DNA of 64,000 bases from Clostridia bacterium (lineage in GTDB: Bacteria; Bacillota; Clostridia; Christensenellales; CAG-138): contig JAFSLH010000013.1 of assembly GCA_017448545.1 (NCBI GenBank), forward strand, positions 16,723 to 80,722. The letters run 5' to 3'. Below the pieces are notes generated by a model that was not told where the DNA came from, ran no database searches, and saw only the letters and a program-made list of their open reading frames with translations. Positions 1 through 64,000 of the stretch are shown here, piece after piece. Position numbers and translations under genes: made by a program. Each line of letters begins with the position of its first letter. Positions within the stretch are counted from its first letter, which is position 1.

Positions 1-3000
1 CGTCCAGCGTCGCCGTATCGGTCACGTCGATCTTGCCCGTACCATGCGCGATCATCGTCACTTCCGAACCGTTCTGCACCTTCAGCGTGTCTGTCTGAAT
101 GCTGCCGTTCTGCAGCGCAGCGGTAAGGCTGCCGTTGCTGATGGTCCAGGTCTCGCCGGTAAAGTCGCCCTTGCCGATCGTGACCGTTTCCGTGCCGGTT
201 GCATTCAGCGTCGTGATCTCCACGTCGCCCGTCTGTACGGTGACGTCGAGCTTGTCGCTGACCGTCCAGGTCTCGCCGGATACGTCGCCCGTTCCGATGA
301 CAATCTTGTCCTTGCCTGTACTGGTCAGGGTCGTGACGTCCATGTCGCCGGTCGTGATGGCGATATCCAGCTTGCCGCCGGTCTTGGTCCACGTTTCACC
401 GGTCAGGCCGCCGTTGGCGATCCGTACAATGACGTCGCCGCTGCCGACGAGCGTCGGGATCGTCACGTCGTGATCGGCTTTCATGGTCACCTCGCCGTTC
501 AGCGTGGTGGTGCCGGTCAGTTCGATGTTGCCTTCCGTTTCGGCCGTTCCGTGTGCCGTCAGCGTAACGTCCGCGCCGCTCTGAACCGTCAGGTCCTTCG
601 CGTAGATATTGCCCTTCTGGACGATGATGTCAACGACAGAACCGTCGAGAATGAGCGTGCTCGGGCGGAACTCGTAATCGCCGGCGCCGGCTCTTACGTT
701 CTGGTACTGTTCGCCGCTGATGACATACGCGCCGTTGCGGTTGCGGGAAACGATCTGTCCGCCTTCACCGAGCTTGTAGTTCAGGTGCACGCTCGTCGTG
801 CCCTTATCCAGCTTGGTGTTGTTGTAGATGGTTTCGTAGATGTTTCCGGTGCTCTTGATGTTCTCGGCGTTCGCATTGCCGTTGATCAGCTTGTACGTGC
901 CGGAACCGAACCAGAGCCAGAGCTCGTCGGAGGTGCTTTCCACGGTACGGATCTCGAACCGGAACGTCTCGTTCGGCGCCGCTTCGCCGGTCAGCCGCTT
1001 GACCGAAATGGTCTTCGGCCCGGAGAAGTGCTTCTGGAACGTGCCATCCTCATAGATGGTGAACATTCTGGTGCCGTTCTGATACGTCTCGTAGTATCCG
1101 TTTCCGATCTTCAATACGGTTCTGCCGCCGTAGCTGACAGTGCCGTTCGAATAGGAAGCTTCCACCCAACTGCCGTTGTTCAGGTAGTAGTACTTGCCGG
1201 CGGCGGTGCGCGCCACGGAGCCGGTCAGCGCTTCGAGACGAAGCTTGCTGTTGTTCAGCTCTGCCGCGCCGTTGCGGTAACGTACGGTTGCGCCGTTAGC
1301 AGTGAACGCATGCACGTTGGTCACCGGGTTGGACGAGAAGGTCTCGCTGCCATACTTTTTGGTAACCGTGCCGTCGTTCGATACCTTCAGGGTGTCGGTA
1401 ACGGTATACGCGCCGTTGTGGTACGTAAGACGGACCGTTTTGTCGCGGAACGTGTTCCGCTCCTGCGTCGTGCCGTCCTCCAGCGTAACCGTCGTCGTAT
1501 CGGCGATTGCGGCGATATCCACCCAGCCGCCGAAAATAGTTCCGGTTTCATTGCCTTCGGAATCCAGCTCCATATCCTCGGAAACATCGAAATGCTCGGT
1601 GCCGACGATTAAGAACGGGGAACGTCCGGTGGTGAACCGGTAGCTGTTGTTGATGAAGTAGCAGAAGACTCTCTCGTAGATGTCGTTGCCTTCTTCATCC
1701 TGACCGACGTTCATGCTGTAGTAGCTGTACTGTGCGCGAACGCCGCCGTCGCTGGTAACCGCTTCGCCTTCCTGTTCAAAGATCCCGAGGAGCTTTTCGC
1801 CTTCCTCCGCTTCCTTGATAACCAGGCCATAACGCGAGGTCGAGATGGAAATCGCGTTGCCGTTGGCGTCCTTATACGGTTTGCCTTCGGAATCCACGAT
1901 CGCGTTGCCGTCCTTATCCACCGCGGGGTTGCCATTGGCGTCGAAGGACGGAACCGTCACGTTGTACGTCTCGGTCACGAAGCCGAACACGCCGAGGAAC
2001 TCGATACCGTCGTACGTGGCGAGAACCATATCCTTCTTATTGCCGAAGGCATAGAAGACGATGTGATCCGCCGCCTGCGCCGCCGTCTGCGAACCCTTCA
2101 GACCGCTTCTGTTGATCGCCGCCTGAACGAGCGAGTTGTTCAGGAGCAGGCTGCGTGTGTTAACATACGACCGGGTCGCTACGTTCCAAACGCCGTCGCT
2201 GCTGCTGAGGATCAGGCTGTCGTCCAGCGTGGACGGGTTCCAGCCGCCCTCGTTGACTTCGGTGTCGAAGCCTTCCACGTATACGACTTTTCCGCCAACG
2301 GTAGCAATGTATCCGTTTGAGTACTCGAGGTAGATCGAATACGAACCGGAGTAGCCGGCCTCAACGGTCAGATCGCCCGTACGGTAGTTCAGCGTGACGT
2401 AGTGCGTATTGCCATCCTCGTCGATCTGAGAATCCAGCACGATCAGGTTCGTGTTGCCCGGAACCGTCTCATACGGAGCCCAGCCGCCGATTGCGGTCAG
2501 CTTGCCATTCTCCACGGTGAGAACCGTGCCGTCCGGCAGCTCGTAGGTCTTTCTGCCTTCTTCGTCTTCCGTCAGGTACTTCTCCAGATCAGCCGCGCTG
2601 ATCGTGGCGGTACCGTTCACGGTGTTCGTGAGGAACAGAACCGAGAAGTTCACGCTCTCCACCGTGGTGCCGGAAGCGTTCGGCAGGTAGTTCAGTGCGA
2701 TATCCTGCCCGAAGGCAATATCCAGCAGTCCGCCGGCAATAACGTTGTTCAGAACAACCGTGCCGTCCACCGGACCGCTTGCCGCGCCGAGAGAGTTCGT
2801 GCGCGTGACCTTCGCCATGACCGGCTCGAAGTAGACGCTGCCCTTTGCGTTGATGTTCACAACCGGGTCTGCGCTGCCGAGTCTGGTCAGCAGGATCTGG
2901 AAGTAGGTATTCAGCTCCTGCTCGGCGTCTTTGGTTCCTTCCTCGTCCGCCGGATAGGTGTTCAGGGTGGAACCGATGTTGTTTACATTGTCGATCGTGA

Positions 3001-6000
3001 GGTTGTGCGTCCAGACCGGAGCATGCGTGATGCCGTCGTTCTCGATGCGCGTCCCGCCGATCAGGTTGCCTGCCTCGCCAACCCAGCGAATGTTCATATC
3101 GCCGTTTTCGTTTGCGACCACGTTGCCGAACTGAATATCGCCGCCGTTGTAGGACGTGATATTGATCGTGTACGTCGGATTGCTGACGCCGTCCGCGTGC
3201 ATATCAATGCTCGGAAGCACCGTGATGCCTTCGAAGTAGTTGGTCAGATCCAGGATGTAGTTGCTGCTCGTGACAGTTCTCGCATTGCCCTTGTTGCTGA
3301 CAGAGCCGCCGGTTGCCGGACGGATCCGACCGGAAACGGTGGTCTTGCCCGCAGACTGGCTTGCATAGACATTGCCGCCGGAAGAACCGGCTACCCAAAC
3401 GTTGCCGAGCACGTCGATCTCTACCCGAATGGGCAACGCCGCGCCGGAAACGTCGAAGGAACTGCTGCTGTCAATGGACACAGTACCCGCCGGCAGACCG
3501 ATGTTGTTGCCGCCGTGGTATTTTTTCTTGACAAACACACCCTTGCGCTTGGCGTCCTTATCGTAGGAAACCCGTCCGCCGAACCCGTAAGAGTTCAGGT
3601 TGAACGAATTGCCCTTGAAGCGGGTGTTGGTCACATTGACGGCCGTATTCAGCGAGCCGTCCAGGTTTGCCGTTGCCTCTACCTTGCCGGCGAGGCCCTT
3701 CAGTTCGGACATCGCATAGACGCGCACGTTCGTGCCGCCGTTGGTGGGCGACGCGCTGCTCCAGATGTTCGCCGTGGAGTACGCCTGCACATCGGAATTG
3801 CTGATGTCTACGCGCGTCGTGAGGTTCAGCGTCAAGTTGCTCGTCGCATACGCCGCGCCGCCTGCGCCCTTGATCTTCGCGATGCTCTCGTCGTTCAGGT
3901 ACAGCTCCTTCACGCCGCCGAAAATGTTCACATAACTGCCGCGCACAAACGCGCCGTTCAGGTTCACCTTGCCGGACAATGTGATGTTCTGCTCGTACGC
4001 ATAAGCTGACGGAGAACCGATCAGACCTGCGGCGGAATAATCGCCGATGGTGGTTACGTTGCCTTCCGCCACGTTTGCGTTCAAATTGATCGTACCGAAA
4101 TCGGCGTAGATCGAACCGCCCGTAACGTTGAGGTTGACGCTGTTGCTGACGGACGTTCTCGCGTCCGCACCGCCGAGACCCGCAAGACCCTTGGCGCTGC
4201 CGTCTGCGCGCGTCGTGATGGAATCGTACCGACCACCCTCCGCCACCGCGTTGACGTTATAGTAACGGGACTTCACGGTTGCGCCGTTCAGAACCGAAAG
4301 TGTAACGTTGCGCGTAAGCTGCGAGATTGCACCGAGTGCGCCGGACGCGAACAGCCCGCCGGAGTTGGCGTTCGTGCGCGAATAGATGTTCGCGTTGTTG
4401 GAAAGGGCGTAGAGGGTGACCGTGCCGTAACCGATGACGTTTGCGTTGTTGTAAACCGCCACGTTCACGGTTTCGGTTACGTAGTTCCGCGCCTTCTTTG
4501 CGTCCGCACTGCCGAGCACGCCGACGCTGTTACCGCTGACCTGCGCGCTGGACTTCGGCTTCTCCTCTGCGCGGATCGTAACCGAGCCCTTGGTGCTTTC
4601 CACGTGTGCGCCGGAGCCGACGTATGCTTCCGTACGGTAGCTGCTGCTGGTCGTTACGTGGTTGGAACCGCCGGCGACGAGAGCTACCTTGAGACCCTGC
4701 GTCATGTTCGCAGTGACGTTGCCGATGTTCGTCGCGATCGCGTTGATGTTGCCGCCCGCATATACGCGCGCTCTGTCCTTAAAGAACGTGCGAACCGTCT
4801 GCGGTGTGCCGATGCCGACGCGCGCTTCAATGCTGCCGCCGCCGAAGCTTGCGAGCGAAACGCTGGTGCTGGATGCGCACTCCGTATAGGAGGTCGTATC
4901 GCTGTATGCGTTCACGTCCACAGAACCGGTGGTGTTCAGCGTAAAGGCGTTGCCGGTGCCGATGCCAGCCTCGGTCGTATCGCCCGTGTCGCTCTGGGCA
5001 AAGACGCCCTGTGCGCTGGCGACGCTGATCGAAACCGGCTTCAATGCGACTGCGTTCGCAATCGTCTTGGTATTCGCCGCAACGACGACGTTGTTCACGT
5101 TGATCGTTCCGCCGTTGCCCGCGAGGTACGCGCGGTTGACCGCCTTCGAGGTTGCATAGGCCATATCCAGCGCGCCGGAGAATGCCGAAACGGAGACGCC
5201 GCTCTTTCTGCCGACCTGCGAATCCGCTTTTCCTTCTTCGAGCGTGGAACGAACCGTGATGTTGCCTCGCACGTTCACGTTGCCGCCGATATCGGTGTAC
5301 GCGTACTGCTCGGCGTTCTGTTCCGCCGTCAGGCGGTTCGTCACAAGCGACAGACCGGAGAAGGAAGCGACGGGCGTTTCCACTCTCGTCCACGCCAGCG
5401 ACTTGCCGACGGTGATGACGTCGATGTTGCCGGAGATTTCCGCGCCGCCCTTGCCCTTCACATAGGAGCCTGCACGAGACTGCGTGTAGGACTTCGCTAC
5501 GTTCACGTCCGCAGCGGCAAGACTTGCCGCAACGCCCAGCGAACCGGTCGTCGCGTCCGACTTGGACTGGAACGCGGTGGCGACGTAGATGTTCTTCGCC
5601 TTCAAGGAAGCGTTCGTGTTGTTACCGCTGTCAACACCTGCTTCATAGGTGCCCTTCGCCGAAGCCTTCAGCACCGCAACGTTGGCGTTCACCGCACCCA
5701 GGCTGACCGCCGGCGCGTTGATGCCCGCCTTCGCATACGAAGTGGCGTAGGTGTTGATGTAGAGGTTGCCGGAAAGGTCCGTGGAGAGATCGCCCACGAG
5801 CGCCTTGACCGTAGAGCTGCCGTACGCAAATGCGAGGTTCGCTCTGACGTTTGCCAGACCCGCGCTGACGAGCGATGCACCGACCTTCGCGATTGCACCC
5901 TTGCTTTCGTCCATCGAAGGAATGGACGGATTGGCGTTCGCACTGCCGCCGCTGACGTTGTAGAGCGAGAGCACCTTCACGTCTCTTGCGGTGATGTTGA

Positions 6001-9000
6001 CGCCCTTGGCTTCCGCCGTCTGCTTGGCTTCCAGCGTGGACATAACGAAGCTCGCGCCGACCGTGAGAAGACCCGCGGTGACAAGACCGGGCTTGATTTC
6101 CGCATTGGAAACGGCAGTGCCGTTCGCGGTGACGTTGACGTCACGACCCGGAGCAACAATCGCGCCGGTTCCCGTGATGCCCGCGTACGCAACGGTGCGG
6201 ACCTTCGCCATAACGACGTTCAGGGAGATGGAAGCCAGCATACCGAGGCTTGCCGGTACGGCGACCGCATTGACCTTCGCCGAATAATCGGTACGAACGT
6301 TGACCGCTCCGCCGATATTCAGGCTGCCCGTGCTGGTCAGCCGGGATTCCACAGTGCCCTTCGCGTAGGCGTAGATAACGATCGCGCCGACGCCGATTTC
6401 CGAAACGCTGATGCTGATGGTCTGCCCGTCGGCTTCCGTTCTGGCGTTGGACGTTACGTTGATCGCATTGTTGATCGTCAGGTTCGCGGCGGAAACGACC
6501 GCGCGGCAGGTGGCGTTCGCAATCGCAACGATTACGTCTACGCCGACGCCGATGGCGCCCGCTCTCGCGTTGAGCATGAAGACCTGAGCCATCTTGTTGA
6601 ACGTGATCGACACAGTGCCGACCTTGTCGCCCAGATACAGATCGTACCGGAAGCCCGGATCGGTCATGTTCTGCGTGCAGCTTACGTTCAGATTGTCAAT
6701 GTTAAGCTCGGCTGCGCTGTCCACCATAACCTGCATGGTCGCGGTGAGCAGAGCGATACCGACCGCTGCGCCAACGCTGACGCCGCCGAAGGAAGCAGTA
6801 CCCATCGCCACGGTGGAATATGCATTGCCGTTCATGGTGATGTTGACGGTGCCTGCGTTCAGAATGCCGCCCGCAGTTCCGCCGAGCTTCGAGGTGAATT
6901 CCGCGTTGTTCAGCGCGATGCCGATATTGACTGCCACGGCTACGCCGCCGCCCGTGCCCGCGATCAGCGTGAGCAGAGCTTTGGACGAGACCGTTCCGTT
7001 ACCGATCGTGAGCGTGTTGATGTCCATACGGCAGCCGTCCACGCTGACGATGTTGCGGCTGATTGCACCGACCTTTGCGATACCGACCGTTGCGCCGACT
7101 GCTACGCTGCCGCCCGCGATCGCCGTAAGGTTCAGGATGCTGTCGCCGAAGACCACGGAATCTACGAACACGCGATCGGCTCTGATGCCTTCTCCGCCGT
7201 TGTTGATGCTCATGCCGGTGATCGCCGCCGCCGTCTTGACCAGGTTGAGATTCAAGGCGACGATGCCGTTCACTGCCACAAGACCGCCGGAAATGCCGGT
7301 GCCGAGGACAGTCGCCTGACCGTGGATGTTGTTCTTCACATCGATCGTCTTCGCAGAGACCGTGCCGGCAGTGCCGCTGACCGATCCGAACGGATCATAA
7401 CCGATGTAAGTAGAAGCGGTGAGAGAGTTGCTGACCACCGCAACCGTTGCGCCGACCGCTACGGAACCGAACGAACGCGCAATGACGTACGCCTTTGCTT
7501 CGGTGTTGAAATCGGTCGTGACCGAGACCGCGCCGTTCTTCGCATGGATCACAGCGCCGCGACGGATGGTGGTGGAGATGTTCGTCTTGTTGAAGGTCAG
7601 CGCCACGCCTGCCGCAACGCCTACGCCGCCCGCCGCAAGAGTGGTTGCGACGGAGATCGCCTTGGTAACGCCGTTCGTTTTCACGTTGACGCTGCCGACG
7701 TTGCTGCTGTTCGTTCCGATCACAGCGTTCGGACCGATCGCCGTGATAACCTTCCCTTCAAAGTACGCCATGCCGACGCTCGCGGCAATACCCGTGCCGC
7801 CTGCGCCGAAGCCCAGCGTAACCGTGAGTACCTGACCGAAGTCCATCACGCCTTCCACGTTGACTGCTCTCGCCTTCGTGACCGAGCCGTCCATCAGCGC
7901 ATTGACCTCGCTGAACACGAGGAGTACGCCGACAGCCGCCGCGATGGCAGTGCCGCCTACGCCGCCGGAGATGGAGATTACGCGGACCGTGCCGCCGGAT
8001 GCGCCGGTGATACCCGTTTCATCCAGCTTCGCGAGAACGCTGTACCGGTTCTTCGAAGCATCCGAACCCGCTTTGAACGGATCGCTCGCGTTGGAGCGCG
8101 TGTCGGAGCCCGTAGAGGCCTTCACGTTGACCGCGCCGCCGGCAGTCAGGACTGCGCCCGTACCGACTTCCGCGGTAATGTTGCTCTTGAGGACCGCAAG
8201 CGCAACGCCTACGCCGATGCCCGTGCCGCTAGCACCGATCGCGCCTGCGATCAGGTCGGAAACGAGCTTGTCGTTTGCGAGAACGGAGATGCTGCCTCTT
8301 TCCGCTGTCACGACCGTACCCTGACCGATCGAAGCCTGCGCGGAGTCGCTCTTATTGGACTTGCCGTTGTTCCAGCTCAGACCGCTCACGCTCGTGTCGC
8401 TGCCGAGACCCGCCGTCGGATCACTGTCGTTATCCTTGGTGGACTCGCTCGCGTTTTCGGCGGTGCTTGTGTTCATGCTCGCCGCGCCCGCGCCGAAGTC
8501 GCTGCCGGTATCCTGCCCGTAAGCATTCCATCCGGACGCGCCGTTCGCGCTGGAGTTCGGCTGCATATTCTGCGCCTTCTGTCCGTCGGTCGCCAGTTCG
8601 TCCATGAAGCCGTTGCCGCTTACCGTGGAGGGCTTGTGCGCATCCAGGTAGTGGCTCTGCTCGAACGCGTGGTTCACCTGCGCGCCCGGAACGATGTTGC
8701 CGCTTGCGAGCGCATCCGCCGCATCCTGCGGGAGATTGCCGCCTGCCACAACGACCGCCACGGAAGGCGCGATGCCGGTGGAGCCTACGCCTGCGCTGAC
8801 CACGTACGTGTCAATCGCGCGGGACGAATCTGCGTCTACGAGTACGTCGTTCTTTGCAACAATGCTGTTGTTGTCGCCGAAAGCGGCAAACACGCCGTTC
8901 ATGGCGACAATCACAAGCGCTGCCACGCCGACGCCCGCGGATGCACCCGCCGCAGCGGTGACCGCCATGCCGAGGAGCGTGAACGTATCCATCGACTGCA

Positions 9001-12000
9001 CCTTGACGCTTCCCGCAAACGCGAGCATCGAAACGTTCGCGCCGGTGTACGCCTTGGTGGAAAGCGACGTGACGATGACGTCCGCCGTACCGCTGATGCC
9101 CGTCTTTGCGCTCGCCGCGATGCCCGCAGCGTCCGCCGTCACGAACTCATCAGACTTTGCCTGAACGGTGATATCGCCGTTCATTGCGGTGAGGACCGCG
9201 CCGGAAAGCACTTCGGCAACGGTGCTGCCCTGGAAATAAGTGACCAGCGCAACGGCCGCAACGCTCGGGCTTCCCGCAACGGAAACGCCCGCCGCGATGT
9301 CGTACAGATCGTTATCGGACGAAGCGAAGACTTCAATGCCCTTGCTTGCAATGACCGTACCGCCGATGACGGCATGGACGTTGTCCTTATAGACCAGTAC
9401 GTTTACGTCGCCCGCGACTGCCGGGTTGGCGGAAGCGGCGAAGCCGAGCGCCAGAACATACAGATCGCTGACGTCGTCCGCCCGTACGGAGACCGTACCG
9501 GTAACGAAGATCTTCTTGGCGTTGCCGACCCTGGCTTCCACGGTCTTGGAGAAGACCACGGTCTCCACGGTTGCGCCCACGCCGGTCTTTGCGGAAGCCG
9601 CGATTGCGCCTGCAAATCCGAATACGAATGAGTGATCCTCCGCATCGTCGCTGAAGTCGCCTTCCTCGCCGGTGCCGCTTTCGGAGCCTGCCGTGACGTC
9701 CGCATTGTCGCCGATTTCGGTACGAACGGTGCCGCTGATGATCAGCGTCATGATCGTTCCGCCGATGCCGACGTTCTTGCCTACGCCCGCCGCAACGCCT
9801 GCGCCGACAACGGTTTCATTGCCGTGTGCGCCGACGATCACGCCGCGACGTCTTCTGCTGCGGTTGGAGGAACTGTCGATTCCCGTGCCGCCGCTCTTTA
9901 CGTTTGCTTTGATGGTCGCGTTCTGCCCGACCATGCTTTCAACGATGTAGTTCAGCACGAGCGTGCCGACCGTTGCGCCGATGCCGAGCTTGCCGAGCGA
10001 GATGGTCACGCCGCCCGCAACCACGTACAGCTCGTTCTCGAGATCGCTCAGGATTCCGACCGAGTCGCCCGCCGTCGCCGTCAGGTTGTTTCCTGCGACA
10101 GTGCGGATCTTCGTCTTGGAAACGACCGCGGGAATCGTTCCGCTCACGCCGTTCCCGTCCGGCGAAGCCGCCGCCGCGAGACCGACGATCACATTGTAGT
10201 CCTTACCGGAGGAATCGAGCAGGATGTTGCCTTCTTCCGCCGTCACGGTCACGTTGTTGCCGAGCGTAACGCCCGCTTCACGCTTGAGCACGTTCACAAG
10301 GATCGTAGCTCCAACGGAGACGCTCTTGCCGCCGAAGCTGAACGATGCCGCCGCTTCGATCAGGTTTGCGTCGCCCTTGCTGCTGAGCGTAACGTCTTTC
10401 TTGGCATACAGCTTGACGTTGTCGCCGATCTGCGTCGAAGTGATCGTCTTGGAGACCATCACGCCGATCGTAGCGGCTACGCCGACCTTGCTGCTCGGCG
10501 CTGCCGAAGCGGATGCCAGCACGTTAACGCCGTTCTCGTTCGCTTCGCTTTCCAGCGTCATGCTGCCGTTTTCGCTGCGAAGCGTTGCGCCGTTGTCAAC
10601 GATCGTCTTCGCGGTCGCCTTGTTTACAACAACCGCCACCGTACGGCCGACCGCAACCTTCGACTTTCCGCCGGAAGCGGACATCGAAATGAGCAGATTG
10701 TCTTCCTTCGCCGTCGTCGCAACGTTCAGATCGCCGTCGGAAATCACCGAGGTGTTCCTGCCGATGTAGGACTTTGCGGCGTTGAAAGCGGAGATTACGT
10801 TGACCGCACCGCCGATGTTCGCCTTGGACCTAGAGCCGGTTGCAATGGACGCCGCCACCGTGACCAGCATGGTGTCGAAATCCGCTTCCGCGCTCTGGTG
10901 GAACGAACCGTTGGATACGGTGACGTCACTGTTGCTGCCGATCGACGCCTCAACGGTGTCGCGATTGTCGAGCCATGCAACGGTGATGCCTACGCCTGCC
11001 TTGGACGGTGCGACATTGACCGAACCCGCAAGCACGCGGATGTTCGCGTCGTCGATCGCCGCAAGGGTCATATCGCCTTCCGCGTCGTCTTCGCTCTGGA
11101 GCACAACGGTCACGTTGTCGCCCAGCGAAGCCTTCACTGTGTTCTTGAACAGAAGCAATGCGATGCTGCCCGGAACAGAAGCGGTGCTGCCGCCCTGCTT
11201 GCCGCTGCCCATGATGGAGCCGGCGATTGCTTCCATGTAGTAGTTGACCGAGGACAGAACATTCAGTGCATCGACGAGTCCGACCACATCTTCGCTCGAA
11301 GCGCCGATTTCGATCTCGTAAACGCCGTCGTCGTTCTTATCCAGGTTGACGATGCCCTTATCCGCATCTTCCTTCTGATCGTCCGGCAGATCGGAGGTAT
11401 CGGTGGTGAACGTTGTCAGACCGATCGCGCTTTCAAAGTCACTGAAGCTGATCCGTGCTTTTTCCGCGCTGACTTCCAGAGCCGTGCCGTAGATCTCGGT
11501 GTTGTTCCCGATCAGCGTTTCCACGAGCGAACGCGCATACACCAGCGCGAACGCCGCGCCGACGCCGACGCTGGAACCCTTGGACGCGCTGACGCCGCCG
11601 GCACGAACGCCGATACGGCTGCGATCCAGTGAGGTAACGTGAATCTCATTGCCGGAAACCGTTACGCCCTGCGCGCCGCGCTCGTTGATGCGAACGGCGG
11701 TGACGGCCTTATCGGTAACCACAACGATGCTTCCCGCGATGGAGACCGTACCGTCCGCGCCGCTGACGCCGCCCGCAAGCGACTGCGCAGCCAGAAGGCC
11801 GCGATACTCGCCCGTGGTGTTCTGCGCCATGTTCGCGCTCGCGTTGACGTCTCCGTCCGTTGCTTCGAAGTTGTCCGCAATGACAACCACGCTCTCGTTC
11901 TTATCGACGGAGACGGAAACCGCCGCCGCGATGGAGTTCGACTTCTTCGCAACGCTGATGGCGAAGCCGCTGCCCTTGGTCAGGAAGTTCGAGGTGTTCG

Positions 12001-15000
12001 AAGCTTCCGCGTTCAGCGATTCCGCCGCAACCGGCGCCAGAATGTTGACCAGCACCTTGTGCTTGGTGATGTTCAGACCGACCGCAGCCGCAACCTGGAA
12101 CTTGGATTCTACGGTGCTGTCTGCGTTTCCGGTCGCCGCATCGGCGCCCTGTGTTACGGATTCTTCCGCAGTGCCTTCGTCCGCCTTGTCTGCCGCGCCC
12201 TTGGTGGAGGTCTGCGAGACGCCCTGCGTGCGGAGTACGTTGGAGGAGAGCGGTGCGTTAGCGGACGTGTCATCGGCTTTCCCGCTGTCGGGCTTGTCGG
12301 TGTTCGTCTGCTCGCTGTCGGACTGCTCCTTCTTTTCGCCTTCGAGCTTTTCGTCCAGCTTCTGGGCGGTAGAGGTCTTCGGCTTGTTGTTGCTGTTCGA
12401 ATCGAAGTACTCGCCATTGGTCAGCTTGTTCGCGGTTTCTTCGGTGGCTTTCACGCCGCCCGCAAGCTTGTTCAGGTAACGGTCCATGTCCGCGCCCATC
12501 GCCGTCGCGATCGCTTCGCTGCGATCCTCGCTCTCGTTGGAAGCGGCGAAGGAAGCCGCGCCGCCCGCGTTCAGGGGGCTGCCCATGTTGACTTGTACGT
12601 CGGAATCAATGATGTTCACCGTGACGCACGCGCCGACCGCCGTCTTCTTGCCGGCTGCGAACGCGCTTGCCTTGGTCAGGGTCTTCACCGACTGCGCAGC
12701 CGCAAGGTTGAAGCTTACGAACTCCGTATCGGGATCCTCTTCGTCCAAAGCGACGGTGTTTTCCTCGCCCGTTACGATGCTGCCGCCGTTGCCGACCGAA
12801 GCGACGACTTCGTCGTCGGTCACGGTGACCGCAGCGCTCGCGTCGATCGCGATCTTCTTGTCGGTCTTGGTGTTCTCGCCGCCCGTAGACGTCTCGATCG
12901 GATCGGTGCCCGCTGTGGCAGCGGTCTGGACCACATGCTCGCTCAAAGCGCGGATATCGACTGCGCCGGCTTCGACCATGCGGTTGTCGCCGATCGAAGC
13001 TCTCACAACGAGATCGCTGAGGCTCATTGCAAAGCCTGCGCCCACGCCGATGGAGTTGCCGGACTCGGTCTTGGCTTTTTCGTCTCCTTCCTCACCGTCT
13101 TCGAACACGGGCGTCAGCGTCGCGTTCGCGGCAGGCATATAGAACAGGTATGCCACGCCGTCTTCGTCCATCATGGACGGATCCTTGGTGGACAGCGTCT
13201 TGCTGTGCGCGCCCTCGTCGTCGGTGTAGGTCAGGGTCAGGGACTTCAGTCTGCGGCTGACGCCCGGGTTCACATACACAACAACGCGATCCTTCTCGGC
13301 TGCGCGAAGTACCTTGCCTTCGTTAACGGCCTTGAGCTTGACGATCTTGATCTCGTCTTCGCCATTCTCGTAGGTATGCGACCAGGTCTGCGTGTCGTCG
13401 TCCTCGTCTGCATCGGCTTCGCCCATACCGGAAACGGAGAGCGAGTACTTGCCGATGAACTCTGCGGAAACGAGCACTACGTCGCCGTCGATCTCCTTGG
13501 AAAAGCTGCCGACGGTCAGACGGTACTTGTCGTTCTCGCTGTCGTTCGGATCGACCTTCACGAGCTTCAGCGTGAGACCGCCGTTCGGATACGCGATCGA
13601 ACCGCAATCGTCATCGTCCTCGCCCCATGTGATCAGGATGCGTCCGTTCGCAATTTCATAACTGTCGTCCGGATTGACCTTGATCGTGTAGGTTCCTTTT
13701 TCGGAGCCCTTTTCGAGCTTGATTTCGCCCTCGCCTTCCCACGAAGCATCCACGTTGCCGAGCGACACCGTTTCCTTCGTTACGAAGCGCACGGAGTATT
13801 CCAGTTCGCAGTCGTAAGGAACCGTGTAACCGTCGGAACCGATTTCTACGGAGTAGGTATGGGTTTCATCATTGTACTGAATTTCGGGGATCTGGAACGC
13901 TCCGTCCTCGTTCGGCTTCACCGCCAAAGTGACTTTCGTTCCGTCCGCCTTCTTGAACGTGAGGCTTACGTCGCGCAGACGGCGGGAATCATCCGCCTTC
14001 AGCGTGATCTTGTTGCCGTCCCGTTCGGCGGTGCCGCCTTCGCCCACATTCACAACCGCATAGACAAATCCGTTGTCGTCGGCAATCTCCAGCTCGCTTG
14101 CGGGCGTGGGGTCTTCTTTGCCGTTGACGTCTTCATCGTCGCCTGCGCCGAGGTTCGCGTTCGCTTCGTCCGCGTCTTCGGCTTCGGCAGCGGAAGCGGT
14201 GGTTTCTTCGATCTGGTTCGCAATCGCAAGAATCGTCAGCGCGTCGCCCACAGCAATGTCGGCGTCCTCGCCCGGCGTCTCGAGACCGCGGATCTTGGCG
14301 ATCGTTTCGCCGTCGATGATGGAGATTGCTACAGAGCCCGCAACGGATACGCCGTCCGCGCTCGCGCCCGCAATCGCGGTGGTCTTGAAGCGGTGGCCCG
14401 GTTCGTCCGCCGATTCCTCGGTGATCTTCAGACCGAGCGCCTCAGTCGCCACGCCGATCATGCCGTTGGTAAACGCTTTGCCGGCCGCCATCAGGGCGTT
14501 CTTGAGATTGTCAACAATGTGATCTCCGAGCTTCTTTCCGAAGAATTCCTTCACGCTGTCAATGTCCGCAAGACCTTCCGTCATCGCATCCGCAGTGGAA
14601 CGCACGATGGTCTTGAGCTTTACGCGCAGGATCTTCTTCAGATCGTCACGGAACTTCACGTCCGTAATTTCGTCCTCGAACGCATTGACAAAGTCTTCTG
14701 CGCTCAGCGCCAGATTGTCGAACTGGTCAACCGCTTTCTCAATGGCTTCTGGCAGCTTTTCGGCGTCGGTCACAACCGCAGAAATCTTGTCCGCGATCGC
14801 ATCGACGATGTCCGCCTGAAGTTCGTTGAGCAGACCGGTCGCTTCGTTGACGAAGATATCCGTAATCTGATCGGGCAGATTCGCCAGACTCGGGAGTTCG
14901 AAAACCCAGCCGAACTTCTTCTCTACCATTTCCTTTGCCGACGAAATGAGGTTGTCCTTCATGTTGCCGAGGATTTCTTCCCATTTCTCGTCGCTCAGGT

Positions 15001-18000
15001 AAGTGGTAAGAGTCGTTTCAACGGTTTCTACCGTAGATTCGATGCTGCTCTGCAGATTGGTGAAATCTTCCTCGCTGAGGTTCGCTGTTTCGGCTGCCGA
15101 TTCGATCGCGTCCTTCACGATGCCCGCCAGATCATCCGGCAGTGCGGTGAGCGGATTTTCAATCGCTTCGGTGAATGCAGCTTCCAGCCGATTCTGCGCG
15201 TCCTCTACGATTTCCCGAACGATTTCGGAGATTTCCTTATCCTCGAGCACATACTCCTCCAGCAGGCTTGCAAGCTTGCTCGCGGAGATGTTGTCGTTCA
15301 GATAGTTCTGAAGCGTGGACTTCGCTGTGTCCAGAGCGTTATCGTATACGGAGATGAGTTTTGCTTCAACGGCTTCCACGATCCGGTTGCGGAACGCTTT
15401 GCCGCTGACGATGGTGCCGAAGTCGATCGAATGCGTCAGCAGCGCTTCGGCGTTGTTCACCGTGGAGACGATCTTGGAAAGGATCGCGTCAACAACACTT
15501 TCGCGAAGCATATCCAGCGTGCCGGATACTTCGCTCGTGAACATTCCGCTGATCTCGCCCGCAAGCTCGCTCGGGGTAGGAAGCTCTGTCACGCCCTTCA
15601 GCTTGCTCAGCAGCAGGTCGGTCAGAGAATCGGTGATGTTATCGAGGATCTTCCGCTGTATTTCGACCCATGTCTCCGTCTTGAGATAGGTGCGAAGCAC
15701 TCGTTCGATCTCTTTCTCGGCGTCCTTGAGGTCGGAGTCAATGGCTTCCAGCACTTCGGCGATTTCCGCAATGGAAGCTGCCGCGTCGGATGCCGTATCA
15801 CCGAGATTCGACTTCTTCAACGCCTTGGTGAGCGCGTCGATCAACGCGTCCTCAATCGGCTCGGCCAGTTCGCCCGGAACGCTCATCAGAATGGCGACCA
15901 GGTTCGCTAAGTTCTTCTTCGCCTGCTCGTAAGGATTGTTCTGCAGGAGCTCTTCGAAACCGGTTCCCTCCAGAAGGGCGGTCGCGGCTTCGTTGATCGT
16001 TTCGGTCAGGACGGCGGCGATGGCTTCGGAATCGTCCAGTCCGATCGCGCTCGTGACTTTCTGCACAAGAGCAGTCATCGCGTCTTCGATCAGCTTTTCG
16101 AACCAGCTCGCCTCGTCTTCTTCTTCCTCTCCGTCTTCGCCGTCTTCTTCCTTTCCGTCTTCTTCTTCGACTTCCAGGATGCCGGCCTTCACGGTCAGGG
16201 TTTCGCAGACGACTTCGCTCGCAGCGACGATCGCGTCGTTGGTGTAATCCATCACGTTGATCGCAACCGCCACTCCGACGCCCACGTTGCCTGCGCTTGC
16301 GCTGCCGTTCGCAATGACGGTTACGTCGTTGCACGCCAGCGACTCAACAAGCACCGCACCGGGTTCCGGCGCTTCTTCTTCGTCTTCGCCCTCGTCCTCG
16401 TCTTCGGACGCGTCTTCGCCCTCTCCGGGTTCTTCTTCGTCCTCGGACGGTTCTTCCGCTTCTCCTTCCGCTTCTTCGGATGCGACGGCTTCGATCGTTA
16501 CGCCTTCGCCGATTTCGGCGAGCACGTCGTTGCTCTGCACGTTCAGGGCAACCGCTGCCGCAACTGCGATGCCGCCCTCGGAAGTGGAAGCGCTCTTGCT
16601 GTCATTGTTCTTGTCTTTTTCGAGATTCTCGCTCGTCGTGCCGCCGGTCTGAACATGTCCCGCCAGAGAACCTGCTCCGCCGAGAATGCCGTCAACCTGC
16701 TTGTCTACGCCGTCGGAATCTCCGTCACCGTCTCCGTCACCGTCTCCGTCGCCGTCTCCGTCGCCGTCCTCGTCGTCCTTTGCCGGTGCGCCCTTTGCGC
16801 CCGCGCGGGAAACGGAACGGTTACGGTTGAGGGACTTTGCGGTTACGCTCACGGAGTTTGCTTTCGCGCTGCGGTTGAGCTGCGATTTGGCGGAATCGTG
16901 CAGCACGGAGATTCCAAAGGAACCGCCGACGCCGACGCTCTCGCCCGCCGCCTCTGCATCCGCTTCCAGCACGCGATTCAGCTCGGACTTGGCGCGAACG
17001 GAAAGGTCTCCCGCAAGGTCAAGCCCCGCGAAATTCACAGCCGCGCCGATCATTGCTTTCGTTTCGGTGCCGGCAACCATCAGTGCCAGAACCGGCATTA
17101 CGGAAGTGCCGCCTTCAGCGCCGGCGACTGCCTTCGCGTTCTGCGTATCGGTGGTCTCTGCAGCCACGCTGACATTCTGCTGCGCGCTTACGCTGCCTTC
17201 CACCAGAGCGAAGTTTTCAACGCCGTTCACGGAAACCGCGATACCTGCGCCGACGCTGACGGAGTCGTTTCCTTCTTCGTCCTTGTCCTCGCCGTCTTCG
17301 CCTTCACCGTCGTCGTCCTTGCCTTCGCCGTCTTCTTCACCGTCGTCCTCGCCCTTTGCATCCGCAACGGTATTGAACTCGGTTTCGGAAGTCGCTTCGA
17401 TGCTCAAATCGCCGGACAGCGTTGCAACCGCGTCCTTGGCAAGCAGAGAATGATTCTTCACGCTTGCTACCGCCACGGTGACCGCGCCTGCGATCCCCAC
17501 GCTGCTGTCCTTGCTGTAGCCCGCCTTCGACTCCGCATTCACGGTCGTCTTGGCTGCGGCGTTCATTGCAAGGTTCTCCGCCTCGATCACGCCCTTGCGG
17601 AAGTACACGGCGTTCTCAACCGAGGTGTAAGAAACGGTTACGGCAGCGCCGATGCCAACAGAGCTTTCGTCGTCCTTGTTGTCATCGTCCTTGTTGTCAT
17701 CGTCCTTGTTTTCGTCTCCGCCTTCGGGCTTGCCCTCGCCGGATTCGTTGTCCTTGTTATCGCCTTCGGATTCGGAGTCCTTGTTTTCTTCCTCATCCTC
17801 GCCGTCTTCGTTCTCGGCGGACGCGTCGGCCGTGATCTCGATCTCGACCTCGCTCTTTGCGTTCAGCGCAACTTCGCCGCCGGCATTTATCGTTACATCG
17901 TCATCGATTGCAATGCGGTTCGTAACTTCGTGCACGCCCACGGCAAGTGCGCCGGCAAGCTGCACGGAAGACGAGGATTCTTCTTCCTTGTCGTCCCCGT

Positions 18001-20536
18001 CGTTGTCCTTTTGTTCTTCATCCTCGTCATCGGTTCCCGCGAGCGCTTCGTCGAGAAGATCCGCAACGCCGAAGCTGTCTTCATCGTCCGGATCGCCTCC
18101 GGTGAGAATCCAGCCGATCGCGCCGATGACCGCGCCCTTCGTGCCGCCTACCTTTTCGCCGATGTAGCTCAGATCCGAGCCAACCGTTTTCAGCAGGTCG
18201 CCGACCGATGCGCCGTCTTCGTCGTCTTTGTCGTCTTCGTCGTTCGCGTTCTGTTCAGAGGCGTCTCCGTCCCCGGATTGCTCGGTCTCGTCTTCGCCGT
18301 CATCCTCGCCGTCATCCTTCTCCTCCTCGTCGTCCTCGCCGTTCAAGGCCACCGTCACGTTGCCTTTGAGCTCGGATTCGGATTCGATCGTGATGTCGCC
18401 GCCCGCTGTCACGGAAGCGGAATCCTTCAGTGTAACATCGGAATTCTGCTGTACAACGCTGACTGCCGCGTGGACGCCCACCGCGTATCCATCTTCGTCT
18501 TTTTCGTCGTCCTTGTCGTCACCTTCACCGTCTTCGGGCTTGTTCTCGCCTTCGCCGTCTTCGGGCTTGTTTTCGCCTTCGCCGCCTTCGGGTTTGTTCT
18601 CACCCTCGCCGCCTTCGGGTTTGTTCTCACCGTCACCGCCTTCAGGCTGTCCGTCTTCGGGCTTGTTTTCGCCTTCGCCGCCTTCGGGCTTGTCTTCGCC
18701 GTCCGGCTTGTCATCAGGCTTGTCTTCGCCGTCTTCTTCCTCGTCCTCGTCGCCGTCGCTCTTGCCCGCCTTGGCGGTCGTCTCCGTAGACGCAGCGCTC
18801 TTGATTTCAACGCTGCCGTCTTCCGCTTCCACAACGCTCGCGCCCTGAACCAGAACGTGCGCGTCGTTGACGCCGACCGTCACGGATACCGATCCGGGAA
18901 TTTTCCCGTCGGCGGACTCCGCGCTCATGTTGACTTTGGATTCGGCATTCAGACGAATATCGCCCGTATGCGAAACGATGCTGCCGTCCTTCAATTCCAC
19001 GCCGGCTTCGGTTACCGTTACAACGAACGCCGCCGGGATGTACAGACCCGCAACGCTTTCGTTCGATGCTTCCAGATTCGCTGCAACCTTCGCGATCAAC
19101 TCGACGTCGCCTTCGGCAACGATGGATCCCAAAACGTTGATGTGCGCGTCCGCGACCACGACTCTGTAGAAGTTGACGCCTTCGTTTTCGTCCTCGTCTT
19201 CTTCCTTGTCCTCGTCGTCCTCGTCCCCGTCGTCTCCGTCTTCGTTTCCGTCTTCGCCGTCCTCGGCGTCTTCGTCCTCGCCCTCGTCGTCAGCTTCTTC
19301 GTCCCCGTCTTCTTCGTCAATGCTCGCGGCGACTTCAACGGTGATCGCAACGCTGCCAAGCGCTTCAATCTCCGTATCCTCCGCAATTGTGACGGAAGCG
19401 TCAGAGAACTGCAGATTCCCCGAATCGGACGCCTCGTCGTCGGATGCGTTCACGGTCAAAGAATTCAGCTTGAAGGTTCCCTCCAATGTGATTTCTGTGC
19501 CGCTGACCTCCATATCAAGGTCGTCCGCATCCACGAATCCGACTACGGTGTCTTCACCGGAGCCGAGATCAATTTTGGCGTTTCGTTCTTCGGAGTCTTC
19601 TTCCTGTTCGGCAAGTACCGTAACCGTATCGTCTCCGTCGCCGGTTTGAATTTCGGCTGAACTGTTTTCACCAAGCTGCACGGCAATGTTGTCGTCCTCT
19701 TCCGTGCCGTAAACGGTCACGGCAGAATTCTTCGCTTTCACGAGTCCGACGTATAAGCCCATGAGCGTTACGTTCAGGTCTTCGATCGAAATAATATCGA
19801 TCACTACGTCGTCGACGTCGTCGTCCATGCTCTCGGTTGCTCCCTGCGCGCGAATGGTCAGGCTGAAGTTTTCACTCAGCGTGACGCCTTCTGCGAGCAT
19901 AGTGGTGTCGATGCGAATTTCACCTTCGTAGGTGCCCGTCTCCAAGACGATCTCCGCATGCTCTGACTCGTCGGTCAGACTTCTCATTTTTTCGTCAACT
20001 CTGGCTTGAATCAGATTTGACGTTGGTCCAAGCGGGTCTTCCGGGTTCTGTTGGCCGTTGTTTTCGCCTCCGTCTCCCGAACCTTCCGCGTCCTGCTGAT
20101 TCCCTGCATCCTGACCTCCATTGCCGCTGTTTTGGAGCATCGGAGCAGAGCGCAACAGATTGGTATCATCGGTCGTCCCGTTCGGATCGCCGGAGCCGGC
20201 GCCCGCTTCACCCGGCAAAGTTGGGCTTTGCCCCGGGGGATTCGGGTCGCTTTCGTCCGGGTTTCCCGACTCGCCTGCCGGACCGGCCTCAGCCGGATCC
20301 GACTCGCCTGCCGGACCGGCCTCAGCCGGATCCGACACGCCGGGTTGATTGCTGTCCGATTGCGACGACGGCATTCCCGTCGGGTCTTCCGAAACAACCG
20401 ATGATTGCGTATCATCGGCGTATGCCGCAGGCGCGAATACAAGCGCCAGCAGGACGCATAGCGCAAGCGCTATCATCCATGGCAGCCGCAATCGCCGCGG
20501 TTTACGCGATGAACGCTGGGTCGTTGGTTTGTTCAA
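1..20536 (-). CDS. giant secreted beta-strand-repeat adhesin-like protein (3' end outside window)
   Basis: One open frame runs from a TTG at 20536 (after AAGGAGG, 9 bases of spacing) to the window edge: at least 6,845 residues. I translated long stretches along it and found no stop in that phase. Residues 1-40 are a basic, hydrophobic signal peptide ending in AYA. Next come a P/E/S/G-rich segment, two RTX-like motifs near residue 295 (GDGDDTV, GSGEDTV), acidic linkers, a helical insert (about residues 1475-2035), two surface-type repeats with FYMPAAN near residue 2467, then thousands of residues of V/G/T/N/A beta-strand repeats of the GVGV type. The last 700 residues are richer in Y, W and N. 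Cysteine is rare. This fits a right-handed beta-helix adhesin of the large filamentous or leukotoxin-A-like class; partner, anchor and function cannot be seen. An ATG at codon 21 is a less likely start because it would truncate the signal peptide. Confidence 0.88.
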   Translation of the reverse strand, partial: MNKPTTQRSSRKPRRLRLPWMIALALCVLLALVFAPAAYADDTQSSVVSEDPTGMPSSQSDSNQPGVSDPAEAGPAGESDPAEAGPAGESGNPDESDPNPPGQSPTLPGEAGAGSGDPNGTTDDTNLLRSAPMLQNSGNGGQDAGNQQDAEGSGDGGENNGQQNPEDPLGPTSNLIQARVDEKMRSLTDESEHAEIVLETGTYEGEIRIDTTMLAEGVTLSENFSLTIRAQGATESMDDDVDDVVIDIISIEDLNVTLMGLYVGLVKAKNSAVTVYGTEEDDNIAVQLGENSSAEIQTGDGDDTVTVLAEQEEDSEERNAKIDLGSGEDTVVGFVDADDLDMEVSGTEITLEGTFKLNSLTVNASDDEASDSGNLQFSDASVTIAEDTEIEALGSVAITVEVAASIDEEDGDEEADDEGEDEDAEDGEDGNEDGDDGDEDDEDKEEDEDENEGVNFYRVVVADAHINVLGSIVAEGDVELIAKVAANLEASNESVAGLYIPAAFVVTVTEAGVELKDGSIVSHTGDIRLNAESKVNMSAESADGKIPGSVSVTVGVNDAHVLVQGASVVEAEDGSVEIKSAASTETTAKAGKSDGDEDEEEDGEDKPDDKPDGEDKPEGGEGENKPEDGQPEGGDGENKPEGGEGENKPEGGEGENKPEDGEGENKPEDGEGDDKDDEKDEDGYAVGVHAAVSVVQQNSDVTLKDSASVTAGGDITIESESELKGNVTVALNGEDDEEEKDDGEDDGEDETEQSGDGDASEQNANDEDDKDDEDGASVGDLLKTVGSDLSYIGEKVGGTKGAVIGAIGWILTGGDPDDEDSFGVADLLDEALAGTDDEDEEQKDNDGDDKEEESSSSVQLAGALAVGVHEVTNRIAIDDDVTINAGGEVALNAKSEVEIEITADASAENEDGEDEEENKDSESEGDNKDNESGEGKPEGGDENKDDDNKDDDNKDDESSVGIGAAVTVSYTSVENAVYFRKGVIEAENLAMNAAAKTTVNAESKAGYSKDSSVGIAGAVTVAVASVKNHSLLAKDAVATLSGDLSIEATSETEFNTVADAKGEDDGEEDGEGKDDDGEGEDGEDKDEEGNDSVSVGAGIAVSVNGVENFALVEGSVSAQQNVSVAAETTDTQNAKAVAGAEGGTSVMPVLALMVAGTETKAMIGAAVNFAGLDLAGDLSVRAKSELNRVLEADAEAAGESVGVGGSFGISVLHDSAKSQLNRSAKANSVSVTAKSLNRNRSVSRAGAKGAPAKDDEDGDGDGDGDGDGDGDGDSDGVDKQVDGILGGAGSLAGHVQTGGTTSENLEKDKNNDSKSASTSEGGIAVAAAVALNVQSNDVLAEIGEGVTIEAVASEEAEGEAEEPSEDEEEPGEGEDASEDEDEGEDEEEAPEPGAVLVESLACNDVTVIANGSASAGNVGVGVAVAINVMDYTNDAIVAASEVVCETLTVKAGILEVEEEDGKEEDGEDGEEEEDEASWFEKLIEDAMTALVQKVTSAIGLDDSEAIAAVLTETINEAATALLEGTGFEELLQNNPYEQAKKNLANLVAILMSVPGELAEPIEDALIDALTKALKKSNLGDTASDAAASIAEIAEVLEAIDSDLKDAEKEIERVLRTYLKTETWVEIQRKILDNITDSLTDLLLSKLKGVTELPTPSELAGEISGMFTSEVSGTLDMLRESVVDAILSKIVSTVNNAEALLTHSIDFGTIVSGKAFRNRIVEAVEAKLISVYDNALDTAKSTLQNYLNDNISASKLASLLEEYVLEDKEISEIVREIVEDAQNRLEAAFTEAIENPLTALPDDLAGIVKDAIESAAETANLSEEDFTNLQSSIESTVETVETTLTTYLSDEKWEEILGNMKDNLISSAKEMVEKKFGWVFELPSLANLPDQITDIFVNEATGLLNELQADIVDAIADKISAVVTDAEKLPEAIEKAVDQFDNLALSAEDFVNAFEDEITDVKFRDDLKKILRVKLKTIVRSTADAMTEGLADIDSVKEFFGKKLGDHIVDNLKNALMAAGKAFTNGMIGVATEALGLKITEESADEPGHRFKTTAIAGASADGVSVAGSVAISIIDGETIAKIRGLETPGEDADIAVGDALTILAIANQIEETTASAAEAEDADEANANLGAGDDEDVNGKEDPTPASELEIADDNGFVYAVVNVGEGGTAERDGNKITLKADDSRRLRDVSLTFKKADGTKVTLAVKPNEDGAFQIPEIQYNDETHTYSVEIGSDGYTVPYDCELEYSVRFVTKETVSLGNVDASWEGEGEIKLEKGSEKGTYTIKVNPDDSYEIANGRILITWGEDDDDCGSIAYPNGGLTLKLVKVDPNDSENDKYRLTVGSFSKEIDGDVVLVSAEFIGKYSLSVSGMGEADADEDDDTQTWSHTYENGEDEIKIVKLKAVNEGKVLRAAEKDRVVVYVNPGVSRRLKSLTLTYTDDEGAHSKTLSTKDPSMMDEDGVAYLFYMPAANATLTPVFEDGEEGDEKAKTESGNSIGVGAGFAMSLSDLVVRASIGDNRMVEAGAVDIRALSEHVVQTAATAGTDPIETSTGGENTKTDKKIAIDASAAVTVTDDEVVASVGNGGSIVTGEENTVALDEEDPDTEFVSFNLAAAQSVKTLTKASAFAAGKKTAVGACVTVNIIDSDVQVNMGSPLNAGGAASFAASNESEDRSEAIATAMGADMDRYLNKLAGGVKATEETANKLTNGEYFDSNSNNKPKTSTAQKLDEKLEGEKKEQSDSEQTNTDKPDSGKADDTSANAPLSSNVLRTQGVSQTSTKGAADKADEGTAEESVTQGADAATGNADSTVESKFQVAAAVGLNITKHKVLVNILAPVAAESLNAEASNTSNFLTKGSGFAISVAKKSNSIAAAVSVSVDKNESVVVIADNFEATDGDVNASANMAQNTTGEYRGLLAAQSLAGGVSGADGTVSIAGSIVVVTDKAVTAVRINERGAQGVTVSGNEIHVTSLDRSRIGVRAGGVSASKGSSVGVGAAFALVYARSLVETLIGNNTEIYGTALEVSAEKARISFSDFESAIGLTTFTTDTSDLPDDQKEDADKGIVNLDKNDDGVYEIEIGASSEDVVGLVDALNVLSSVNYYMEAIAGSIMGSGKQGGSTASVPGSIALLLFKNTVKASLGDNVTVVLQSEDDAEGDMTLAAIDDANIRVLAGSVNVAPSKAGVGITVAWLDNRDTVEASIGSNSDVTVSNGSFHQSAEADFDTMLVTVAASIATGSRSKANIGGAVNVISAFNAAKSYIGRNTSVISDGDLNVATTAKEDNLLISMSASGGKSKVAVGRTVAVVVNKATAKTIVDNGATLRSENGSMTLESEANENGVNVLASASAAPSSKVGVAATIGVMVSKTITSTQIGDNVKLYAKKDVTLSSKGDANLIEAAASFSFGGKSVSVGATILVNVLKREAGVTLGNNVTVTAEEGNILLDSSGKDYNVIVGLAAAASPDGNGVSGTIPAVVSKTKIRTVAGNNLTATAGDSVGILSDLENELYVVAGGVTISLGKLGIGATVGTLVLNYIVESMVGQNATIKANVKSGGTGIDSSSNRSRRRRGVIVGAHGNETVVGAGVAAGVGKNVGIGGTIMTLIISGTVRTEIGDNADVTAGSESGTGEEGDFSDDAEDHSFVFGFAGAIAASAKTGVGATVETVVFSKTVEARVGNAKKIFVTGTVSVRADDVSDLYVLALGFAASANPAVAGDVNVLVYKDNVHAVIGGTVIASKGIEVFASSDNDLYDIAAGVSVAGSPSVAAVALVTYFQGSTVAEVLSGAVLTAMNGDITVQAKSDEFVTADAAGIAASAKTGISGTADVIVTSLSTKAYTGANVSMLAFAGSVKVQSMDTFTLLGMAVTAAAGASAGVGVAALVIVAMNGVFAAFGDNNSIVAKNDVLVDADSSRAIDTYVVSAGVGSTGIAPSVAVVVAGGNLPQDAADALASGNIVPGAQVNHAFEQSHYLDAHKPSTVSGNGFMDELATDGQKAQNMQPNSSANGASGWNAYGQDTGSDFGAGAASMNTSTAENASESTKDNDSDPTAGLGSDTSVSGLSWNNGKSNKSDSAQASIGQGTVVTAERGSISVLANDKLVSDLIAGAIGASGTGIGVGVALAVLKSNITAEVGTGAVLTAGGAVNVKASTGSDTRSNASDPFKAGSDASKNRYSVLAKLDETGITGASGGTVRVISISGGVGGTAIAAAVGVLLVFSEVNALMDGSVTKARAVNVEGVMDFGQVLTVTLGFGAGGTGIAASVGMAYFEGKVITAIGPNAVIGTNSSNVGSVNVKTNGVTKAISVATTLAAGGVGVAAGVALTFNKTNISTTIRRGAVIHAKNGAVSVTTDFNTEAKAYVIARSFGSVAVGATVAVVSNSLTASTYIGYDPFGSVSGTAGTVSAKTIDVKNNIHGQATVLGTGISGGLVAVNGIVALNLNLVKTAAAITGMSINNGGEGIRADRVFVDSVVFGDSILNLTAIAGGSVAVGATVGIAKVGAISRNIVSVDGCRMDINTLTIGNGTVSSKALLTLIAGTGGGVAVAVNIGIALNNAEFTSKLGGTAGGILNAGTVNITMNGNAYSTVAMGTASFGGVSVGAAVGIALLTATMQVMVDSAAELNIDNLNVSCTQNMTDPGFRYDLYLGDKVGTVSITFNKMAQVFMLNARAGAIGVGVDVIVAIANATCRAVVSAANLTINNAINVTSNARTEADGQTISISVSEIGVGAIVIYAYAKGTVESRLTSTGSLNIGGAVNVRTDYSAKVNAVAVPASLGMLASISLNVVMAKVRTVAYAGITGTGAIVAPGRDVNVTANGTAVSNAEIKPGLVTAGLLTVGASFVMSTLEAKQTAEAKGVNITARDVKVLSLYNVSGGSANANPSIPSMDESKGAIAKVGASLVSAGLANVRANLAFAYGSSTVKALVGDLSTDLSGNLYINTYATSYAKAGINAPAVSLGAVNANVAVLKASAKGTYEAGVDSGNNTNASLKAKNIYVATAFQSKSDATTGSLGVAASLAAADVNVAKSYTQSRAGSYVKGKGGAEISGNIDVITVGKSLAWTRVETPVASFSGLSLVTNRLTAEQNAEQYAYTDIGGNVNVRGNITVRSTLEEGKADSQVGRKSGVSVSAFSGALDMAYATSKAVNRAYLAGNGGTINVNNVVVAANTKTIANAVALKPVSISVASAQGVFAQSDTGDTTEAGIGTGNAFTLNTTGSVDVNAYSDTTSYTECASSTSVSLASFGGGSIEARVGIGTPQTVRTFFKDRARVYAGGNINAIATNIGNVTANMTQGLKVALVAGGSNHVTTSSSYRTEAYVGSGAHVESTKGSVTIRAEEKPKSSAQVSGNSVGVLGSADAKKARNYVTETVNVAVYNNANVIGYGTVTLYALSNNANIYSRTNANSGGLFASGALGAISQLTRNVTLSVLNGATVKSRYYNVNAVAEGGRYDSITTRADGSAKGLAGLGGADARTSVSNSVNLNVTGGSIYADFGTINLNANVAEGNVTTIGDYSAAGLIGSPSAYAYEQNITLSGKVNLNGAFVRGSYVNIFGGVKELYLNDESIAKIKGAGGAAYATSNLTLNLTTRVDISNSDVQAYSTANIWSSASPTNGGTNVRVYAMSELKGLAGKVEATANLDGSLNTAVNVTNTRFKGNSFNLNSYGFGGRVSYDKDAKRKGVFVKKKYHGGNNIGLPAGTVSIDSSSSFDVSGAALPIRVEIDVLGNVWVAGSSGGNVYASQSAGKTTVSGRIRPATGGSVSNKGNARTVTSSNYILDLTNYFEGITVLPSIDMHADGVSNPTYTINITSYNGGDIQFGNVVANENGDMNIRWVGEAGNLIGGTRIENDGITHAPVWTHNLTIDNVNNIGSTLNTYPADEEGTKDAEQELNTYFQILLTRLGSADPVVNINAKGSVYFEPVMAKVTRTNSLGAASGPVDGTVVLNNVIAGGLLDIAFGQDIALNYLPNASGTTVESVNFSVLFLTNTVNGTATISAADLEKYLTEDEEGRKTYELPDGTVLTVENGKLTAIGGWAPYETVPGNTNLIVLDSQIDEDGNTHYVTLNYRTGDLTVEAGYSGSYSIYLEYSNGYIATVGGKVVYVEGFDTEVNEGGWNPSTLDDSLILSSSDGVWNVATRSYVNTRSLLLNNSLVQAAINRSGLKGSQTAAQAADHIVFYAFGNKKDMVLATYDGIEFLGVFGFVTETYNVTVPSFDANGNPAVDKDGNAIVDSEGKPYKDANGNAISISTSRYGLVIKEAEEGEKLLGIFEQEGEAVTSDGGVRAQYSYYSMNVGQDEEGNDIYERVFCYFINNSYRFTTGRSPFLIVGTEHFDVSEDMELDSEGNETGTIFGGWVDIAAIADTTTVTLEDGTTQERNTFRDKTVRLTYHNGAYTVTDTLKVSNDGTVTKKYGSETFSSNPVTNVHAFTANGATVRYRNGAAELNNSKLRLEALTGSVARTAAGKYYYLNNGSWVEASYSNGTVSYGGRTVLKIGNGYYETYQNGTRMFTIYEDGTFQKHFSGPKTISVKRLTGEAAPNETFRFEIRTVESTSDELWLWFGSGTYKLINGNANAENIKSTGNIYETIYNNTKLDKGTTSVHLNYKLGEGGQIVSRNRNGAYVISGEQYQNVRAGAGDYEFRPSTLILDGSVVDIIVQKGNIYAKDLTVQSGADVTLTAHGTAETEGNIELTGTTTLNGEVTMKADHDVTIPTLVGSGDVIVRIANGGLTGETWTKTGGKLDIAITTGDMDVTTLTSTGKDKIVIGTGDVSGETWTVSDKLDVTVQTGDVEITTLNATGTETVTIGKGDFTGETWTISNGSLTAALQNGSIQTDTLKVQNGSEVTMIAHGTGKIDVTDTATLD
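14440..16115 (-). other. predicted all-helical insert with internal duplication within the giant adhesin
   Basis: Roughly residues 1475-2035 lack the beta-repeat signature and are instead rich in E, K, A, L, D and I with amphipathic spacing (for example EKLIEDAMTALVQKV). Two units align: TYLKTETWVEI (Trp codon at 15668) and TYLSDEKWEEI (Trp codon at 14981), 229 residues apart. Each is followed by ELP, a (T/N)E(V/A)(S/T)G motif, VDAI and a KI(V/S)S-type segment in the same order. A third, partial unit precedes the first. The boundaries are approximate and no known family was recognised. Confidence 0.7.
16718..16772 (-). repeat. hexanucleotide repeat coding for a (DG)n linker
   Basis: An alternating GTCTCC/GTCACC/GTCGCC tract encodes about seven to eight Asp-Gly pairs in a row. 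It lies about 600 bases before the helical insert and is a candidate slippage site, although hexamer changes keep the frame. Confidence 0.75.
17660..17712 (-). repeat. 15-bp repeats coding for an acidic NKDDD linker
   Basis: Repeats of a TTGTCATCGTCCTTG-type unit encode an Asp/Lys/Asn linker (DDDNKDDDNKDDE). It is one of several acidic spacers in the N-terminal third of the giant protein. Confidence 0.7.
18530..18715 (-). repeat. 27-bp imperfect tandem repeats coding for NKPEGGEGE
   Basis: About six to seven degenerate 27-base units encode an acidic, glycine- and proline-containing linker (NKPEGGEGE and variants) inside the giant protein, between beta-repeat blocks. Such a linker is likely extended and may bind cations; length variation would stay in frame. 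Confidence 0.8.
20268..20333 (-). repeat. 33-bp exact tandem duplication in the adhesin N-terminus
   Basis: Two identical 33-base units (20268-20300, 20301-20333) encode two copies of the 11-residue unit SDPAEAGPAGE just after the signal peptide. The unit keeps the frame, so copy number could vary without loss of function. Confidence 0.85.
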
Positions 20537-20601
20537 AAGCAGCTTCCTCCTTTCCGCACCCGATCGGCAAATATCGTGAACCGCCGAATGCAAATTTGGG
20601 A

Positions 20602-20640
20602 TGTATACGAAAGGGCAGATTTCCCCCTTATACGTATACA
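20602..20640 (-). promoter_or_regulatory. palindrome at the transcription start of the giant gene
   Basis: TGTATACG (20602-20609) and CGTATACA (20633-20640) are perfect inverted arms, with an inner AGGG/CCCT pairing. The distal arm lies at the predicted +1, so this is either a repressor site or a stem-loop at the very 5' end of the mRNA. The sequence does not separate the two options. Confidence 0.5.
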
Positions 20641-20645
20641 GGGTA

Positions 20646-20673
20646 ATTATAACGCCTACCCCCCCGATGTCAA
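20646..20673 (-). promoter_or_regulatory. consensus sigma-A promoter of the giant adhesin gene
   Basis: On the minus strand TTGACA (20668-20673) and TATAAT (20646-20651) are separated by 16 bases, a perfect match to both hexamers. The predicted start is near 20639, giving a leader of about 100 bases before the TTG at 20536. It is surprisingly strong for a gene of 20 kb. Confidence 0.85.
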
Positions 20674-20707
20674 TAGTTTTTTTCGACCGGAATGCGGTCG
20701 CCCCCCT

Positions 20708-20748
20708 GTCATCCTGAGCGAGCGCAGCGAGTCGAAGGATCTTTCCGG
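20708..20748. repeat. intergenic palindromic repeat of the CATCCTGAGCG type
   Basis: The segment reads GTCATCCTGAGCG, then a GCGAGCGCAGCGAG core, then GAAGGATCTT, with ATCCT/AGGAT outer arms. Closely similar short palindromes are familiar from intergenic DNA of many unrelated bacteria. No coding function is expected. Confidence 0.7.
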
Positions 20749-20764
20749 ATTCGGGGGCGATATG

Positions 20765-20851
20765 CATTTGCACGCGGCGTGCAGATGCTTGAGATATCCT
20801 TCGGATTCGATATGCCCTGCGGACTCGATATGCCGCCTGCGGCGGCATCAG
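20765..20851. repeat. array of short CGATATGCC-linked hairpins
   Basis: Three small hairpins (CCTTCGG, CCCTGCGG and CCGCCTGCGGCGG) are separated by TCGATAT-type linkers. The pattern resembles the interspersed hairpin strings seen between genes in gut Clostridia. No gene is supported between 20674 and 21246. Confidence 0.5.
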
Positions 20852-20960
20852 GTTGTCGAAAAAGGTCCAGACCATTTTCGGCGAGTTTTATAACAATATA
20901 CCAGTAGGAAGGCGTTGTCTCTTTCCAGCTCTTGAAGCTGTTTTGAGACAACGCCTTGTT
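20852..20960. repeat. intergenic fold-back element related to the one at 63782
   Basis: The left part (20852-20888) closely resembles 63786-63820: both read G(T/C)TGTCG(A/C)AAAAGG, CAGACCATTT and CGGC. The right part is a long hairpin with perfect 13-base arms AAGGCGTTGTCTC (20909-20921) and GAGACAACGCCTT (20945-20957) and an inner CAGCT/AGCTG stem. It may also act as a terminator. A matching GTTTTGAGAC stands at the very end of the window. Confidence 0.6.
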
Positions 20961-21246
20961 TTATAGCGTCGGGGCAGCAAGAACGGGCGCGCAGCGTCCG
21001 TTCGGTAACGCGCCCGCGCCCTCGGCGCGGATCAGCGCGTTCGCGGAGAAATATCCTTGTTCAGCGCGCAGCGCCGTATCTGATCGGATTTCTCCGTATC
21101 GGATCGCCGCGTAGTATTGTTATATATGATAATGATAAATTTACAAATCTTTTTGTTGATATTCTTTCTTGATGTGATACTCTAAAAATGTATTATATAA
21201 ATGCTTCTCATGTTATAGGTCATATTATCAAAAGGGGACAACGATA

Positions 21247-23166
21247 ATGGCAAAAATGGAAGTAAAAACTGATCTCTGGGTTGCTTCTCAGTTGAATGAC
21301 TGCGGGATAAAGTTTGACGCGCAGGGCAGCGAAGTGAAAGAGATAAATGATGCACTGAAGTCCGCTTCAAAACGGGGAACCGGAAAAATAGGATATCCAG
21401 AATATGTAGCAGTGATTCATGATTTTGTTCTTATTATCGAAGATAAATCAGACACAAATAAGCACTGCAAATATACAGAATCGGGTTTGATAGATACACA
21501 AACGAAAGCTGTTACCGACTATGCGATAAATGGGGCATACTTCTACGCAAAGCATATTGCACAGAATAGTACTTTCAAAAAGCTGTTTGCCATTGGCGTT
21601 TCAGGTGATGCAAAGCATCATAAGATTACTCCGGTATATGTGGATGACCGCGAGGGATACATAGAATTAGACCCTGTTGAGTCTTTCACAATGTTCAACC
21701 GCCAAAATATTCATGAGTATTATCTGCGGAATGTTTTGAAAGAACAAACACCGGAGGAAAAAACAACAGCGCAAATATTAAAAGATGCTGCAGATTTACA
21801 TGAGTATTTACGTACATACGGATCTTTGAAAGATCAAGATAAGCCGTTGGTTGTTTCCGGAATATTGTTGGCATTGGATGAAATAAGCAGCGGTAGTTTC
21901 TCGATTGAATCCCTAACAGGGGATGATGTTGATACTGATGGCGACAAGATTTATGAAGCGATCAAAAAAAGAATGAAACGGTCAAATGTCGGACCGGATG
22001 CAAAGCGCGATAAGCTGATGAGCGAGTTTGCAATCATACGGACGAGTGCAAGGCTGAATGCGATTGACAACAAACTCGGCAAAACGCCGCTAAGATACTA
22101 CGCAGAATTTCTCAAGACCAATGTATTTGATAACATCAAGTATCGGTCAGCTTCCGAGGATTTTATAGGCCGTTTTTATGGCGAGTTCATGAGTTACTCC
22201 GGCGGGGATGGACAGTCGCTTGGTATTGTATTGACACCGGCGCATATCTGTGATCTGTTTTGTGAATTGCTTGATGTACAGCCAAATGATATTGTTCTGG
22301 ATCCATGCTGCGGTACGGCAGGATTTCTGGTTGCGGCAATGCATCACATGGTTTCTGCTGCTGATTCTGACGTAAAGAAAAAGAACATTCGCAAAAAGCA
22401 GCTTCATGGATATGAATTACAAAGCAATATGTTTGCGATCGCCTGTACAAACATGATTCTTCGCGACGACGGCAACAGCAACATTCAGTGTCAGGACTTC
22501 TTAAAACAAAATCCAGCGCAGGTACAGTTGAAAAGCGCTACGGTTGGCATGATGAACCCACCCTACTCTCAAGGGACGAAGAAAGACCCGTCACAGTACG
22601 AATTATCTTTCGTTGAGCATCTGCTTGACTCATTGACACCGGGAGCGCGGGCAGCGGTAATCGTTCCACAGTCCTCCATGACGGGTAAGACGAAAGACGA
22701 ACAGAAGTTCAAGGAGAGCATTATGAAACACCATACATTGGAGGGTGTTATCACTTGCAATACTGATACTTTCTATGGTGTCGGAACAAATCCCGTAATT
22801 GCCGTGTTTACCGCTCATGAACCGCATCTGGCGGATAAAGTTTGTAAATTTATTGATTTCCGGGATGACGGATATGAGGTCAGAGCGCATGTAGGCCTTG
22901 TTGAGGGTGACTCCGCAAAAGATAAGAAACAGCATCTTCTTGATGTCTGGTTCGGTCGTACAGAGGCACCAAGTAAGTTTTGTGTCGAGTCAACAGCGCA
23001 ATCCGATGACGAATGGCTGCACAGTTTTTATTACTTTAACGATGAAATACCGACGGAGTCAGATTTTGAGAAGGCCATCGGGGATTATCTCAGCTTTGAG
23101 TTCTCCATGGTGATGCAGAACCGTGAATATCTGTTTACAGGGGGTGATAAAGATGCTGAGGCTTGA
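21247..23166 (+). CDS. BcgI-like fused restriction endonuclease / N6-adenine DNA methyltransferase (A subunit)
   Basis: The 639-residue protein joins an N-terminal nuclease-like domain to a type I-style adenine methylase. Near the N-terminus P51-E52 and, 13 residues on, E65-D66-K67 (LIIEDKSD) form a PE...ExK nuclease signature. The methylase part has AdoMet motif I (VLDPCCGTAGF, from about residue 350) and catalytic NPPY (437-440). The size and the separate downstream specificity gene match the type IIB BcgI layout (a fused RM subunit of about 640 residues plus an S subunit of about 340), in which modification and cutting on both sides of a bipartite site come from one complex. There is no separate HsdR gene. 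The gene is visibly more AT-rich than its surroundings, suggesting transfer. An HsdM with a non-nuclease N-terminal domain is the alternative. Confidence 0.82.
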   Translation: MAKMEVKTDLWVASQLNDCGIKFDAQGSEVKEINDALKSASKRGTGKIGYPEYVAVIHDFVLIIEDKSDTNKHCKYTESGLIDTQTKAVTDYAINGAYFYAKHIAQNSTFKKLFAIGVSGDAKHHKITPVYVDDREGYIELDPVESFTMFNRQNIHEYYLRNVLKEQTPEEKTTAQILKDAADLHEYLRTYGSLKDQDKPLVVSGILLALDEISSGSFSIESLTGDDVDTDGDKIYEAIKKRMKRSNVGPDAKRDKLMSEFAIIRTSARLNAIDNKLGKTPLRYYAEFLKTNVFDNIKYRSASEDFIGRFYGEFMSYSGGDGQSLGIVLTPAHICDLFCELLDVQPNDIVLDPCCGTAGFLVAAMHHMVSAADSDVKKKNIRKKQLHGYELQSNMFAIACTNMILRDDGNSNIQCQDFLKQNPAQVQLKSATVGMMNPPYSQGTKKDPSQYELSFVEHLLDSLTPGARAAVIVPQSSMTGKTKDEQKFKESIMKHHTLEGVITCNTDTFYGVGTNPVIAVFTAHEPHLADKVCKFIDFRDDGYEVRAHVGLVEGDSAKDKKQHLLDVWFGRTEAPSKFCVESTAQSDDEWLHSFYYFNDEIPTESDFEKAIGDYLSFEFSMVMQNREYLFTGGDKDAEA

Positions 23167-24256
23167 TGACCGCGAGTGGAAAGTTTTTTCGTTAACTGGT
23201 AATAGCGGGTTGTTTCCAATTCATGCCACTAGTACCGGTATTGATGGAATTAAACTAAAAGACGGTGAAGATGTTGTTGTACCATATATAACCAGAACCG
23301 AAACAAATAACGGCGTCGCTAAGTTTATATCAGCGAAAAATCTGGAATTTGGAAAAGATGATGGTTGGTGCATCACTATTGGTCTTGATACGCAAACGGC
23401 ATATTGGCAACCATCAGATTTTGTTACAGGGCAGAACATTCATGTGCTTCGAAGCGACAAATTGACTTTTTACTCTTATCAGTTTTTAACAGTTATACTG
23501 CGTCAGCAGATGAAAAGTAAGTTTAACTGGGGCGGTAATGGGGCTACACTGGGGCGTTTGAAGAAATTGAAAATCATGCTTCCTGCTGCAAACGACGGCC
23601 AGCCTGATTATCTGTTCATGGAAGATTATGTTCGTGAATTGATGTCTGCCAAGAGAGAACAGTATCGACATTTTATTGAGGAACGACTGAAATCTATTGG
23701 GTTAGACGGTGCTAATCGGGGGGGGTACAGTGAAGCCCTGAAATCACATAAATGGCAGTCATTTCGCATTGACACTGTTTTCAATATCCTGCCGGGTAAG
23801 CGTTTGGTCGCTGCTGATTCCACCCCGGGCGACAGACCATTTATCGGAGCGCTGGATAACAGCAATGGAGTAGCCCGTTTTGTCAGTGACAAAAACGAGT
23901 CACTAGACAAGAATGTGCTTGGTGTGAATTACAATGGAAACGGTATGGTGATTGGATTTTATCATCCTTATGAGTGCATTTTCTCCGACGATGTAAAGCG
24001 TTTTCATCTAAAGGATTGGGAAGACGATCCGTTCGTTTTGTTGTTCATGAAAACCGCCATTCTGATGCAAAAGCAAAAGTTTGGATACCTCTATAAGTTC
24101 AATGCAGACAGAATGGCGCATACCAGTATCATGCTTCCTGTTAACGACGCAGGTAAGCCGGATTATGACTTTATGGAGATGTTCGGCAGAAAGATGATGT
24201 CGAGAAAATATAAGCAGTATTTGTCGTTTCTTTGCGACGTGCATATTGGCGCTTAG
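23153..24256 (+). CDS. type I/IIB restriction-modification specificity subunit (BcgIB/HsdS-like)
   Basis: This 367-residue DNA-recognition subunit has two target-recognition halves. The first begins at the N-terminus (DREWKVFSL, LFPIHAT) and the second after about residue 185 (HKWQSFRIDTVFNI, PGKRL). Each ends in a similar segment (DGQPDYLFMEDYVRELM versus AGKPDYDFMEMFGRKMM) that would be the spacer helix. I chose the ATG at 23153, which follows GGGGGTGAT and overlaps the methylase end by 14 bases, so the two are translationally coupled. An upstream in-frame GTG at 23123 is less likely. It should set the sequence for both cutting and methylation by the fused partner. Confidence 0.88.
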   Translation: MLRLDDREWKVFSLTGNSGLFPIHATSTGIDGIKLKDGEDVVVPYITRTETNNGVAKFISAKNLEFGKDDGWCITIGLDTQTAYWQPSDFVTGQNIHVLRSDKLTFYSYQFLTVILRQQMKSKFNWGGNGATLGRLKKLKIMLPAANDGQPDYLFMEDYVRELMSAKREQYRHFIEERLKSIGLDGANRGGYSEALKSHKWQSFRIDTVFNILPGKRLVAADSTPGDRPFIGALDNSNGVARFVSDKNESLDKNVLGVNYNGNGMVIGFYHPYECIFSDDVKRFHLKDWEDDPFVLLFMKTAILMQKQKFGYLYKFNADRMAHTSIMLPVNDAGKPDYDFMEMFGRKMMSRKYKQYLSFLCDVHIGA

Positions 24257-24276
24257 ATTTAAGCCAAGGGAAATTA

Positions 24277-24453
24277 GAGCCTGTGAAAAAAAGTCTGTAA
24301 ATAGATGAAAAGATCGGCCTTCTGTGATAAGATAAAAAACATCATAGGAGGCCGAAATATATGGCAAACAAGAAAAAAGAGTATTACAAGCCCGGACCCA
24401 TGACGGAAGCTGAAAAACGAAAAAATATAAAACAAGATCGCAGAAAATGTTAA
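24277..24453 (+). mobile_element. truncated IS256-family insertion sequence (left end only)
   Basis: GAGCCTGTGAAAAAAAGTCT at 24277 looks like an IS256-family terminal inverted repeat. It is followed by the usual short leader, AGGAGG and a transposase start. The body and right end of the element are absent. It sits directly after the restriction-modification genes, at the edge of the AT-rich island. Confidence 0.65.
24361..24453 (+). pseudogene. IS256-type transposase, N-terminal fragment
   Basis: Thirty codons remain, starting at ATG 24361 after TAGGAGG. MANKKKEYYKPGPMTE is typical of clostridial IS256 (Mutator-type) transposases; after about residue 18 the match fades and a stop follows. 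The catalytic DDE domain is absent, so it is non-functional. Confidence 0.7.
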
Positions 24454-24558
24454 AACAAAAATACAGAAAAAACTAAAATAAAAGTTGCGAAATAATATTA
24501 TTTGAAGCAGAAAAAGATAAAATAACGGTCGAATATCATCTGAATCTAACATTTAAGG

Positions 24559-24600
24559 AGCCGTTAAGAAACGCGAAAGGGAATCTTAACGGCTTCTTTT
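24559..24600 (+). terminator. intrinsic terminator after the RM/IS region
   Basis: AGCCGTTAAGA (24559-24569) pairs with TCTTAACGGCT (24584-24594) and TCTTTT follows. It insulates the repressor promoter downstream from the RM operon. The AT-rich stretch between 24454 and 24558 shows nothing else recognisable. Confidence 0.85.
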
Positions 24601-24626
24601 ATTGCCGTCATATCACAGTTTCCAAC

Positions 24627-24640
24627 ATTTGTAAACAAAT
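24627..24640 (+). promoter_or_regulatory. candidate repressor operator ATTTGT-AA-ACAAAT
   Basis: A 14-base inverted repeat lies just upstream of the -35 box of the repressor gene, a position suited to autoregulation by the XRE-type repressor encoded next. No other copy was searched for. Confidence 0.4.
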
Positions 24641-24649
24641 TATTGGTTC

Positions 24650-24678
24650 TTTACAATACAGTTTTCATGTGTTATAAT
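24650..24678 (+). promoter_or_regulatory. sigma-A promoter of the repressor-polymerase cassette
   Basis: TTTACA (24650-24655), 17 bases, TATAAT (24673-24678). The next gene start is 24746, after AGGAGC. Confidence 0.8.
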
Positions 24679-24745
24679 ACAAAAAAAGATCGTGGCGCGG
24701 TATCGGCGCACGAAAGGAACGTTTGATTGATCGGAGGACAGGAGC

Positions 24746-25588
24746 ATGGCAAGAAGAAGCGCGGATTCATGGACGAGCGGGAAAAGCGGCTTGATCGATA
24801 TGCGGACGGGCGAAGCGGCGAGCGCGCCGGCAATCCCCGTGATTTGCGAGCGCATCCGCTATTACCGGAAGCAGCGGAACCTGATGCAGAAGGAGCTCGG
24901 CGCGCGGATCGGCGTGTCCGGGAACGCGGTCGCGAATTGGGAAGCCGGGCGTACAAGGCCGGACATCTTTCTGATCCCCGCGATCTGTGACGCGCTCGGC
25001 ATCTCGTTTGCCGAGCTGTTCGGCATGGACGCGCCGAATCTCGAGATGACGGAACGGGAAAAGAGGCTGGTGCGGCAATACCGCCTGCTGGATCAGGAAC
25101 ACATGTACACGGTCGATTCCCTGATACAGACGCTGCTGACGGTGCAGGAAGCGCGAAAGGAGACGCGAAAGATCGTGCAGCTGCCGCTGTACGGCAAGTC
25201 GCTGGCGGCCGGGTTCGGCGATCCGTCCGAGTTCGAAAGCGATTCGGAGCCGATCCGCCTGTATGCGTCCCCCGCCGTTTTGCAGGCGGACTGCGTTTTC
25301 AAGGTCAACGGCGACAGTATGGAGCCGCAGTACCACAGCGGCGATCTGGTGCTGGTCAAACGGATTCCGGACGGGTCCCCGCTGCAGTTCGGCGAAGTCG
25401 GCGCTTTCATTGTCGGGAACGAGCTGTACATCAAGGAATACCGGGAAGACGGGCTGCATTCGCTGAATCCGAAGTATCCGGTCATGCGATTCGACGGGGA
25501 TACGAACGTGTATCTGGTCGGGCGCGTGCTCGGCGTCGCGGAGCCGGGTGCCGTTGCGGAGGACGATCCGCTGCTTTGGAAGAAATGA
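24746..25588 (+). CDS. XRE-type repressor with S24 self-cleaving peptidase domain (LexA/CI-like)
   Basis: 280 residues. An N-terminal helix-turn-helix (about 33-90: MQKELGARIGVSGNAVANWE) is joined to a C-terminal S24 domain. The catalytic serine lies in GDSMEP (Ser191) and the lysine in YIKEY (Lys230); LAAG (Ala155-Gly156) fits the usual Ala-Gly self-cleavage site. In this family RecA filaments trigger self-cleavage and release promoters after DNA damage. It leads a co-directional run with a Y-family polymerase, which supports a damage-response role rather than a prophage switch; no phage genes are nearby. ATG 24746 follows GGACAGGAGC. The region upstream of the HTH (about 30 residues) is unusual for the family and may be disordered. 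Confidence 0.88.
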   Translation: MARRSADSWTSGKSGLIDMRTGEAASAPAIPVICERIRYYRKQRNLMQKELGARIGVSGNAVANWEAGRTRPDIFLIPAICDALGISFAELFGMDAPNLEMTEREKRLVRQYRLLDQEHMYTVDSLIQTLLTVQEARKETRKIVQLPLYGKSLAAGFGDPSEFESDSEPIRLYASPAVLQADCVFKVNGDSMEPQYHSGDLVLVKRIPDGSPLQFGEVGAFIVGNELYIKEYREDGLHSLNPKYPVMRFDGDTNVYLVGRVLGVAEPGAVAEDDPLLWKK

Positions 25589-25597
25589 GGAATCCCG

Positions 25598-25789
25598 ATG
25601 GAAAAACGGATCACGCTGAAAGAGCCCGTACAGACCATGCCGGGCGGAACGGACGCGGAAAAGCGGCATTTGCTGTATTTGCAGCAGAAGGAAACGCTGG
25701 ACGCCTTTTTGCAAAGGGGCGCGCTGTCTAAGGCGCAGTACGACAAGAGTCTGCATGATTTGCGGGAGAAAATGCACGAATCGGAGTAA
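25598..25789 (+). CDS. small charged protein between repressor and polymerase (SHOCT-like)
   Basis: 63 residues, starting 9 bases after the repressor stop with GAGG upstream. The C-terminal half (LDAFLQRGALSKAQYDKSLHDL) resembles the short SHOCT-type helical oligomerisation motif often found at C-termini. It is placed between repressor and translesion polymerase, so it is probably co-transcribed; its function is unknown. Confidence 0.75.
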   Translation: MEKRITLKEPVQTMPGGTDAEKRHLLYLQQKETLDAFLQRGALSKAQYDKSLHDLREKMHESE

Positions 25790-25803
25790 GGAGCGTGAGG
25801 AAC

Positions 25804-27111
25804 ATGGATGCGTCGCAGCGGTACTATCTCTGTATCGACGGCAAGTGTTTCTATGCTTCCATTGAGTGTGCGGAACGCGGGTTAAACCCCTTTGAAACGA
25901 ATCTCGTCGTCGCCGATCCGTCGCGCGGCAAGAACGCGCTGTGTCTGGCGATCAGTCCGCACCTGAAATCGCTCGGCGTGCACAATCGCTGTCGGCTGTC
26001 CGATATTCCGAAGGATATTCCCTATGAAATCGCCCTGCCCCGGATGCAGCTGTATGTGGACTACTGTGCCGATATCTACGCGCTGTACCTCGACTACCTC
26101 GCGCCGGAAGACATTCACGTCTATTCGATCGACGAAGCGTTCATTGATATCTCCAAATATCCGCAGTACTGCCGCGATCCGAAGGGGTTTGCGAAGTTTT
26201 TGATGGACGAGATTCTGAACAAGCTGCACATACCGACGACCGCCGGCGTCGGCACGAATCTGTACCTGGCGAAGATCGCGCTGGACCTCACCGCAAAGAA
26301 AGCGAAGGACCACATCGGGTTCCTGACGGAAGAACTGTTCCGGGAACAGCTTTGGGATCACGCGCCGCTCACGGACTTTTGGGGCATTGCGCACGGGACG
26401 GCGGCACGGCTTGCCAAGCGCAACATCTTTACGATGCGCGACATCGCCCACGCGCCGGAAGAAATGCTGTACCGCACCTTCGGGATCAACGCGGAGCTGA
26501 TGATCGACCATGCGTGGGGCCGGGAATCGTGCCGGATGGAGGACATCAAGAGCTACCGCAGCAAGAGCCACTCCGTTTCGTTCACGCAGATCCTTCCCCG
26601 CGACTATTACTATGACGAAGCGGAGATCGTGCTGGCGGAGATGGCGATCCACGGCTGTCTGGAGCTGTACAAGCGAAAGGTGATTACAAAGACGGTCTGC
26701 ATCTTTGTCGGCTACTCGCGCAACGAATCGTATCCGGCCGCCAAGGCGACGATCAAGCTGCCGTATGCGACGCAGCTCAGCTCGATCATTGAACCGCTTG
26801 TGAAAGAGAAGTATCGGGAAATCGTGGCCCGCAGCCTGATGATCCGGCACCTCGGGATCGCGTTTGCCGACGTGCACTACGAGGGCTGCGAGGGCTACGA
26901 CCTGTTCACCGACTGGGCGGCGGTGGACAAAGAGAAGGCGGCGGAACGCGCGGTTCTGGAGATTCGGGACCGGTTCGGCAAGAACGCGGTGCTGCGCGGC
27001 ATTAACCTGAAAACGGTCGGAACGCAGCGGGAACGGAACGGTTTTATCGGAGGGCACAGAGCAGGCTATGATGATGCGAGAGCAGAGGGCGAAACAGTTC
27101 GCCCCGTTTGA
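25804..27111 (+). CDS. Y-family DNA polymerase (UmuC/DinB-type translesion polymerase)
   Basis: 435 residues. The palm begins YYLCIDGKCFYASIEC, with the first metal-binding Asp in CIDG; the second acidic cluster is SIDEAFID. A little-finger-like C-terminal part follows, with no clamp-binding motif that I can identify confidently. It would copy past damaged bases. I chose ATG 25804 over the GTG at 25795 because AAGGAG then has normal spacing. It overlaps the YolD-like gene by 44 bases, the arrangement of UvrX-YolD pairs in Bacillus. It is probably induced when the upstream S24 repressor is cleaved. Confidence 0.9.
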   Translation: MDASQRYYLCIDGKCFYASIECAERGLNPFETNLVVADPSRGKNALCLAISPHLKSLGVHNRCRLSDIPKDIPYEIALPRMQLYVDYCADIYALYLDYLAPEDIHVYSIDEAFIDISKYPQYCRDPKGFAKFLMDEILNKLHIPTTAGVGTNLYLAKIALDLTAKKAKDHIGFLTEELFREQLWDHAPLTDFWGIAHGTAARLAKRNIFTMRDIAHAPEEMLYRTFGINAELMIDHAWGRESCRMEDIKSYRSKSHSVSFTQILPRDYYYDEAEIVLAEMAIHGCLELYKRKVITKTVCIFVGYSRNESYPAAKATIKLPYATQLSSIIEPLVKEKYREIVARSLMIRHLGIAFADVHYEGCEGYDLFTDWAAVDKEKAAERAVLEIRDRFGKNAVLRGINLKTVGTQRERNGFIGGHRAGYDDARAEGETVRPV

Positions 27112-27388
27112 CGCGATGAAGGGGCTCGCGGAAGCCCTGCGGGATCGGGAGGAACGCCATTCCCGCGTCCCGAAACACGGAATATCTGAGGAAGATCGCG
27201 AGCAGATCAACGAAACGCTCCGCAAGGTCGAGAAGGGCTCGAAGGTCTTTCTTTCCTACTATGCCGACTTTCACGACCGGGAGCGCTCCGGTATCGTCAC
27301 CGAGATCAACCGTCCCTACCGATTTCTTCGCGTGGACGACGAGAAGATTTGCTTTGAGGATTTGTACGCGATCTGCGCGATCGGATAA
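27068..27388 (+). CDS. YolD-like protein
   Basis: 106 residues; REQRAKQFAPFDAMKGLAEAL at the start and SGIVTEINRPYRFLRVDDEKI near the end are the usual YolD-like signature. YolD proteins accompany Y-family polymerases and are thought to be small partners of them (a UmuD-like role has been proposed). The start overlaps the polymerase 3' end, implying coupled translation. Three consecutive ATG codons open the frame and the ribosome site is weak. Confidence 0.85.
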   Translation: MMMREQRAKQFAPFDAMKGLAEALRDREERHSRVPKHGISEEDREQINETLRKVEKGSKVFLSYYADFHDRERSGIVTEINRPYRFLRVDDEKICFEDLYAICAIG

Positions 27389-27429
27389 ACACGGCAGAAA
27401 AACAGCATGGACCGGGAGGAAGGAAAACG

Positions 27430-28296
27430 ATGCACTTTGTCGATGCGAAAGCTGCGCTGAGCCGGCCGAACGGCCTGAACATCTATCGCGGGTGCGCGCA
27501 CGGCTGCGTTTACTGTGACAGCAGAAGCACGTGTTATCAGTTTACCCATCCGTTCGAGGATATCGAAGTCAAGCAGAACACGCCGGCGCTTTTGGAAGCG
27601 CTGCTGCAGAAGAAGCGGCAGAAGATCGTGATCTCGACGGGTTCGATGAGCGATCCCTATCAGCCGTGCGAGAAGGAGTTGAAACTGACGCGGCGGTTTT
27701 TGGAACTGATCGATCAATACGGCTTCGGCGCATCGGTCCACACAAAATCCGATCTTGTTTTACGGGATATCGACCTGTTTGAGAGCATCAACCGCAAGAC
27801 AAAAAGCGTTCTGCAGATGACGTTGACAGTCGCCGACGAAGGATTGAGCCGCATTCTGGAACCCAACGTCTGCACGACCGCACGCCGGTACGAAGTATTG
27901 AAAGCGTTTCAAAAGAGGGGCGTCCCCACGGTCGTCTGGATGACGCCGATCCTGCCGTTTCTGACCGACACGGAGGAAAATCTCAGAGCCATCCTCGACT
28001 GTTGCTTTGACGCGGGCGTGAAGGGAATCGTCTGCTGGAACGCGGGCATGACCTTGCGGAGCGGCGATCGGGAATACTATTACCGCGCGCTGGATCGGCA
28101 TTTTCCGGGGCTGTCCGGGCGTTACCGCAGGCAGTACGGCGACGCGTATGAAGTCAACAGTCCGGATAACGAGCGGCTGATGCGGATCTTTCATGCCGAA
28201 TGTGAAAAGCATCGCGTGATCCATGATCCGGACGAATGCTTTCGCTATATTGCCGAGATTGCGGACCGGCAAACACAGCTCCCCTTATTTGAATGA
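27430..28296 (+). CDS. SPL-family radical SAM protein
   Basis: 288 residues. The radical SAM cluster motif CAHGCVYC (CxxxCxxC) lies at about residue 24-31, followed by the STGSMSDPYQP segment typical of the spore-photoproduct-lyase / Rv2578c-like family. It starts after GGGAGGAAGG, 41 bases beyond yolD, and so belongs to the damage-response run. True spore photoproduct lyase repairs UV thymine dimers, but this branch has no confirmed substrate. The C-terminus ends LPLFE. A role in repair is inferred from family and neighbours. Confidence 0.85.
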   Translation: MHFVDAKAALSRPNGLNIYRGCAHGCVYCDSRSTCYQFTHPFEDIEVKQNTPALLEALLQKKRQKIVISTGSMSDPYQPCEKELKLTRRFLELIDQYGFGASVHTKSDLVLRDIDLFESINRKTKSVLQMTLTVADEGLSRILEPNVCTTARRYEVLKAFQKRGVPTVVWMTPILPFLTDTEENLRAILDCCFDAGVKGIVCWNAGMTLRSGDREYYYRALDRHFPGLSGRYRRQYGDAYEVNSPDNERLMRIFHAECEKHRVIHDPDECFRYIAEIADRQTQLPLFE

Positions 28297-28411
28297 ACCG
28301 TCAACGATACCGATAACAGCTTTGTCTTACCGCCGTCAAAAGCCATCCCTTGCGGATGGTTATTCCGCGTGCGGCAAACGGGAACTGCCGCTGCAAAACG
28401 AATTACGCGAA

Positions 28412-29221
28412 TCAGTTGCTTTCCAGGAAATCGAAGACGCGCCGGTTGAAGTCGGGGGCTTCCTCGAAGGCGGCGTGACCGAGGCCCGGATAAACGAACA
28501 GATCGCTGTTGGCGATACGATTGTGAAGAATATGGGAGGCCTCAACGCCGACCGTCCTGTCCTGTTCGCCCGCAAGGATCAGCGTCGGACATGGAATCTT
28601 TTCAAGATCGGAAAGCGCGTCGAACTGCAGGATCGCGTCGGCGTTGCGGAAAAAGCGCTCGTATGTTTTCGGCTTGCCGAGCAGGCCGATCAGCGGATAG
28701 AGCTTGCGCATTTTCTTCAGCCGCGCTTCCGAATAGCTGTTCTCCGCCGTGTCGATCATCAGCTCCCTGTGCGCGCCCCGCTGCGCCATATCGACCCAGC
28801 GGGAGACGTTCGCCGCGATCATCGGACTGCTGCACGGCGCGGTCACGGCAAGGACGAGCTTTTCCACGCGTTCGGGATGGTCGATCGCAAGATACTGCGC
28901 GATCATGCCGCCCTGCGAAACGCCCATCACGCACGCGCGGTCGATCCCGAGCGTTTTCAGTACCGTCGCCTGATCCTCCGCCATCCCGCGGATGGAATAC
29001 CCCGCGGGCATTTTCTCTTTGCGGCTGAACAAATATACCGTGTAGCGGTCGAAAAACAGCCGGTACGGGCCGGCAAGCAGCGCCGCCTTCCCCTGCACCG
29101 TCGCCAAGCCGTCCGAAAGCCCCGGCAGCAGCACCAGCGCCTTTTTGCCGGTTCCGAACGACGCATACCGCATGACCGTATCGCCGATCTCTGCAATTCC
29201 GTTTCTTGCGTTTCCGAACAT
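28412..29221 (-). CDS. alpha/beta hydrolase
   Basis: 269 residues with the alpha/beta-hydrolase layout: an early LLPGLSDG segment for the oxyanion hole, nucleophile elbow GVSQGG (about residue 140-145), an acidic residue in LILAGEQDRTVG and a catalytic His in PGLGHAAFE near the end. No signal peptide, so cytoplasmic. ATG follows GGGAGGGAGAAC. It is convergent with the radical SAM gene and stands alone; the substrate cannot be told. Confidence 0.85.
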   Translation of the reverse strand: MFGNARNGIAEIGDTVMRYASFGTGKKALVLLPGLSDGLATVQGKAALLAGPYRLFFDRYTVYLFSRKEKMPAGYSIRGMAEDQATVLKTLGIDRACVMGVSQGGMIAQYLAIDHPERVEKLVLAVTAPCSSPMIAANVSRWVDMAQRGAHRELMIDTAENSYSEARLKKMRKLYPLIGLLGKPKTYERFFRNADAILQFDALSDLEKIPCPTLILAGEQDRTVGVEASHILHNRIANSDLFVYPGLGHAAFEEAPDFNRRVFDFLESN

Positions 29222-29397
29222 CGTTCTCCCTCCCCATGTACTGCTGTCATTTTACCGCATCTGTTCCGGTTTGGGAATGAAAACTTCCCGCCCCCTGTCA
29301 GCGATGCGTCAGAGCAGCCGGTTCCGGCCCTCCGGCAGCGCCGGATGACCGTCTGCATATTTGCTGTGAAAGCGCTCCGCGGTTTCCCGGTCGGAGA

Positions 29398-29907
29398 TTA
29401 TCGCTTTCGGTAGGTCAGAATGACGCCGACGACCGAAGCCAGGAATACAATCGGGGCGAGCCGGACAAACAGGAATTCGAAGCCGTGCAGGATCGTTCCC
29501 GCTGCCGCCAATTCCGGGTTGCTGTAATCCCAGTTCAGATAGGCGCTGTTCATCGCGATCAGTGCAGCGAACACCAATACGATCAGCGCGCAGACGGCGA
29601 TCAGCACCCAGCGAATCGCTTTCACCTTTGCCGCGCTTCTTTTGGCAAGCTGCAGATTGATGACTTCCAGCTTCTCGGAAAGCGTCTTGACGTCGTCCGC
29701 CGCCGGTTCGGCTGCGGTTTCTCCGAGCAGCGCGCTCACGGACGTATCCAGTTCGTCCGCCAGCAGAATCAGCATGCCTGCGTCCGGAACGGATAACCCG
29801 TTCTCCCACTTCGATACGGTCTGCCGAACGACGTTCAGCTTGACGGCGAGTTCTTCCTGCGACAGCCCTTTTGCCTTTCGGCGATGTTTGATGTTTTCGT
29901 GCAACAT
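29398..29907 (-). CDS. XRE-family HTH protein with membrane anchor
   Basis: 169 residues. An N-terminal HTH (KAKGLSQEELAVKLNVVRQTVSKWE, quoted across residues 10-35) precedes a linker with a predicted coiled segment and two hydrophobic helices (about 96-118 and 142-163), ending TYRKR. Membrane-bound XRE proteins of this type are common in Clostridia, often next to peptide or export genes, but no such partner is adjacent here. The 200 bases upstream hold its leader and nothing else recognisable. Confidence 0.85.
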   Translation of the reverse strand: MLHENIKHRRKAKGLSQEELAVKLNVVRQTVSKWENGLSVPDAGMLILLADELDTSVSALLGETAAEPAADDVKTLSEKLEVINLQLAKRSAAKVKAIRWVLIAVCALIVLVFAALIAMNSAYLNWDYSNPELAAAGTILHGFEFLFVRLAPIVFLASVVGVILTYRKR

Positions 29908-30108
29908 GATTTGCGCCTCCCTGTTTTGGTTGGCCCGATTGTATCGCGATTATGCCGCTGCCGCAAGCAACGCGGGTTAACATCCGCGCAACGGCGGGCA
30001 ACTGGGATACGCCCCGGCCGGGATTCGAAGAAACAGTTCCATGTCCACGAACTGTTCCTTCGTTGTTATAACCTGTTTGTCTTATTCAGAATATCGCAAA
30101 TCGGTCCG

Positions 30109-30522
30109 TCAGAATACAATCGTCCCGGTCTTGAGATCGCAATAGTATTCCGCTTTCTCGCACTTGAATTTCAGGACGCAATAATCGGGGTCCGTCACAC
30201 CCTGTCGATAAAACAGTTTGTCGCCGGGCCGCCAGACGGATTCCTTGGTCGACTGATCGGTACAGATTTCCATCTCCCCGAAGATGCCGACGCCCTGATA
30301 TCGGAAAAGTCCGCGTTTATAGAAATACACGCACGCCTTGTTGTTTTCGGTATACTGCCGAATCTTTTTGGAGGAAGTATTCGTCGAAAAATAGAGCTCG
30401 TTTCCCTCGATCTTTCGCGGCGCGAGCATCGCCCGCACAACCGGATACCCCTGCTCGTTGACAGATGCCAGAAACGCCGTCTTCTGTTTCGCAATAAAGT
30501 TGAAAACTTCTGCCTTTTCCAT
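30109..30522 (-). CDS. pyridoxamine 5'-phosphate oxidase-like flavin-fold protein
   Basis: 137 residues. The fold signature of PNPOx-like proteins is visible: AFLASVNEQGYPVVRAM at the start, LYFSTNTSSKKIRQ and ACVYFYK in the middle. Such small proteins bind FMN or F420-like cofactors; the substrate is unknown. I chose ATG 30522 because AGAGGAG lies 8 bases upstream; longer in-frame starts run into the neighbouring lipoprotein gene. Confidence 0.85.
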   Translation of the reverse strand: MEKAEVFNFIAKQKTAFLASVNEQGYPVVRAMLAPRKIEGNELYFSTNTSSKKIRQYTENNKACVYFYKRGLFRYQGVGIFGEMEICTDQSTKESVWRPGDKLFYRQGVTDPDYCVLKFKCEKAEYYCDLKTGTIVF

Positions 30523-30566
30523 GCTGCATTTCTCCTCTTTGTATGGCGTGAAATATCCTGTTTGAA

Positions 30567-31190
30567 TTACCCCACCTTGCAGCCGCCCCATTCCACAACC
30601 GTAAAGCCGGTTCGTTCCGGCGTTACGATCGTCTGCGGCTCGATTGCAACCGGCGTGTCCAGCGCTTTCCACGCCATAAAGACGCGGATCAGGGTTTCGG
30701 GCTCCGGCGAAAGGATCAGTTTCGCATTGTCCGTGTAGGCTTCTGACTGGAAGGAAATCAGATTATAGGGATTCCCCTGCATCTGCGGCAGCCAATAAAT
30801 GATGAACTCATTCGCTTCGCGTTCATTCAGTCCGAGGCGCAATAAGGTCTCCGCAAGGAAGTCGGCAACACGATCGCCTTCGACGCAGAATCCTTGCGAG
30901 AAATCGAACGAAGCGTCGATTTCGCCCTCCCAGTACAGCGCATAATACGTTTTTCCGTCCTGCGAAACCAGCGTACCGTCCGGATATGCAAGATAGTTTT
31001 GCCATCCGTACTCCCCATGTTCCGGATAGGCGCACGTCAGCCGTCCGTTCAATTCCAGCTTTGCGCTGACGACCGTTTCCTCCTCCGGATAGAAATACAG
31101 AATCGGTTTTTCAGGCGCCGGATAGCATGTACAACCAATGAGCAACATGCAGAAAGCGCCAAGAAGCAAGACAAGAATACGTTTTTTCAT
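30567..31190 (-). CDS. lipoprotein of unknown function
   Basis: 207 residues with a lipoprotein signal peptide (KKRILVLLLGAFCMLLIGC, lipobox LIGC, Cys20). After the lipid anchor comes KPILYFYPEEETVVSAKLELNG, a beta-type segment seen in clostridial surface lipoproteins without assigned function. It ends GFTVVEWGGCKVG. The PNPOx-like gene follows 44 bases on in the same direction, so the two may be co-transcribed. Confidence 0.8.
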   Translation of the reverse strand: MKKRILVLLLGAFCMLLIGCTCYPAPEKPILYFYPEEETVVSAKLELNGRLTCAYPEHGEYGWQNYLAYPDGTLVSQDGKTYYALYWEGEIDASFDFSQGFCVEGDRVADFLAETLLRLGLNEREANEFIIYWLPQMQGNPYNLISFQSEAYTDNAKLILSPEPETLIRVFMAWKALDTPVAIEPQTIVTPERTGFTVVEWGGCKVG

Positions 31191-31261
31191 GGTTTCTCCT
31201 TTGCATCGAACATTCGTGATGGATTCTTTTCGGAAAACGAAGTTTTCCCAAAATCATTCCC

Positions 31262-32428
31262 TTACACAATCGGAATCTTGATCGTCATATCGGACAGCGG
31301 ATAGGTCGCGCAGGCGTGGACGTAATCGAACTCCCTGTCCGCGGCGCGGCGGCCGTCGTTTTCCGGACAGACATAGTACTTTCCCTGCAGGACTTTCGTG
31401 CGGCAGAACCCGCAGGCCCCGCTGCGGCAATCGGTCAGCAAAAGGATGCCGGCGCGTTCACACGCAACAACCAGCGATTCGCTCGCCTTCGCCGGGATCA
31501 CGTCCCGGTGGACGCCGCGCACAACTGTCAGCTGATACGTCTCGTTTTTCTGTTCCGCCGGATACCCCGCCGCCTGTGCGATGTCTGTCGGCTGTCCGGT
31601 CACTTCGGCCCGAATGCGCCGTGCCGGAACGCCGCACGCTTTCAGCTCTTCCCGCAGGCCCTGCACCGTTTCCTGCGGACCGCAGAGGAAATAACTCGTG
31701 TCGCCCTCGCTGAACTGTCGAATGCAGTCCGCCGACAACCGTCCGTCTGCGTCACGGTCTTCCGGCCGTACATACACGACGCGGACGCGACCGCAGGCAA
31801 GCGCATCCAGTTCGTCCTTGCGGATAATGTCCTCCGTCGAAGCGTCGTACAGAATCGTCAGATCCGCATCCAGCGTCCCGTTTCGGATCTCCTTTGCCAT
31901 CGACAGGAACGGCGTAACCCCGACGCCGACCGCGAGTCCGACGATCCGTTTCGCGTCGCGCAGCGGCTCATAGAAAAACTGCCCGTGGCCCATGCTCCCC
32001 TGCAGCCGGTCGCCGACCTGCAGCCGGTCGTTGACGTAGTCGGAAACCAACCCGTCGGCCTTGCGACGCACGGTAATCTCCACGTACCCCGGCTCCCGAC
32101 GCGCTTCAAACGGCGCGGAGCAGATCGAATACGGGCGGCAAAGAACATGCCCATCCAACACAAACGCAAGGGAAATGAACTGTCCGGCATAGAACGGCGG
32201 CAGCTTTCCGCCGCCTGCTTTTTGCAGCCGCACCGTTTTCGCCGTCGGCCCGGCGGATCGGATTTCCGTCACGACCAAACGGAGTACGCTCGGGTGCCAT
32301 TCCTCGGCCACCGCGCCGATCGGGTCGAACGTGTCCGCTACAAGCGAAGCCGAACGCATCGCGCCGAGCCGCGCTTTGGTGACGCGCGACGCCCCGCCGA
32401 TATCCTGCAACAGTCCTTTGATCTTCAT
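31262..32428 (-). CDS. flavin-dependent NAD(P)H reductase with C-terminal 2Fe-2S ferredoxin domain
   Basis: 388 residues in three parts. An FAD-binding beta-barrel carries RPYSICS (about residue 118), an NAD(P)-binding domain includes GLAVGVGVTPFLSM and YFLCGP, and the plant-type ferredoxin domain has CRSGACGFC plus a later CATYP cysteine, giving the four 2Fe-2S ligands. It would pass electrons from NAD(P)H to an unseen partner. The N-terminal 40 residues are extra compared with minimal reductases. No oxygenase or dehydrogenase gene is adjacent, so the acceptor is unknown. Confidence 0.88.
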   Translation of the reverse strand: MKIKGLLQDIGGASRVTKARLGAMRSASLVADTFDPIGAVAEEWHPSVLRLVVTEIRSAGPTAKTVRLQKAGGGKLPPFYAGQFISLAFVLDGHVLCRPYSICSAPFEARREPGYVEITVRRKADGLVSDYVNDRLQVGDRLQGSMGHGQFFYEPLRDAKRIVGLAVGVGVTPFLSMAKEIRNGTLDADLTILYDASTEDIIRKDELDALACGRVRVVYVRPEDRDADGRLSADCIRQFSEGDTSYFLCGPQETVQGLREELKACGVPARRIRAEVTGQPTDIAQAAGYPAEQKNETYQLTVVRGVHRDVIPAKASESLVVACERAGILLLTDCRSGACGFCRTKVLQGKYYVCPENDGRRAADREFDYVHACATYPLSDMTIKIPIV

Positions 32429-32541
32429 TCTGTCTCTCCTTTCGACTGCAAACTGTAACCTGTCATCTGTAACCTGTAAACCGAAAAATGTCCCGCTTGT
32501 GAACCGCCCGTGAACCTTCTGTTACACATTCTTTACGTGTC

Positions 32542-32570
32542 TTGCGCGGCGCAAGGCGGCATGGTACAAT
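32542..32570 (+). promoter_or_regulatory. promoter of a candidate non-coding RNA
   Basis: TTGCGC (32542-32547), 17 bases, TACAAT (32565-32570). The predicted start near 32577 coincides with the first base of a stem (GTGAGCA). Confidence 0.6.
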
Positions 32571-32576
32571 GCAATC

Positions 32577-32751
32577 GTGAGCAGCGATGGGTCTTCCCCG
32601 CCGCACAACGCCTGTGGGCAGTTGCCATCCGTGACAATTTGCCTCCATTCTTCGGTGATTGCTCACAGGCGGTCTCACGCGAGCGCGACCCGCGCACCCA
32701 CCACCGTTGCGTCCATGTATTTCCGTGCCGGAGCATTGTCTCCGGTTTTTT
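32577..32751 (+). ncRNA. candidate structured small RNA of about 170 bases
   Basis: Between the convergent reductase and nagA 3'/5' ends lies a transcript-like unit: promoter, then GTGAGCA (32577-32583) pairing with TGCTCAC (32660-32666), an inner GATGG/CCATC stem, a GGTC/GACC hairpin around 32671-32690, and a terminator hairpin CCGGAG/CTCCGG (32728-32745) followed by TTTTTT. No convincing coding frame is seen on the plus strand here. A 6S-like RNA was considered because of size and design, but no diagnostic sequence was recognised. Confidence 0.5.
32728..32751 (+). terminator. intrinsic terminator of the candidate small RNA
   Basis: CCGGAG-CATTGT-CTCCGG followed by six T. It stops plus-strand transcription just before the 3' end of the opposing nagA gene. 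Confidence 0.85.
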
Positions 32752-32756
32752 GTTGT

Positions 32757-33878
32757 TCAAAGGAACGTACCGCCGAGCGCGACGCGGCGCAGGCGCAGGT
32801 CCTGATCGCAAACGAGGAAGTCCGCCGCCTTGCCGACTTCGATCGAGCCGATGCGATCATAGAGCCCGAGCTGCCGCGCGGGAACGGCGGTCGCCGCCCG
32901 GATTGCCGCTGCTTCGGGAATGCCGAAGCGGATGGCGCGCCGCATGCACGCAAACAGATTCGTCGCCGATCCGGCAAGCGTGCCGTCCGAAAGCCGCGCG
33001 ACGCCGTCGGCAAGGACGATCGGCTGTCCGCCGAGCGAATATGCGCCGTCCGGCATCCCGCAGCACCGCAGCGCGTCGGACGCCAGACAAATCCGGTCGG
33101 GAAACAGCCGGAACGCCATACGGACGGCGCTCGGATGCACGTGAAACCCGTCTGCAATCAGCTCCGCTACGACGGAATCGGTTTCGCTTGCCGCGCCGAT
33201 CACGCCGGGCGCGCGGTGATGGATCGGCGGCATCGCGTTGAACAGGTGTGTTAGGTGCGTTGCGCCGGCGGCAAAGAACGCCTTCGCCGTGTCGTAATCC
33301 GCATCCGTGTGCGCCGCGGAGACCGTACAATGTCCGGAAACCGTTTTCGCAAACGCGATCGCGCCCGGAAGCTCCGGCGCGACGTCAACGATCCGAATCC
33401 GGTTGCCGCTTGCCGCCTGCAGCTCTGCGAACAGATCCGCATCCGGCTGCCGCAAATACATACCGTTCTGCGCCCCTTTGCGCCGCTCGGACAAAAAAGG
33501 GCCCTCCATGTGCGCGCCCGCGATCCGCGCTTCGCCCGCCGTCGGGTGCTCTGCAGCGTCCCGGATTGCCGCAAGCGCGTCCGAAAGCGCAGCGAGCGGC
33601 GTCGTGGTCGTCGTCGGCGCAAAGGAAGTGATTCCGTGCGCGGCAAGGTACGCGGCAATCCTGTGCAGCCCGGCAGGGTCGCCGTCGGAGCAATCCGCGC
33701 CCATGCAGCCGTGGACGTGCAGGTCAACGAGCCCCGGCAATACTTTCGCCCCAGCAAGGTCGACGCCGTCCGCGCCGTCGGTATCCGGCAATATGGCCGC
33801 AAATACCCCGTTCTCTGCCCGAAACGCACAGCGCCGGAATCCGTCCGGCAAAAACACATCGGCATTGGTATACAGCAT
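32757..33878 (-). CDS. nagA: N-acetylglucosamine-6-phosphate deacetylase
   Basis: 373 residues. It removes acetate from GlcNAc-6-phosphate to give glucosamine-6-phosphate. Metal-site and substrate motifs are all in order: DLHVHG, HMEGPFLS, AAHTDAD, HLFNAMPPIHHR and SDAL near the catalytic Asp. ATG 33878 follows AAGGAG; an ATG 27 bases upstream has no ribosome site. It stands alone, with no nagB neighbour in the window. The product links to glmM, encoded at 47206-48558. Confidence 0.93.
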   Translation of the reverse strand: MLYTNADVFLPDGFRRCAFRAENGVFAAILPDTDGADGVDLAGAKVLPGLVDLHVHGCMGADCSDGDPAGLHRIAAYLAAHGITSFAPTTTTTPLAALSDALAAIRDAAEHPTAGEARIAGAHMEGPFLSERRKGAQNGMYLRQPDADLFAELQAASGNRIRIVDVAPELPGAIAFAKTVSGHCTVSAAHTDADYDTAKAFFAAGATHLTHLFNAMPPIHHRAPGVIGAASETDSVVAELIADGFHVHPSAVRMAFRLFPDRICLASDALRCCGMPDGAYSLGGQPIVLADGVARLSDGTLAGSATNLFACMRRAIRFGIPEAAAIRAATAVPARQLGLYDRIGSIEVGKAADFLVCDQDLRLRRVALGGTFL

Positions 33879-33952
33879 GGCGCGCTCCTTTCCGCTTGAC
33901 AGCATGATTGTACCACACAGCTGCGAAAAAGGAAAGCGGACAGTCGCCGCTA

Positions 33953-33981
33953 TTGACAGCCGACCGAAAAAATCTTATAAT
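33953..33981 (+). promoter_or_regulatory. consensus promoter of the ABC exporter operon
   Basis: TTGACA (33953-33958), 17 bases, TATAAT (33976-33981): both hexamers perfect. Confidence 0.88.
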
Positions 33982-33991
33982 TCAATCGTTA

Positions 33992-34012
33992 TGTAACACT
34001 TGTTGCATTACA
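33992..34012 (+). promoter_or_regulatory. inverted repeat TGTAA-N11-TTACA at the ABC operon start
   Basis: The arms lie just downstream of the predicted transcription start, a common place for a repressor operator of GntR type. No regulator gene is adjacent. Confidence 0.35.
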
Positions 34013-34062
34013 AATCGGAGGGGGCCGCGCCCCTTCCCGCATGCAGGAAAGGAACGAACAAT

Positions 34063-34770
34063 ATGCTGAAGATTGAACATCTTACGAAGCGCTACGGCAA
34101 GAAAACGGCTGTGGACGATCTGTCGCTGCACATTCAGCCGGGCGAGATTTACGGGTTTATCGGCCACAACGGCGCGGGAAAAACCACGACGCTCAAAAGC
34201 GTCGTCGGCATTCTGCAGTTCGATGCGGGGCAGATTTTCATTGACGGAGACTCGATTCGGGACAATCCGCTCGAATGCAAGCGCAAGCTGGCCTATATCC
34301 CGGACAATCCGGATCTGTACGACTACATGAGCGGCGTCAAGTTCCTGCACTTTATCGCGGACGTGTACGGCATTCCGACCGCCGTCCGGCAGGAGCGCAT
34401 TCAGAAATACGCCGAGCTTCTGGAGCTGACCGGCGACCTCGGGCAGCCGATCTCCGCGTATTCGCACGGCATGAAGCAAAAGTTGGCCGTCATCGCCGCG
34501 TGGCTGCACGCCCCGAAGCTGATCGTCATGGACGAACCGTTTGTCGGTCTCGATCCGAAGGCCTCGCATCTGCTCAAGGAAATGATGCGCGAGCATTGCG
34601 ATAACGGCGGCGCGATCTTTTTCTCGACGCATGTTCTGGAAGTCGCGGAAAAGCTGTGCGACAAGGTTGCGATCATCAAGCAGGGCCGGTTGATCAAGGC
34701 CGGCACGATGGAAGAAGTGAAGGGCGACGACAGCCTGGAAGAAGTCTTCCTGGAGCTGGAGGCGGAATAA
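34063..34770 (+). CDS. ABC transporter ATP-binding protein
   Basis: 235 residues. Walker A is GHNGAGKTT (about 37-45), the signature motif is reduced to YSHGMKQKL, Walker B is LIVMDEP, and a switch His lies in STHVLE. The layout matches exporter ATPases of the ABC-2 type. ATG 34063 has GGAAAGGAAC upstream; a longer frame from 34000 lacks a ribosome site. The stop codon is directly followed by the ATG of the permease. Confidence 0.92.
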   Translation: MLKIEHLTKRYGKKTAVDDLSLHIQPGEIYGFIGHNGAGKTTTLKSVVGILQFDAGQIFIDGDSIRDNPLECKRKLAYIPDNPDLYDYMSGVKFLHFIADVYGIPTAVRQERIQKYAELLELTGDLGQPISAYSHGMKQKLAVIAAWLHAPKLIVMDEPFVGLDPKASHLLKEMMREHCDNGGAIFFSTHVLEVAEKLCDKVAIIKQGRLIKAGTMEEVKGDDSLEEVFLELEAE

Positions 34771-36369
34771 ATGCTGTGGCTCCTTTTGAAAAAGCAGTTC
34801 ACGGAGGTCTTTCGCAGCTACTTCTTTGACGCGAAAAAGAACCGGATGCGCTCCAAGGGCGCGATCGTCGCATGGTTCATCTTCTTTTTCGCCATCATCG
34901 TCGGCATGCTCGGCGGGATGTTCACCGTCCTCTCCGTGACGCTGAGTCTCGGCCTCTCCGAAGTCGGGATGAACTGGCTGTACTTTTTGCTGCTGTGCGG
35001 CATTGCCATCGTGCTCGGCGCGTTCGGCAGCGTGTTCAACACGTTCTCCGGCCTGTACTGCGCCAAGGACAACGATCTGCTGCTGTCGCTGCCGATTCCG
35101 GTGCGCACGATCATCGCTTCGCGGCTTCTCAACGTGTATCTGCTCGGCACGCTGTACGCGTCGACCGTGCTGGTCCCGATGCTGGCCGTTTACTGGATCG
35201 TCAACGGCATCACCTTTGCGCGGCTGATCTGCGGTCTGCTGCTGTACTGCATCGTGACCGTGACCGTGCTGCTTCTCTCCTGCGGCCTCGGCTGGGTGCT
35301 CGCAAAAATCAGCGTGAAGCTGAAACGCAAGAGCTTTCTGACCGTATTCATCGCGCTGCTCGGCATCGGCGCCTACTACTTCGTGTATTTCAAGGCGCAG
35401 GACATGATCCGCGATCTGATTGCCAACGCGGAGCAGTACGGCGCAAGCATCAAAAGCGGCGCGTATGCGCTTTACCTGTTCGGCCGGATCGGCGAGGGCG
35501 ACTGGCTTGCCGCCGCGATCTTCACCGCCGCCGCGGCGCTGCTGACCGCGCTGATCTGGATTCTGCTTTCCCGGAGCTTCCTGGGCATTGCGACAGCGTC
35601 CGGAACCGTGGACAAGGTGCGCTACGTCGAACGGCGCGTGAAGCGGAAGGGCGTGTTCGCCGCAATCCTCGGCAAGGAATTCGGCCGTTTCACGTCCAGT
35701 CCGAACTACATGCTGAACTGCGGTCTCGGCGTTCTCCTTTTACCGGCCGCCGGCGTCGCGTTCCTGATTATGGGACGGACGGTTTTCGAAGCCCTGAACG
35801 GCGCTTTGGCCGTCATCCCCGGTTCCGTGACCGTTCTGCTCTGCTTCGCGCTCTGTCTGCTTTCTTCGATGAACGACATGGCCTCCCCCTCCGTCTCGCT
35901 GGAGGGCAAGAGCCTTTGGATTCCGCAATCCCTGCCGGTCGCGGCAAAGACGGTGCTTCGCGCAAAGGCCTCCGTGCAATTGCTGCTCACCTGTGTGCCG
36001 ATGCTGTTTGCGTCCGTCTGCGTCGCGATTGTGCTTCCCGTTTCGATCCCCGAAAAGCTGGCGGTTCTCGTGACGCCGGTCGTTTACGCGGCTTTCTCGG
36101 CCATCGCCGCCACGGCTGTCGGCGTAAAGATGCCGATGCTGAACTGGACGAACGAGCTGTATCCGATCAAGCAAAGCGGCGCGGTCGCCATTGCTCTGTT
36201 CGGCAGCTGGCTCCTCTGCGCGGTATTCGGCGGACTGTATTTTCTCGTCGGGTTCCTGCTCGGCGCGCCGCTGTATCTGCTGGTCTGCACCGTTCTGTTC
36301 GGCACGGCGGCGCTGCTCCTGCTGCGCTGGCTCGACACCAAAGGCGCGCGCATCTTTGCGGCGCTGTAA
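34771..36369 (+). CDS. ABC exporter membrane subunit
   Basis: 532 residues with about a dozen hydrophobic segments, beginning after a basic N-terminal stretch (FDAKKNRMRSKG). It resembles the large clostridial ABC-2-type exporter permeases, and it starts on the base after the ATPase stop, so the pair is one transporter. The substrate cannot be inferred. The operon ends at an intrinsic terminator at 36386. Confidence 0.88.
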   Translation: MLWLLLKKQFTEVFRSYFFDAKKNRMRSKGAIVAWFIFFFAIIVGMLGGMFTVLSVTLSLGLSEVGMNWLYFLLLCGIAIVLGAFGSVFNTFSGLYCAKDNDLLLSLPIPVRTIIASRLLNVYLLGTLYASTVLVPMLAVYWIVNGITFARLICGLLLYCIVTVTVLLLSCGLGWVLAKISVKLKRKSFLTVFIALLGIGAYYFVYFKAQDMIRDLIANAEQYGASIKSGAYALYLFGRIGEGDWLAAAIFTAAAALLTALIWILLSRSFLGIATASGTVDKVRYVERRVKRKGVFAAILGKEFGRFTSSPNYMLNCGLGVLLLPAAGVAFLIMGRTVFEALNGALAVIPGSVTVLLCFALCLLSSMNDMASPSVSLEGKSLWIPQSLPVAAKTVLRAKASVQLLLTCVPMLFASVCVAIVLPVSIPEKLAVLVTPVVYAAFSAIAATAVGVKMPMLNWTNELYPIKQSGAVAIALFGSWLLCAVFGGLYFLVGFLLGAPLYLLVCTVLFGTAALLLLRWLDTKGARIFAAL

Positions 36370-36385
36370 AACGCCTGTCATCAAA

Positions 36386-36420
36386 ACAGCCATGGACAAT
36401 TGCCCATGGTTGTTTTTTTA
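36386..36420 (+). terminator. intrinsic terminator of the ABC exporter operon
   Basis: ACAGCCATGG (36386-36395) pairs with CCATGGTTGT (36404-36413), followed by a run of T. Confidence 0.88.
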
Positions 36421-36443
36421 CGATTCTGTTGTCACGGCAGGTG

Positions 36444-36608
36444 TCAGCCGCGCGGTGAGAAGCTGCCGCAAAAGCTCTCGCCGGTCGTTCCCGAAAAGCT
36501 CCGATGCGTCGGGCGCACCGTGATGCTGTTCAATCTGCAAAAGTTTCCGCTGCCGTGAAAGACGCAATTATTCACTTCACAGCCGATCGTCTGCGTTCCG
36601 TAATCCAT
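36444..36608 (-). CDS. DUF1540-containing small Cys-rich protein
   Basis: 54 residues with four Cys in the DUF1540 arrangement: IGCEVNNCVFHGSGNFC and, at the end, FCGSF. It is probably metal-binding; the family is found in spore-forming and related Clostridia and its role is unknown. ATG 36608 follows AAAGGAG. It lies downstream of aspS, beyond that gene's terminator. Confidence 0.82.
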   Translation of the reverse strand: MDYGTQTIGCEVNNCVFHGSGNFCRLNSITVRPTHRSFSGTTGESFCGSFSPRG

Positions 36609-36660
36609 TTGGGTTTCTCCTTTTTTCGGTAGTATGTGCGCATCCTGCGATTCCATACAG

Positions 36661-36695
36661 CAAAATACGGCTTGCCAAAGTGCGGCAAGCCGTAT
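36661..36695 (-). terminator. intrinsic terminator of hisS-aspS
   Basis: ATACGGCTTGCC (36665-36676) pairs with GGCAAGCCGTAT (36684-36695); read on the minus strand the stem is followed by TTTG. Confidence 0.8.
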
Positions 36696-36708
36696 CGGAT
36701 GGGTTCGA

Positions 36709-38493
36709 TTATTCTCTTTCCGTGACTGCGATGTGCAGTTCACGCAGCTGCTTTTCGTCCACGGGATCCGGCGCGTTCGTCAGCGGGCAGGACGCGTTCT
36801 GCACCTTCGGGAACGCGATGACGTCGCGGATCGACGGCGTGCCGCAGATCAGCATCGCCAGCCGGTCGAGACCGTACGCCATTCCGCCGTGCGGCGGCGT
36901 GCCGTACTTCAGCGCTTCGAGCAGGAACTTGAACCGTGCTTCGGCCTGCTCATGCGTCAGACCGATCACCTCGAACATCTTTGCCTGCAGCTCGGACGAA
37001 TGGATTCGGATCGAGCCGCCGCCGATCTCGTTGCCGTTCAGGACGATATCGTACGCCTTTGCGCGAACGGCGCCGGGGTCGGTATCGAGCAGCGGAATGT
37101 CCTCGGTCATCGGGCTCGTGAACGGATGGTGCATGGCGACGAAGCGTTCTTCCTCTTCGCTCCATTCGAGCTGCGGAAACTCGGTAACCCAAAGCAGATT
37201 GTACTTCCCTTCCGGGATCAGGTTCAGCTTGTCCGCCAGCTTCAGACGCAGCGCGCCGAGCGCCTGCCAGACGACGTTGTTCTTATCCGCGACGATGAAC
37301 AGCACGTCGCCCTGCGCAAAGTCGGCCGCCGCGGCGATCGCCTTGATTTCGTCCTCGGTCAGGAACTTGGCGATCGGGGACTGCAATCCCTCTTCCTTCC
37401 AGTTCATCCACGCAAGCCCCTTGGCGCGATACGTCTTGACGAACTCGCCGAGCGCGTCGATTTCCTTGCGGCTGAACTGCTTGGAAGCGCCCTTCGCCAC
37501 CACGCCGCGGACGCTGCCGCCGTTTGCCAGCGCGTTCTGGAACACGGAAAAGCCGCAGTTCTTCACGGCGTCGGACAGGTCCTTCAGTTCCATGTCGAAG
37601 CGCGTATCGGGCTTGTCGGAACCGTACCGGTTCATCGCGTCGATCCACTTGATGCGCGGCAGCGGAAGCTGTACGTCGTAATTGAGCGTTTCCTTGAACA
37701 GACGCTTCAAGAAGCCCTCGTTCATCGTCATAACGTCGTCTTCTTCGACGAACGACATCTCCAGGTCGATCTGCGTGAAGTCCGGCTGCCGGTCGGCGCG
37801 GAGGTCCTCATCGCGGAAGCAGCGCGCAATCTGAATGTAGCGGTCGAAACCGGACAGCATCAGAAGCTGCTTGAACAGCTGCGGGCTCTGCGGCAGCGCG
37901 TAGAACGCGCCGGGATGGACGCGGCTCGGCACCAGATAGTCGCGCGCGCCTTCGGGCGTGCTCTTGGTCAGCACCGGCGTTTCGATATCGATGAACCCGT
38001 TTTCGTTGAAGTAGTTCCGCGCAATGTTGGCGATTTTGCTGCGCATGATCAGATTCTTCTGCATGCACGGACGGCGCAGGTCGAGATAGCGGTATTTGAG
38101 CCGCAAAAGCTCGGACGCGTTGCACGCGTCGCTCGTGTCGATCGGCGGCGTTTCGGCGTCGGACAGGATCTTGAATTCCTTCACGAGCACTTCGACCTCG
38201 CCGGTCGGCATGTTCGGATTGATCGCCGCGCGAACGGCAAGCGTTCCGCGCACGGCAAGCACGTATTCCGAGCGGATCGACGAAGCGCGGGCGTAGTCTT
38301 CCGCCGACAGCGTTCCCTGATCAAACACGACCTGCATCAGGCCGGAACGGTCGCGCAGCTGCACAAAGATCAGCGCGCCGAGATCGCGGCGAACGTTCAC
38401 CCAGCCCATCAAAGTCACTTCCCTGCCCGCGTCGGCTCTGCCGAGCTCCGCGCAATAGCAGGTGCGTTTCCAGCCGTTCAAAAACTCTCCCAT
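36709..38493 (-). CDS. aspS: aspartyl-tRNA synthetase
   Basis: 594 residues, the bacterial length with the GAD insertion domain. An N-terminal OB-fold anticodon-binding domain (MGWVNVRRDLGALIFVQLRD) precedes class II catalytic motifs: motif 2 around ARCFRDEDLRADRQPDFTQ and motif 3 GLDRLAML near the C-terminus. It charges tRNA-Asp (or Asp/Asn in non-discriminating forms). It follows hisS by 15 bases in one transcript controlled by the T-box leader. Confidence 0.96.
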   Translation of the reverse strand: MGEFLNGWKRTCYCAELGRADAGREVTLMGWVNVRRDLGALIFVQLRDRSGLMQVVFDQGTLSAEDYARASSIRSEYVLAVRGTLAVRAAINPNMPTGEVEVLVKEFKILSDAETPPIDTSDACNASELLRLKYRYLDLRRPCMQKNLIMRSKIANIARNYFNENGFIDIETPVLTKSTPEGARDYLVPSRVHPGAFYALPQSPQLFKQLLMLSGFDRYIQIARCFRDEDLRADRQPDFTQIDLEMSFVEEDDVMTMNEGFLKRLFKETLNYDVQLPLPRIKWIDAMNRYGSDKPDTRFDMELKDLSDAVKNCGFSVFQNALANGGSVRGVVAKGASKQFSRKEIDALGEFVKTYRAKGLAWMNWKEEGLQSPIAKFLTEDEIKAIAAAADFAQGDVLFIVADKNNVVWQALGALRLKLADKLNLIPEGKYNLLWVTEFPQLEWSEEEERFVAMHHPFTSPMTEDIPLLDTDPGAVRAKAYDIVLNGNEIGGGSIRIHSSELQAKMFEVIGLTHEQAEARFKFLLEALKYGTPPHGGMAYGLDRLAMLICGTPSIRDVIAFPKVQNASCPLTNAPDPVDEKQLRELHIAVTERE

Positions 38494-38508
38494 ACTGTTA
38501 CCTCTCCG

Positions 38509-39777
38509 TTATCTGGATTCTTTCCAAAGATTTGCAATACTCTCGGAGGTGAGCGCAGTCTCACGCTGCTCCCCCGTCTTCATGTTCTTCAAAACCGCCC
38601 GGTTTTCGGCGATCTCATTGTCCCCGATCACCAGAACGTTGGCCGCCCCGACCTTGTCGGCAAACTTCATGCCCGCTTTGACGCTGCGGCCGACATGATC
38701 GGTATCGGCGGCAAGTCCCGCGGCGCGAAGCTGTTGACACAGGACGAACGCCTTTTCCTTTCCCGCGTCGCCGAGGCCGAGCAGCATCACGTCGTACCGC
38801 TGCGGCTTTTCGACTTCGACGCCGAGCTGCTCCATAATCAGCAGCAGCCGTTCCATGCCGAGGCCGAACCCGACCGCCGGAAGCGCCGGGCCGCCGAGCT
38901 CCTGAATCAGCCCGTCGTACCGTCCGCCGCCGCAAAGCGTTCCCTGCGCGCCGGGCATGCCGGAAACGATCTCAAACACGGTCTTGGTATAGTAGTCCAG
39001 TCCGCGCACCAGCATCGGATCCAGCTCGTACCGCACGCCGATCGCGTCGAGCAGCCTGGTCAGGCCGTCCATGTGCGCGCGGCATTCGTCGCAAACGTAA
39101 TCCATCGTATGCGGCGCGGCGGCGACGATCTCCCTGCAGGACGGAACCTTGCAGTCTAAGATTCGCAGCGGATTCGCCTCGAACCGCGATTTGCAGTCCG
39201 GGCACAGCTCGTCGTACCGGCCGGCAAGGTATTCGCGCAGCGCCGTCTGATACCGACCGCGGCATTTCGGACAGCCGATGCTGTTCAGCTTGATCGTCAG
39301 ATCATGCACGCCGATCGTTTCGAAAATCTCGGACGCAAGCGCGATCACTTCCGCATCCGCCGAGGGCTGCGGCGCGCCGAACACTTCTACGCCGAACTGG
39401 TGATGCTCGCGCAGTCTGCCCGCCTGCGGACGTTCGTACCGGAACACCGGGCAATACAGGTAATACATCTTCGTCGGCTGTGCTTCCGAAAACAGGCCGT
39501 TTTCGACGAACATGCGCACCGCGCCCGCCGTTCCCTCCGGCTTCAGCGTGATGCTCCGGTCGCCCTTATCCGTAAAGGTATACATCTCCTTCTGCACGAT
39601 GTCGGTCGTTCCGCCGACGCCGCGCAAAAACAGCTCCGTATGCTCGATGCACGGGGTGCGCGCTTCCAAAAGACCGTACTTGCGAACGATGTTCCGCACG
39701 GTCGATTCGAGATACTGCCAGCGATAGCTTTCCTCCGGCAATACGTCCTTCGTTCCTTTCGGCGCTTTATAAGCCAT
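38509..39777 (-). CDS. hisS: histidyl-tRNA synthetase
   Basis: 422 residues. Class II motifs are clear: KGTKDVLPEES at the start, motif 2 in PVFRYERPQAGRLREHHQFG, the histidine-specific signature VRGLDYYTKTVFE, and motif 3 GFGLGMERLL. The C-terminal anticodon-binding domain runs from about residue 330. ATG follows GGAGGC. It is the first gene of the hisS-aspS operon. Confidence 0.96.
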   Translation of the reverse strand: MAYKAPKGTKDVLPEESYRWQYLESTVRNIVRKYGLLEARTPCIEHTELFLRGVGGTTDIVQKEMYTFTDKGDRSITLKPEGTAGAVRMFVENGLFSEAQPTKMYYLYCPVFRYERPQAGRLREHHQFGVEVFGAPQPSADAEVIALASEIFETIGVHDLTIKLNSIGCPKCRGRYQTALREYLAGRYDELCPDCKSRFEANPLRILDCKVPSCREIVAAAPHTMDYVCDECRAHMDGLTRLLDAIGVRYELDPMLVRGLDYYTKTVFEIVSGMPGAQGTLCGGGRYDGLIQELGGPALPAVGFGLGMERLLLIMEQLGVEVEKPQRYDVMLLGLGDAGKEKAFVLCQQLRAAGLAADTDHVGRSVKAGMKFADKVGAANVLVIGDNEIAENRAVLKNMKTGEQRETALTSESIANLWKESR

Positions 39778-39789
39778 TTTGTGCCTCCG

Positions 39790-40014
39790 TTTCCAAAAAT
39801 AAACGCGAACCTTCCATCATAGGGACGGAAAGCCCGCGGTGCCACCCTGTTTCGTGATTGCTCACGCACTCGATTCCGTAACGCAGAATTGCGGCGCGCC
39901 ATTGCCGACGCGCAGCTCCCGGGCGTCTTTCTCCTCCGATTCCGTACGCGCCTTGCAGCCGGGGACGCGCTCTCTGCAACGAAACGGCGGCGGATACTCT
40001 TCCGATCACAGCTT
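39790..40014 (-). promoter_or_regulatory. T-box riboswitch leader of hisS-aspS
   Basis: The conserved T-box sequence AGGGTGGCACCGCGG lies at 39834-39848 on the minus strand. The terminator alternative is CGCGGGCTTTCC pairing with GGAAGGTTCGCG, followed by TTTATTTTT just before hisS. Stem I, with an AGTA motif, lies upstream in the 225-base leader. Uncharged tRNA should favour the antiterminator. I could not fix the specifier codon (His or Asp) by eye. Confidence 0.93.
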
Positions 40015-40021
40015 TGCCTTG

Positions 40022-40050
40022 ATTATAGCGACGGCGGCAGCGGCTGTCAA
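40022..40050 (-). promoter_or_regulatory. consensus promoter of the hisS-aspS operon
   Basis: On the minus strand TTGACA (40045-40050), 17 bases, TATAAT (40022-40027), both perfect; the transcript would begin near 40014, at the T-box leader. Confidence 0.88.
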
Positions 40051-40143
40051 GCAAAAGTTGCCCCGCACGCGTCCTGTCTCGCAAAAAAACAACCGAAAAA
40101 CAACCGATCTGTTCCGCATTTTAACCGGTTTTTACGCTTTCGA

Positions 40144-40172
40144 TTGACAAAAACGCGCACCGGTGCTATGAT
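40144..40172 (+). promoter_or_regulatory. promoter of modABC
   Basis: TTGACA (40144-40149), 17 bases, TATGAT (40167-40172). It diverges from the hisS promoter and is followed at once by the CGTTAT inverted repeats. Confidence 0.82.
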
Positions 40173-40181
40173 GCAGAAAAG

Positions 40182-40227
40182 CGTTATTCATTTTAGAAAA
40201 TAACGTTATCACAAAATCAGAATAACG
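40182..40227 (+). promoter_or_regulatory. tandem inverted repeats resembling ModE operators
   Basis: CGTTATT (40182-40188) is matched by AATAACG (40199-40205), and overlapping CGTTAT (40204-40209) is matched by AATAACG (40221-40227). Two palindromes with arms 22-24 bases from end to end thus cover the start of the transcript. ModE sites in other bacteria carry the same CGTTAT...ATAACG arms. Binding here with molybdate would block modABC; no modE gene is in the window. Confidence 0.65.
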
Positions 40228-40243
40228 AAAGAAGGGTTCCCAT

Positions 40244-41065
40244 GTGAAAAAAATGATCGCATTGGTTTTGGTTTGTATCCTTCTGCTCGGCTGCACGGCG
40301 CAGGCGGCGCCCTCTGTCCAAAAGGATGAAACGGTGGAGCTGGTCGTGTTTGCCGCGGCCTCTTTGACCGAGACGCTGACCGAAATTGCCGAGGCCTATA
40401 AGGCCGTTGCGCCGAACGTGACGCTGGTGTTCAGCTTTGACTCCTCCGGCACGCTGAAAAAGCAGATTCAGGAAGGCGCGGAATGCGACCTGTTCCTGTC
40501 CGCCGCGCCGAAGCAGATGAACCAGCTGGACGCTTCCGCAAGCGCCGAGGCCAACCCGGACGGGCTGGACTTTGTGCTGCAGGGCACGCGCGTCAATCTG
40601 CTCGAAAACAAGGTTGCGCTCGTCGTTCCGGACGGGAATCCGAAGGGCGTTTCGTCCTTTGACGACCTGATCGCGCGGCTGCAGGGCAGCGATCTGCTGC
40701 TCGCGATCGGCAACGCCGACGTGCCGGTCGGGCAGTACACGCAAAAGATTTTCGCGTTCTACGGCGTCGACGAAGCGGCTGTCGCGCAAAAACTGACCTA
40801 CGGTTCAAACGTGAAAGAGGTCGCCGCGCAGGTTTTTGAAGCGGCTGCCGACTGCGGCGTCATCTATGCGACGGACGCGTTTTCCGCCAAGCTGACGATC
40901 GTCGATACCGCAACAAAAGAGATGTGCGGACAGGTCATCTACCCCGCCGCCGTTCTGAACATTTCGAAGCACCCGGACGAAGCGAAAGCCTTCCTGGCCT
41001 ATCTGCAGGGCCCGGAAGCCGCCGCGATCTTTGAAAGCGTCGGGTTCACCGCGCTGTCCGAGTAA
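40244..41065 (+). CDS. modA: molybdate ABC transporter substrate-binding lipoprotein
   Basis: 273 residues. A GTG start at 40244 after GAAGGG opens a lipoprotein signal (MIALVLVCILLLGC, lipobox LLGC). The mature part begins VELVVFAAASLTETLTEIAEAY, the ModA hallmark, with SFDSSGTLKKQI and ADVPVGQYTQ ligand-loop segments. It would capture molybdate (or tungstate) outside the membrane for ModBC. It is the first gene of modABC behind ModE-like sites. Confidence 0.93.
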   Translation: MKKMIALVLVCILLLGCTAQAAPSVQKDETVELVVFAAASLTETLTEIAEAYKAVAPNVTLVFSFDSSGTLKKQIQEGAECDLFLSAAPKQMNQLDASASAEANPDGLDFVLQGTRVNLLENKVALVVPDGNPKGVSSFDDLIARLQGSDLLLAIGNADVPVGQYTQKIFAFYGVDEAAVAQKLTYGSNVKEVAAQVFEAAADCGVIYATDAFSAKLTIVDTATKEMCGQVIYPAAVLNISKHPDEAKAFLAYLQGPEAAAIFESVGFTALSE

Positions 41066-41118
41066 CCGTTTCCCCGACCGGCACATTGTCGGGCAATTCT
41101 TTCGAACAGGAATGATCT

Positions 41119-41793
41119 ATGGACTGGTTTCCGCTGCTTAACTCCCTGCGAATCGCGCTGCTTGCGACGCTGATCGTGTTCTTCATCGGCATTTTCGCCG
41201 CGTATTATGTTGCGCGGCTGCCCCGCATTCTGAAAGGCGTACTGGACGTGTTTCTGACGCTGCCGCTCGTTTTGCCGCCGACGGTCGTCGGCTATTTGCT
41301 GCTGCGTCTGCTCGGCCCGAAACGCCCCGTCGGGATGCTGCTCAGCGATCTGTTCGGTATGCGTCTGACGATGAACTGGCAAAGCGCGATCATCGCGACC
41401 GCCGTGGTCATCTTCCCGCTGCTGTACCGCACTGCGCGCGGGGCCTTTGAATCCTTTGACGAAACGCTGGCCGACGCGGCAAGAACGCTCGGCAAATCGA
41501 ACGCCTACGTCTTTTGGCGCATCCGGATGCCGTACTGCCGGCAGGGTATTCTGGCCGGTACGGTGCTTGCGTTTGCGCGCGCGCTCGGCGAATACGGCGC
41601 GACCAGCATGATTGCCGGCTATACGCCGAGCCGGACGGCGACGATCTCAACGACGGTCTACCAGCTTTGGCGGACGAACGACGACGCGCTTGCGCTGAAA
41701 TGGGTGTTTGTGAACATCGCTATTTCCGCGGTCGTTTTGCTCGTCATGAATCTTTTGGAACGGCGGCAGCGCCTCGGCGGCAGGAGGGCGTAA
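41119..41793 (+). CDS. modB: molybdate ABC transporter permease
   Basis: 224 residues with five or so membrane helices and the binding-protein-dependent transport signature (ADAARTLGKSNAYVFWRIRMP, then ALGEYGATSMIAG). ATG follows AGGAATGATCT. It sits 53 bases after modA and 2 bases before the modC start. Confidence 0.93.
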   Translation: MDWFPLLNSLRIALLATLIVFFIGIFAAYYVARLPRILKGVLDVFLTLPLVLPPTVVGYLLLRLLGPKRPVGMLLSDLFGMRLTMNWQSAIIATAVVIFPLLYRTARGAFESFDETLADAARTLGKSNAYVFWRIRMPYCRQGILAGTVLAFARALGEYGATSMIAGYTPSRTATISTTVYQLWRTNDDALALKWVFVNIAISAVVLLVMNLLERRQRLGGRRA

Positions 41794-41795
41794 CC

Positions 41796-42836
41796 ATGGC
41801 GCTTTCGGTATCCATTGAAAAGAAACTCGGCGACTTCCGCCTTGCGGTCGCTTTGGAAACCGACGGGGCGCCGCTCGGTCTGCTCGGCGCGTCCGGAAGC
41901 GGCAAAAGCGTTACACTGCAGTGTATCGCCGGTACGATGCGGCCGGACAAGGGGCGTATCGTTCTGAACGGGCGCGTCCTGTTCGACAGCGAGCGACGCA
42001 TCTGCCTCCCTCCGCAGAAGCGAAACGTCGGCTACCTGTTTCAGCAGTACGCGCTGTTCCCGAACATGACCGTGGAGCAGAACATTTTTGCCGGCGTTCG
42101 CAGCGGTTCCCGCGCCGAAAAGCGTGCGGTTGTGCAGACCGCGCTCCGGACCTATCAGCTTACGGAAGTCGCGAAGCAATACCCGAAAACGCTCTCCGGC
42201 GGGCAGCAGCAGCGTACTGCGCTGGCCCGCATCCTGGTCGGCAAACCGGAGCTGCTGCTTCTGGACGAACCGTTTTCCGCACTGGACAGCTTTCTGAAGG
42301 GCCAGCTGATGTGGGAGCTGCAAAACGTGCTTGCATCCTATTCCGGCGACGTCCTGTTCGTTTCGCATGCGCGCGACGAAATCCGGCTGTTCTGTCCGCG
42401 CGTGTCCGTCCTGAACGACGGGCGCTCCGAGCCGATCGCCGCGATCGAAACGCTTCTGACCGCGCCGCAAACCGTTTCGGCCGCGCGACTGGCCGGGTAC
42501 CGCAACATCTTCCCGCTGCAGCGGATCAACGCGCAGCAAGCACACTTGCCGCCGCTTTCGCTGACGCTGTCGCTCCCGGAAACGGACGGGGCCGCGGCCT
42601 GCTGCATTCCGGATGCGGCGCTGTCCGTCGTCGCGCCTGACACGCAAGGCGCGATTCGCTGCGAGGTGCGGGGCGCGCTGTATACGGACGAAAAACGTCT
42701 GCTGCAGCTTCATCCGTCGGATGCGCCGGAGGACGCGCTGCTTTGTCTTTGTACGGCGGACACTCCGGACGGCTGCGCGGACAGCGGAATATGGATTACA
42801 ATTGACGAAACAAAGGTTTTTTCGTTAAAAATGTAA
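41796..42836 (+). CDS. modC: molybdate ABC transporter ATP-binding protein
   Basis: 346 residues. Walker A GASGSGKSV (about 30-38), signature LSGGQQQR, Walker B LLLLDEPFSALD and switch VSHARDE are all present. A C-terminal extension of about 110 residues matches the TOBE-type molybdate-binding tail in position, though its sequence is divergent. ATG 41796 follows GGCAGGAGGGCG. Confidence 0.92.
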   Translation: MALSVSIEKKLGDFRLAVALETDGAPLGLLGASGSGKSVTLQCIAGTMRPDKGRIVLNGRVLFDSERRICLPPQKRNVGYLFQQYALFPNMTVEQNIFAGVRSGSRAEKRAVVQTALRTYQLTEVAKQYPKTLSGGQQQRTALARILVGKPELLLLDEPFSALDSFLKGQLMWELQNVLASYSGDVLFVSHARDEIRLFCPRVSVLNDGRSEPIAAIETLLTAPQTVSAARLAGYRNIFPLQRINAQQAHLPPLSLTLSLPETDGAAACCIPDAALSVVAPDTQGAIRCEVRGALYTDEKRLLQLHPSDAPEDALLCLCTADTPDGCADSGIWITIDETKVFSLKM

Positions 42837-42943
42837 CATTTGCGTTGCAGGATTTGCGAAAAACTTACACACTCCCGTTTCGAACTATGGTATAATCTCC
42901 CTGTGTTTTTCAGAACCAGATCGACTACGGGAGAACTTCGAAG

Positions 42944-43669
42944 ATGAAAAAGACAGACGGTATCTTTTTTGACCTGGGCGGAACCCTCCGTCTTGAAATA
43001 AAGGATGCGGCCTTCCAAAACGCGGCAAAGCGGGAACTGCATGCAATGATCCGTCCGGATGCGGACGTGGAAACGTTTTACAGTCAGCTGACGACGCGGT
43101 TTTCCATTTATAAGTCCTGGGCCGTGAATACCCGCCGCGAAGTCGGGGACGCGCTCCTTTGGGGTCTGTTTCTGCAGCCCGAACTGGAGGAATCCTGGGT
43201 GAAGCAGCATTGTCATGAATTGACCTACCTGTTTCGCAAGACCAAGGGCCGCCGCCAGACCGTTTCGCACGGTACGGAGGTCGTTCGCGAACTGAAAGCA
43301 CGCGGCTACCGGCTGGGTATCATCAGCAACCTGATCGGCGAGGACTACGAGGTCAATCAATGGCTGCGTGAGGAGCGTCTCGAAGATGCATTCGAAACGA
43401 TCGTGCTTTCCTCCGTCTGCGGACTAAGGAAACCCGGCGACGCGATCTACCGTCTGGCTTGCGACGATATGGGCATCGAGCCGAATCGCTGCGCCTCCGT
43501 CGCCGACAATCTGGACACCGATATTCCCGGCGCCGTCAAGGCGGGTATCGGCGTCAACGTTCTGTTCCACTCCCCCGAGCAGCGGCACATCGTGCCGATC
43601 ACCGACGCAAACCGCCCCGATTACGAAATCCGGGACTTCCTCGAACTGCTCCGCATTTTCGAGGGCTGA
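42944..43669 (+). CDS. HAD-family hydrolase
   Basis: 241 residues with HAD motifs: I in IFFDLGGTL, where the second catalytic Asp of the usual DxD is replaced by Gly-Gly (DLGGT, as in many HAD-IA members), II in GIISN, and III/IV in LRKPG...SVADNLDTDIPGA. A cap domain lies between motifs I and II. A TATAAT box lies at about 42891 upstream. The substrate is unknown. Confidence 0.85.
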   Translation: MKKTDGIFFDLGGTLRLEIKDAAFQNAAKRELHAMIRPDADVETFYSQLTTRFSIYKSWAVNTRREVGDALLWGLFLQPELEESWVKQHCHELTYLFRKTKGRRQTVSHGTEVVRELKARGYRLGIISNLIGEDYEVNQWLREERLEDAFETIVLSSVCGLRKPGDAIYRLACDDMGIEPNRCASVADNLDTDIPGAVKAGIGVNVLFHSPEQRHIVPITDANRPDYEIRDFLELLRIFEG

Positions 43670-43727
43670 CGCGCCGGACAATTCAACAGCAATCCAAAGG
43701 AAGCGTTCGCGCTTCTTTTTCTTTCGC

Positions 43728-43756
43728 TTGCATCTTTCCCTGCGCTGTGGTACGAT
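43728..43756 (+). promoter_or_regulatory. promoter positioned for a leaderless transcript
   Basis: TTGCAT (43728-43733), 17 bases, TACGAT (43751-43756). The ATG of the next gene is at 43763, the base where transcription should begin, and no ribosome site lies between them. Confidence 0.55.
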
Positions 43757-43762
43757 GTAAAT

Positions 43763-44266
43763 ATGAAACAGAAAGAAGCCCTGACAACCGAAGCGATCGA
43801 CGCGCTGCTGCGCCCCTGCACAAAGGTGCTGCCGGAAGGATTTCGGATCGACCTGTCCCTTGCCCCCATGGACTGGAACAATGCCATTCATCGCTTCGGC
43901 GGACGGACGCTGTTCCGCGGATGCGCGGGGCGGCTTGCTGCATGGTATCGGGAAACGTTCGGGAACGACTTCCTGTTTTCCGTGCCCTGCATGACGTTCG
44001 AGCTCCGTTACCATGCCGACGCCTATCTTTGGACGCAGGGCCTAAGGACGCTGCGGCACGTCACGACGCTGTTGTTCCCGAAACGGGAAATCGAACGCGC
44101 CTGCCGCTCCGTGGAGATCGACACGGGCGACGTCTACCGTTGGTCGCAGCGGTTGATGTTCCGGTACTTTTTCGGCATTCTGCCGCGCTACCGGCGCACG
44201 GAACGCGATCCCTACGCCGTGCCGTTTCGCGGGCGCTATGTCCGCATCCCTCTGATGCGCCGATAA
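43763..44266 (+). CDS. conserved-looking protein of unknown function
   Basis: 167 residues, no signal peptide or membrane segment. It is rich in aromatic and basic residues (MDWNNAIHRFGGRTLF, AAWYRETFGNDFLFSVPCMTFELRYH). I recognise no family. It starts at the predicted transcription start, so it may be translated from a leaderless mRNA. It lies between the HAD gene and a lipoprotein gene, all co-directional. Confidence 0.7.
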   Translation: MKQKEALTTEAIDALLRPCTKVLPEGFRIDLSLAPMDWNNAIHRFGGRTLFRGCAGRLAAWYRETFGNDFLFSVPCMTFELRYHADAYLWTQGLRTLRHVTTLLFPKREIERACRSVEIDTGDVYRWSQRLMFRYFFGILPRYRRTERDPYAVPFRGRYVRIPLMRR

Positions 44267-44309
44267 TCGCGCACCGATCACGTCTTGATCCGATTCCAGG
44301 AGGAACCGT

Positions 44310-45869
44310 ATGAAACAGATTCGTTTTTTGCCGCTGATTCTTCTCACGCTTTGCCTCGCCTGTGTGACGGTTGCGCCGCCCGAAACTGCCGCGCCGACCG
44401 ATGCCCCGACCGATGCGCCGACCGATGCGCCGCAGGTGATCGCGATTGCAACGCCGGAGCCGCCGAAGCCGGTTTCGCTGTTCGGCGAAGAAATTCCGGC
44501 TGACGCCGAAAGCATTTCCCTGACGATGCCGGTCGCTTCGTTTGACAGCCTGGAAAACGTGATCGCGCAGCTTCCCGCCCTGCAGGAAGTCCACGTCGAA
44601 TTTGCGGCGTCGTGGGAGGACGATCCCGAGAGTTATCTCGATTACCTGTCCTTTTGCGAATCGTACCCGAATCTGCTCTGGACGGAAACCTTTCCGGACG
44701 GCGATTCGCCTGCCTCCGCGACGGAGCTTGTTCTGAAAGCCCCGATCGATCGGCTCGACGCGCTTCTTTCCGCGCTGCCCGCGCTGCAAACGCTGACCCT
44801 GCCGGAGGGCACGTCCCTTGAGACGGTCGCATCCGTCGTCGCCGCCTACCCCGCGCTTCGGGTGCTTTGGAGCGACCCGGTGTTCGGCGCGTGCGATTCG
44901 TTTGCCGAAACCCTGACCCTTTCGACCGAGCCGGATTTCGAGGCCCTGTCGGGGTACGTCGCCTGTCTCCCCCGTCTGCAGTCCATCGACCTCAGGGAAA
45001 GCGGGATCAGCGAACAGGACGGCAATGCGCTCTGCGACGCATACCCAAACATCGCCGTTCTGCGCACGGTTCTGCTGAACGGTGAACCGGTCGATACCGG
45101 CGTGACCGCATTGAACTTTGACAACGCGCAGATTGCCGATTACGACGCGTTCGCCGATGCACTCCGCTATTTCCCCTGCGTCACCTCCACGGAGATGAAC
45201 CTCTGCTCGCTTTCCGACGCGCAGCTTGCCGCGCTCCGCGACCGGTACCCTGAAAAGGGAATCGTCTGGACGATCCGCATGGGCAAGTATCAGCTTCGCA
45301 CGGATGCGGTCGCGTTCTCGACGATGGCCGGCGATACGAACACAAAACGGCTTACGGAAAAGGAGGCCGCGCCCCTGCAGTACTGCACGAACCTTGTCGC
45401 GCTCGACCTGGGGCATAACGACCTCCGCTCTCTGGACTGGATCCTGCCGCTGCAGAAGCTGCAGGTGCTGATTCTTGCGGAGAATCGCTCGCTTGCCGAC
45501 ATTTCCGCGCTCGGTCAGCTGCCGAATCTGAAATATGTGGAGCTGTTTCTGACGAAAGTCACGGATATTTCCCCGCTCGGCAATCTTTCGAATCTCATAG
45601 ACGTCAATCTTTGCATCACAAAAGTGAAAGACCTGTCGCCGCTTCTGGCGTGCACGAAACTGGAGCGCATCTGGATCGGCAAGCAGACGCAGGAGCACTG
45701 CTCCGCCGAAAGTCTGCAGGCGGTCATCGACGCGTTCCCGAACGCGGAATTCGATCTGGTTTCCGTTTCCTCCACCGGTCTCGACTGGCGCGACCATCCG
45801 CGCTATTACGCCTATCGGGAAATGTTCCAGACGAATCAGGCCGTCGCGCCGTTTTTGCCGGATGAGTAA
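44310..45869 (+). CDS. lipoprotein with leucine-rich repeats
   Basis: 519 residues. A lipoprotein signal (lipobox LCLAC) is followed by a (PTDA)n spacer and a region of leucine-rich repeats (for example LVALDLGHNDLRSLDWILPL, LKYVELFLTKVTDISPLGN, LIDVNLCITKVKDLSPLL). The last repeats resemble the internalin-like 22-residue pattern; earlier ones are more divergent. A surface-exposed binding scaffold is likely. ATG follows AGGAGGAACC. Function and partner are unknown. Confidence 0.85.
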   Translation: MKQIRFLPLILLTLCLACVTVAPPETAAPTDAPTDAPTDAPQVIAIATPEPPKPVSLFGEEIPADAESISLTMPVASFDSLENVIAQLPALQEVHVEFAASWEDDPESYLDYLSFCESYPNLLWTETFPDGDSPASATELVLKAPIDRLDALLSALPALQTLTLPEGTSLETVASVVAAYPALRVLWSDPVFGACDSFAETLTLSTEPDFEALSGYVACLPRLQSIDLRESGISEQDGNALCDAYPNIAVLRTVLLNGEPVDTGVTALNFDNAQIADYDAFADALRYFPCVTSTEMNLCSLSDAQLAALRDRYPEKGIVWTIRMGKYQLRTDAVAFSTMAGDTNTKRLTEKEAAPLQYCTNLVALDLGHNDLRSLDWILPLQKLQVLILAENRSLADISALGQLPNLKYVELFLTKVTDISPLGNLSNLIDVNLCITKVKDLSPLLACTKLERIWIGKQTQEHCSAESLQAVIDAFPNAEFDLVSVSSTGLDWRDHPRYYAYREMFQTNQAVAPFLPDE

Positions 45870-45982
45870 GACTGCATACCTCCCTTGTCAACATCGCCGC
45901 GGGCTGCATCGTCCGCGGCGTTTTGCTGCTCCGGCCCGTCCGTTTTTTACAATTCTGTCGCAACTCCGCCGCATCCGCATGG

Positions 45983-46065
45983 TATAATCCACAGCAGAGA
46001 GGAGATACAATATGAAACGGATTCTTACAGTCCGATAAACCGGTCTATTTCCCGGTTATTTTTTG
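45983..46065 (+). other. promoter-minicistron-terminator unit
   Basis: TATAAT (45983-45988) is followed by AGAGGAG and ATG 46012, which opens an eight-residue frame (MKRILTVR) whose stop codon overlaps the left arm of a terminator hairpin AACCGG/CCGGTT (46038-46057) with a T run. It may be a leader-peptide attenuator, a short regulatory RNA or the remains of a truncated gene. Nothing co-directional follows. Confidence 0.4.
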
Positions 46066-46134
46066 CGTCTATTTTATTTGAAATCAGCTCTGAAACGACT
46101 CAAAAACCGTGCTGAAAAAGTCTATTGAAAATCA

Positions 46135-46161
46135 AAAAAAGTCCCTCATTTAGGGACTTTT
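46135..46161 (-). terminator. terminator of the tRNA-Gly-Lys-Arg operon
   Basis: GTCCCT/AGGGAC arms (46141-46157), with T runs on both sides, so it may work in both directions. Confidence 0.82.
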
Positions 46162-46164
46162 TGG

Positions 46165-46237
46165 CGCGCCTGGCAGGATTCGAACCTGCGACCTACCGGT
46201 TCGTAGCCGGGCACTCTATCCACTGAGCTACAAGCGC
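46165..46237 (-). tRNA. tRNA-Arg (ACG)
   Basis: 73 bases with cloverleaf arms. Acceptor GCGCTTG/CAGGCGC, anticodon loop CTACGAA giving ACG, TTCGAAT in the T-loop. CC but no full CCA is encoded. Confidence 0.95.
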
Positions 46238-46246
46238 TTATTGATT

Positions 46247-46274
46247 CGGAACGCTCTGCGTCCGAGCGTTCCGA
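46247..46274. repeat. hairpin between tRNA-Arg and tRNA-Lys
   Basis: CGGAACGCT and AGCGTTCCG form a nine-base stem in the spacer of the tRNA operon. There is no T run, so a processing hairpin is more likely than a terminator. Confidence 0.55.
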
Positions 46275-46279
46275 AATGG

Positions 46280-46353
46280 TACCCCCTCAGGGATTCGAAC
46301 CCTGGACACCCTGATTAAGAGTCAGGTGCTCTAGCCAGCTGAGCTAAGGAGGC
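46280..46353 (-). tRNA. tRNA-Lys (CTT)
   Basis: 74 bases. Acceptor GCCTCCT/AGGGGGT with a G-U end pair, anticodon loop CTCTTAA giving CTT, TTCGAAT in the T-loop. Confidence 0.95.
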
Positions 46354-46360
46354 AAAATGG

Positions 46361-46433
46361 AGCGGGAAACGGGGCTCGAACCCGCCACCTCAGCCTTGGC
46401 AAGGCTGCGCTCTACCAAATGAGCTATTCCCGC
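46361..46433 (-). tRNA. tRNA-Gly (GCC)
   Basis: 73 bases. Acceptor GCGGGAA/TTCCCGC, anticodon loop TTGCCAA giving GCC, TTCGAGC in the T-loop. It is the first tRNA of the three-gene transcript. Confidence 0.95.
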
Positions 46434-46445
46434 GACGCAAGTGTT

Positions 46446-46474
46446 ATTATAACCACATACGCGTCATTTGTCAA
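46446..46474 (-). promoter_or_regulatory. consensus promoter of the tRNA operon
   Basis: On the minus strand TTGACA (46469-46474), 17 bases, TATAAT (46446-46451), both perfect. Confidence 0.9.
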
Positions 46475-46528
46475 CTGTTATTTTTTCAATTCCCGCAATT
46501 CCCGCAGGTTTTTCGCGTAAAATTGCCT

Positions 46529-47188
46529 TTACCGAATCGGGATCAGCGTTCCGTCGTTCCGGCGGATCGTATTTGCGGGGATTACGCCGCGCACGCACGA
46601 CGTCGGATAGACGCGGCTGTTCCGGCCGATCACAGTGCCGGGGTTCAGCACGCTGTTGCAGCCGACCTCGACAAAATCGCCGAGCATCGCGCCGACCTTT
46701 TTTCGACCGGTCTCGACCTGCTCCTTACCGTCCTTGATGACGACAAGCGTTTTGTCGCTCTTGACGTTCGAGGTAACGGAGCCCGCGCCCATGTGCGACT
46801 TGTAGCCGAGCACGGAATCGCCGACGTAATTGAAGTGCGGAACCTGCACGTTGTCGAACAGAACGGCGTTCTTCAGCTCGCAGGAATTCCCGACGACGGC
46901 GTTCTTGCCGACCAGCGCGTTGCCGCGAATGAACGCGCACTGGCGCACCTCCGCGCCGTGGTCGATGATGCAGGGACCGTGGATATACGCGGACGCGAAC
47001 ACGGTCGCATCCTTCGCGATCCAGACGTCCTCCGCCGGATGGTCGAACTCCTCCGCCGGCAGCGTTGCGCCGAGCGCCTTGATGAAATCGCCGATCTCCG
47101 CGAGCGCTTCCCACGGGTACGTTTTCCCGTCGAACAGCGCCGCCGCGCGGGTATGGTTCAAATCAAACAGATCCTGAATGGTCAGCAT
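46529..47188 (-). CDS. GlmU-like left-handed beta-helix acyltransferase
   Basis: 219 residues. A short N-terminal part (LFDLNHTRAAALFDGKTYPWEAL) precedes hexapeptide repeats (VWIAKDATVFASAYIHGPCIID, IRGNALVGKNAVVGNSCELKNAVLFDN) resembling the acetyltransferase half of GlmU. No pyrophosphorylase domain is present. It follows glmM by 17 bases in the same direction, so it probably supplies the acetylation step, or a related one, of UDP-GlcNAc synthesis. Other sugar-nucleotide acyltransferases share this fold. It ends NTIRRNDGTLIPIR. Confidence 0.82.
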   Translation of the reverse strand: MLTIQDLFDLNHTRAAALFDGKTYPWEALAEIGDFIKALGATLPAEEFDHPAEDVWIAKDATVFASAYIHGPCIIDHGAEVRQCAFIRGNALVGKNAVVGNSCELKNAVLFDNVQVPHFNYVGDSVLGYKSHMGAGSVTSNVKSDKTLVVIKDGKEQVETGRKKVGAMLGDFVEVGCNSVLNPGTVIGRNSRVYPTSCVRGVIPANTIRRNDGTLIPIR

Positions 47189-47205
47189 AGCCGTTTCCTC
47201 CCCCG

Positions 47206-48558
47206 TTACTTAACCCGAATCAGATAGCCGGCCTTGTTCATCGCTTCGATGATCGCGTCGACATGGTGTTCACAGATTTCGAACGTGTCCGCTTCGGACA
47301 TGACGCGCAGAACCGGTTCGGTGCCGCTGGCGCGCAGCAGAACGCGGCCGTTTGCGCCGAGCTCCTCCGTCGCCTGCTTCACGGCGGCCTGCACCGCCTC
47401 GGACGCGAGCGTCTCCGCCTTATCCGTGACGACGACGTTCTTCAGCACCTGCGGATACATGTGCATCGGCGCGGCCAGCGCGGACAGCGTCGTCTTTTTC
47501 TTCAGCATGACTTCCATCATCTTGATCGCGGTCAGAACGCCGTCGCCGGTGTTCGCATACTTGAGGAAGATGATGTGACCGCTCTGCTCGCCGCCGATCA
47601 GATGGCCGTTCTCGCGCATGTTCTCATACACATATTTGTCGCCGACCTTCGTCTTTTCGTAGCCGATGCCGAGTTCGTCAAGCGCCTTGTAGAGACCGAA
47701 GTTCGACATGACCGTCGTCACAACCGTGTTGTTCTTCAGCTTATCGTTCTCCTTGAGGTAGCGTGCATAGATGTACATGATGTGGTCGCCGTTGACGACG
47801 TTGCCCTTTTCATCCACGGCAAGGCAGCGGTCGGCGTCGCCGTCAAACGCGAAGCCCGCGTCAAGGTGTTCGTCCACGACGAGCTTCTGCAGTGATTCAA
47901 TATGCGTCGAACCGCAGTTCAGGTTCTCGTTCACGCCGTTCGGAGTGTTGTGAATCACAAACGTATCCGCGCCGAGCGCGTCGAAAACGCTCTTGGCGAT
48001 CTGCCAGGTACTGCCGTTTGCGCAGTCCAGACCGATCCGCTTTCCGCGGAACGACTGCGTTGCAAGCGAAATCAAAAAGCCGATGTAGCGGTTCCGGCCC
48101 GCGGCATAGTCGATCACGTGACCGATGTTCTCGCGCGTCGCATACGGCGCTTCGGGGAGCTTGCCGTCGAGATACGCCTCGACCTTCTCGATCGTCTCCT
48201 CTTCCATCTTTTCGCCGTCGCCGTTCAGAAGCTTGATGCCGTTGTCGTAATACGGGTTATGGCTTGCGGAAATCATGATGCCGCAATCGAAGTCCTCCGT
48301 CCGCACCACATACGAAACGGAAGGCGTCGTCGTTACGTGCAGCAGATAAACGTCCGCGCCCGAAGAAGCCAGACCGGCAGACAGCGCGTCTTCAAACATA
48401 TAGCTTGACAGCCGCGTATCCTTGCCGATTACAATCTGTGCTTTATGTTCCTGTCCGTAGTACCATCCCAAAAACCGACCGATCCGAAACGCATGCTCGA
48501 CCGTAAGGTTCACATTCGCTTCCCCGCGGAAACCGTCCGTTCCAAAGTATTTCGACAT
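47206..48558 (-). CDS. glmM: phosphoglucosamine mutase
   Basis: 450 residues. It converts glucosamine-6-phosphate to glucosamine-1-phosphate. MSKYFGTDGFRG opens the protein; the active phosphoserine loop is SASHNPYYDNGIK, the metal loop is DGDADRC, and the sugar-binding loop is GGEQSGH. The phosphate loop RASGTEP lies near the end. ATG 48558 follows TTGGAGG. It is linked to the GlmU-like gene and, through metabolism, to nagA. Confidence 0.95.
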   Translation of the reverse strand: MSKYFGTDGFRGEANVNLTVEHAFRIGRFLGWYYGQEHKAQIVIGKDTRLSSYMFEDALSAGLASSGADVYLLHVTTTPSVSYVVRTEDFDCGIMISASHNPYYDNGIKLLNGDGEKMEEETIEKVEAYLDGKLPEAPYATRENIGHVIDYAAGRNRYIGFLISLATQSFRGKRIGLDCANGSTWQIAKSVFDALGADTFVIHNTPNGVNENLNCGSTHIESLQKLVVDEHLDAGFAFDGDADRCLAVDEKGNVVNGDHIMYIYARYLKENDKLKNNTVVTTVMSNFGLYKALDELGIGYEKTKVGDKYVYENMRENGHLIGGEQSGHIIFLKYANTGDGVLTAIKMMEVMLKKKTTLSALAAPMHMYPQVLKNVVVTDKAETLASEAVQAAVKQATEELGANGRVLLRASGTEPVLRVMSEADTFEICEHHVDAIIEAMNKAGYLIRVK

Positions 48559-48630
48559 AGTATCCTCCAAAATGTGTTCGATTGATGTATCCAATGATGC
48601 AGCTCGAAGCGCATATCTCCACGTTTGTAT

Positions 48631-48659
48631 ATTTTATCATGTTCGTTTTTTTGTGTCAA
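48631..48659 (-). promoter_or_regulatory. promoter of glmM
   Basis: On the minus strand TTGACA (48654-48659), 17 bases, TAAAAT (48631-48636). Confidence 0.78.
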
Positions 48660-48819
48660 CCGTCCGCTTTTCGCCTGCAATATGATTTTTGCATACCGTC
48701 TTTCCGATACAGTATAGCTCCGTCGGTTCGGCAAAATTCCACGATTTACGGTATTTCCCCTTGTTTTTTACCACAATATCTTGTAAAATGGGAACAGAGA
48801 AACCTGGGAGGAAGATTCT

Positions 48820-50028
48820 ATGCGTCTCTATGCGTCGGAAGAACGGCACGCGGTCGGCGGGCCCGGCACTTTTCTGCTCGGAACGGCGGAGTCGCTTGCC
48901 GACACGCTGCGAAAGGAATACGGCGGCAGCGTTCGTCTGATCTATCTCGACCCGCCGTTTCGGACCGGGGAATCGTTCTCCATGCGCATCGGGCGCGGCA
49001 AAAGCGCCGTTTCGGTGCAGCTCTATGAGGATAAACTGTCGGACGACGCCTACGTCGAATGGATGCGCGGAATCCTTTCCCTGTGCCACGATCTGCTCGA
49101 CAGCCGGGGGTCGCTGTACCTGCATCTCGATTACCGGATGTCGGCGCGGATGCGGATCGTGCTGGACGAAATCTTCGGCGCGGCAAATTTCATGAACGAG
49201 ATCGTCTGGACCTACAAATCCGGCGGCCGCAGCAAGCGGTATTTCCCGCGCAAGCACGACACGATCCTGTTTTACCGCAAATCGCGCAGCGTGCTGTTCA
49301 ACATCGCCGCCGTCGGCATCCCGCGCGGTGCGGAACGCCGCAACCACATGAAGCGGTTTATCGACGAGGACGGCCGCATCGGCTTCTCGATCCGTTCGAA
49401 CGGAAAGCTGTATAAGTATTATGAAGATTCGCTGATCTACCCGTCGGACGTCTGGAACGACATCGAGCATCTGCAGCAAAAGGATCGCGAGCGCACCGGC
49501 TACGCGACGCAGAAGCCCGAAGCGCTGCTTCGCCGCATCATCGGCGCGTCCAGCGAGGAAGGCGATCTCGTGCTCGACCTGTTTTCCGGCAGCGGCACGA
49601 CCGCTGCGGTCGCCGCAAAGATGGGCCGCCGGTTCGTCGCAGTGGACAGCTCCCCCGTCGCGGCATACATTCTCCGCAAGCGCCTGCTTTCGATCTCCGG
49701 CGCGCCGGACCTTTTCAAAAACGTTCCGCACGAACTGGCGCTGCGGTTCCCCGCGGACAACGCCCGCTGCAGCATCGCCTGCGACGTCGGCTCGAAGGGC
49801 AGCGTACGATATGTAACGGTTTCGAGCGCGACGTTTGCCGACGATCCCGCCCCGATTGTATACGCCGCAACCGGTCGGATGCAGGGGCAGACGTTCCTTG
49901 CCCAGCATACGAACTGCGCGCCGAAGTTCCCGCTGAAGCTTCCGCTTCCGACCGAGGACGTCCCGGTGCTGGAGCTTGCCGACGCGCGCGGCAGAACCGC
50001 CTTCTTCGCGCTCTCCGAAGCGGAATAA
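48820..50028 (+). CDS. solo site-specific DNA methyltransferase (beta-class, adenine or N4-cytosine)
   Basis: 402 residues. Catalytic motif IV is DPPF (in IYLDPPFRTGE, about residue 45) and comes before the AdoMet motif I (VLDLFSGSGTTAAVA, about residue 250), the beta-class order. ATQKPEALLRRII precedes motif I as in Mod-type enzymes. No endonuclease gene is adjacent, so it looks like an orphan methylase. The C-terminal 110 residues are unusual and might form a DNA-contacting tail. It is divergent from glmM. Confidence 0.87.
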   Translation: MRLYASEERHAVGGPGTFLLGTAESLADTLRKEYGGSVRLIYLDPPFRTGESFSMRIGRGKSAVSVQLYEDKLSDDAYVEWMRGILSLCHDLLDSRGSLYLHLDYRMSARMRIVLDEIFGAANFMNEIVWTYKSGGRSKRYFPRKHDTILFYRKSRSVLFNIAAVGIPRGAERRNHMKRFIDEDGRIGFSIRSNGKLYKYYEDSLIYPSDVWNDIEHLQQKDRERTGYATQKPEALLRRIIGASSEEGDLVLDLFSGSGTTAAVAAKMGRRFVAVDSSPVAAYILRKRLLSISGAPDLFKNVPHELALRFPADNARCSIACDVGSKGSVRYVTVSSATFADDPAPIVYAATGRMQGQTFLAQHTNCAPKFPLKLPLPTEDVPVLELADARGRTAFFALSEAE

Positions 50029-50050
50029 GGCCGTCCAAACGAATATGAAA

Positions 50051-50087
50051 GAATGCTGCATTTCCGGTCGGATGCAGCATTCCCTTT
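50051..50087. terminator. bidirectional terminator between methylase and tfoX-like gene
   Basis: GAATGCTGCA (50051-50060) pairs with TGCAGCATTC (50073-50082); CTTTTTC follows on plus and TTTC on minus. Confidence 0.8.
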
Positions 50088-50102
50088 TTCTGTTTTTCCT
50101 TG

Positions 50103-50417
50103 TTACCGCTTTTTCTTCGGCGCGGGGAGCTCGGGAAGCATCGCGTCCAGCAACGTTTCCAAAAACGCGCGGTTCTCCACGTTCTCGACAAGCAGCATTT
50201 CCTTCCCGCCCTCGTAGGGAAGTTCCGTCCTTGCGTCCGGCATCAGCGCGGCGGCGGCTTTCGTCGGCTTCACCAAAAACCGGTCGTCATAGATGCCCCC
50301 GATGACCTTTCCCTGCACATACAGGATGTATTCCCCCATCATCGGGCGGTACGTCACGCCGTCCGCACCGGACAGCTGCTCCAAAATGTACTCCAGATAT
50401 GCTTTTTCCGACGCCAT
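50103..50417 (-). CDS. TfoX N-terminal domain protein
   Basis: 104 residues matching only the N-terminal TfoX/Sxy domain (YLEYILEQLSGADGVTYRPMMGEYILYVQGKVIGGIYDD, residues 8-46). Despite the name, stand-alone members in Firmicutes have no proven role in competence. Last gene of the nine-gene dnaE run; the tail APKKKR is basic. Confidence 0.85.
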   Translation of the reverse strand: MASEKAYLEYILEQLSGADGVTYRPMMGEYILYVQGKVIGGIYDDRFLVKPTKAAAALMPDARTELPYEGGKEMLLVENVENRAFLETLLDAMLPELPAPKKKR

Positions 50418-50426
50418 AGTGCTCTC

Positions 50427-51011
50427 CTATTCAGATTCTTTCAACAGCTCGGGGAATTTCGCTTTCAGAAAATAACGATACTCCGGGTGATTCGCCGCGG
50501 CGGCATACTCCGCGGGAATCGTTTTCCGATTCCATTCCCGCATCCGCTCCGGCATCTCCTCGTACCGCAGGATTGTCAACAGACCGTCCCGTTCAGCCTG
50601 CAGAATCGCTTCGTATGCGTCCGGCACGAACTCCGCGCCGATCACGTCCACCGGTGCGCTGCTGGTCGCGGCGTCCGGAATTCCGGTGGAAAAGCCCGAA
50701 TCCGCAATCGTTTCGGCGCGATAGATCCAGCCCGAAACGCCCCGATAGGTGCTTTCGAGCGCGTTCGGATAGTATTCCTCGATCCGCTGCCGCCCGTCGC
50801 GGTTGAAGCCGTACGGCCCCCACTTCTGCCACGGACCGGCATACGCAAACCCGGTCTCGCGGCAATGCCGTTCGATCGCGTTGCTCAGATATACCAGCAC
50901 GTTTTCCCGCTTTTTCGAAAAGTAAATCAGCGGCACGCCGTGGTTCGAAACCGCCGGTTTCAGCCGCGTGATTCCCGCGACCGGCGACGCATGGTAGTAC
51001 ATCCCGCTCAA
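50427..51011 (-). CDS. conserved protein of unknown function
   Basis: 194 residues. MYYHASPVAGI and NHGVPLIYFSKKRENVLVYLSNA give a conserved-looking N-terminus, followed by KWGPYGFNRDG and EEYYPNALESTYRGVSGWIY. No membrane segment. I do not recognise a named family. The start overlaps the SDR stop by four bases (ATGA), so the two are co-translated. Confidence 0.78.
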   Translation of the reverse strand: MSGMYYHASPVAGITRLKPAVSNHGVPLIYFSKKRENVLVYLSNAIERHCRETGFAYAGPWQKWGPYGFNRDGRQRIEEYYPNALESTYRGVSGWIYRAETIADSGFSTGIPDAATSSAPVDVIGAEFVPDAYEAILQAERDGLLTILRYEEMPERMREWNRKTIPAEYAAAANHPEYRYFLKAKFPELLKESE

Positions 51012-51826
51012 CCCCCTTTGCGCGATTCGGCGGGCGATTCGAGCACCTTCCGGATGATCCGGAACCGCAGCCGCTTCGGCAGCAGATCCAGCAGAATCAA
51101 AAGCGGGTTGCGATTGATCGCGTAAGCGAACCGCGGCTTTTTGCGCGACGCGATCCGCAGGAGCTTTTCGGCGATCTTCAACGCCGGAATCCGGCGTGCC
51201 TCGACGTTTTCCACGATCGCCCGGAACCGTTTCGCGTTGCAGGCGTACAGCTTTGTACGGTCGCAGAACGCGTCGAGCTGCCGCGTGGATTCGCCGAGCA
51301 TGCCGGTGTCCACCGCGCCCGCGCGCAGCACCGATACGCTGACGTCCAGCAGCTGCAGTTCCATCCGCAGCGAGTACGCATACTTGTCGAGCGCTGTTTT
51401 GGTGATTCCGTACAGTCCCGTGAACGGCAGCGGGTCACGCACCGCAAGCTCGCTCGTCACCAGGATGATCTTCGCGCCCGGTTTCAGCAGCGGCAAAAAC
51501 GTCCGGTTGATCAGAAACGCGCCGCCGACGTTGACCTGAAAAGCGCGTTCGAACAGCGCGGGCGACAGTTCCGCAAGGGAATCCAGCAGATACATCCCTG
51601 CAAGATGAATGATTGCGGTCAGCTCGTCCGTCTCGGCGCGAACCGCGTCGAACGCCGCGGCAACGTCGGCTTCGTTCGTCACGTCCGCCTGCAGCGGCAC
51701 GACGTTTTCCCGCGCTTCCCACAACGTCCTGTCCAGCGCAAACACGCGGTAGCCGCTTTCGGCAAACCGCGTCACGGTCGCTTTTCCCATCCCGCCGTTT
51801 GCGCCGGTGATCAAAACGCACTGCAT
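51008..51826 (-). CDS. short-chain dehydrogenase/reductase
   Basis: 272 residues with the classical SDR layout: nucleotide loop TGANGGMG (residues 7-14), HLAGMY in place of NNAG, catalytic Ser in TSELA and YGITK holding the Tyr and Lys (YxxxK). The basic C-terminal 60 residues (SRKKPRFAYAINRN, LPKRLRFRIIRK) suggest membrane association, as in lipid-acting SDRs. The substrate is unknown. Confidence 0.87.
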   Translation of the reverse strand: MQCVLITGANGGMGKATVTRFAESGYRVFALDRTLWEARENVVPLQADVTNEADVAAAFDAVRAETDELTAIIHLAGMYLLDSLAELSPALFERAFQVNVGGAFLINRTFLPLLKPGAKIILVTSELAVRDPLPFTGLYGITKTALDKYAYSLRMELQLLDVSVSVLRAGAVDTGMLGESTRQLDAFCDRTKLYACNAKRFRAIVENVEARRIPALKIAEKLLRIASRKKPRFAYAINRNPLLILLDLLPKRLRFRIIRKVLESPAESRKGG

Positions 51827-51883
51827 CCCTGTCCTCCTGTCTGCCTCTTTTGGGGCGGATTCCGTTTCCCGTTCCGATCCGCG

Positions 51884-53083
51884 TCAGGCGGTCTTTTTCC
51901 GATTCCGCTTTCTCCTGTGCAGAACAACGACCAGCACGATCACGGCGGCGATCAAAAGAATCAGTCCGCCGAGCGCCAGAAGCAGCAGCTGCGCCAGCTG
52001 CGCGCCGAGCACCGGGGCCTGGAACACCGTCAGCGGCTTGTCGATCAGGTCCTTGTAATACACCATTTCGGTCTCGTAGTCGTCCGGGCGGTCGGTGTGC
52101 AGCACCAACAGCCGCGCGCCGTGCTCGTCGCCTCTGCCGTAGGAATAGAAGCCGAGGCCGCAGGTGGCGACGACGTCGATCCCCTCGATCGTCGCAACAT
52201 AGTCGTTCGTATGGTCGTGCCCGAAGAACGCCGCTTTTACGCCGCAGTCCTTCCATGAATCAAACTGGCCGCCGTCGATTTTCGGCGGGCAGGGCGATTC
52301 CCCGAACTTGCCTTCCCGCACCGCGCCTTCCTTTTCCGTGTACCAATCGCTCGTCGGATTCCCGAACGTGCAGAACGCGCCCTTCTGAAACGCTTTCGCC
52401 GGCGTCACAAGCGAAAAGACCTGCGGCACCGGAATGTGCTGAAAGACGTAGGACGTCGGCCGGTTCTCCCCGTAGGACGCCACGCCGTCGCAAAACCACT
52501 GATTCTGCTCCGGCTTCACATAGTCGTAGCCGCCGATCTCCTCCTCGGCATACGTTCCGCTGTCGATGATCCACAGCAGGATCGACGGCGTATCTGCACC
52601 CATGGCGGCAATCGGCAGGCAGGTGTTTCCGACGCCCGGCAGGTCCGGGTTCTCGTTCAGGCAGCCCGGATAGCTTTGGTAGATCGCGAGCTGTTCCTCT
52701 TTGCTCAGGCAGCCCTCGTCGTCATGATTGCCGAACGCGACCGCAAACGGCAAGTTATGCTTTACGACCGGTTCGATGATCGCGCGGATCGCCGCCTCGA
52801 CCTTGTCCCGATCCGCCCCGACGAACGGGCCGTAGATCATATCCCCGAGGAACAGAACGAGATCGACGTCGGCAGCGTCCAGCTCGGCGTTCAGCAGTTC
52901 GATCGTCAGCGCCTGCGGCTTGTCCCGATCCTGCGTGTCGGCAATCAGCAGGATGTGAAAGCTTCCGTCCTCCCGGGCGCGCAGCGTCTGTCCTTCCCCC
53001 TCGTTTGCCGCAAACGCCGGACAGACCGGCAGCAGCGCAAGCAGCCCGCACAGCAGCAGGCAAAGCAACCTCTTTTTCCGCAT
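51884..53083 (-). CDS. secreted, membrane-anchored metallophosphoesterase
   Basis: 399 residues. A signal peptide ends near CPAFA. Metallophosphatase motifs are in order: LIADTQD, LFLGDMI, FGNHDDEG, then QHIP and GHDHTN for the later metal ligands. A C-terminal hydrophobic helix followed by HRRKRNRKK anchors it in the membrane with the enzyme outside. It resembles the DHH/calcineurin-like phosphatases related to Bacillus YkuE or Dcr2-like enzymes. ATG 53083 follows GGGGGAG. Confidence 0.87.
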   Translation of the reverse strand: MRKKRLLCLLLCGLLALLPVCPAFAANEGEGQTLRAREDGSFHILLIADTQDRDKPQALTIELLNAELDAADVDLVLFLGDMIYGPFVGADRDKVEAAIRAIIEPVVKHNLPFAVAFGNHDDEGCLSKEEQLAIYQSYPGCLNENPDLPGVGNTCLPIAAMGADTPSILLWIIDSGTYAEEEIGGYDYVKPEQNQWFCDGVASYGENRPTSYVFQHIPVPQVFSLVTPAKAFQKGAFCTFGNPTSDWYTEKEGAVREGKFGESPCPPKIDGGQFDSWKDCGVKAAFFGHDHTNDYVATIEGIDVVATCGLGFYSYGRGDEHGARLLVLHTDRPDDYETEMVYYKDLIDKPLTVFQAPVLGAQLAQLLLLALGGLILLIAAVIVLVVVLHRRKRNRKKTA

Positions 53084-53120
53084 GGTCTTCTCCCCCTTTT
53101 TGAATGTCCCTTCCTCTGTT

Positions 53121-53402
53121 TCAGACAAGCCGTTCGCCGCAGTATTCGCAGAAGTTCCCCGTGCCTGCCGGCGCGCCGCAATGCGAGCAGAAGTTCGGCC
53201 TTGCTTTCGGCGCGGGTTTGCCCATAATCGCGGCGACGGAATCCAGCAGCTTTTTTCTTCTCGCCTCATCCTCCGCCAGCGCCTGCTGCGCTTTCCGCTC
53301 CGCCGCGGCGCGCTCTTCCGGCGTCATTTTCGCCAGCGTTTCCTCCCAGTCTCTCTTTGCTTTTTCCAGCGCCTTTGCCAGTTCTTCCCGACTGTATTCC
53401 AT
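53121..53402 (-). CDS. small protein with C-terminal zinc ribbon
   Basis: 93 residues: a charged N-terminal helix (EELAKALEKAKRDWEETL, probable coiled coil) and a C-terminal CSHCGAPAGTGNFCEYCG zinc ribbon with two CxxC pairs. It lies 3 bases after the GNAT gene. The function is unknown. Confidence 0.82.
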   Translation of the reverse strand: MEYSREELAKALEKAKRDWEETLAKMTPEERAAAERKAQQALAEDEARRKKLLDSVAAIMGKPAPKARPNFCSHCGAPAGTGNFCEYCGERLV

Positions 53403-53405
53403 CGT

Positions 53406-54143
53406 TCACATCTCCTTTTCTATCGAATCATATTGCTCCAGCAAATCAAAGATTCCGTCTTCGGACAAAACGCCCCGCTTCAGACCGTCCGGCAGCAGAC
53501 CCGCTTCGTCGTCCGCATAGTCCTGTTTCCATTCGTCGCTGCCGTAATACGACGCAAGTGCGTCCATCCGTTCGCGCAGCCCGTCGGCGTCCGCGTTCTC
53601 CCGCAGCAGCCGTTCCGCCTCCTCCAGGATGCGCTCGTTCCGCTCAATCCGGCGAATGTGTTCGTCGTGCCCTTCGGCATTCTTGCGATACCAGAACGAC
53701 GTTTTGCGATACCCGATCGCTTCATAGAAAGCGTGCGCTTCCGTTCTGGTGATTCCGGTAGCGAGCCCGATATGCGGCGCTCCCCGCTTTGCCGCTTCCT
53801 TTTCCACCTGCAGCATCAGCTTCTTCCCGATCCCCTGCCGCCGGTACGCAGGAAGGACGCCGAGACCGTTCATTTTGATGTACCCGTTCGGGAACGGGAT
53901 CGCCAAAACCCAGACGCCGGTCACCAGCCCGACCACGGCATCGTCCGCTTCGGCAACGTAGGTAAAGCAGCGGTCGTCCTGTTCCATCGCTCTGTAGATC
54001 CGCGCCGCTTCTTCGTCGCCGACCGGAACGTCCAGCACGTCGCGCCAGATTTGCGCCGCAGCCGGATAGTCCTCTTCCCGAATCTTACGGATGCAAACCG
54101 TGACGCCCTTTTTCTCGGTTCCGTTGATGACGGTGATCTTCAT
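53406..54143 (-). CDS. GNAT-family N-acetyltransferase
   Basis: 245 residues. The GNAT core runs to about residue 160, with the acetyl-CoA loop in GVLPAYRRQGIGKKLM and FYEAIGYRKTSFWY at the end of the fold. A helical extension of about 80 charged residues follows, which is unusual for the family. ATG 54143 overlaps the Nudix stop by four bases. Confidence 0.87.
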   Translation of the reverse strand: MKITVINGTEKKGVTVCIRKIREEDYPAAAQIWRDVLDVPVGDEEAARIYRAMEQDDRCFTYVAEADDAVVGLVTGVWVLAIPFPNGYIKMNGLGVLPAYRRQGIGKKLMLQVEKEAAKRGAPHIGLATGITRTEAHAFYEAIGYRKTSFWYRKNAEGHDEHIRRIERNERILEEAERLLRENADADGLRERMDALASYYGSDEWKQDYADDEAGLLPDGLKRGVLSEDGIFDLLEQYDSIEKEM

Positions 54144-54655
54144 GTTCGTTTCCTGTCCCCTTCCTTCCCCTGCTGCAGTTCGTCGAGAAACGTTTGCATC
54201 CGTTCGGTCACCAGTTCGCTTTTCCGCATGGAAAGCAACGCACCTCTGTCCACCCACCGGTAAGCGATCGTTTCCCCCTCCTGCAGCGTGATATTGTCCT
54301 TTGGCCAATCCGTCACGCACAAAAACTCGACAAAAAACGTATCGCGGTCTCTCACGCGTCCGACTTCGGTCAGACGGTCGGAACGGATCCCCGTTTCCTC
54401 CCAAAGTTCCCGGACGGCGCAGTCCAAAGGAGTCTCGTTCCGAAGCGCAGAACCGCCGGCCGTCGCTTCCCACATCCCGCCGAACGGCTTGCGCCGATCG
54501 CGCTGCATCAAAAGATAGCTTCCGTCCGTATGCCGGACAATGACGTCGCATACCAGATGATACATGCCTGCCGGAATCGCTTCGCCCCGGATCAGCGATA
54601 CGTTCGGAATCTTCTCGAAATTCTCATTATAAGCGTCCCAGAGTTCCATATTCAT
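54140..54655 (-). CDS. Nudix hydrolase
   Basis: 171 residues. The Nudix box is complete: GG at about 66-67 through RELWEETGI (residues 83-91), holding the REx2EE metal site. VRHTDGSYLLMQRDRRKPFGGMW precedes it in the IPP-isomerase-like manner. It cleaves a nucleoside-diphosphate-linked or related substrate that cannot be named. Confidence 0.9.
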   Translation of the reverse strand: MNMELWDAYNENFEKIPNVSLIRGEAIPAGMYHLVCDVIVRHTDGSYLLMQRDRRKPFGGMWEATAGGSALRNETPLDCAVRELWEETGIRSDRLTEVGRVRDRDTFFVEFLCVTDWPKDNITLQEGETIAYRWVDRGALLSMRKSELVTERMQTFLDELQQGKEGDRKRT

Positions 54656-54672
54656 GATACCGTCCTGCTTGT

Positions 54673-56028
54673 TTATCTGTTTCTCGTCATCAATGCTGCC
54701 GTCTCAACATGATGCGTTTGCGGGAACATATCTACGGGCCGGACGCGGGCGAGCGCATAGCCCTGATCGCAAAGCAGTTTCAGGTCGCGGGCGAGCGTCG
54801 CGGGGTTGCAGGAAACGTAGACGACGCGCGGCGCGCCGCTTTTTGCGATCGCGTTCAGAACGGCCGGCTCGCAGCCCTTGCGCGGCGGGTCGAGCACGAT
54901 CGCGTCCGGCCGGACGCCGCCCTCAAGCAGCTTTGGCAGCGCGTTTTCGGACAGCTCGCAGAGGAACTCGGCGTTTCCGACGCTGTTGCGGACGGCGTTC
55001 GCCTTTGCGTCCTCGATCGCTTCCGGCACGCATTCGACGCCGATCACGCGGCCCGCCCTTTTTGCAATCTGCAAAGAGATCGTGCCGATCCCGCAATACA
55101 GGTCCACAACCGTTTCGTTCGGCTGCGGCTGCAGAAATTCGAGCGCAGTGCGGTACAGAACGCGCGTCTGCGCCGGATTCACCTGCAAAAAGCTCTGCGG
55201 GCTGACCGCAAACAGCAGTCCGTCCTGCTCCTCCGTGAGCGTCGGTGTACCGGACAACAGCCGGAACGATTCGCCGAGCAGCACGTTCGTATCTTTGTCG
55301 TTTCGGTTGTGGTACAGCGAATCGACCGAACGCAGCGCCGAAACGAGCTCCGCTTCGTGCGGGAGCTTGCCGTGCGTCACGACGACCGCCATCCGCTTTC
55401 CTTCGGTCGTTTCCCGCACCATGCAGGCGCGCAGCGTGCCGCGGCCCGTCGTCTCATCATAGACCGGGATGCGGTTTTTGTTCGCCCATGCCGCGATCGC
55501 GCGCGCCGTCGCCATGACGCGCTCGGACTGGATCGGGCAATCGAACAGCGGGATCAGCCGGTGACTTCGGGGCGCGTAGAACCCGAACGCGGCGGCGCCG
55601 TCGACCGTCCCGAACGGGAACGAGCCCTTGTTCCGGTAGCGCCACGGCTCGTCCATACCCAAAGCCGGCAGCACCTCCACGCCGCGGAATCCGCCGAGCC
55701 GCTCCAGCGCGTCGCGCACGAAGCCCTGCTTTTGCAAAAGCTGTTCCGCATAGGTCATGTGCTGCATCGTACAGCCGCCGCAAACGGAATATGCTTCGCA
55801 GCGCGGCGTTTCCCGCGCGGGCGACGGCGTCAGCAGCGCCGTCTTTTTGGCGATGCAGAACCGTTTTTCCACCTTGATGATATGCGCCACAACCGTCTCG
55901 CCCGGCACGGTTTCGGGCACGAAGAACGCGACGCCGTCCAGATGCGCGACGCCCTGCCCTTCGCTCGTCATCCCGTCGATCGACAGCGTGACGTCCTGAT
56001 TTTTCACAAACGGGTTTTCCGATTTCAT
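54673..56028 (-). CDS. rlmD: 23S rRNA (uracil-5-)-methyltransferase, RumA/RlmD type
   Basis: 451 residues. An N-terminal TRAM-like domain precedes the 4Fe-4S site CEAYSVCGGC; AdoMet motifs include VVDLYCGIGTISLQIA, and the catalytic cysteine is in VSCNPATLARDL. The family methylates U1939 or U747 of 23S rRNA; which one applies here is not decided by the sequence. Translation is coupled to dnaE through an ATGA overlap. Confidence 0.9.
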   Translation of the reverse strand: MKSENPFVKNQDVTLSIDGMTSEGQGVAHLDGVAFFVPETVPGETVVAHIIKVEKRFCIAKKTALLTPSPARETPRCEAYSVCGGCTMQHMTYAEQLLQKQGFVRDALERLGGFRGVEVLPALGMDEPWRYRNKGSFPFGTVDGAAAFGFYAPRSHRLIPLFDCPIQSERVMATARAIAAWANKNRIPVYDETTGRGTLRACMVRETTEGKRMAVVVTHGKLPHEAELVSALRSVDSLYHNRNDKDTNVLLGESFRLLSGTPTLTEEQDGLLFAVSPQSFLQVNPAQTRVLYRTALEFLQPQPNETVVDLYCGIGTISLQIAKRAGRVIGVECVPEAIEDAKANAVRNSVGNAEFLCELSENALPKLLEGGVRPDAIVLDPPRKGCEPAVLNAIAKSGAPRVVYVSCNPATLARDLKLLCDQGYALARVRPVDMFPQTHHVETAALMTRNR

Positions 56029-59000
56029 TTCAAAACCACATTCCCTTCTCCGTATTCCCTGCGCAGCGCGGCTATCAGCGACTCGCACGCTTCGACGTTC
56101 CAGGATTTCGGCGCGCCCTTTGCGACGCGCTGCGGATCGACCAGCACGATCGGCGTGCCGCCCGGATAATGCACGGTCAGCGCGCGGACGCGATCCAGCT
56201 GTGCCTTTTCAAGCGACGGCAGCTTCAGATACAGCGTTTTGCCGACGTCCGCAAGGCTTTCGATCGCATCGACCAGAATCGAGTTCGCGCGATCCTCGCG
56301 GATCGAGAGCCGTCCGCGGATCAGCACGACGTTTTCGTCATGGAACATGCCGCCGAACTGCTGCAGCGTTTTCGGGAACAGCATCAGTTCCACGCTGCCC
56401 GCCACGCCTTCGAGCACGCCGAGGCCGAGCAGACTTGTCCCGCCCTTCGACGGCCGCTGTTTGCACTGGTTCAGCATGCCGCCGACCGTGACCGCGCGGT
56501 TATCGAGATCGCTCTGCTCGTCCGCTTCGGCAATCTGCTCGACGGAAAACGGCAGTTTTCGCAGCGTCTCCGCATAATCGTCGAGCGGATGGCCCGAAAG
56601 GTACAGGCCGGTCGCGTCGCGCTCACGCTGCAAAAGCAGGTTCGAGCGCAGTTCCGGCTTTCGGGGAATCTGAATCGTCGCGCCCGACAGCGCTTCGGAA
56701 TCCCCGAAATCGAACAGCGAAAGCTGCCCCGCGTCGTGCGATTTGCGGCTCTTGGCCGCAGAGTCGATCGCCGTATCGTAAACGTCTAAGAGGCTTGCGC
56801 GCGTATAGCCCATGCTGTCGAAACAGCCGGCATAGATCAGCGCTTCAAGCATGCGCTTGTTCAGTCCGTTCGTTCGCTCGACAAAATCGAGGAAGTCGTG
56901 GAACGGGCCGCGCATCGCACGGTCGGACACCATTTGCGTCATGACGTTTTCGGACACGCTCTTGACGCAGCCGATCCCGAACCGGATCGCGCCGTCCTCC
57001 ACCGTAAACACCGCGCCGGACCGGTTAACGTCCGGCGGCAGAATCCGAACGCCGAGCCGCCGCGCCGCATACACGTACTTGGCGACCTGGTCGACGTTGT
57101 TCCGGTAGCCGTTGATCGTTGCGGTCAGCAGTTCAACCGGATAGTACCGTTTCAGATACGCGGTGCGGTACGCCACGACCGCGTAGCACGCCGCGTGCGC
57201 CTTATTAAATGCGTACGACGCAAAGTCCATCATTTCGTCGAAAATCCGGTTGGCGACCGCTTCGGGCACGCCGCGCTTCACCGCGCCGTCCACGCCCTCG
57301 GTGCCGTAGACGAAATACTGCCGCTCCTGCGCCATCACGTCGTGCTTCTTCTTTGCCATCGCGCGGCGGACAAGGTCGCTGCGGCCGTAGGAATACCCGG
57401 CAAGCGAGCGCACGATCTCCATGACCTGCTCCTGGTACACCATGCAGCCGTACGTGTTGCGGAGGATCGGCTCCAGCATCGGATGCGCATAGGTCACGGA
57501 ACCGGCTTCATGCTTGCCGCGCACATACCGCGGAATCTGATCCATCGGGCCGGGCCGGTACAGCGAAATCCCTGCGATCAGGTCTTCGAAGCAGTCCGGC
57601 CGAAGCTGCTGCATGAACTGCTGCATGCCCGGCGATTCGAGCTGGAACACGCCGTCGGTATCGCCGCTTGCGATCATCTTCCAGACTTCCGGATCGTCGA
57701 AATCGTTCTTGGAAAAGTCCGGCGCCGGTTTGCCCTGCTTTCGGATGAAGTCCAGCGCGTCGCGGATCACCGTGAGCGTCCGAAGTCCGAGGAAGTCCAT
57801 CTTCAGAAGGCCGAGCTCCTCGAGCGTCGTCATCGGGAACTGCGTCGTCAGCACGCCGTCGTTGCTCTGCAGCGGAACGACCGTGTTCAGCGGCACGCCG
57901 GAGATCACGACGCCGGCAGCGTGCGTGGAGCTGTGCCGCGGAAGCCCCTCGAGCTTGATCGAGAGGTCCAGCACCTTCTTCATGACCGGGTCGGTGTCGT
58001 ACAGGTTTTTCAGCTCGGTCGAAAGCGTCAGCGCCTCGCCGAGCGTCATTTTCAACACGTTCGGAATCAGCTTGGCAAGCCGGTCCGCGTCGGCATACGG
58101 CACGCGCAGCACGCGGGCAACGTCGCGTACGACCGCCTTTGCCGCAAGCGTCCCGAACGTGATGATCTGCGCCACGTGCCCCTCGCCGTACTTGCGCCCG
58201 ACGTAGTCGATGACCTCCTGCCGCCGCTCGTAGCAGAAATCGACGTCGAAGTCCGGCATCGAAACGCGCTCCGGGTTCAAAAAGCGCTCAAAGAGCAGGT
58301 TGTATTTCAGCGGATCGACGTCCGTAATGTCGATCGCGTATGCCATCAGGCTCGCCGCGCCGCTGCCGCGCCCCGGGCCGACCATGATCCCGTTGGACTT
58401 CGCGTAGTGGATGAAGTCCCACACGATCAGATAGTAGTCCACAAAGCCCATCTTCGACACAACGCCGAGCTCGTAGTCCAGCCGATCCCAGGCCGCCTGA
58501 TCCGCGTTCGGCATCTTTTTCGCCATGCCTTCCGCGCAGAGCTTTTTGAGGAACGCATAATTGTCCTTCGATCCGTCCGGCGCAACGTAGGCCGGCAGAC
58601 GGCGAACGCCGAACGCAATGTCCAGATGGCACTTGTCGGCGATCTCCAGCGTGCGATCCAGCGCGTCCGTATCGAATGGGAACAGCGCTTCCATCTCGTC
58701 GTATGACTTCACATAGAACTCCTCCGCGCCCATCCGCATCCGGTCGGTCTCGTCCACAAACCGCTGCGTCTGGATGCAAAGCAGCGCGTCCTGCGCTTCC
58801 GCGTCCTCTTTGTTCACATAATGAATGTCGTTCGTGACGACCGTCGGAATCTGCAATTCTGAAGCAAGCTGTTTCAGCTTCGGCAGCACGGTAAGCTGCT
58901 CCCGGATGCCGTGGTTCTGCAGCTCGATATAGAAATCGTCGCCGAACACGCGCTTCAGCCGCAGCGCCGTCGCCCGCGCGTCCCCGTCGCGCCCCGCAAG

Positions 59001-59438
59001 CAGCGCCTGCGGAATGTCCCCGGCAAGGCACGCGGAAAGGCAGATCAGCCCCTCGCAATGCGCTTCGAGCAGATCATAGTCGATGCGCGGCTTATAGTAA
59101 AACCCGTGCGTAAACGCTTCGCTCGAAAGCAGCATCAGATTCTGATACCCGGTTTCGTTCTTGGCGAGCAGGATCAGGTGCGCGGTTTCGCGGTCACGCA
59201 CGTCCGTCGCGTCGTACCGCCCCTTCGTGAGATACGCCTCCATGCCGAGGATCGGCCGGATGCCCTCCTTTTTGCACGCGCGGTAAAAGTCGATCACGCC
59301 GTACAGCACGCCGTGATCCGTAATCGCAAGCGCCGGCTGCCCGAGCGCCTTGGCGCGCTGGACAAGCTCCGGGATTCGTGCCGCGCCGTCGAGCAGACTG
59401 TATTGCGTATGAACGTGCAGGTGAACAAAGGGTTTCAT
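56025..59438 (-). CDS. dnaE: DNA polymerase III alpha subunit
   Basis: 1,137 residues. An N-terminal PHP domain (FVHLHVHTQYSLLDGAARI) precedes the polymerase core, with catalytic aspartates in PDFDVDFCYERR (about residue 390) and GVFQLESPGM. A helix-hairpin-helix and OB-fold region are near the C-terminus. Length matches DnaE1-type enzymes. ATG 59438 follows GGAGGAATCGC. It leads the nine-gene co-directional run. Confidence 0.96.
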   Translation of the reverse strand: MKPFVHLHVHTQYSLLDGAARIPELVQRAKALGQPALAITDHGVLYGVIDFYRACKKEGIRPILGMEAYLTKGRYDATDVRDRETAHLILLAKNETGYQNLMLLSSEAFTHGFYYKPRIDYDLLEAHCEGLICLSACLAGDIPQALLAGRDGDARATALRLKRVFGDDFYIELQNHGIREQLTVLPKLKQLASELQIPTVVTNDIHYVNKEDAEAQDALLCIQTQRFVDETDRMRMGAEEFYVKSYDEMEALFPFDTDALDRTLEIADKCHLDIAFGVRRLPAYVAPDGSKDNYAFLKKLCAEGMAKKMPNADQAAWDRLDYELGVVSKMGFVDYYLIVWDFIHYAKSNGIMVGPGRGSGAASLMAYAIDITDVDPLKYNLLFERFLNPERVSMPDFDVDFCYERRQEVIDYVGRKYGEGHVAQIITFGTLAAKAVVRDVARVLRVPYADADRLAKLIPNVLKMTLGEALTLSTELKNLYDTDPVMKKVLDLSIKLEGLPRHSSTHAAGVVISGVPLNTVVPLQSNDGVLTTQFPMTTLEELGLLKMDFLGLRTLTVIRDALDFIRKQGKPAPDFSKNDFDDPEVWKMIASGDTDGVFQLESPGMQQFMQQLRPDCFEDLIAGISLYRPGPMDQIPRYVRGKHEAGSVTYAHPMLEPILRNTYGCMVYQEQVMEIVRSLAGYSYGRSDLVRRAMAKKKHDVMAQERQYFVYGTEGVDGAVKRGVPEAVANRIFDEMMDFASYAFNKAHAACYAVVAYRTAYLKRYYPVELLTATINGYRNNVDQVAKYVYAARRLGVRILPPDVNRSGAVFTVEDGAIRFGIGCVKSVSENVMTQMVSDRAMRGPFHDFLDFVERTNGLNKRMLEALIYAGCFDSMGYTRASLLDVYDTAIDSAAKSRKSHDAGQLSLFDFGDSEALSGATIQIPRKPELRSNLLLQRERDATGLYLSGHPLDDYAETLRKLPFSVEQIAEADEQSDLDNRAVTVGGMLNQCKQRPSKGGTSLLGLGVLEGVAGSVELMLFPKTLQQFGGMFHDENVVLIRGRLSIREDRANSILVDAIESLADVGKTLYLKLPSLEKAQLDRVRALTVHYPGGTPIVLVDPQRVAKGAPKSWNVEACESLIAALRREYGEGNVVLK

Positions 59439-59462
59439 GCGATTCCTCCGAAGGTGTCGTTC

Positions 59463-59526
59463 TGCCTCCCCTGTGTAAGGGGGCAAAGATTTCGCGCTCC
59501 CTGCGGGAGAGGAAGCGGAATCTTTG
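59463..59526. repeat. two adjacent inverted repeats upstream of dnaE
   Basis: TGCCTCCCCT/AAGGGGGCA (59463-59485) and CAAAGATTTCGC/GCGGAATCTTTG (59484-59526) form hairpins in the dnaE leader. The sequences look like interspersed intergenic repeats of gut Clostridia. Confidence 0.5.
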
Positions 59527-59589
59527 ATTCCCGCTGTTTTCGAGGCGGCCGGTGGGGTTGTAAAACAAGGTGTCTTTTTGACCAAATAC

Positions 59590-59618
59590 AGTATACCACC
59601 ATCCCGCCGCCCCCGCAA
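59590..59618 (-). promoter_or_regulatory. candidate dnaE promoter
   Basis: On the minus strand TTGCGG (59613-59618), 17 bases, TATACT (59590-59595). Confidence 0.55.
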
Positions 59619-59649
59619 GCGCAACTTGCAAGGGTTCCCCCGCTTCCGC

Positions 59650-59678
59650 TTGACGAAATTCCGCCGACCTCGTATAAT
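59650..59678 (+). promoter_or_regulatory. promoter of the polytopic membrane protein gene
   Basis: TTGACG (59650-59655), 17 bases, TATAAT (59673-59678), followed by AAGGAGG and ATG 59699; the leader is about 15 bases. Confidence 0.83.
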
Positions 59679-59698
59679 GGCACAAGGAGGCTTCCCGT

Positions 59699-62038
59699 AT
59701 GACGCTTGCTTTGCTGTATACTGTTCTATATGCCCTTTGCGGCGTTTGCTGCTCGATGCTGCTGTTTCAAAAGGAGCGGCTTGTGCTGCGCCTGTACTTC
59801 GGTCTGGTGCTCGGCCTGCTGTTGTTGACGTGGCTGCCGTCGCTGTTTGCGTTTTTCATCGGCTTCACGCTGACCGCGCAGACCCTCGCCGCCGTTCTGG
59901 CGTTCCTGCTTGCTTCCGTCTGTCTCTTTCTCACGATCCTCCGGCACGGCTTTGCCTCCCTGCGCAAGGGCTTTCTGCTGCGCGACCTGGCGTTTCTATG
60001 GGTCGTCGTTCCGCTGTTCGCGCTCGGCTTCGCGCTGTTCTATACGCATATCCTGCTGCCGACCGAAGACGGCGTTGCGGTCGGTCAGGTCACCTACGGC
60101 GACCTTGCCATGCACCTCGGCTTTCTCTCGAGCATTGCCGAGCAGGGCACGTTCCCGCCGCAATACAGCATTTTCCCGGGCCATACCGTAAACTACCCGT
60201 TCCTCTGCGAAACGTCCGCGTCCTCCCTTGTCGTGCTCGGCGCTTCGCTCCGCCAGGCGTACCTGATGACCGCGCTGTACGCTTACCTGCTCGTCCTGCT
60301 CGGCGTCTGGTTCTTCTTCCGGGAATGGCTGAAAACGACGCGCCGGACGGTGATCGCAACGATCCTGTTCTTCCTCGGCGGCGGGTTCGGGTTCGCCTAC
60401 TTTTTCGACCTTGCCAAGCACGGCGCGTCGCTGAACACGCTGCTGGACGGTTACTATTCTTCCAACTTCTCGTGGCTTCTGGACGGGTTCTACGATACGC
60501 CGACGAACCTGCCCACGATCGGCCTGCGCTGGGTCAATCCGATCGTCGACATGCTGCTTCCGCAGCGCGCGACGCTGTTCGGCTGGGCGTTCCTGTTCCC
60601 CTGCCTCCGGCTGCTGCACGGGTTCATGTTCTCAAACAAGCGGGAAAACATCCTGCCGCTCGGACTGATCGCAGGGGCGCTCCCGCTGATTCACACGCAT
60701 TCGTTTTTGGCGCTCGGTATTCTCAGCGCCGTCTGGTGCCTTTCCGATCAGCTCCGGCATTTTGAAAAGCGCCGCCTGCTCGGCTGGCTGACCTATGCCG
60801 TACTCGCCGTCGTGCTGGCCGCGCCGCAGCTGTTCGGGTTTGCGTTCCGGCAGGCGTCCGAAAGCGCCATGGTGCAGCCGCACTGGAACTGGGCGAACGA
60901 AGCGGATTCCTACCTGTGGTTCTATGTGAAAAACCTCGGCTGGCTGTTCCTGCTGACGCCGATCGCGTTTTTGACGCTTTCGAAGCGCGACCGCCGCGTA
61001 TTTTGGGCCCCGCTCGTGCTGTGGGCGATTGCCGAAATCCTCGTGTTCCAGCCCAACAACTATGACAACAACAAACTGCTGTTCGTCTGCTTCGCGTTTG
61101 CCTGCGGACTTGTTGCGAAGTTCCTCGACGCGGCGTTCCAAAAGCTCCTGCTTTGGGTTCGGAAGCGTTCCGGCACGTCGGAGCGTTCGTTTGCGCTGAT
61201 CGTGCTTGCGATCGTGCTTGATTTGCTGCTTCTTGTCAGCGTCGCGGTCATCTGGGTGAACGGCTCGACGGTTCGCTGGTACACCGTCTGCACGATGCTG
61301 CTGCTCGGCGGACTTGCGACTTCGCTTGCGATCCCGCTTGCAATCGAGCGCACCGCCGCCCCGTACCGGATCTTCGGCGTTCTCGGAACGCTGTGCTTTG
61401 CCGGTCTTTGCGGCGGTCTGCTCCTGATCCTTTGGAGCGGCTACACAGAGACCGTGATCGCTCTGAACGAGCACGCGCCGCTGCTCGGGTTCTTTGTGCT
61501 GCTGCTCGCGCTGATCTTCCTGATGCTCGCGCTGCCCGGCTGCCGGAAGCCGAAACAGTTTTCCCGCGCGATGGCGAACGTCGGACTGCACATCACCGCT
61601 TATTTGCTGTGCCTGACCATGACGCTCTCCGCAGCCATGACCATCCTCCGCGAACTGAAAAGCGAGTACCAGGTGTATACGCATGCGGACCTCGAAGCGA
61701 CCGAGTACATTCGTGAAAACACCGAGCCGGACAGCGTGTTCCTCGCCAATTCGTATCTCTGGAACCTCGTGACGCCGCTGACCGGACGCAATATCGTCAC
61801 CGGCACTTCGACGTTCCTCTACTTCCACGGCATCGACAACACCGAGCGCGAACGCGACGTGCGCGCGATGTATGAAGCGCCGGCAGAGAACGAAGCGCTG
61901 TTCGAAAAGTACGGCGTCGACTACGTGCTGCTCTCGAACGCGGAATGGTATAACTACAATCCGGATGCGGATTACTTTGCGGAAAACGCCACGCTCGTGT
62001 TCCAAAATAGCGCGGCCTCCGTCTATCAGCTGCACTGA
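59699..62038 (+). CDS. polytopic membrane protein, possibly a GT-C-type glycosyltransferase
   Basis: 779 residues with about 16 hydrophobic helices and a soluble C-terminal domain of about 130 residues (EYIRENTEPDSVFLANSYLW onward). A loop after the third or fourth helix carries EDGVAVGQVTYGDLAMHLG, with the acidic and D-x-x-M-H residues expected in GT-C-like enzymes; the C-terminal part recalls proteins that report on sugar or lipid-linked substrates. No named family could be fixed. It stands alone. Confidence 0.8.
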   Translation: MTLALLYTVLYALCGVCCSMLLFQKERLVLRLYFGLVLGLLLLTWLPSLFAFFIGFTLTAQTLAAVLAFLLASVCLFLTILRHGFASLRKGFLLRDLAFLWVVVPLFALGFALFYTHILLPTEDGVAVGQVTYGDLAMHLGFLSSIAEQGTFPPQYSIFPGHTVNYPFLCETSASSLVVLGASLRQAYLMTALYAYLLVLLGVWFFFREWLKTTRRTVIATILFFLGGGFGFAYFFDLAKHGASLNTLLDGYYSSNFSWLLDGFYDTPTNLPTIGLRWVNPIVDMLLPQRATLFGWAFLFPCLRLLHGFMFSNKRENILPLGLIAGALPLIHTHSFLALGILSAVWCLSDQLRHFEKRRLLGWLTYAVLAVVLAAPQLFGFAFRQASESAMVQPHWNWANEADSYLWFYVKNLGWLFLLTPIAFLTLSKRDRRVFWAPLVLWAIAEILVFQPNNYDNNKLLFVCFAFACGLVAKFLDAAFQKLLLWVRKRSGTSERSFALIVLAIVLDLLLLVSVAVIWVNGSTVRWYTVCTMLLLGGLATSLAIPLAIERTAAPYRIFGVLGTLCFAGLCGGLLLILWSGYTETVIALNEHAPLLGFFVLLLALIFLMLALPGCRKPKQFSRAMANVGLHITAYLLCLTMTLSAAMTILRELKSEYQVYTHADLEATEYIRENTEPDSVFLANSYLWNLVTPLTGRNIVTGTSTFLYFHGIDNTERERDVRAMYEAPAENEALFEKYGVDYVLLSNAEWYNYNPDADYFAENATLVFQNSAASVYQLH

Positions 62039-62138
62039 ACAGCGCGCGTTTTCGCCCCGAAAAAGGGACGAAAACCATGCCGAACGGGGACGATCCTCGG
62101 GCCCGATCGGAAAAATAATGGAAAATTTCAAAAAACGC

Positions 62139-62166
62139 TTGCATTTTGGCGCAAGATGTGTATAAT
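62139..62166 (+). promoter_or_regulatory. promoter of tRNA-Val
   Basis: TTGCAT (62139-62144), 16 bases, TATAAT (62161-62166). Confidence 0.78.
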
Positions 62167-62179
62167 ACAATACGTGCTT

Positions 62180-62256
62180 GGGGTTATAGCTCAGTTGGTT
62201 AGAGCGCCACGTTGACATCGTGGAGGTCATTGGTTCGAGCCCAACTAACCCCACCA
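62180..62256 (+). tRNA. tRNA-Val (GAC), CCA encoded
   Basis: Acceptor GGGGTTA/TAACCCC, anticodon loop TTGACAT giving GAC, TTCGAGC in the T-loop; the CCA end is in the DNA. Confidence 0.95.
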
Positions 62257-62452
62257 GAAAAGAAATCCTGCGGTGTTCGTTACACTTTATCGTGATAAAC
62301 CCACATAGTGATAACGGAACAGCACTCGTCAGACTTCTCAAAATCAGGCCCGCTCCGACGGGAAGATTGCGAAAGCTGCAGTGTATCCACCTGCCGAGAG
62401 GCGGGTCTTATCACAAAGGGTGGACGGCATCATGGGATTCTTTCATGCAGAT

Positions 62453-62526
62453 TGCCGAATTGTGTAATGGTAGCACCTACGACTCTGACTCGTATTGTCT
62501 AGGTTCGAATCCTAGTTCGGCAGCCA
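62453..62526 (+). tRNA. tRNA-Gln (CTG), CCA encoded
   Basis: Acceptor TGCCGAA/TTCGGCA, anticodon loop CTCTGAC giving CTG, TTCGAAT in the T-loop. The 196 bases between it and tRNA-Val show no gene; short TTATCAC-type repeats are the only pattern seen there. Confidence 0.93.
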
Positions 62527-62529
62527 GAA

Positions 62530-62562
62530 ATCCCCGCTGATTTCAGCGGGGACTTTTTGTTA
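62530..62562. terminator. terminator after tRNA-Gln
   Basis: TCCCCGCTGA and TCAGCGGGGA form a ten-base stem followed by CTTTTTG; it can also serve the opposing carboxypeptidase-like gene. Confidence 0.88.
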
Positions 62563-62608
62563 CCCAAATGGAACTGCGCCGCTGCACTCCGCAGCGGCGC
62601 TCTCAACC

Positions 62609-63733
62609 TCAGTGAAGCAGATATTGTGTCAGCAGCCGCCGCAGCACGTCGGGAAAGCCGTTGGATACAACCGCTTCCGCCGGATACAGTGAAACGACCG
62701 CGAGCGTGTTCCCCGCTTCGTCCGTAAACGTTGCGGTGCCGACCGGTTCTTCGGGATGCAGCGGCGCAAGCAGCGATTCCGGCAGATCGAACGACGTTTG
62801 CAGCGCCCCGTCGGCTTTGTTCCGCAGCAGGACGACCGTTTCGTCCGGCAGCAGATGGACCGTCTTCCGGTCCCCGTACAGCACCGGATAATCCGACAGA
62901 AGCGGCGTCCCCTTGGTCGCCGGCGTATCGAGCCGATAGTTTGCAAACGCGTCGTCGAACAAATGCGTCGCCTCGGCAAACCGCGCGTCTCCCGTCGGAC
63001 TGCCGAGCACCGCGCAAAGATACGTCATGCCGTTGCGCTCGGCCGCGAAAATGCCGCAGTAACCATCCTCGCGCGAACTGCCGGTGAGAAGGCCGAAGCA
63101 GCCCGCATAGCTGCGGATCATGCGGTTCGCCGTGACAAGCTCGGTCGTCGTCCCCTTTGCATGTGAAATCGAATCCATATACACGCCGCAGTATGTGCGG
63201 AACGTTTTGCTGTCGAGCGCGAGCGCGGCAAGCCGCAGCAGCTCCGCGCAGGAGAACGCCGTACCCGTACCGAGACAGGACGCAAGCGAAACGTCCACCT
63301 TCGCTTCCGCCAGGATCACGCCGATGTTTTGCAGAAACATTTCTTCCGAGCCGAACGCGTTTTCGCCGAGCGCGACGATCGCGTCGCCGGCCGAGATCAT
63401 GACGGCGGCCTTGATGAGTTCCCCCGCCGCGATACGCTCCCCCGCCTCCAGATACGCGCTCGGGCCGGAGACCTTGCTCGCCTTTTTCGATACGTCCATT
63501 TCCGCATCCGGATCGATCAGTCCGGCGTCGAACGCGCGGCACAGCGTCAGAATCGCCGGCAGTTTGCAAAGCCCCGCGACCGAAAACCGTTCGTCGGACC
63601 GTTCCTCCCAAAGCGCCGCGGTGCTGCCCGCCGGCGTAATCAGATATGCCTTCGCGCTCTTGCTTTCGGCCATGCCATGGATGGGCGCCAGCAGCAGCGC
63701 CGCGCACAACAAAATCATCAAATACCGTCTCAT
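62609..63733 (-). CDS. D-Ala-D-Ala carboxypeptidase homologue, probably inactive
   Basis: 374 residues with a signal peptide (LMILLCAALLLAPIHGMA) and the overall DacA/DacF (S11 peptidase) layout. The catalytic SxxK box aligns with AGLCK, so the nucleophile serine is Gly (about residue 54). The SxN box reads SAGD instead of SGND, and KTG reads LTG (GLLTGSS). All three active-site motifs are thus altered, and a catalytic role is unlikely; binding or regulation of cell-wall enzymes is possible. ATG 63733 with GGAGGG upstream was preferred to an ATG 6 bases earlier. Confidence 0.78.
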   Translation of the reverse strand: MRRYLMILLCAALLLAPIHGMAESKSAKAYLITPAGSTAALWEERSDERFSVAGLCKLPAILTLCRAFDAGLIDPDAEMDVSKKASKVSGPSAYLEAGERIAAGELIKAAVMISAGDAIVALGENAFGSEEMFLQNIGVILAEAKVDVSLASCLGTGTAFSCAELLRLAALALDSKTFRTYCGVYMDSISHAKGTTTELVTANRMIRSYAGCFGLLTGSSREDGYCGIFAAERNGMTYLCAVLGSPTGDARFAEATHLFDDAFANYRLDTPATKGTPLLSDYPVLYGDRKTVHLLPDETVVLLRNKADGALQTSFDLPESLLAPLHPEEPVGTATFTDEAGNTLAVVSLYPAEAVVSNGFPDVLRRLLTQYLLH

Positions 63734-63781
63734 TCGCATCCCTCCGATCCACATTATGCAAAGGCCGGAGAAAACAGAACG

Positions 63782-63975
63782 AGGGGCTGTCGCAAAAGGC
63801 GTCAGACCATTTGCGGCAAATTGGAATTGTTTTAACTTGTATGAAAAAAAGGCGGAAAAATCCGCCTTTTCTCTGATTATATGCCGCAAATTATCCGCGT
63901 TTTCGCCCTCGGCATAGCGTCAGTATAGCCTTCGGGACGAAAACGCGAATTCTGACTGCCTTATCAACAGCCCCT
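63782..63975. mobile_element. MITE-like fold-back element
   Basis: Perfect terminal arms AGGGGCTGT (63782-63790) and ACAGCCCCT (63967-63975) continue inwards as GGCGTCAGA versus TCTGACTGCC. Inside are TTTGCGGCA/TGCCGCAAA, an AAAGGCGGA/TCCGCCTTT hairpin and CGCGTTTTCG/CGAAAACGCG arms. No coding frame is convincing. It lies in the leader of the carboxypeptidase-like gene and shares its left part with 20852-20888. Confidence 0.65.
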
Positions 63976-64000
63976 TACAGCGCTCAAAGAGTTTTGAGAC

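What the first reader, a model, noticed from the sequence alone, without database searches (positions are those of the whole stretch)
1..20536. At least 6,845-residue secreted protein on the minus strand, hidden by antisense frames
The first third of the window is one open frame with a signal peptide and beta-strand repeats. Phase agrees at the TTG start (20534-20536), at Trp codons 15668 and 14981, and at the window edge. The obvious plus-strand frames (for example 4604-9631) are its in-phase mirror. A polypeptide this long is rare among Clostridia.
Basis: partly seen in the sequence, partly recalled or inferred. Interest (0 to 1): 0.7.

Follow-up and report, generated by a model that had tools for sequence, protein, structure and literature searches.

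The report
Giant surface protein with TPR partner
A bacterium related to gut bacteria carries one 28,000-base gene for a very long exported protein, and in its relatives this kind of gene nearly always sits beside a gene for a small membrane-tied, helper-like protein, a pairing we did not find described.

Summary
The minus frame is open across window 1-20536, has host-like codon usage, and runs past the left edge to a stop at contig position 9194: 9,354 residues from a TTG start with a strong ribosome site, a signal peptide and a perfect sigma-70 promoter. The plus-strand frames are its in-phase mirror. Homologous frames (about 6,700-10,300 residues where both ends are seen; 14,000 in one cut frame) occur sparsely in the order, the class and one other class. 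Their C-termini differ (LPQTG, SLH, others); none is recognised here. Beyond the finding: a gene for a TPR protein with an N-terminal membrane segment lies next to the giant gene in 15 of 15 loci whose flank can be seen (12 upstream, 2 downstream including this one, 1 divergent). Of four new genomes found by the TPR profile alone, three held the giant. I read it as a two-gene module: an exported giant, probably a beta-rich surface fibre or adhesin, and an extracytoplasmic TPR partner for its export, folding or tethering. That function is inferred; no structure could be predicted. Giant surface proteins are known; a TPR partner was not found in the searches made.

The parts
1..20536 (-). Giant ORF (in-window part, 6,845 of 9,354 codons); continues left of the window to the stop at G000:C28:9194 (L003:9194). 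The TPR gene of the module lies outside the window, L003:7686-9113 minus.
   Evidence: codon usage; homologues; TPR gene
20417..20536 (-). Predicted signal peptide, residues 1-40 (basic start, hydrophobic core, ends APAAYA before DDTQ)
   Evidence: hydropathy; cleavage site read by eye
20546..20553 (-). AAAGGAGG ribosome-binding site, 9 nt before the TTG
   Evidence: sequence
20646..20673 (-). Sigma-70 promoter, TTGACA-16-TATAAT, 12 of 12
   Evidence: 4 promoter-like sites found in 801 bases, 1.3 expected; this one is perfect
19541..20023 (-). Conserved N-terminal domain (residues 172-332), with RTX-like G-x-G-x-D turns
   Evidence: blastp to G211, G090, L036, alignment A6; RTX likeness is by eye, Pfam gave no such hit
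16113..19318 (-). Zone of acidic low-complexity tracts (E/D/G-rich) made of short DNA tandem repeats, between other segments
   Evidence: tandem repeats, composition
14396..16108 (-). Insert (about residues 1477-2047) that looks helix-rich
   Evidence: read by eye from the translation; partly aligned in G090 and L036
8702..13069 (-). Conserved core, residues 2490-3945 (alignment A1)
   Evidence: 28-51% identity to 8 relatives, two of them partial rows
2510..6868 (-). Second conserved block, residues 4557-6009
   Evidence: 31% identity to G211 residues 4667-6175

Best explanation
This is the exported partner of a two-gene module. The giant protein is made from the TTG start and exported by its signal peptide (inferred from sequence). 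Its several thousand residues of Gly/Ala/Val-rich repeats with acidic linkers probably fold outside into a long beta-rich filament that stands on the cell surface and works as an adhesin or coat fibre (inferred; no structure). The adjacent gene makes a TPR protein with one N-terminal membrane segment or signal peptide and its TPR array predicted outside the membrane; it probably binds the emerging giant chain and helps its export, folding or tethering (inferred from adjacency, co-occurrence and partial co-divergence). Some relatives attach the giant by different C-termini (LPQTG, SLH); this copy has none recognised, so here retention by the TPR partner or loose release are both possible.
For: Open frame, start, promoter, signal peptide. 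Coding strand. Homologous giant frames, stop to stop: G211 8,460, G056 6,372 (5' cut), G090 10,103, G167 10,292, G230 6,676 (3' cut), G281 6,679, G337 7,166, G1143 9,533 and G1169 14,008 (5' cut), largely collinear with this one where compared. TPR gene adjacent in 15 of 15 loci with a visible flank: G000, L036, G090, G211, G281, G337, G230, G167, G056, G407, G661, G1104, G1143, G1169, G1173. Seven of these 15 were not in TPR profile A5. In 347 order genomes A5 reaches E 1.4e-42 or better in 8, all giant-bearing; the next is 3e-16. Forward test from the TPR profile alone in 103 family genomes: 4 new hits, 3 with the giant core. Core and TPR distances correlate, Mantel r 0.46, p 0.0002, 12 genomes. 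The 8 TPR proteins tested, of 15, have one N-terminal hydrophobic segment and none later. Surface anchors: SLH in G167, LPQTG-membrane-RRRK in G1143 (read by eye), a sortase-domain gene before the TPR gene in G337, sortase genes in 11 of 14 giant-bearing genomes including G000.
Against: No structure, expression or binding data; structure prediction was off. No recognised anchor in G000; Pfam's anchor model did not fire on G1143 either. G291 has broken giant fragments and no TPR hit at E 1e-8; G576's giant fills its short contig and its TPR hit (4.5e-19) is on another contig. G1168 has the TPR gene (at a contig end) but no giant core. In a 301-genome class sample generic TPR proteins reach E 2.5e-19 to 3.0e-29 in seven genomes with no giant found (G396, G429, G480, G521, G554, G651, G653), so for G407 (3.8e-34, matching only the repeat part), G661 and G576 (5.1e-19, 4.5e-19) only adjacency can speak, not score. 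Seven of the eight strong in-order TPR hits are in the profile by construction. Three of 14 giant-bearing genomes show no sortase (G056, G661, G1104). The distance correlation may partly reflect species descent, and G1143/G1169 are close in the core (0.49 identity) but not in the TPR protein (0.27). In G000 and G1173 the TPR gene is downstream, in G661 divergent, and in G407 two frames lie between, so a strict operon order is not conserved.
Confidence: 0.6

Rival explanations
1. An ordinary giant surface adhesin that uses only the general Sec route and a standard anchor; the neighbouring TPR gene is an unrelated hitchhiker kept by linkage.
For: For the giant proteins of A. kunkeei the authors found no transport genes near the cluster (PMC12863079, section 12). 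Anchors and sortases exist in some relatives.
Against: TPR adjacency in 15 of 15 visible loci, over eight families of the search listings (f1, f4, f21, f23, f33, f36, f68, f128) and in three arrangements, and retrieval of the giant from the TPR profile alone in 3 of 4 new genomes, are hard to get by linkage alone.
Confidence: 0.25
2. A two-partner-secretion or leukotoxin-like (LktA/FHA) exoprotein.
For: LktA tandem repeat model NF012206 hits at E 1.5e-4 with three stretches; parts of the core profile recur in other classes of the phylum, in frames of about 1,000-7,200 aa.
Against: Score 21.9 against a cut-off of 50; no haemagglutination-activity (TPS) domain in Pfam; no outer-membrane partner among the neighbours that were scanned (not every ORF).
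Confidence: 0.08
3. Several plus-strand genes rather than one minus-strand gene.
For: Long plus ORFs, e.g. 4604-9631.
Against: The five checked are in the mirror phase, codon score -0.27 like the mirrors of host genes, and the fastest-changing position is the plus frame's first.
Confidence: 0.01
4. The giant gene is cargo of a mobile island, kept for the element rather than the cell.
For: Tyrosine recombinase, ParB, MobA/VirD2 relaxase and a type IIG restriction gene within 9 kb on the left, another type IIG system on the right; core absent from the 22 congeners sampled, themselves 62-97% complete; G167 and G1104, of different classes, are similar in both genes.
Against: No element ends were defined. 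No mobility gene was noticed by eye beside most relatives' giants in the ORF lists, but those lists were not family-searched, so absence is not tested.
Confidence: 0.3

Closest known systems
Giant1-5 extracellular proteins of Apilactobacillus kunkeei (PMC12863079; abstract and sections 4 and 12 read)
   Same: Very long (3,000-8,000 aa) signal-peptide extracellular proteins, repetitive, with a distinct N-terminal domain
   Different: There Giant1-3 have alpha-helical repeats, Giant4 beta-sheet domains, Giant5 one long helix, C-termini are SH3b-like, and the authors found no transport genes nearby; here Gly/Ala/Val repeats, varied anchors and a constant TPR neighbour. No sequence comparison between the two was made.
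NCBIfam NF012206 LktA_tand_53 tandem repeat filamentous proteins
   Same: Same style of repeat, weak hits in three stretches
   Different: Below the curated cut-off; no TPS domain found.
Huge bacterial surface proteins surveyed in PMC11573180 (passages read)
   Same: Over 5,000 aa, surface or attachment class
   Different: A survey by length; no such family or TPR partner in the passages seen
Serine-rich repeat proteins with SecA2/SecY2 (as described in PMC12863079)
   Same: Large exported adhesins with dedicated neighbouring genes
   Different: Serine is only 7.7% here; the constant neighbour is TPR. SecA2/SecY2 genes were not searched for in the genome.

Membership tests
Giant exported surface proteins (kind) | Single frame over 5,000 aa with signal peptide | tested here: met
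   9,354 codons; N-terminal hydrophobic segment after basic residues
Giant exported surface proteins (kind) | Recognisable surface anchor at the C-terminus | tested here: not met
   None in G000; SLH in G167, LPQTG tail in G1143 by eye
LktA-type filamentous repeat protein (NF012206) | Score over the curated cut-off | tested here: not met
   21.9 against 50 bits
Two-partner-secretion adhesin (FHA type) | N-terminal TPS (haemagglutination activity) domain | tested here: not met
   Only a sub-threshold RNase_II_C_S1 hit in Pfam
Two-partner-secretion adhesin (FHA type) | FhaC-type outer-membrane partner gene nearby | tested here: inconclusive
   None among the neighbours scanned; not every ORF was scanned, nor the whole genome
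RTX / type I secreted adhesin | Calcium-binding GGxGxD repeats over the Pfam threshold | tested here: not met
   One GGxGxD in the whole protein, no Pfam RTX hit
Sortase-anchored protein | LPXTG-type tail | tested here: not met
   None in the last 120 residues of G000, though G000 has a sortase gene
Giant-TPR module (proposed here) | Adjacent TPR gene with N-terminal membrane segment | tested here: met
   L003:7686-9113 minus, 80 nt after the giant stop; E 2.5e-68 to profile A4, built without it; segment at residues 31-47
Giant-TPR module (proposed here) | Physical interaction of the two products | not testable with these tools
   No experiment; structure prediction was off

The most novel reading that the evidence does not exclude
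Clostridia and some neighbours have a dedicated two-gene system for giant exoproteins, in which an outward-facing membrane TPR protein serves as a specific assembly and export platform for surface filaments of 6,000-14,000 residues: a kind of partnered secretion without an outer-membrane partner, moving between classes as a unit.
Probability: 0.4. Interest if true: 0.75.

Novelty: new variant of a known kind. Interest (0 to 1): 0.6.

Why it matters
How bacteria export and fold single chains of ten thousand residues is open; for the A. kunkeei giants no transport genes were found nearby (PMC12863079, section 12). A small partner with a soluble domain, next door wherever it can be seen, would make the question testable with two clonable pieces. 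It also warns annotators: antisense open frames opposite these genes reach 4,487 codons in G211 and 3,077 in G000, stop to stop, and could be called as false genes.

Tried and rejected
Plus-strand genes: rejected on phase, codon usage and substitution pattern. ATG start at 20875: rejected, the promoter lies downstream of it. Pfam and NCBIfam on the giant: one sub-threshold Pfam hit (RNase_II_C_S1), taken as chance, and one sub-threshold LktA repeat. PDB by sequence: core A1 and N-terminal A6 found nothing convincing (best E 0.58 and 0.22); TPR A5 matched TPR proteins in general. Viral contigs with the core: 56 stretches matched a pattern, no relative. Genome contigs: 25 stretches matched, 1 relative, L036. 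Structure prediction, and so fold search, was not possible. Literature: read as listings; only 60 and 83 carried TPR terms, and neither gave a paper on a TPR partner of giant surface proteins (open-licence PMC papers only, no preprints). A finer rate test within the genus: not possible, none of the 22 congeners has the core. That the host has no outer membrane is presumed, not tested.

Full report
Observation. The minus frame ending at the left window edge has no stop in 6,845 codons. The window is G000:C28:16723-80722; taking the contig's left part extends the frame to a TAA at C28:9194, for 9,354 residues from TTG 20536 or 9,467 from ATG 20875. The TTG is preferred: AAAGGAGG 9 nt before it, a perfect TTGACA-16-TATAAT promoter at 20673-20646 that would sit inside the ATG version, and a signal peptide starting there.

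Coding strand. Codon-position GC of the giant is 0.609/0.440/0.756, like five genes of the window taken as host genes; its codon-usage score is +0.19, the in-phase plus mirror -0.27, and the five host genes score +0.23 to +0.37 with mirrors at -0.10 to -0.33 (the codon table was made from the same five genes, so their own scores are flattered). In 10 of 10 pairs among five aligned core sequences, changes are most frequent at the third and least at the second codon position of the minus frame. All five plus ORFs checked are in the mirror phase. The plus frames are therefore a by-product of codon choice.

Anatomy. Residues 1-40 signal peptide; 172-332 a conserved N-terminal domain with RTX-like turns (by eye); then acidic tandem-repeat tracts between Gly/Ala/Val segments; a helix-looking insert; a conserved core 2490-3945; a second conserved block 4557-6009; a C-terminal third with more repeat-like and helix-looking stretches (translation, blastp, composition). 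The repeat consensus from 75 copies in nine giants is 34 positions long; seven of those copies are in this protein. Net charge is -727 by K+R-D-E, with 15 Cys. Pfam and NCBIfam give only sub-threshold hits. No anchor was found at this C-terminus.

Relatives. The core was found in 1 of 60 relatives, in 8 of 346 other genomes of the order sample, in 3 of 390 others of the class sample and in 9 of 397 others of the phylum sample, of which one (G1104) covers the whole core and eight match parts of it. Open frames, stop to stop: G211 8,460; G056 6,372 (5' cut); G090 10,103; G167 10,292; G230 6,676 (3' cut); G281 6,679; G337 7,166; L036 5,053 (3' cut); G1104 4,864 (3' cut); G1143 9,533; G1169 14,008 (5' cut). 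G291 has only frames of 348 and 406 residues with giant likeness. The one named record is L036, JAFWDW010000160.1, Lachnospiraceae bacterium RGIG5650, sheep duodenum. C-termini vary: SLH in G167, LPQTG plus membrane segment plus RRRK in G1143 (read; Pfam's anchor model did not fire), a similar but degenerate tail in G211, a Mutator transposase domain at the end of G056's frame, nothing recognised in G000, G281 and G337.

The TPR neighbour. Comparing flanks showed a shared gene before the giant in four loci; Pfam calls it TPR. A profile of those four (A4) found it in eight of the nine loci searched, including this one, where it lies downstream of the giant on the same strand, 80 nt past the stop, with a 14-pair hairpin in between; the ninth, G056 C24, is cut at the giant's 5' end. 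The eight-row profile A5 was then tested. In 347 order genomes it reaches E 1.4e-42 or better in 8 genomes, each giant-bearing; the next best is 3e-16; the ninth giant-positive, G291, has no TPR hit at E 1e-8. Of the eight, only G056 was not in the profile; its TPR gene stands directly before a giant N-terminus that runs to a contig end. Outside the order, the gene is next to the giant in G1104 (directly before it), G407 (two frames between, a 7TMR-DISM sensor kinase by Pfam) and G661 (divergent); G576's giant fills its contig. A forward test over the 103 family genomes gave four new TPR hits at E 1e-20: G1143, G1169 and G1173 have the giant core, with a giant piece adjacent to the TPR gene in each; in G1169 and G1173 the core itself lies on other contigs. 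In G1168 the TPR gene is at a contig end and no core was found. Two weak-TPR genomes, G199 and G179, have no core. In sum 15 of 15 loci with a visible flank: 12 upstream same strand, 2 downstream same strand (G000, G1173), 1 divergent (G661). Against: in a 301-genome class sample generic TPR proteins reach E 2.5e-19 to 3.0e-29 in seven genomes in which no giant was found, matching model positions 69 or later; G407's own match (3.8e-34) is likewise limited to the repeat part. So outside the order the score alone does not identify the partner.

Topology and co-divergence. The 8 TPR proteins tested have one hydrophobic segment near the N-terminus and none after residue 90; G281 and G337 look like cleavable signal peptides by eye. 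Core and TPR distances correlate over 12 genomes (Mantel r 0.46, p 0.0002). G281/G337, L036/G090 and G167/G1104 are close in both genes; G1143/G1169 are close in the core only. G167 and G1104 are of different classes, which suggests transfer of the pair, unless the G1104 contig is mis-binned.

Mechanism. Shown by sequence: the gene, its strand, start signals, export signal, family and constant TPR neighbour. Inferred: the beta-rich filament, the surface role, and the TPR protein as extracytoplasmic assembly, export or tethering partner. TPR arrays bind other proteins in many systems (recalled), and the acidic, low-Cys, Gly/Ala/Val-rich build fits an extracellular fibre; neither is proof.

Known context. 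A. kunkeei Giant1-5 are extracellular, 3,000-8,000 aa, and have no transport genes nearby (PMC12863079, abstract, sections 4 and 12). PMC11573180 (passages) counts huge bacterial surface proteins. Searches by giant-protein terms and by TPR terms listed nothing on a TPR partner of giant surface proteins, in an open-licence library without preprints.

Verdict. The finding is real and larger than stated. Giant surface proteins are a known kind; this is a family of them without a matching Pfam or NCBIfam model over cut-off, with an apparently undescribed partner gene.

Noticed in passing
window 21247-24256; L003:2665-5478: Type IIG restriction-modification genes (PADLOC E 2.5e-156 plus a specificity subunit, and E 0) on both sides of the giant gene.
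   Followed up: partly
L003:243-7069: Tyrosine recombinase, ParB and MobA/VirD2 relaxase near the module: a possible mobilizable island; ends not defined.
   Followed up: partly
window 20909-20957: Inverted repeat with 22-nt arms upstream of the giant's promoter, between it and the restriction genes.
   Followed up: no
L109-L111 (G1169:C79:3-42026): A 14,008-residue open frame, open at its 5' contig end; an N-terminal giant piece of 2,681 residues lies on contig C30 beside the TPR gene.
   Followed up: partly
L031-L034 (G281, G337): Homologous genes directly after the giant in both, Peptidase_C11 (clostripain family) by Pfam in G337; a sortase-domain gene before the TPR gene in G337.
   Followed up: partly
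L024:3735-4283 (G090); L083:3317-5919 (G407): A sigma-70-family (ECF-like) factor upstream of the pair in G090, and 7TMR-DISM/histidine-kinase frames between TPR and giant in G407: possible regulators.
   Followed up: partly
L088:10416-12639 (G291); L022 end (G056): Giant fragments in short frames in G291 without a TPR partner; G056's giant frame runs into a Mutator transposase domain.
   Followed up: no
L020-L021 (G211:C19:70736-84199 +): A 4,487-codon open frame (stop to stop) antisense to the giant, in the mirror phase by its coordinates, which could mislead gene callers.
   Followed up: no
L085 (G1104) and L028 (G167): Giant core (0.50 identity) and TPR (0.36) are close between genomes of different classes: transfer of the pair or a mis-binned contig.
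   Followed up: partly
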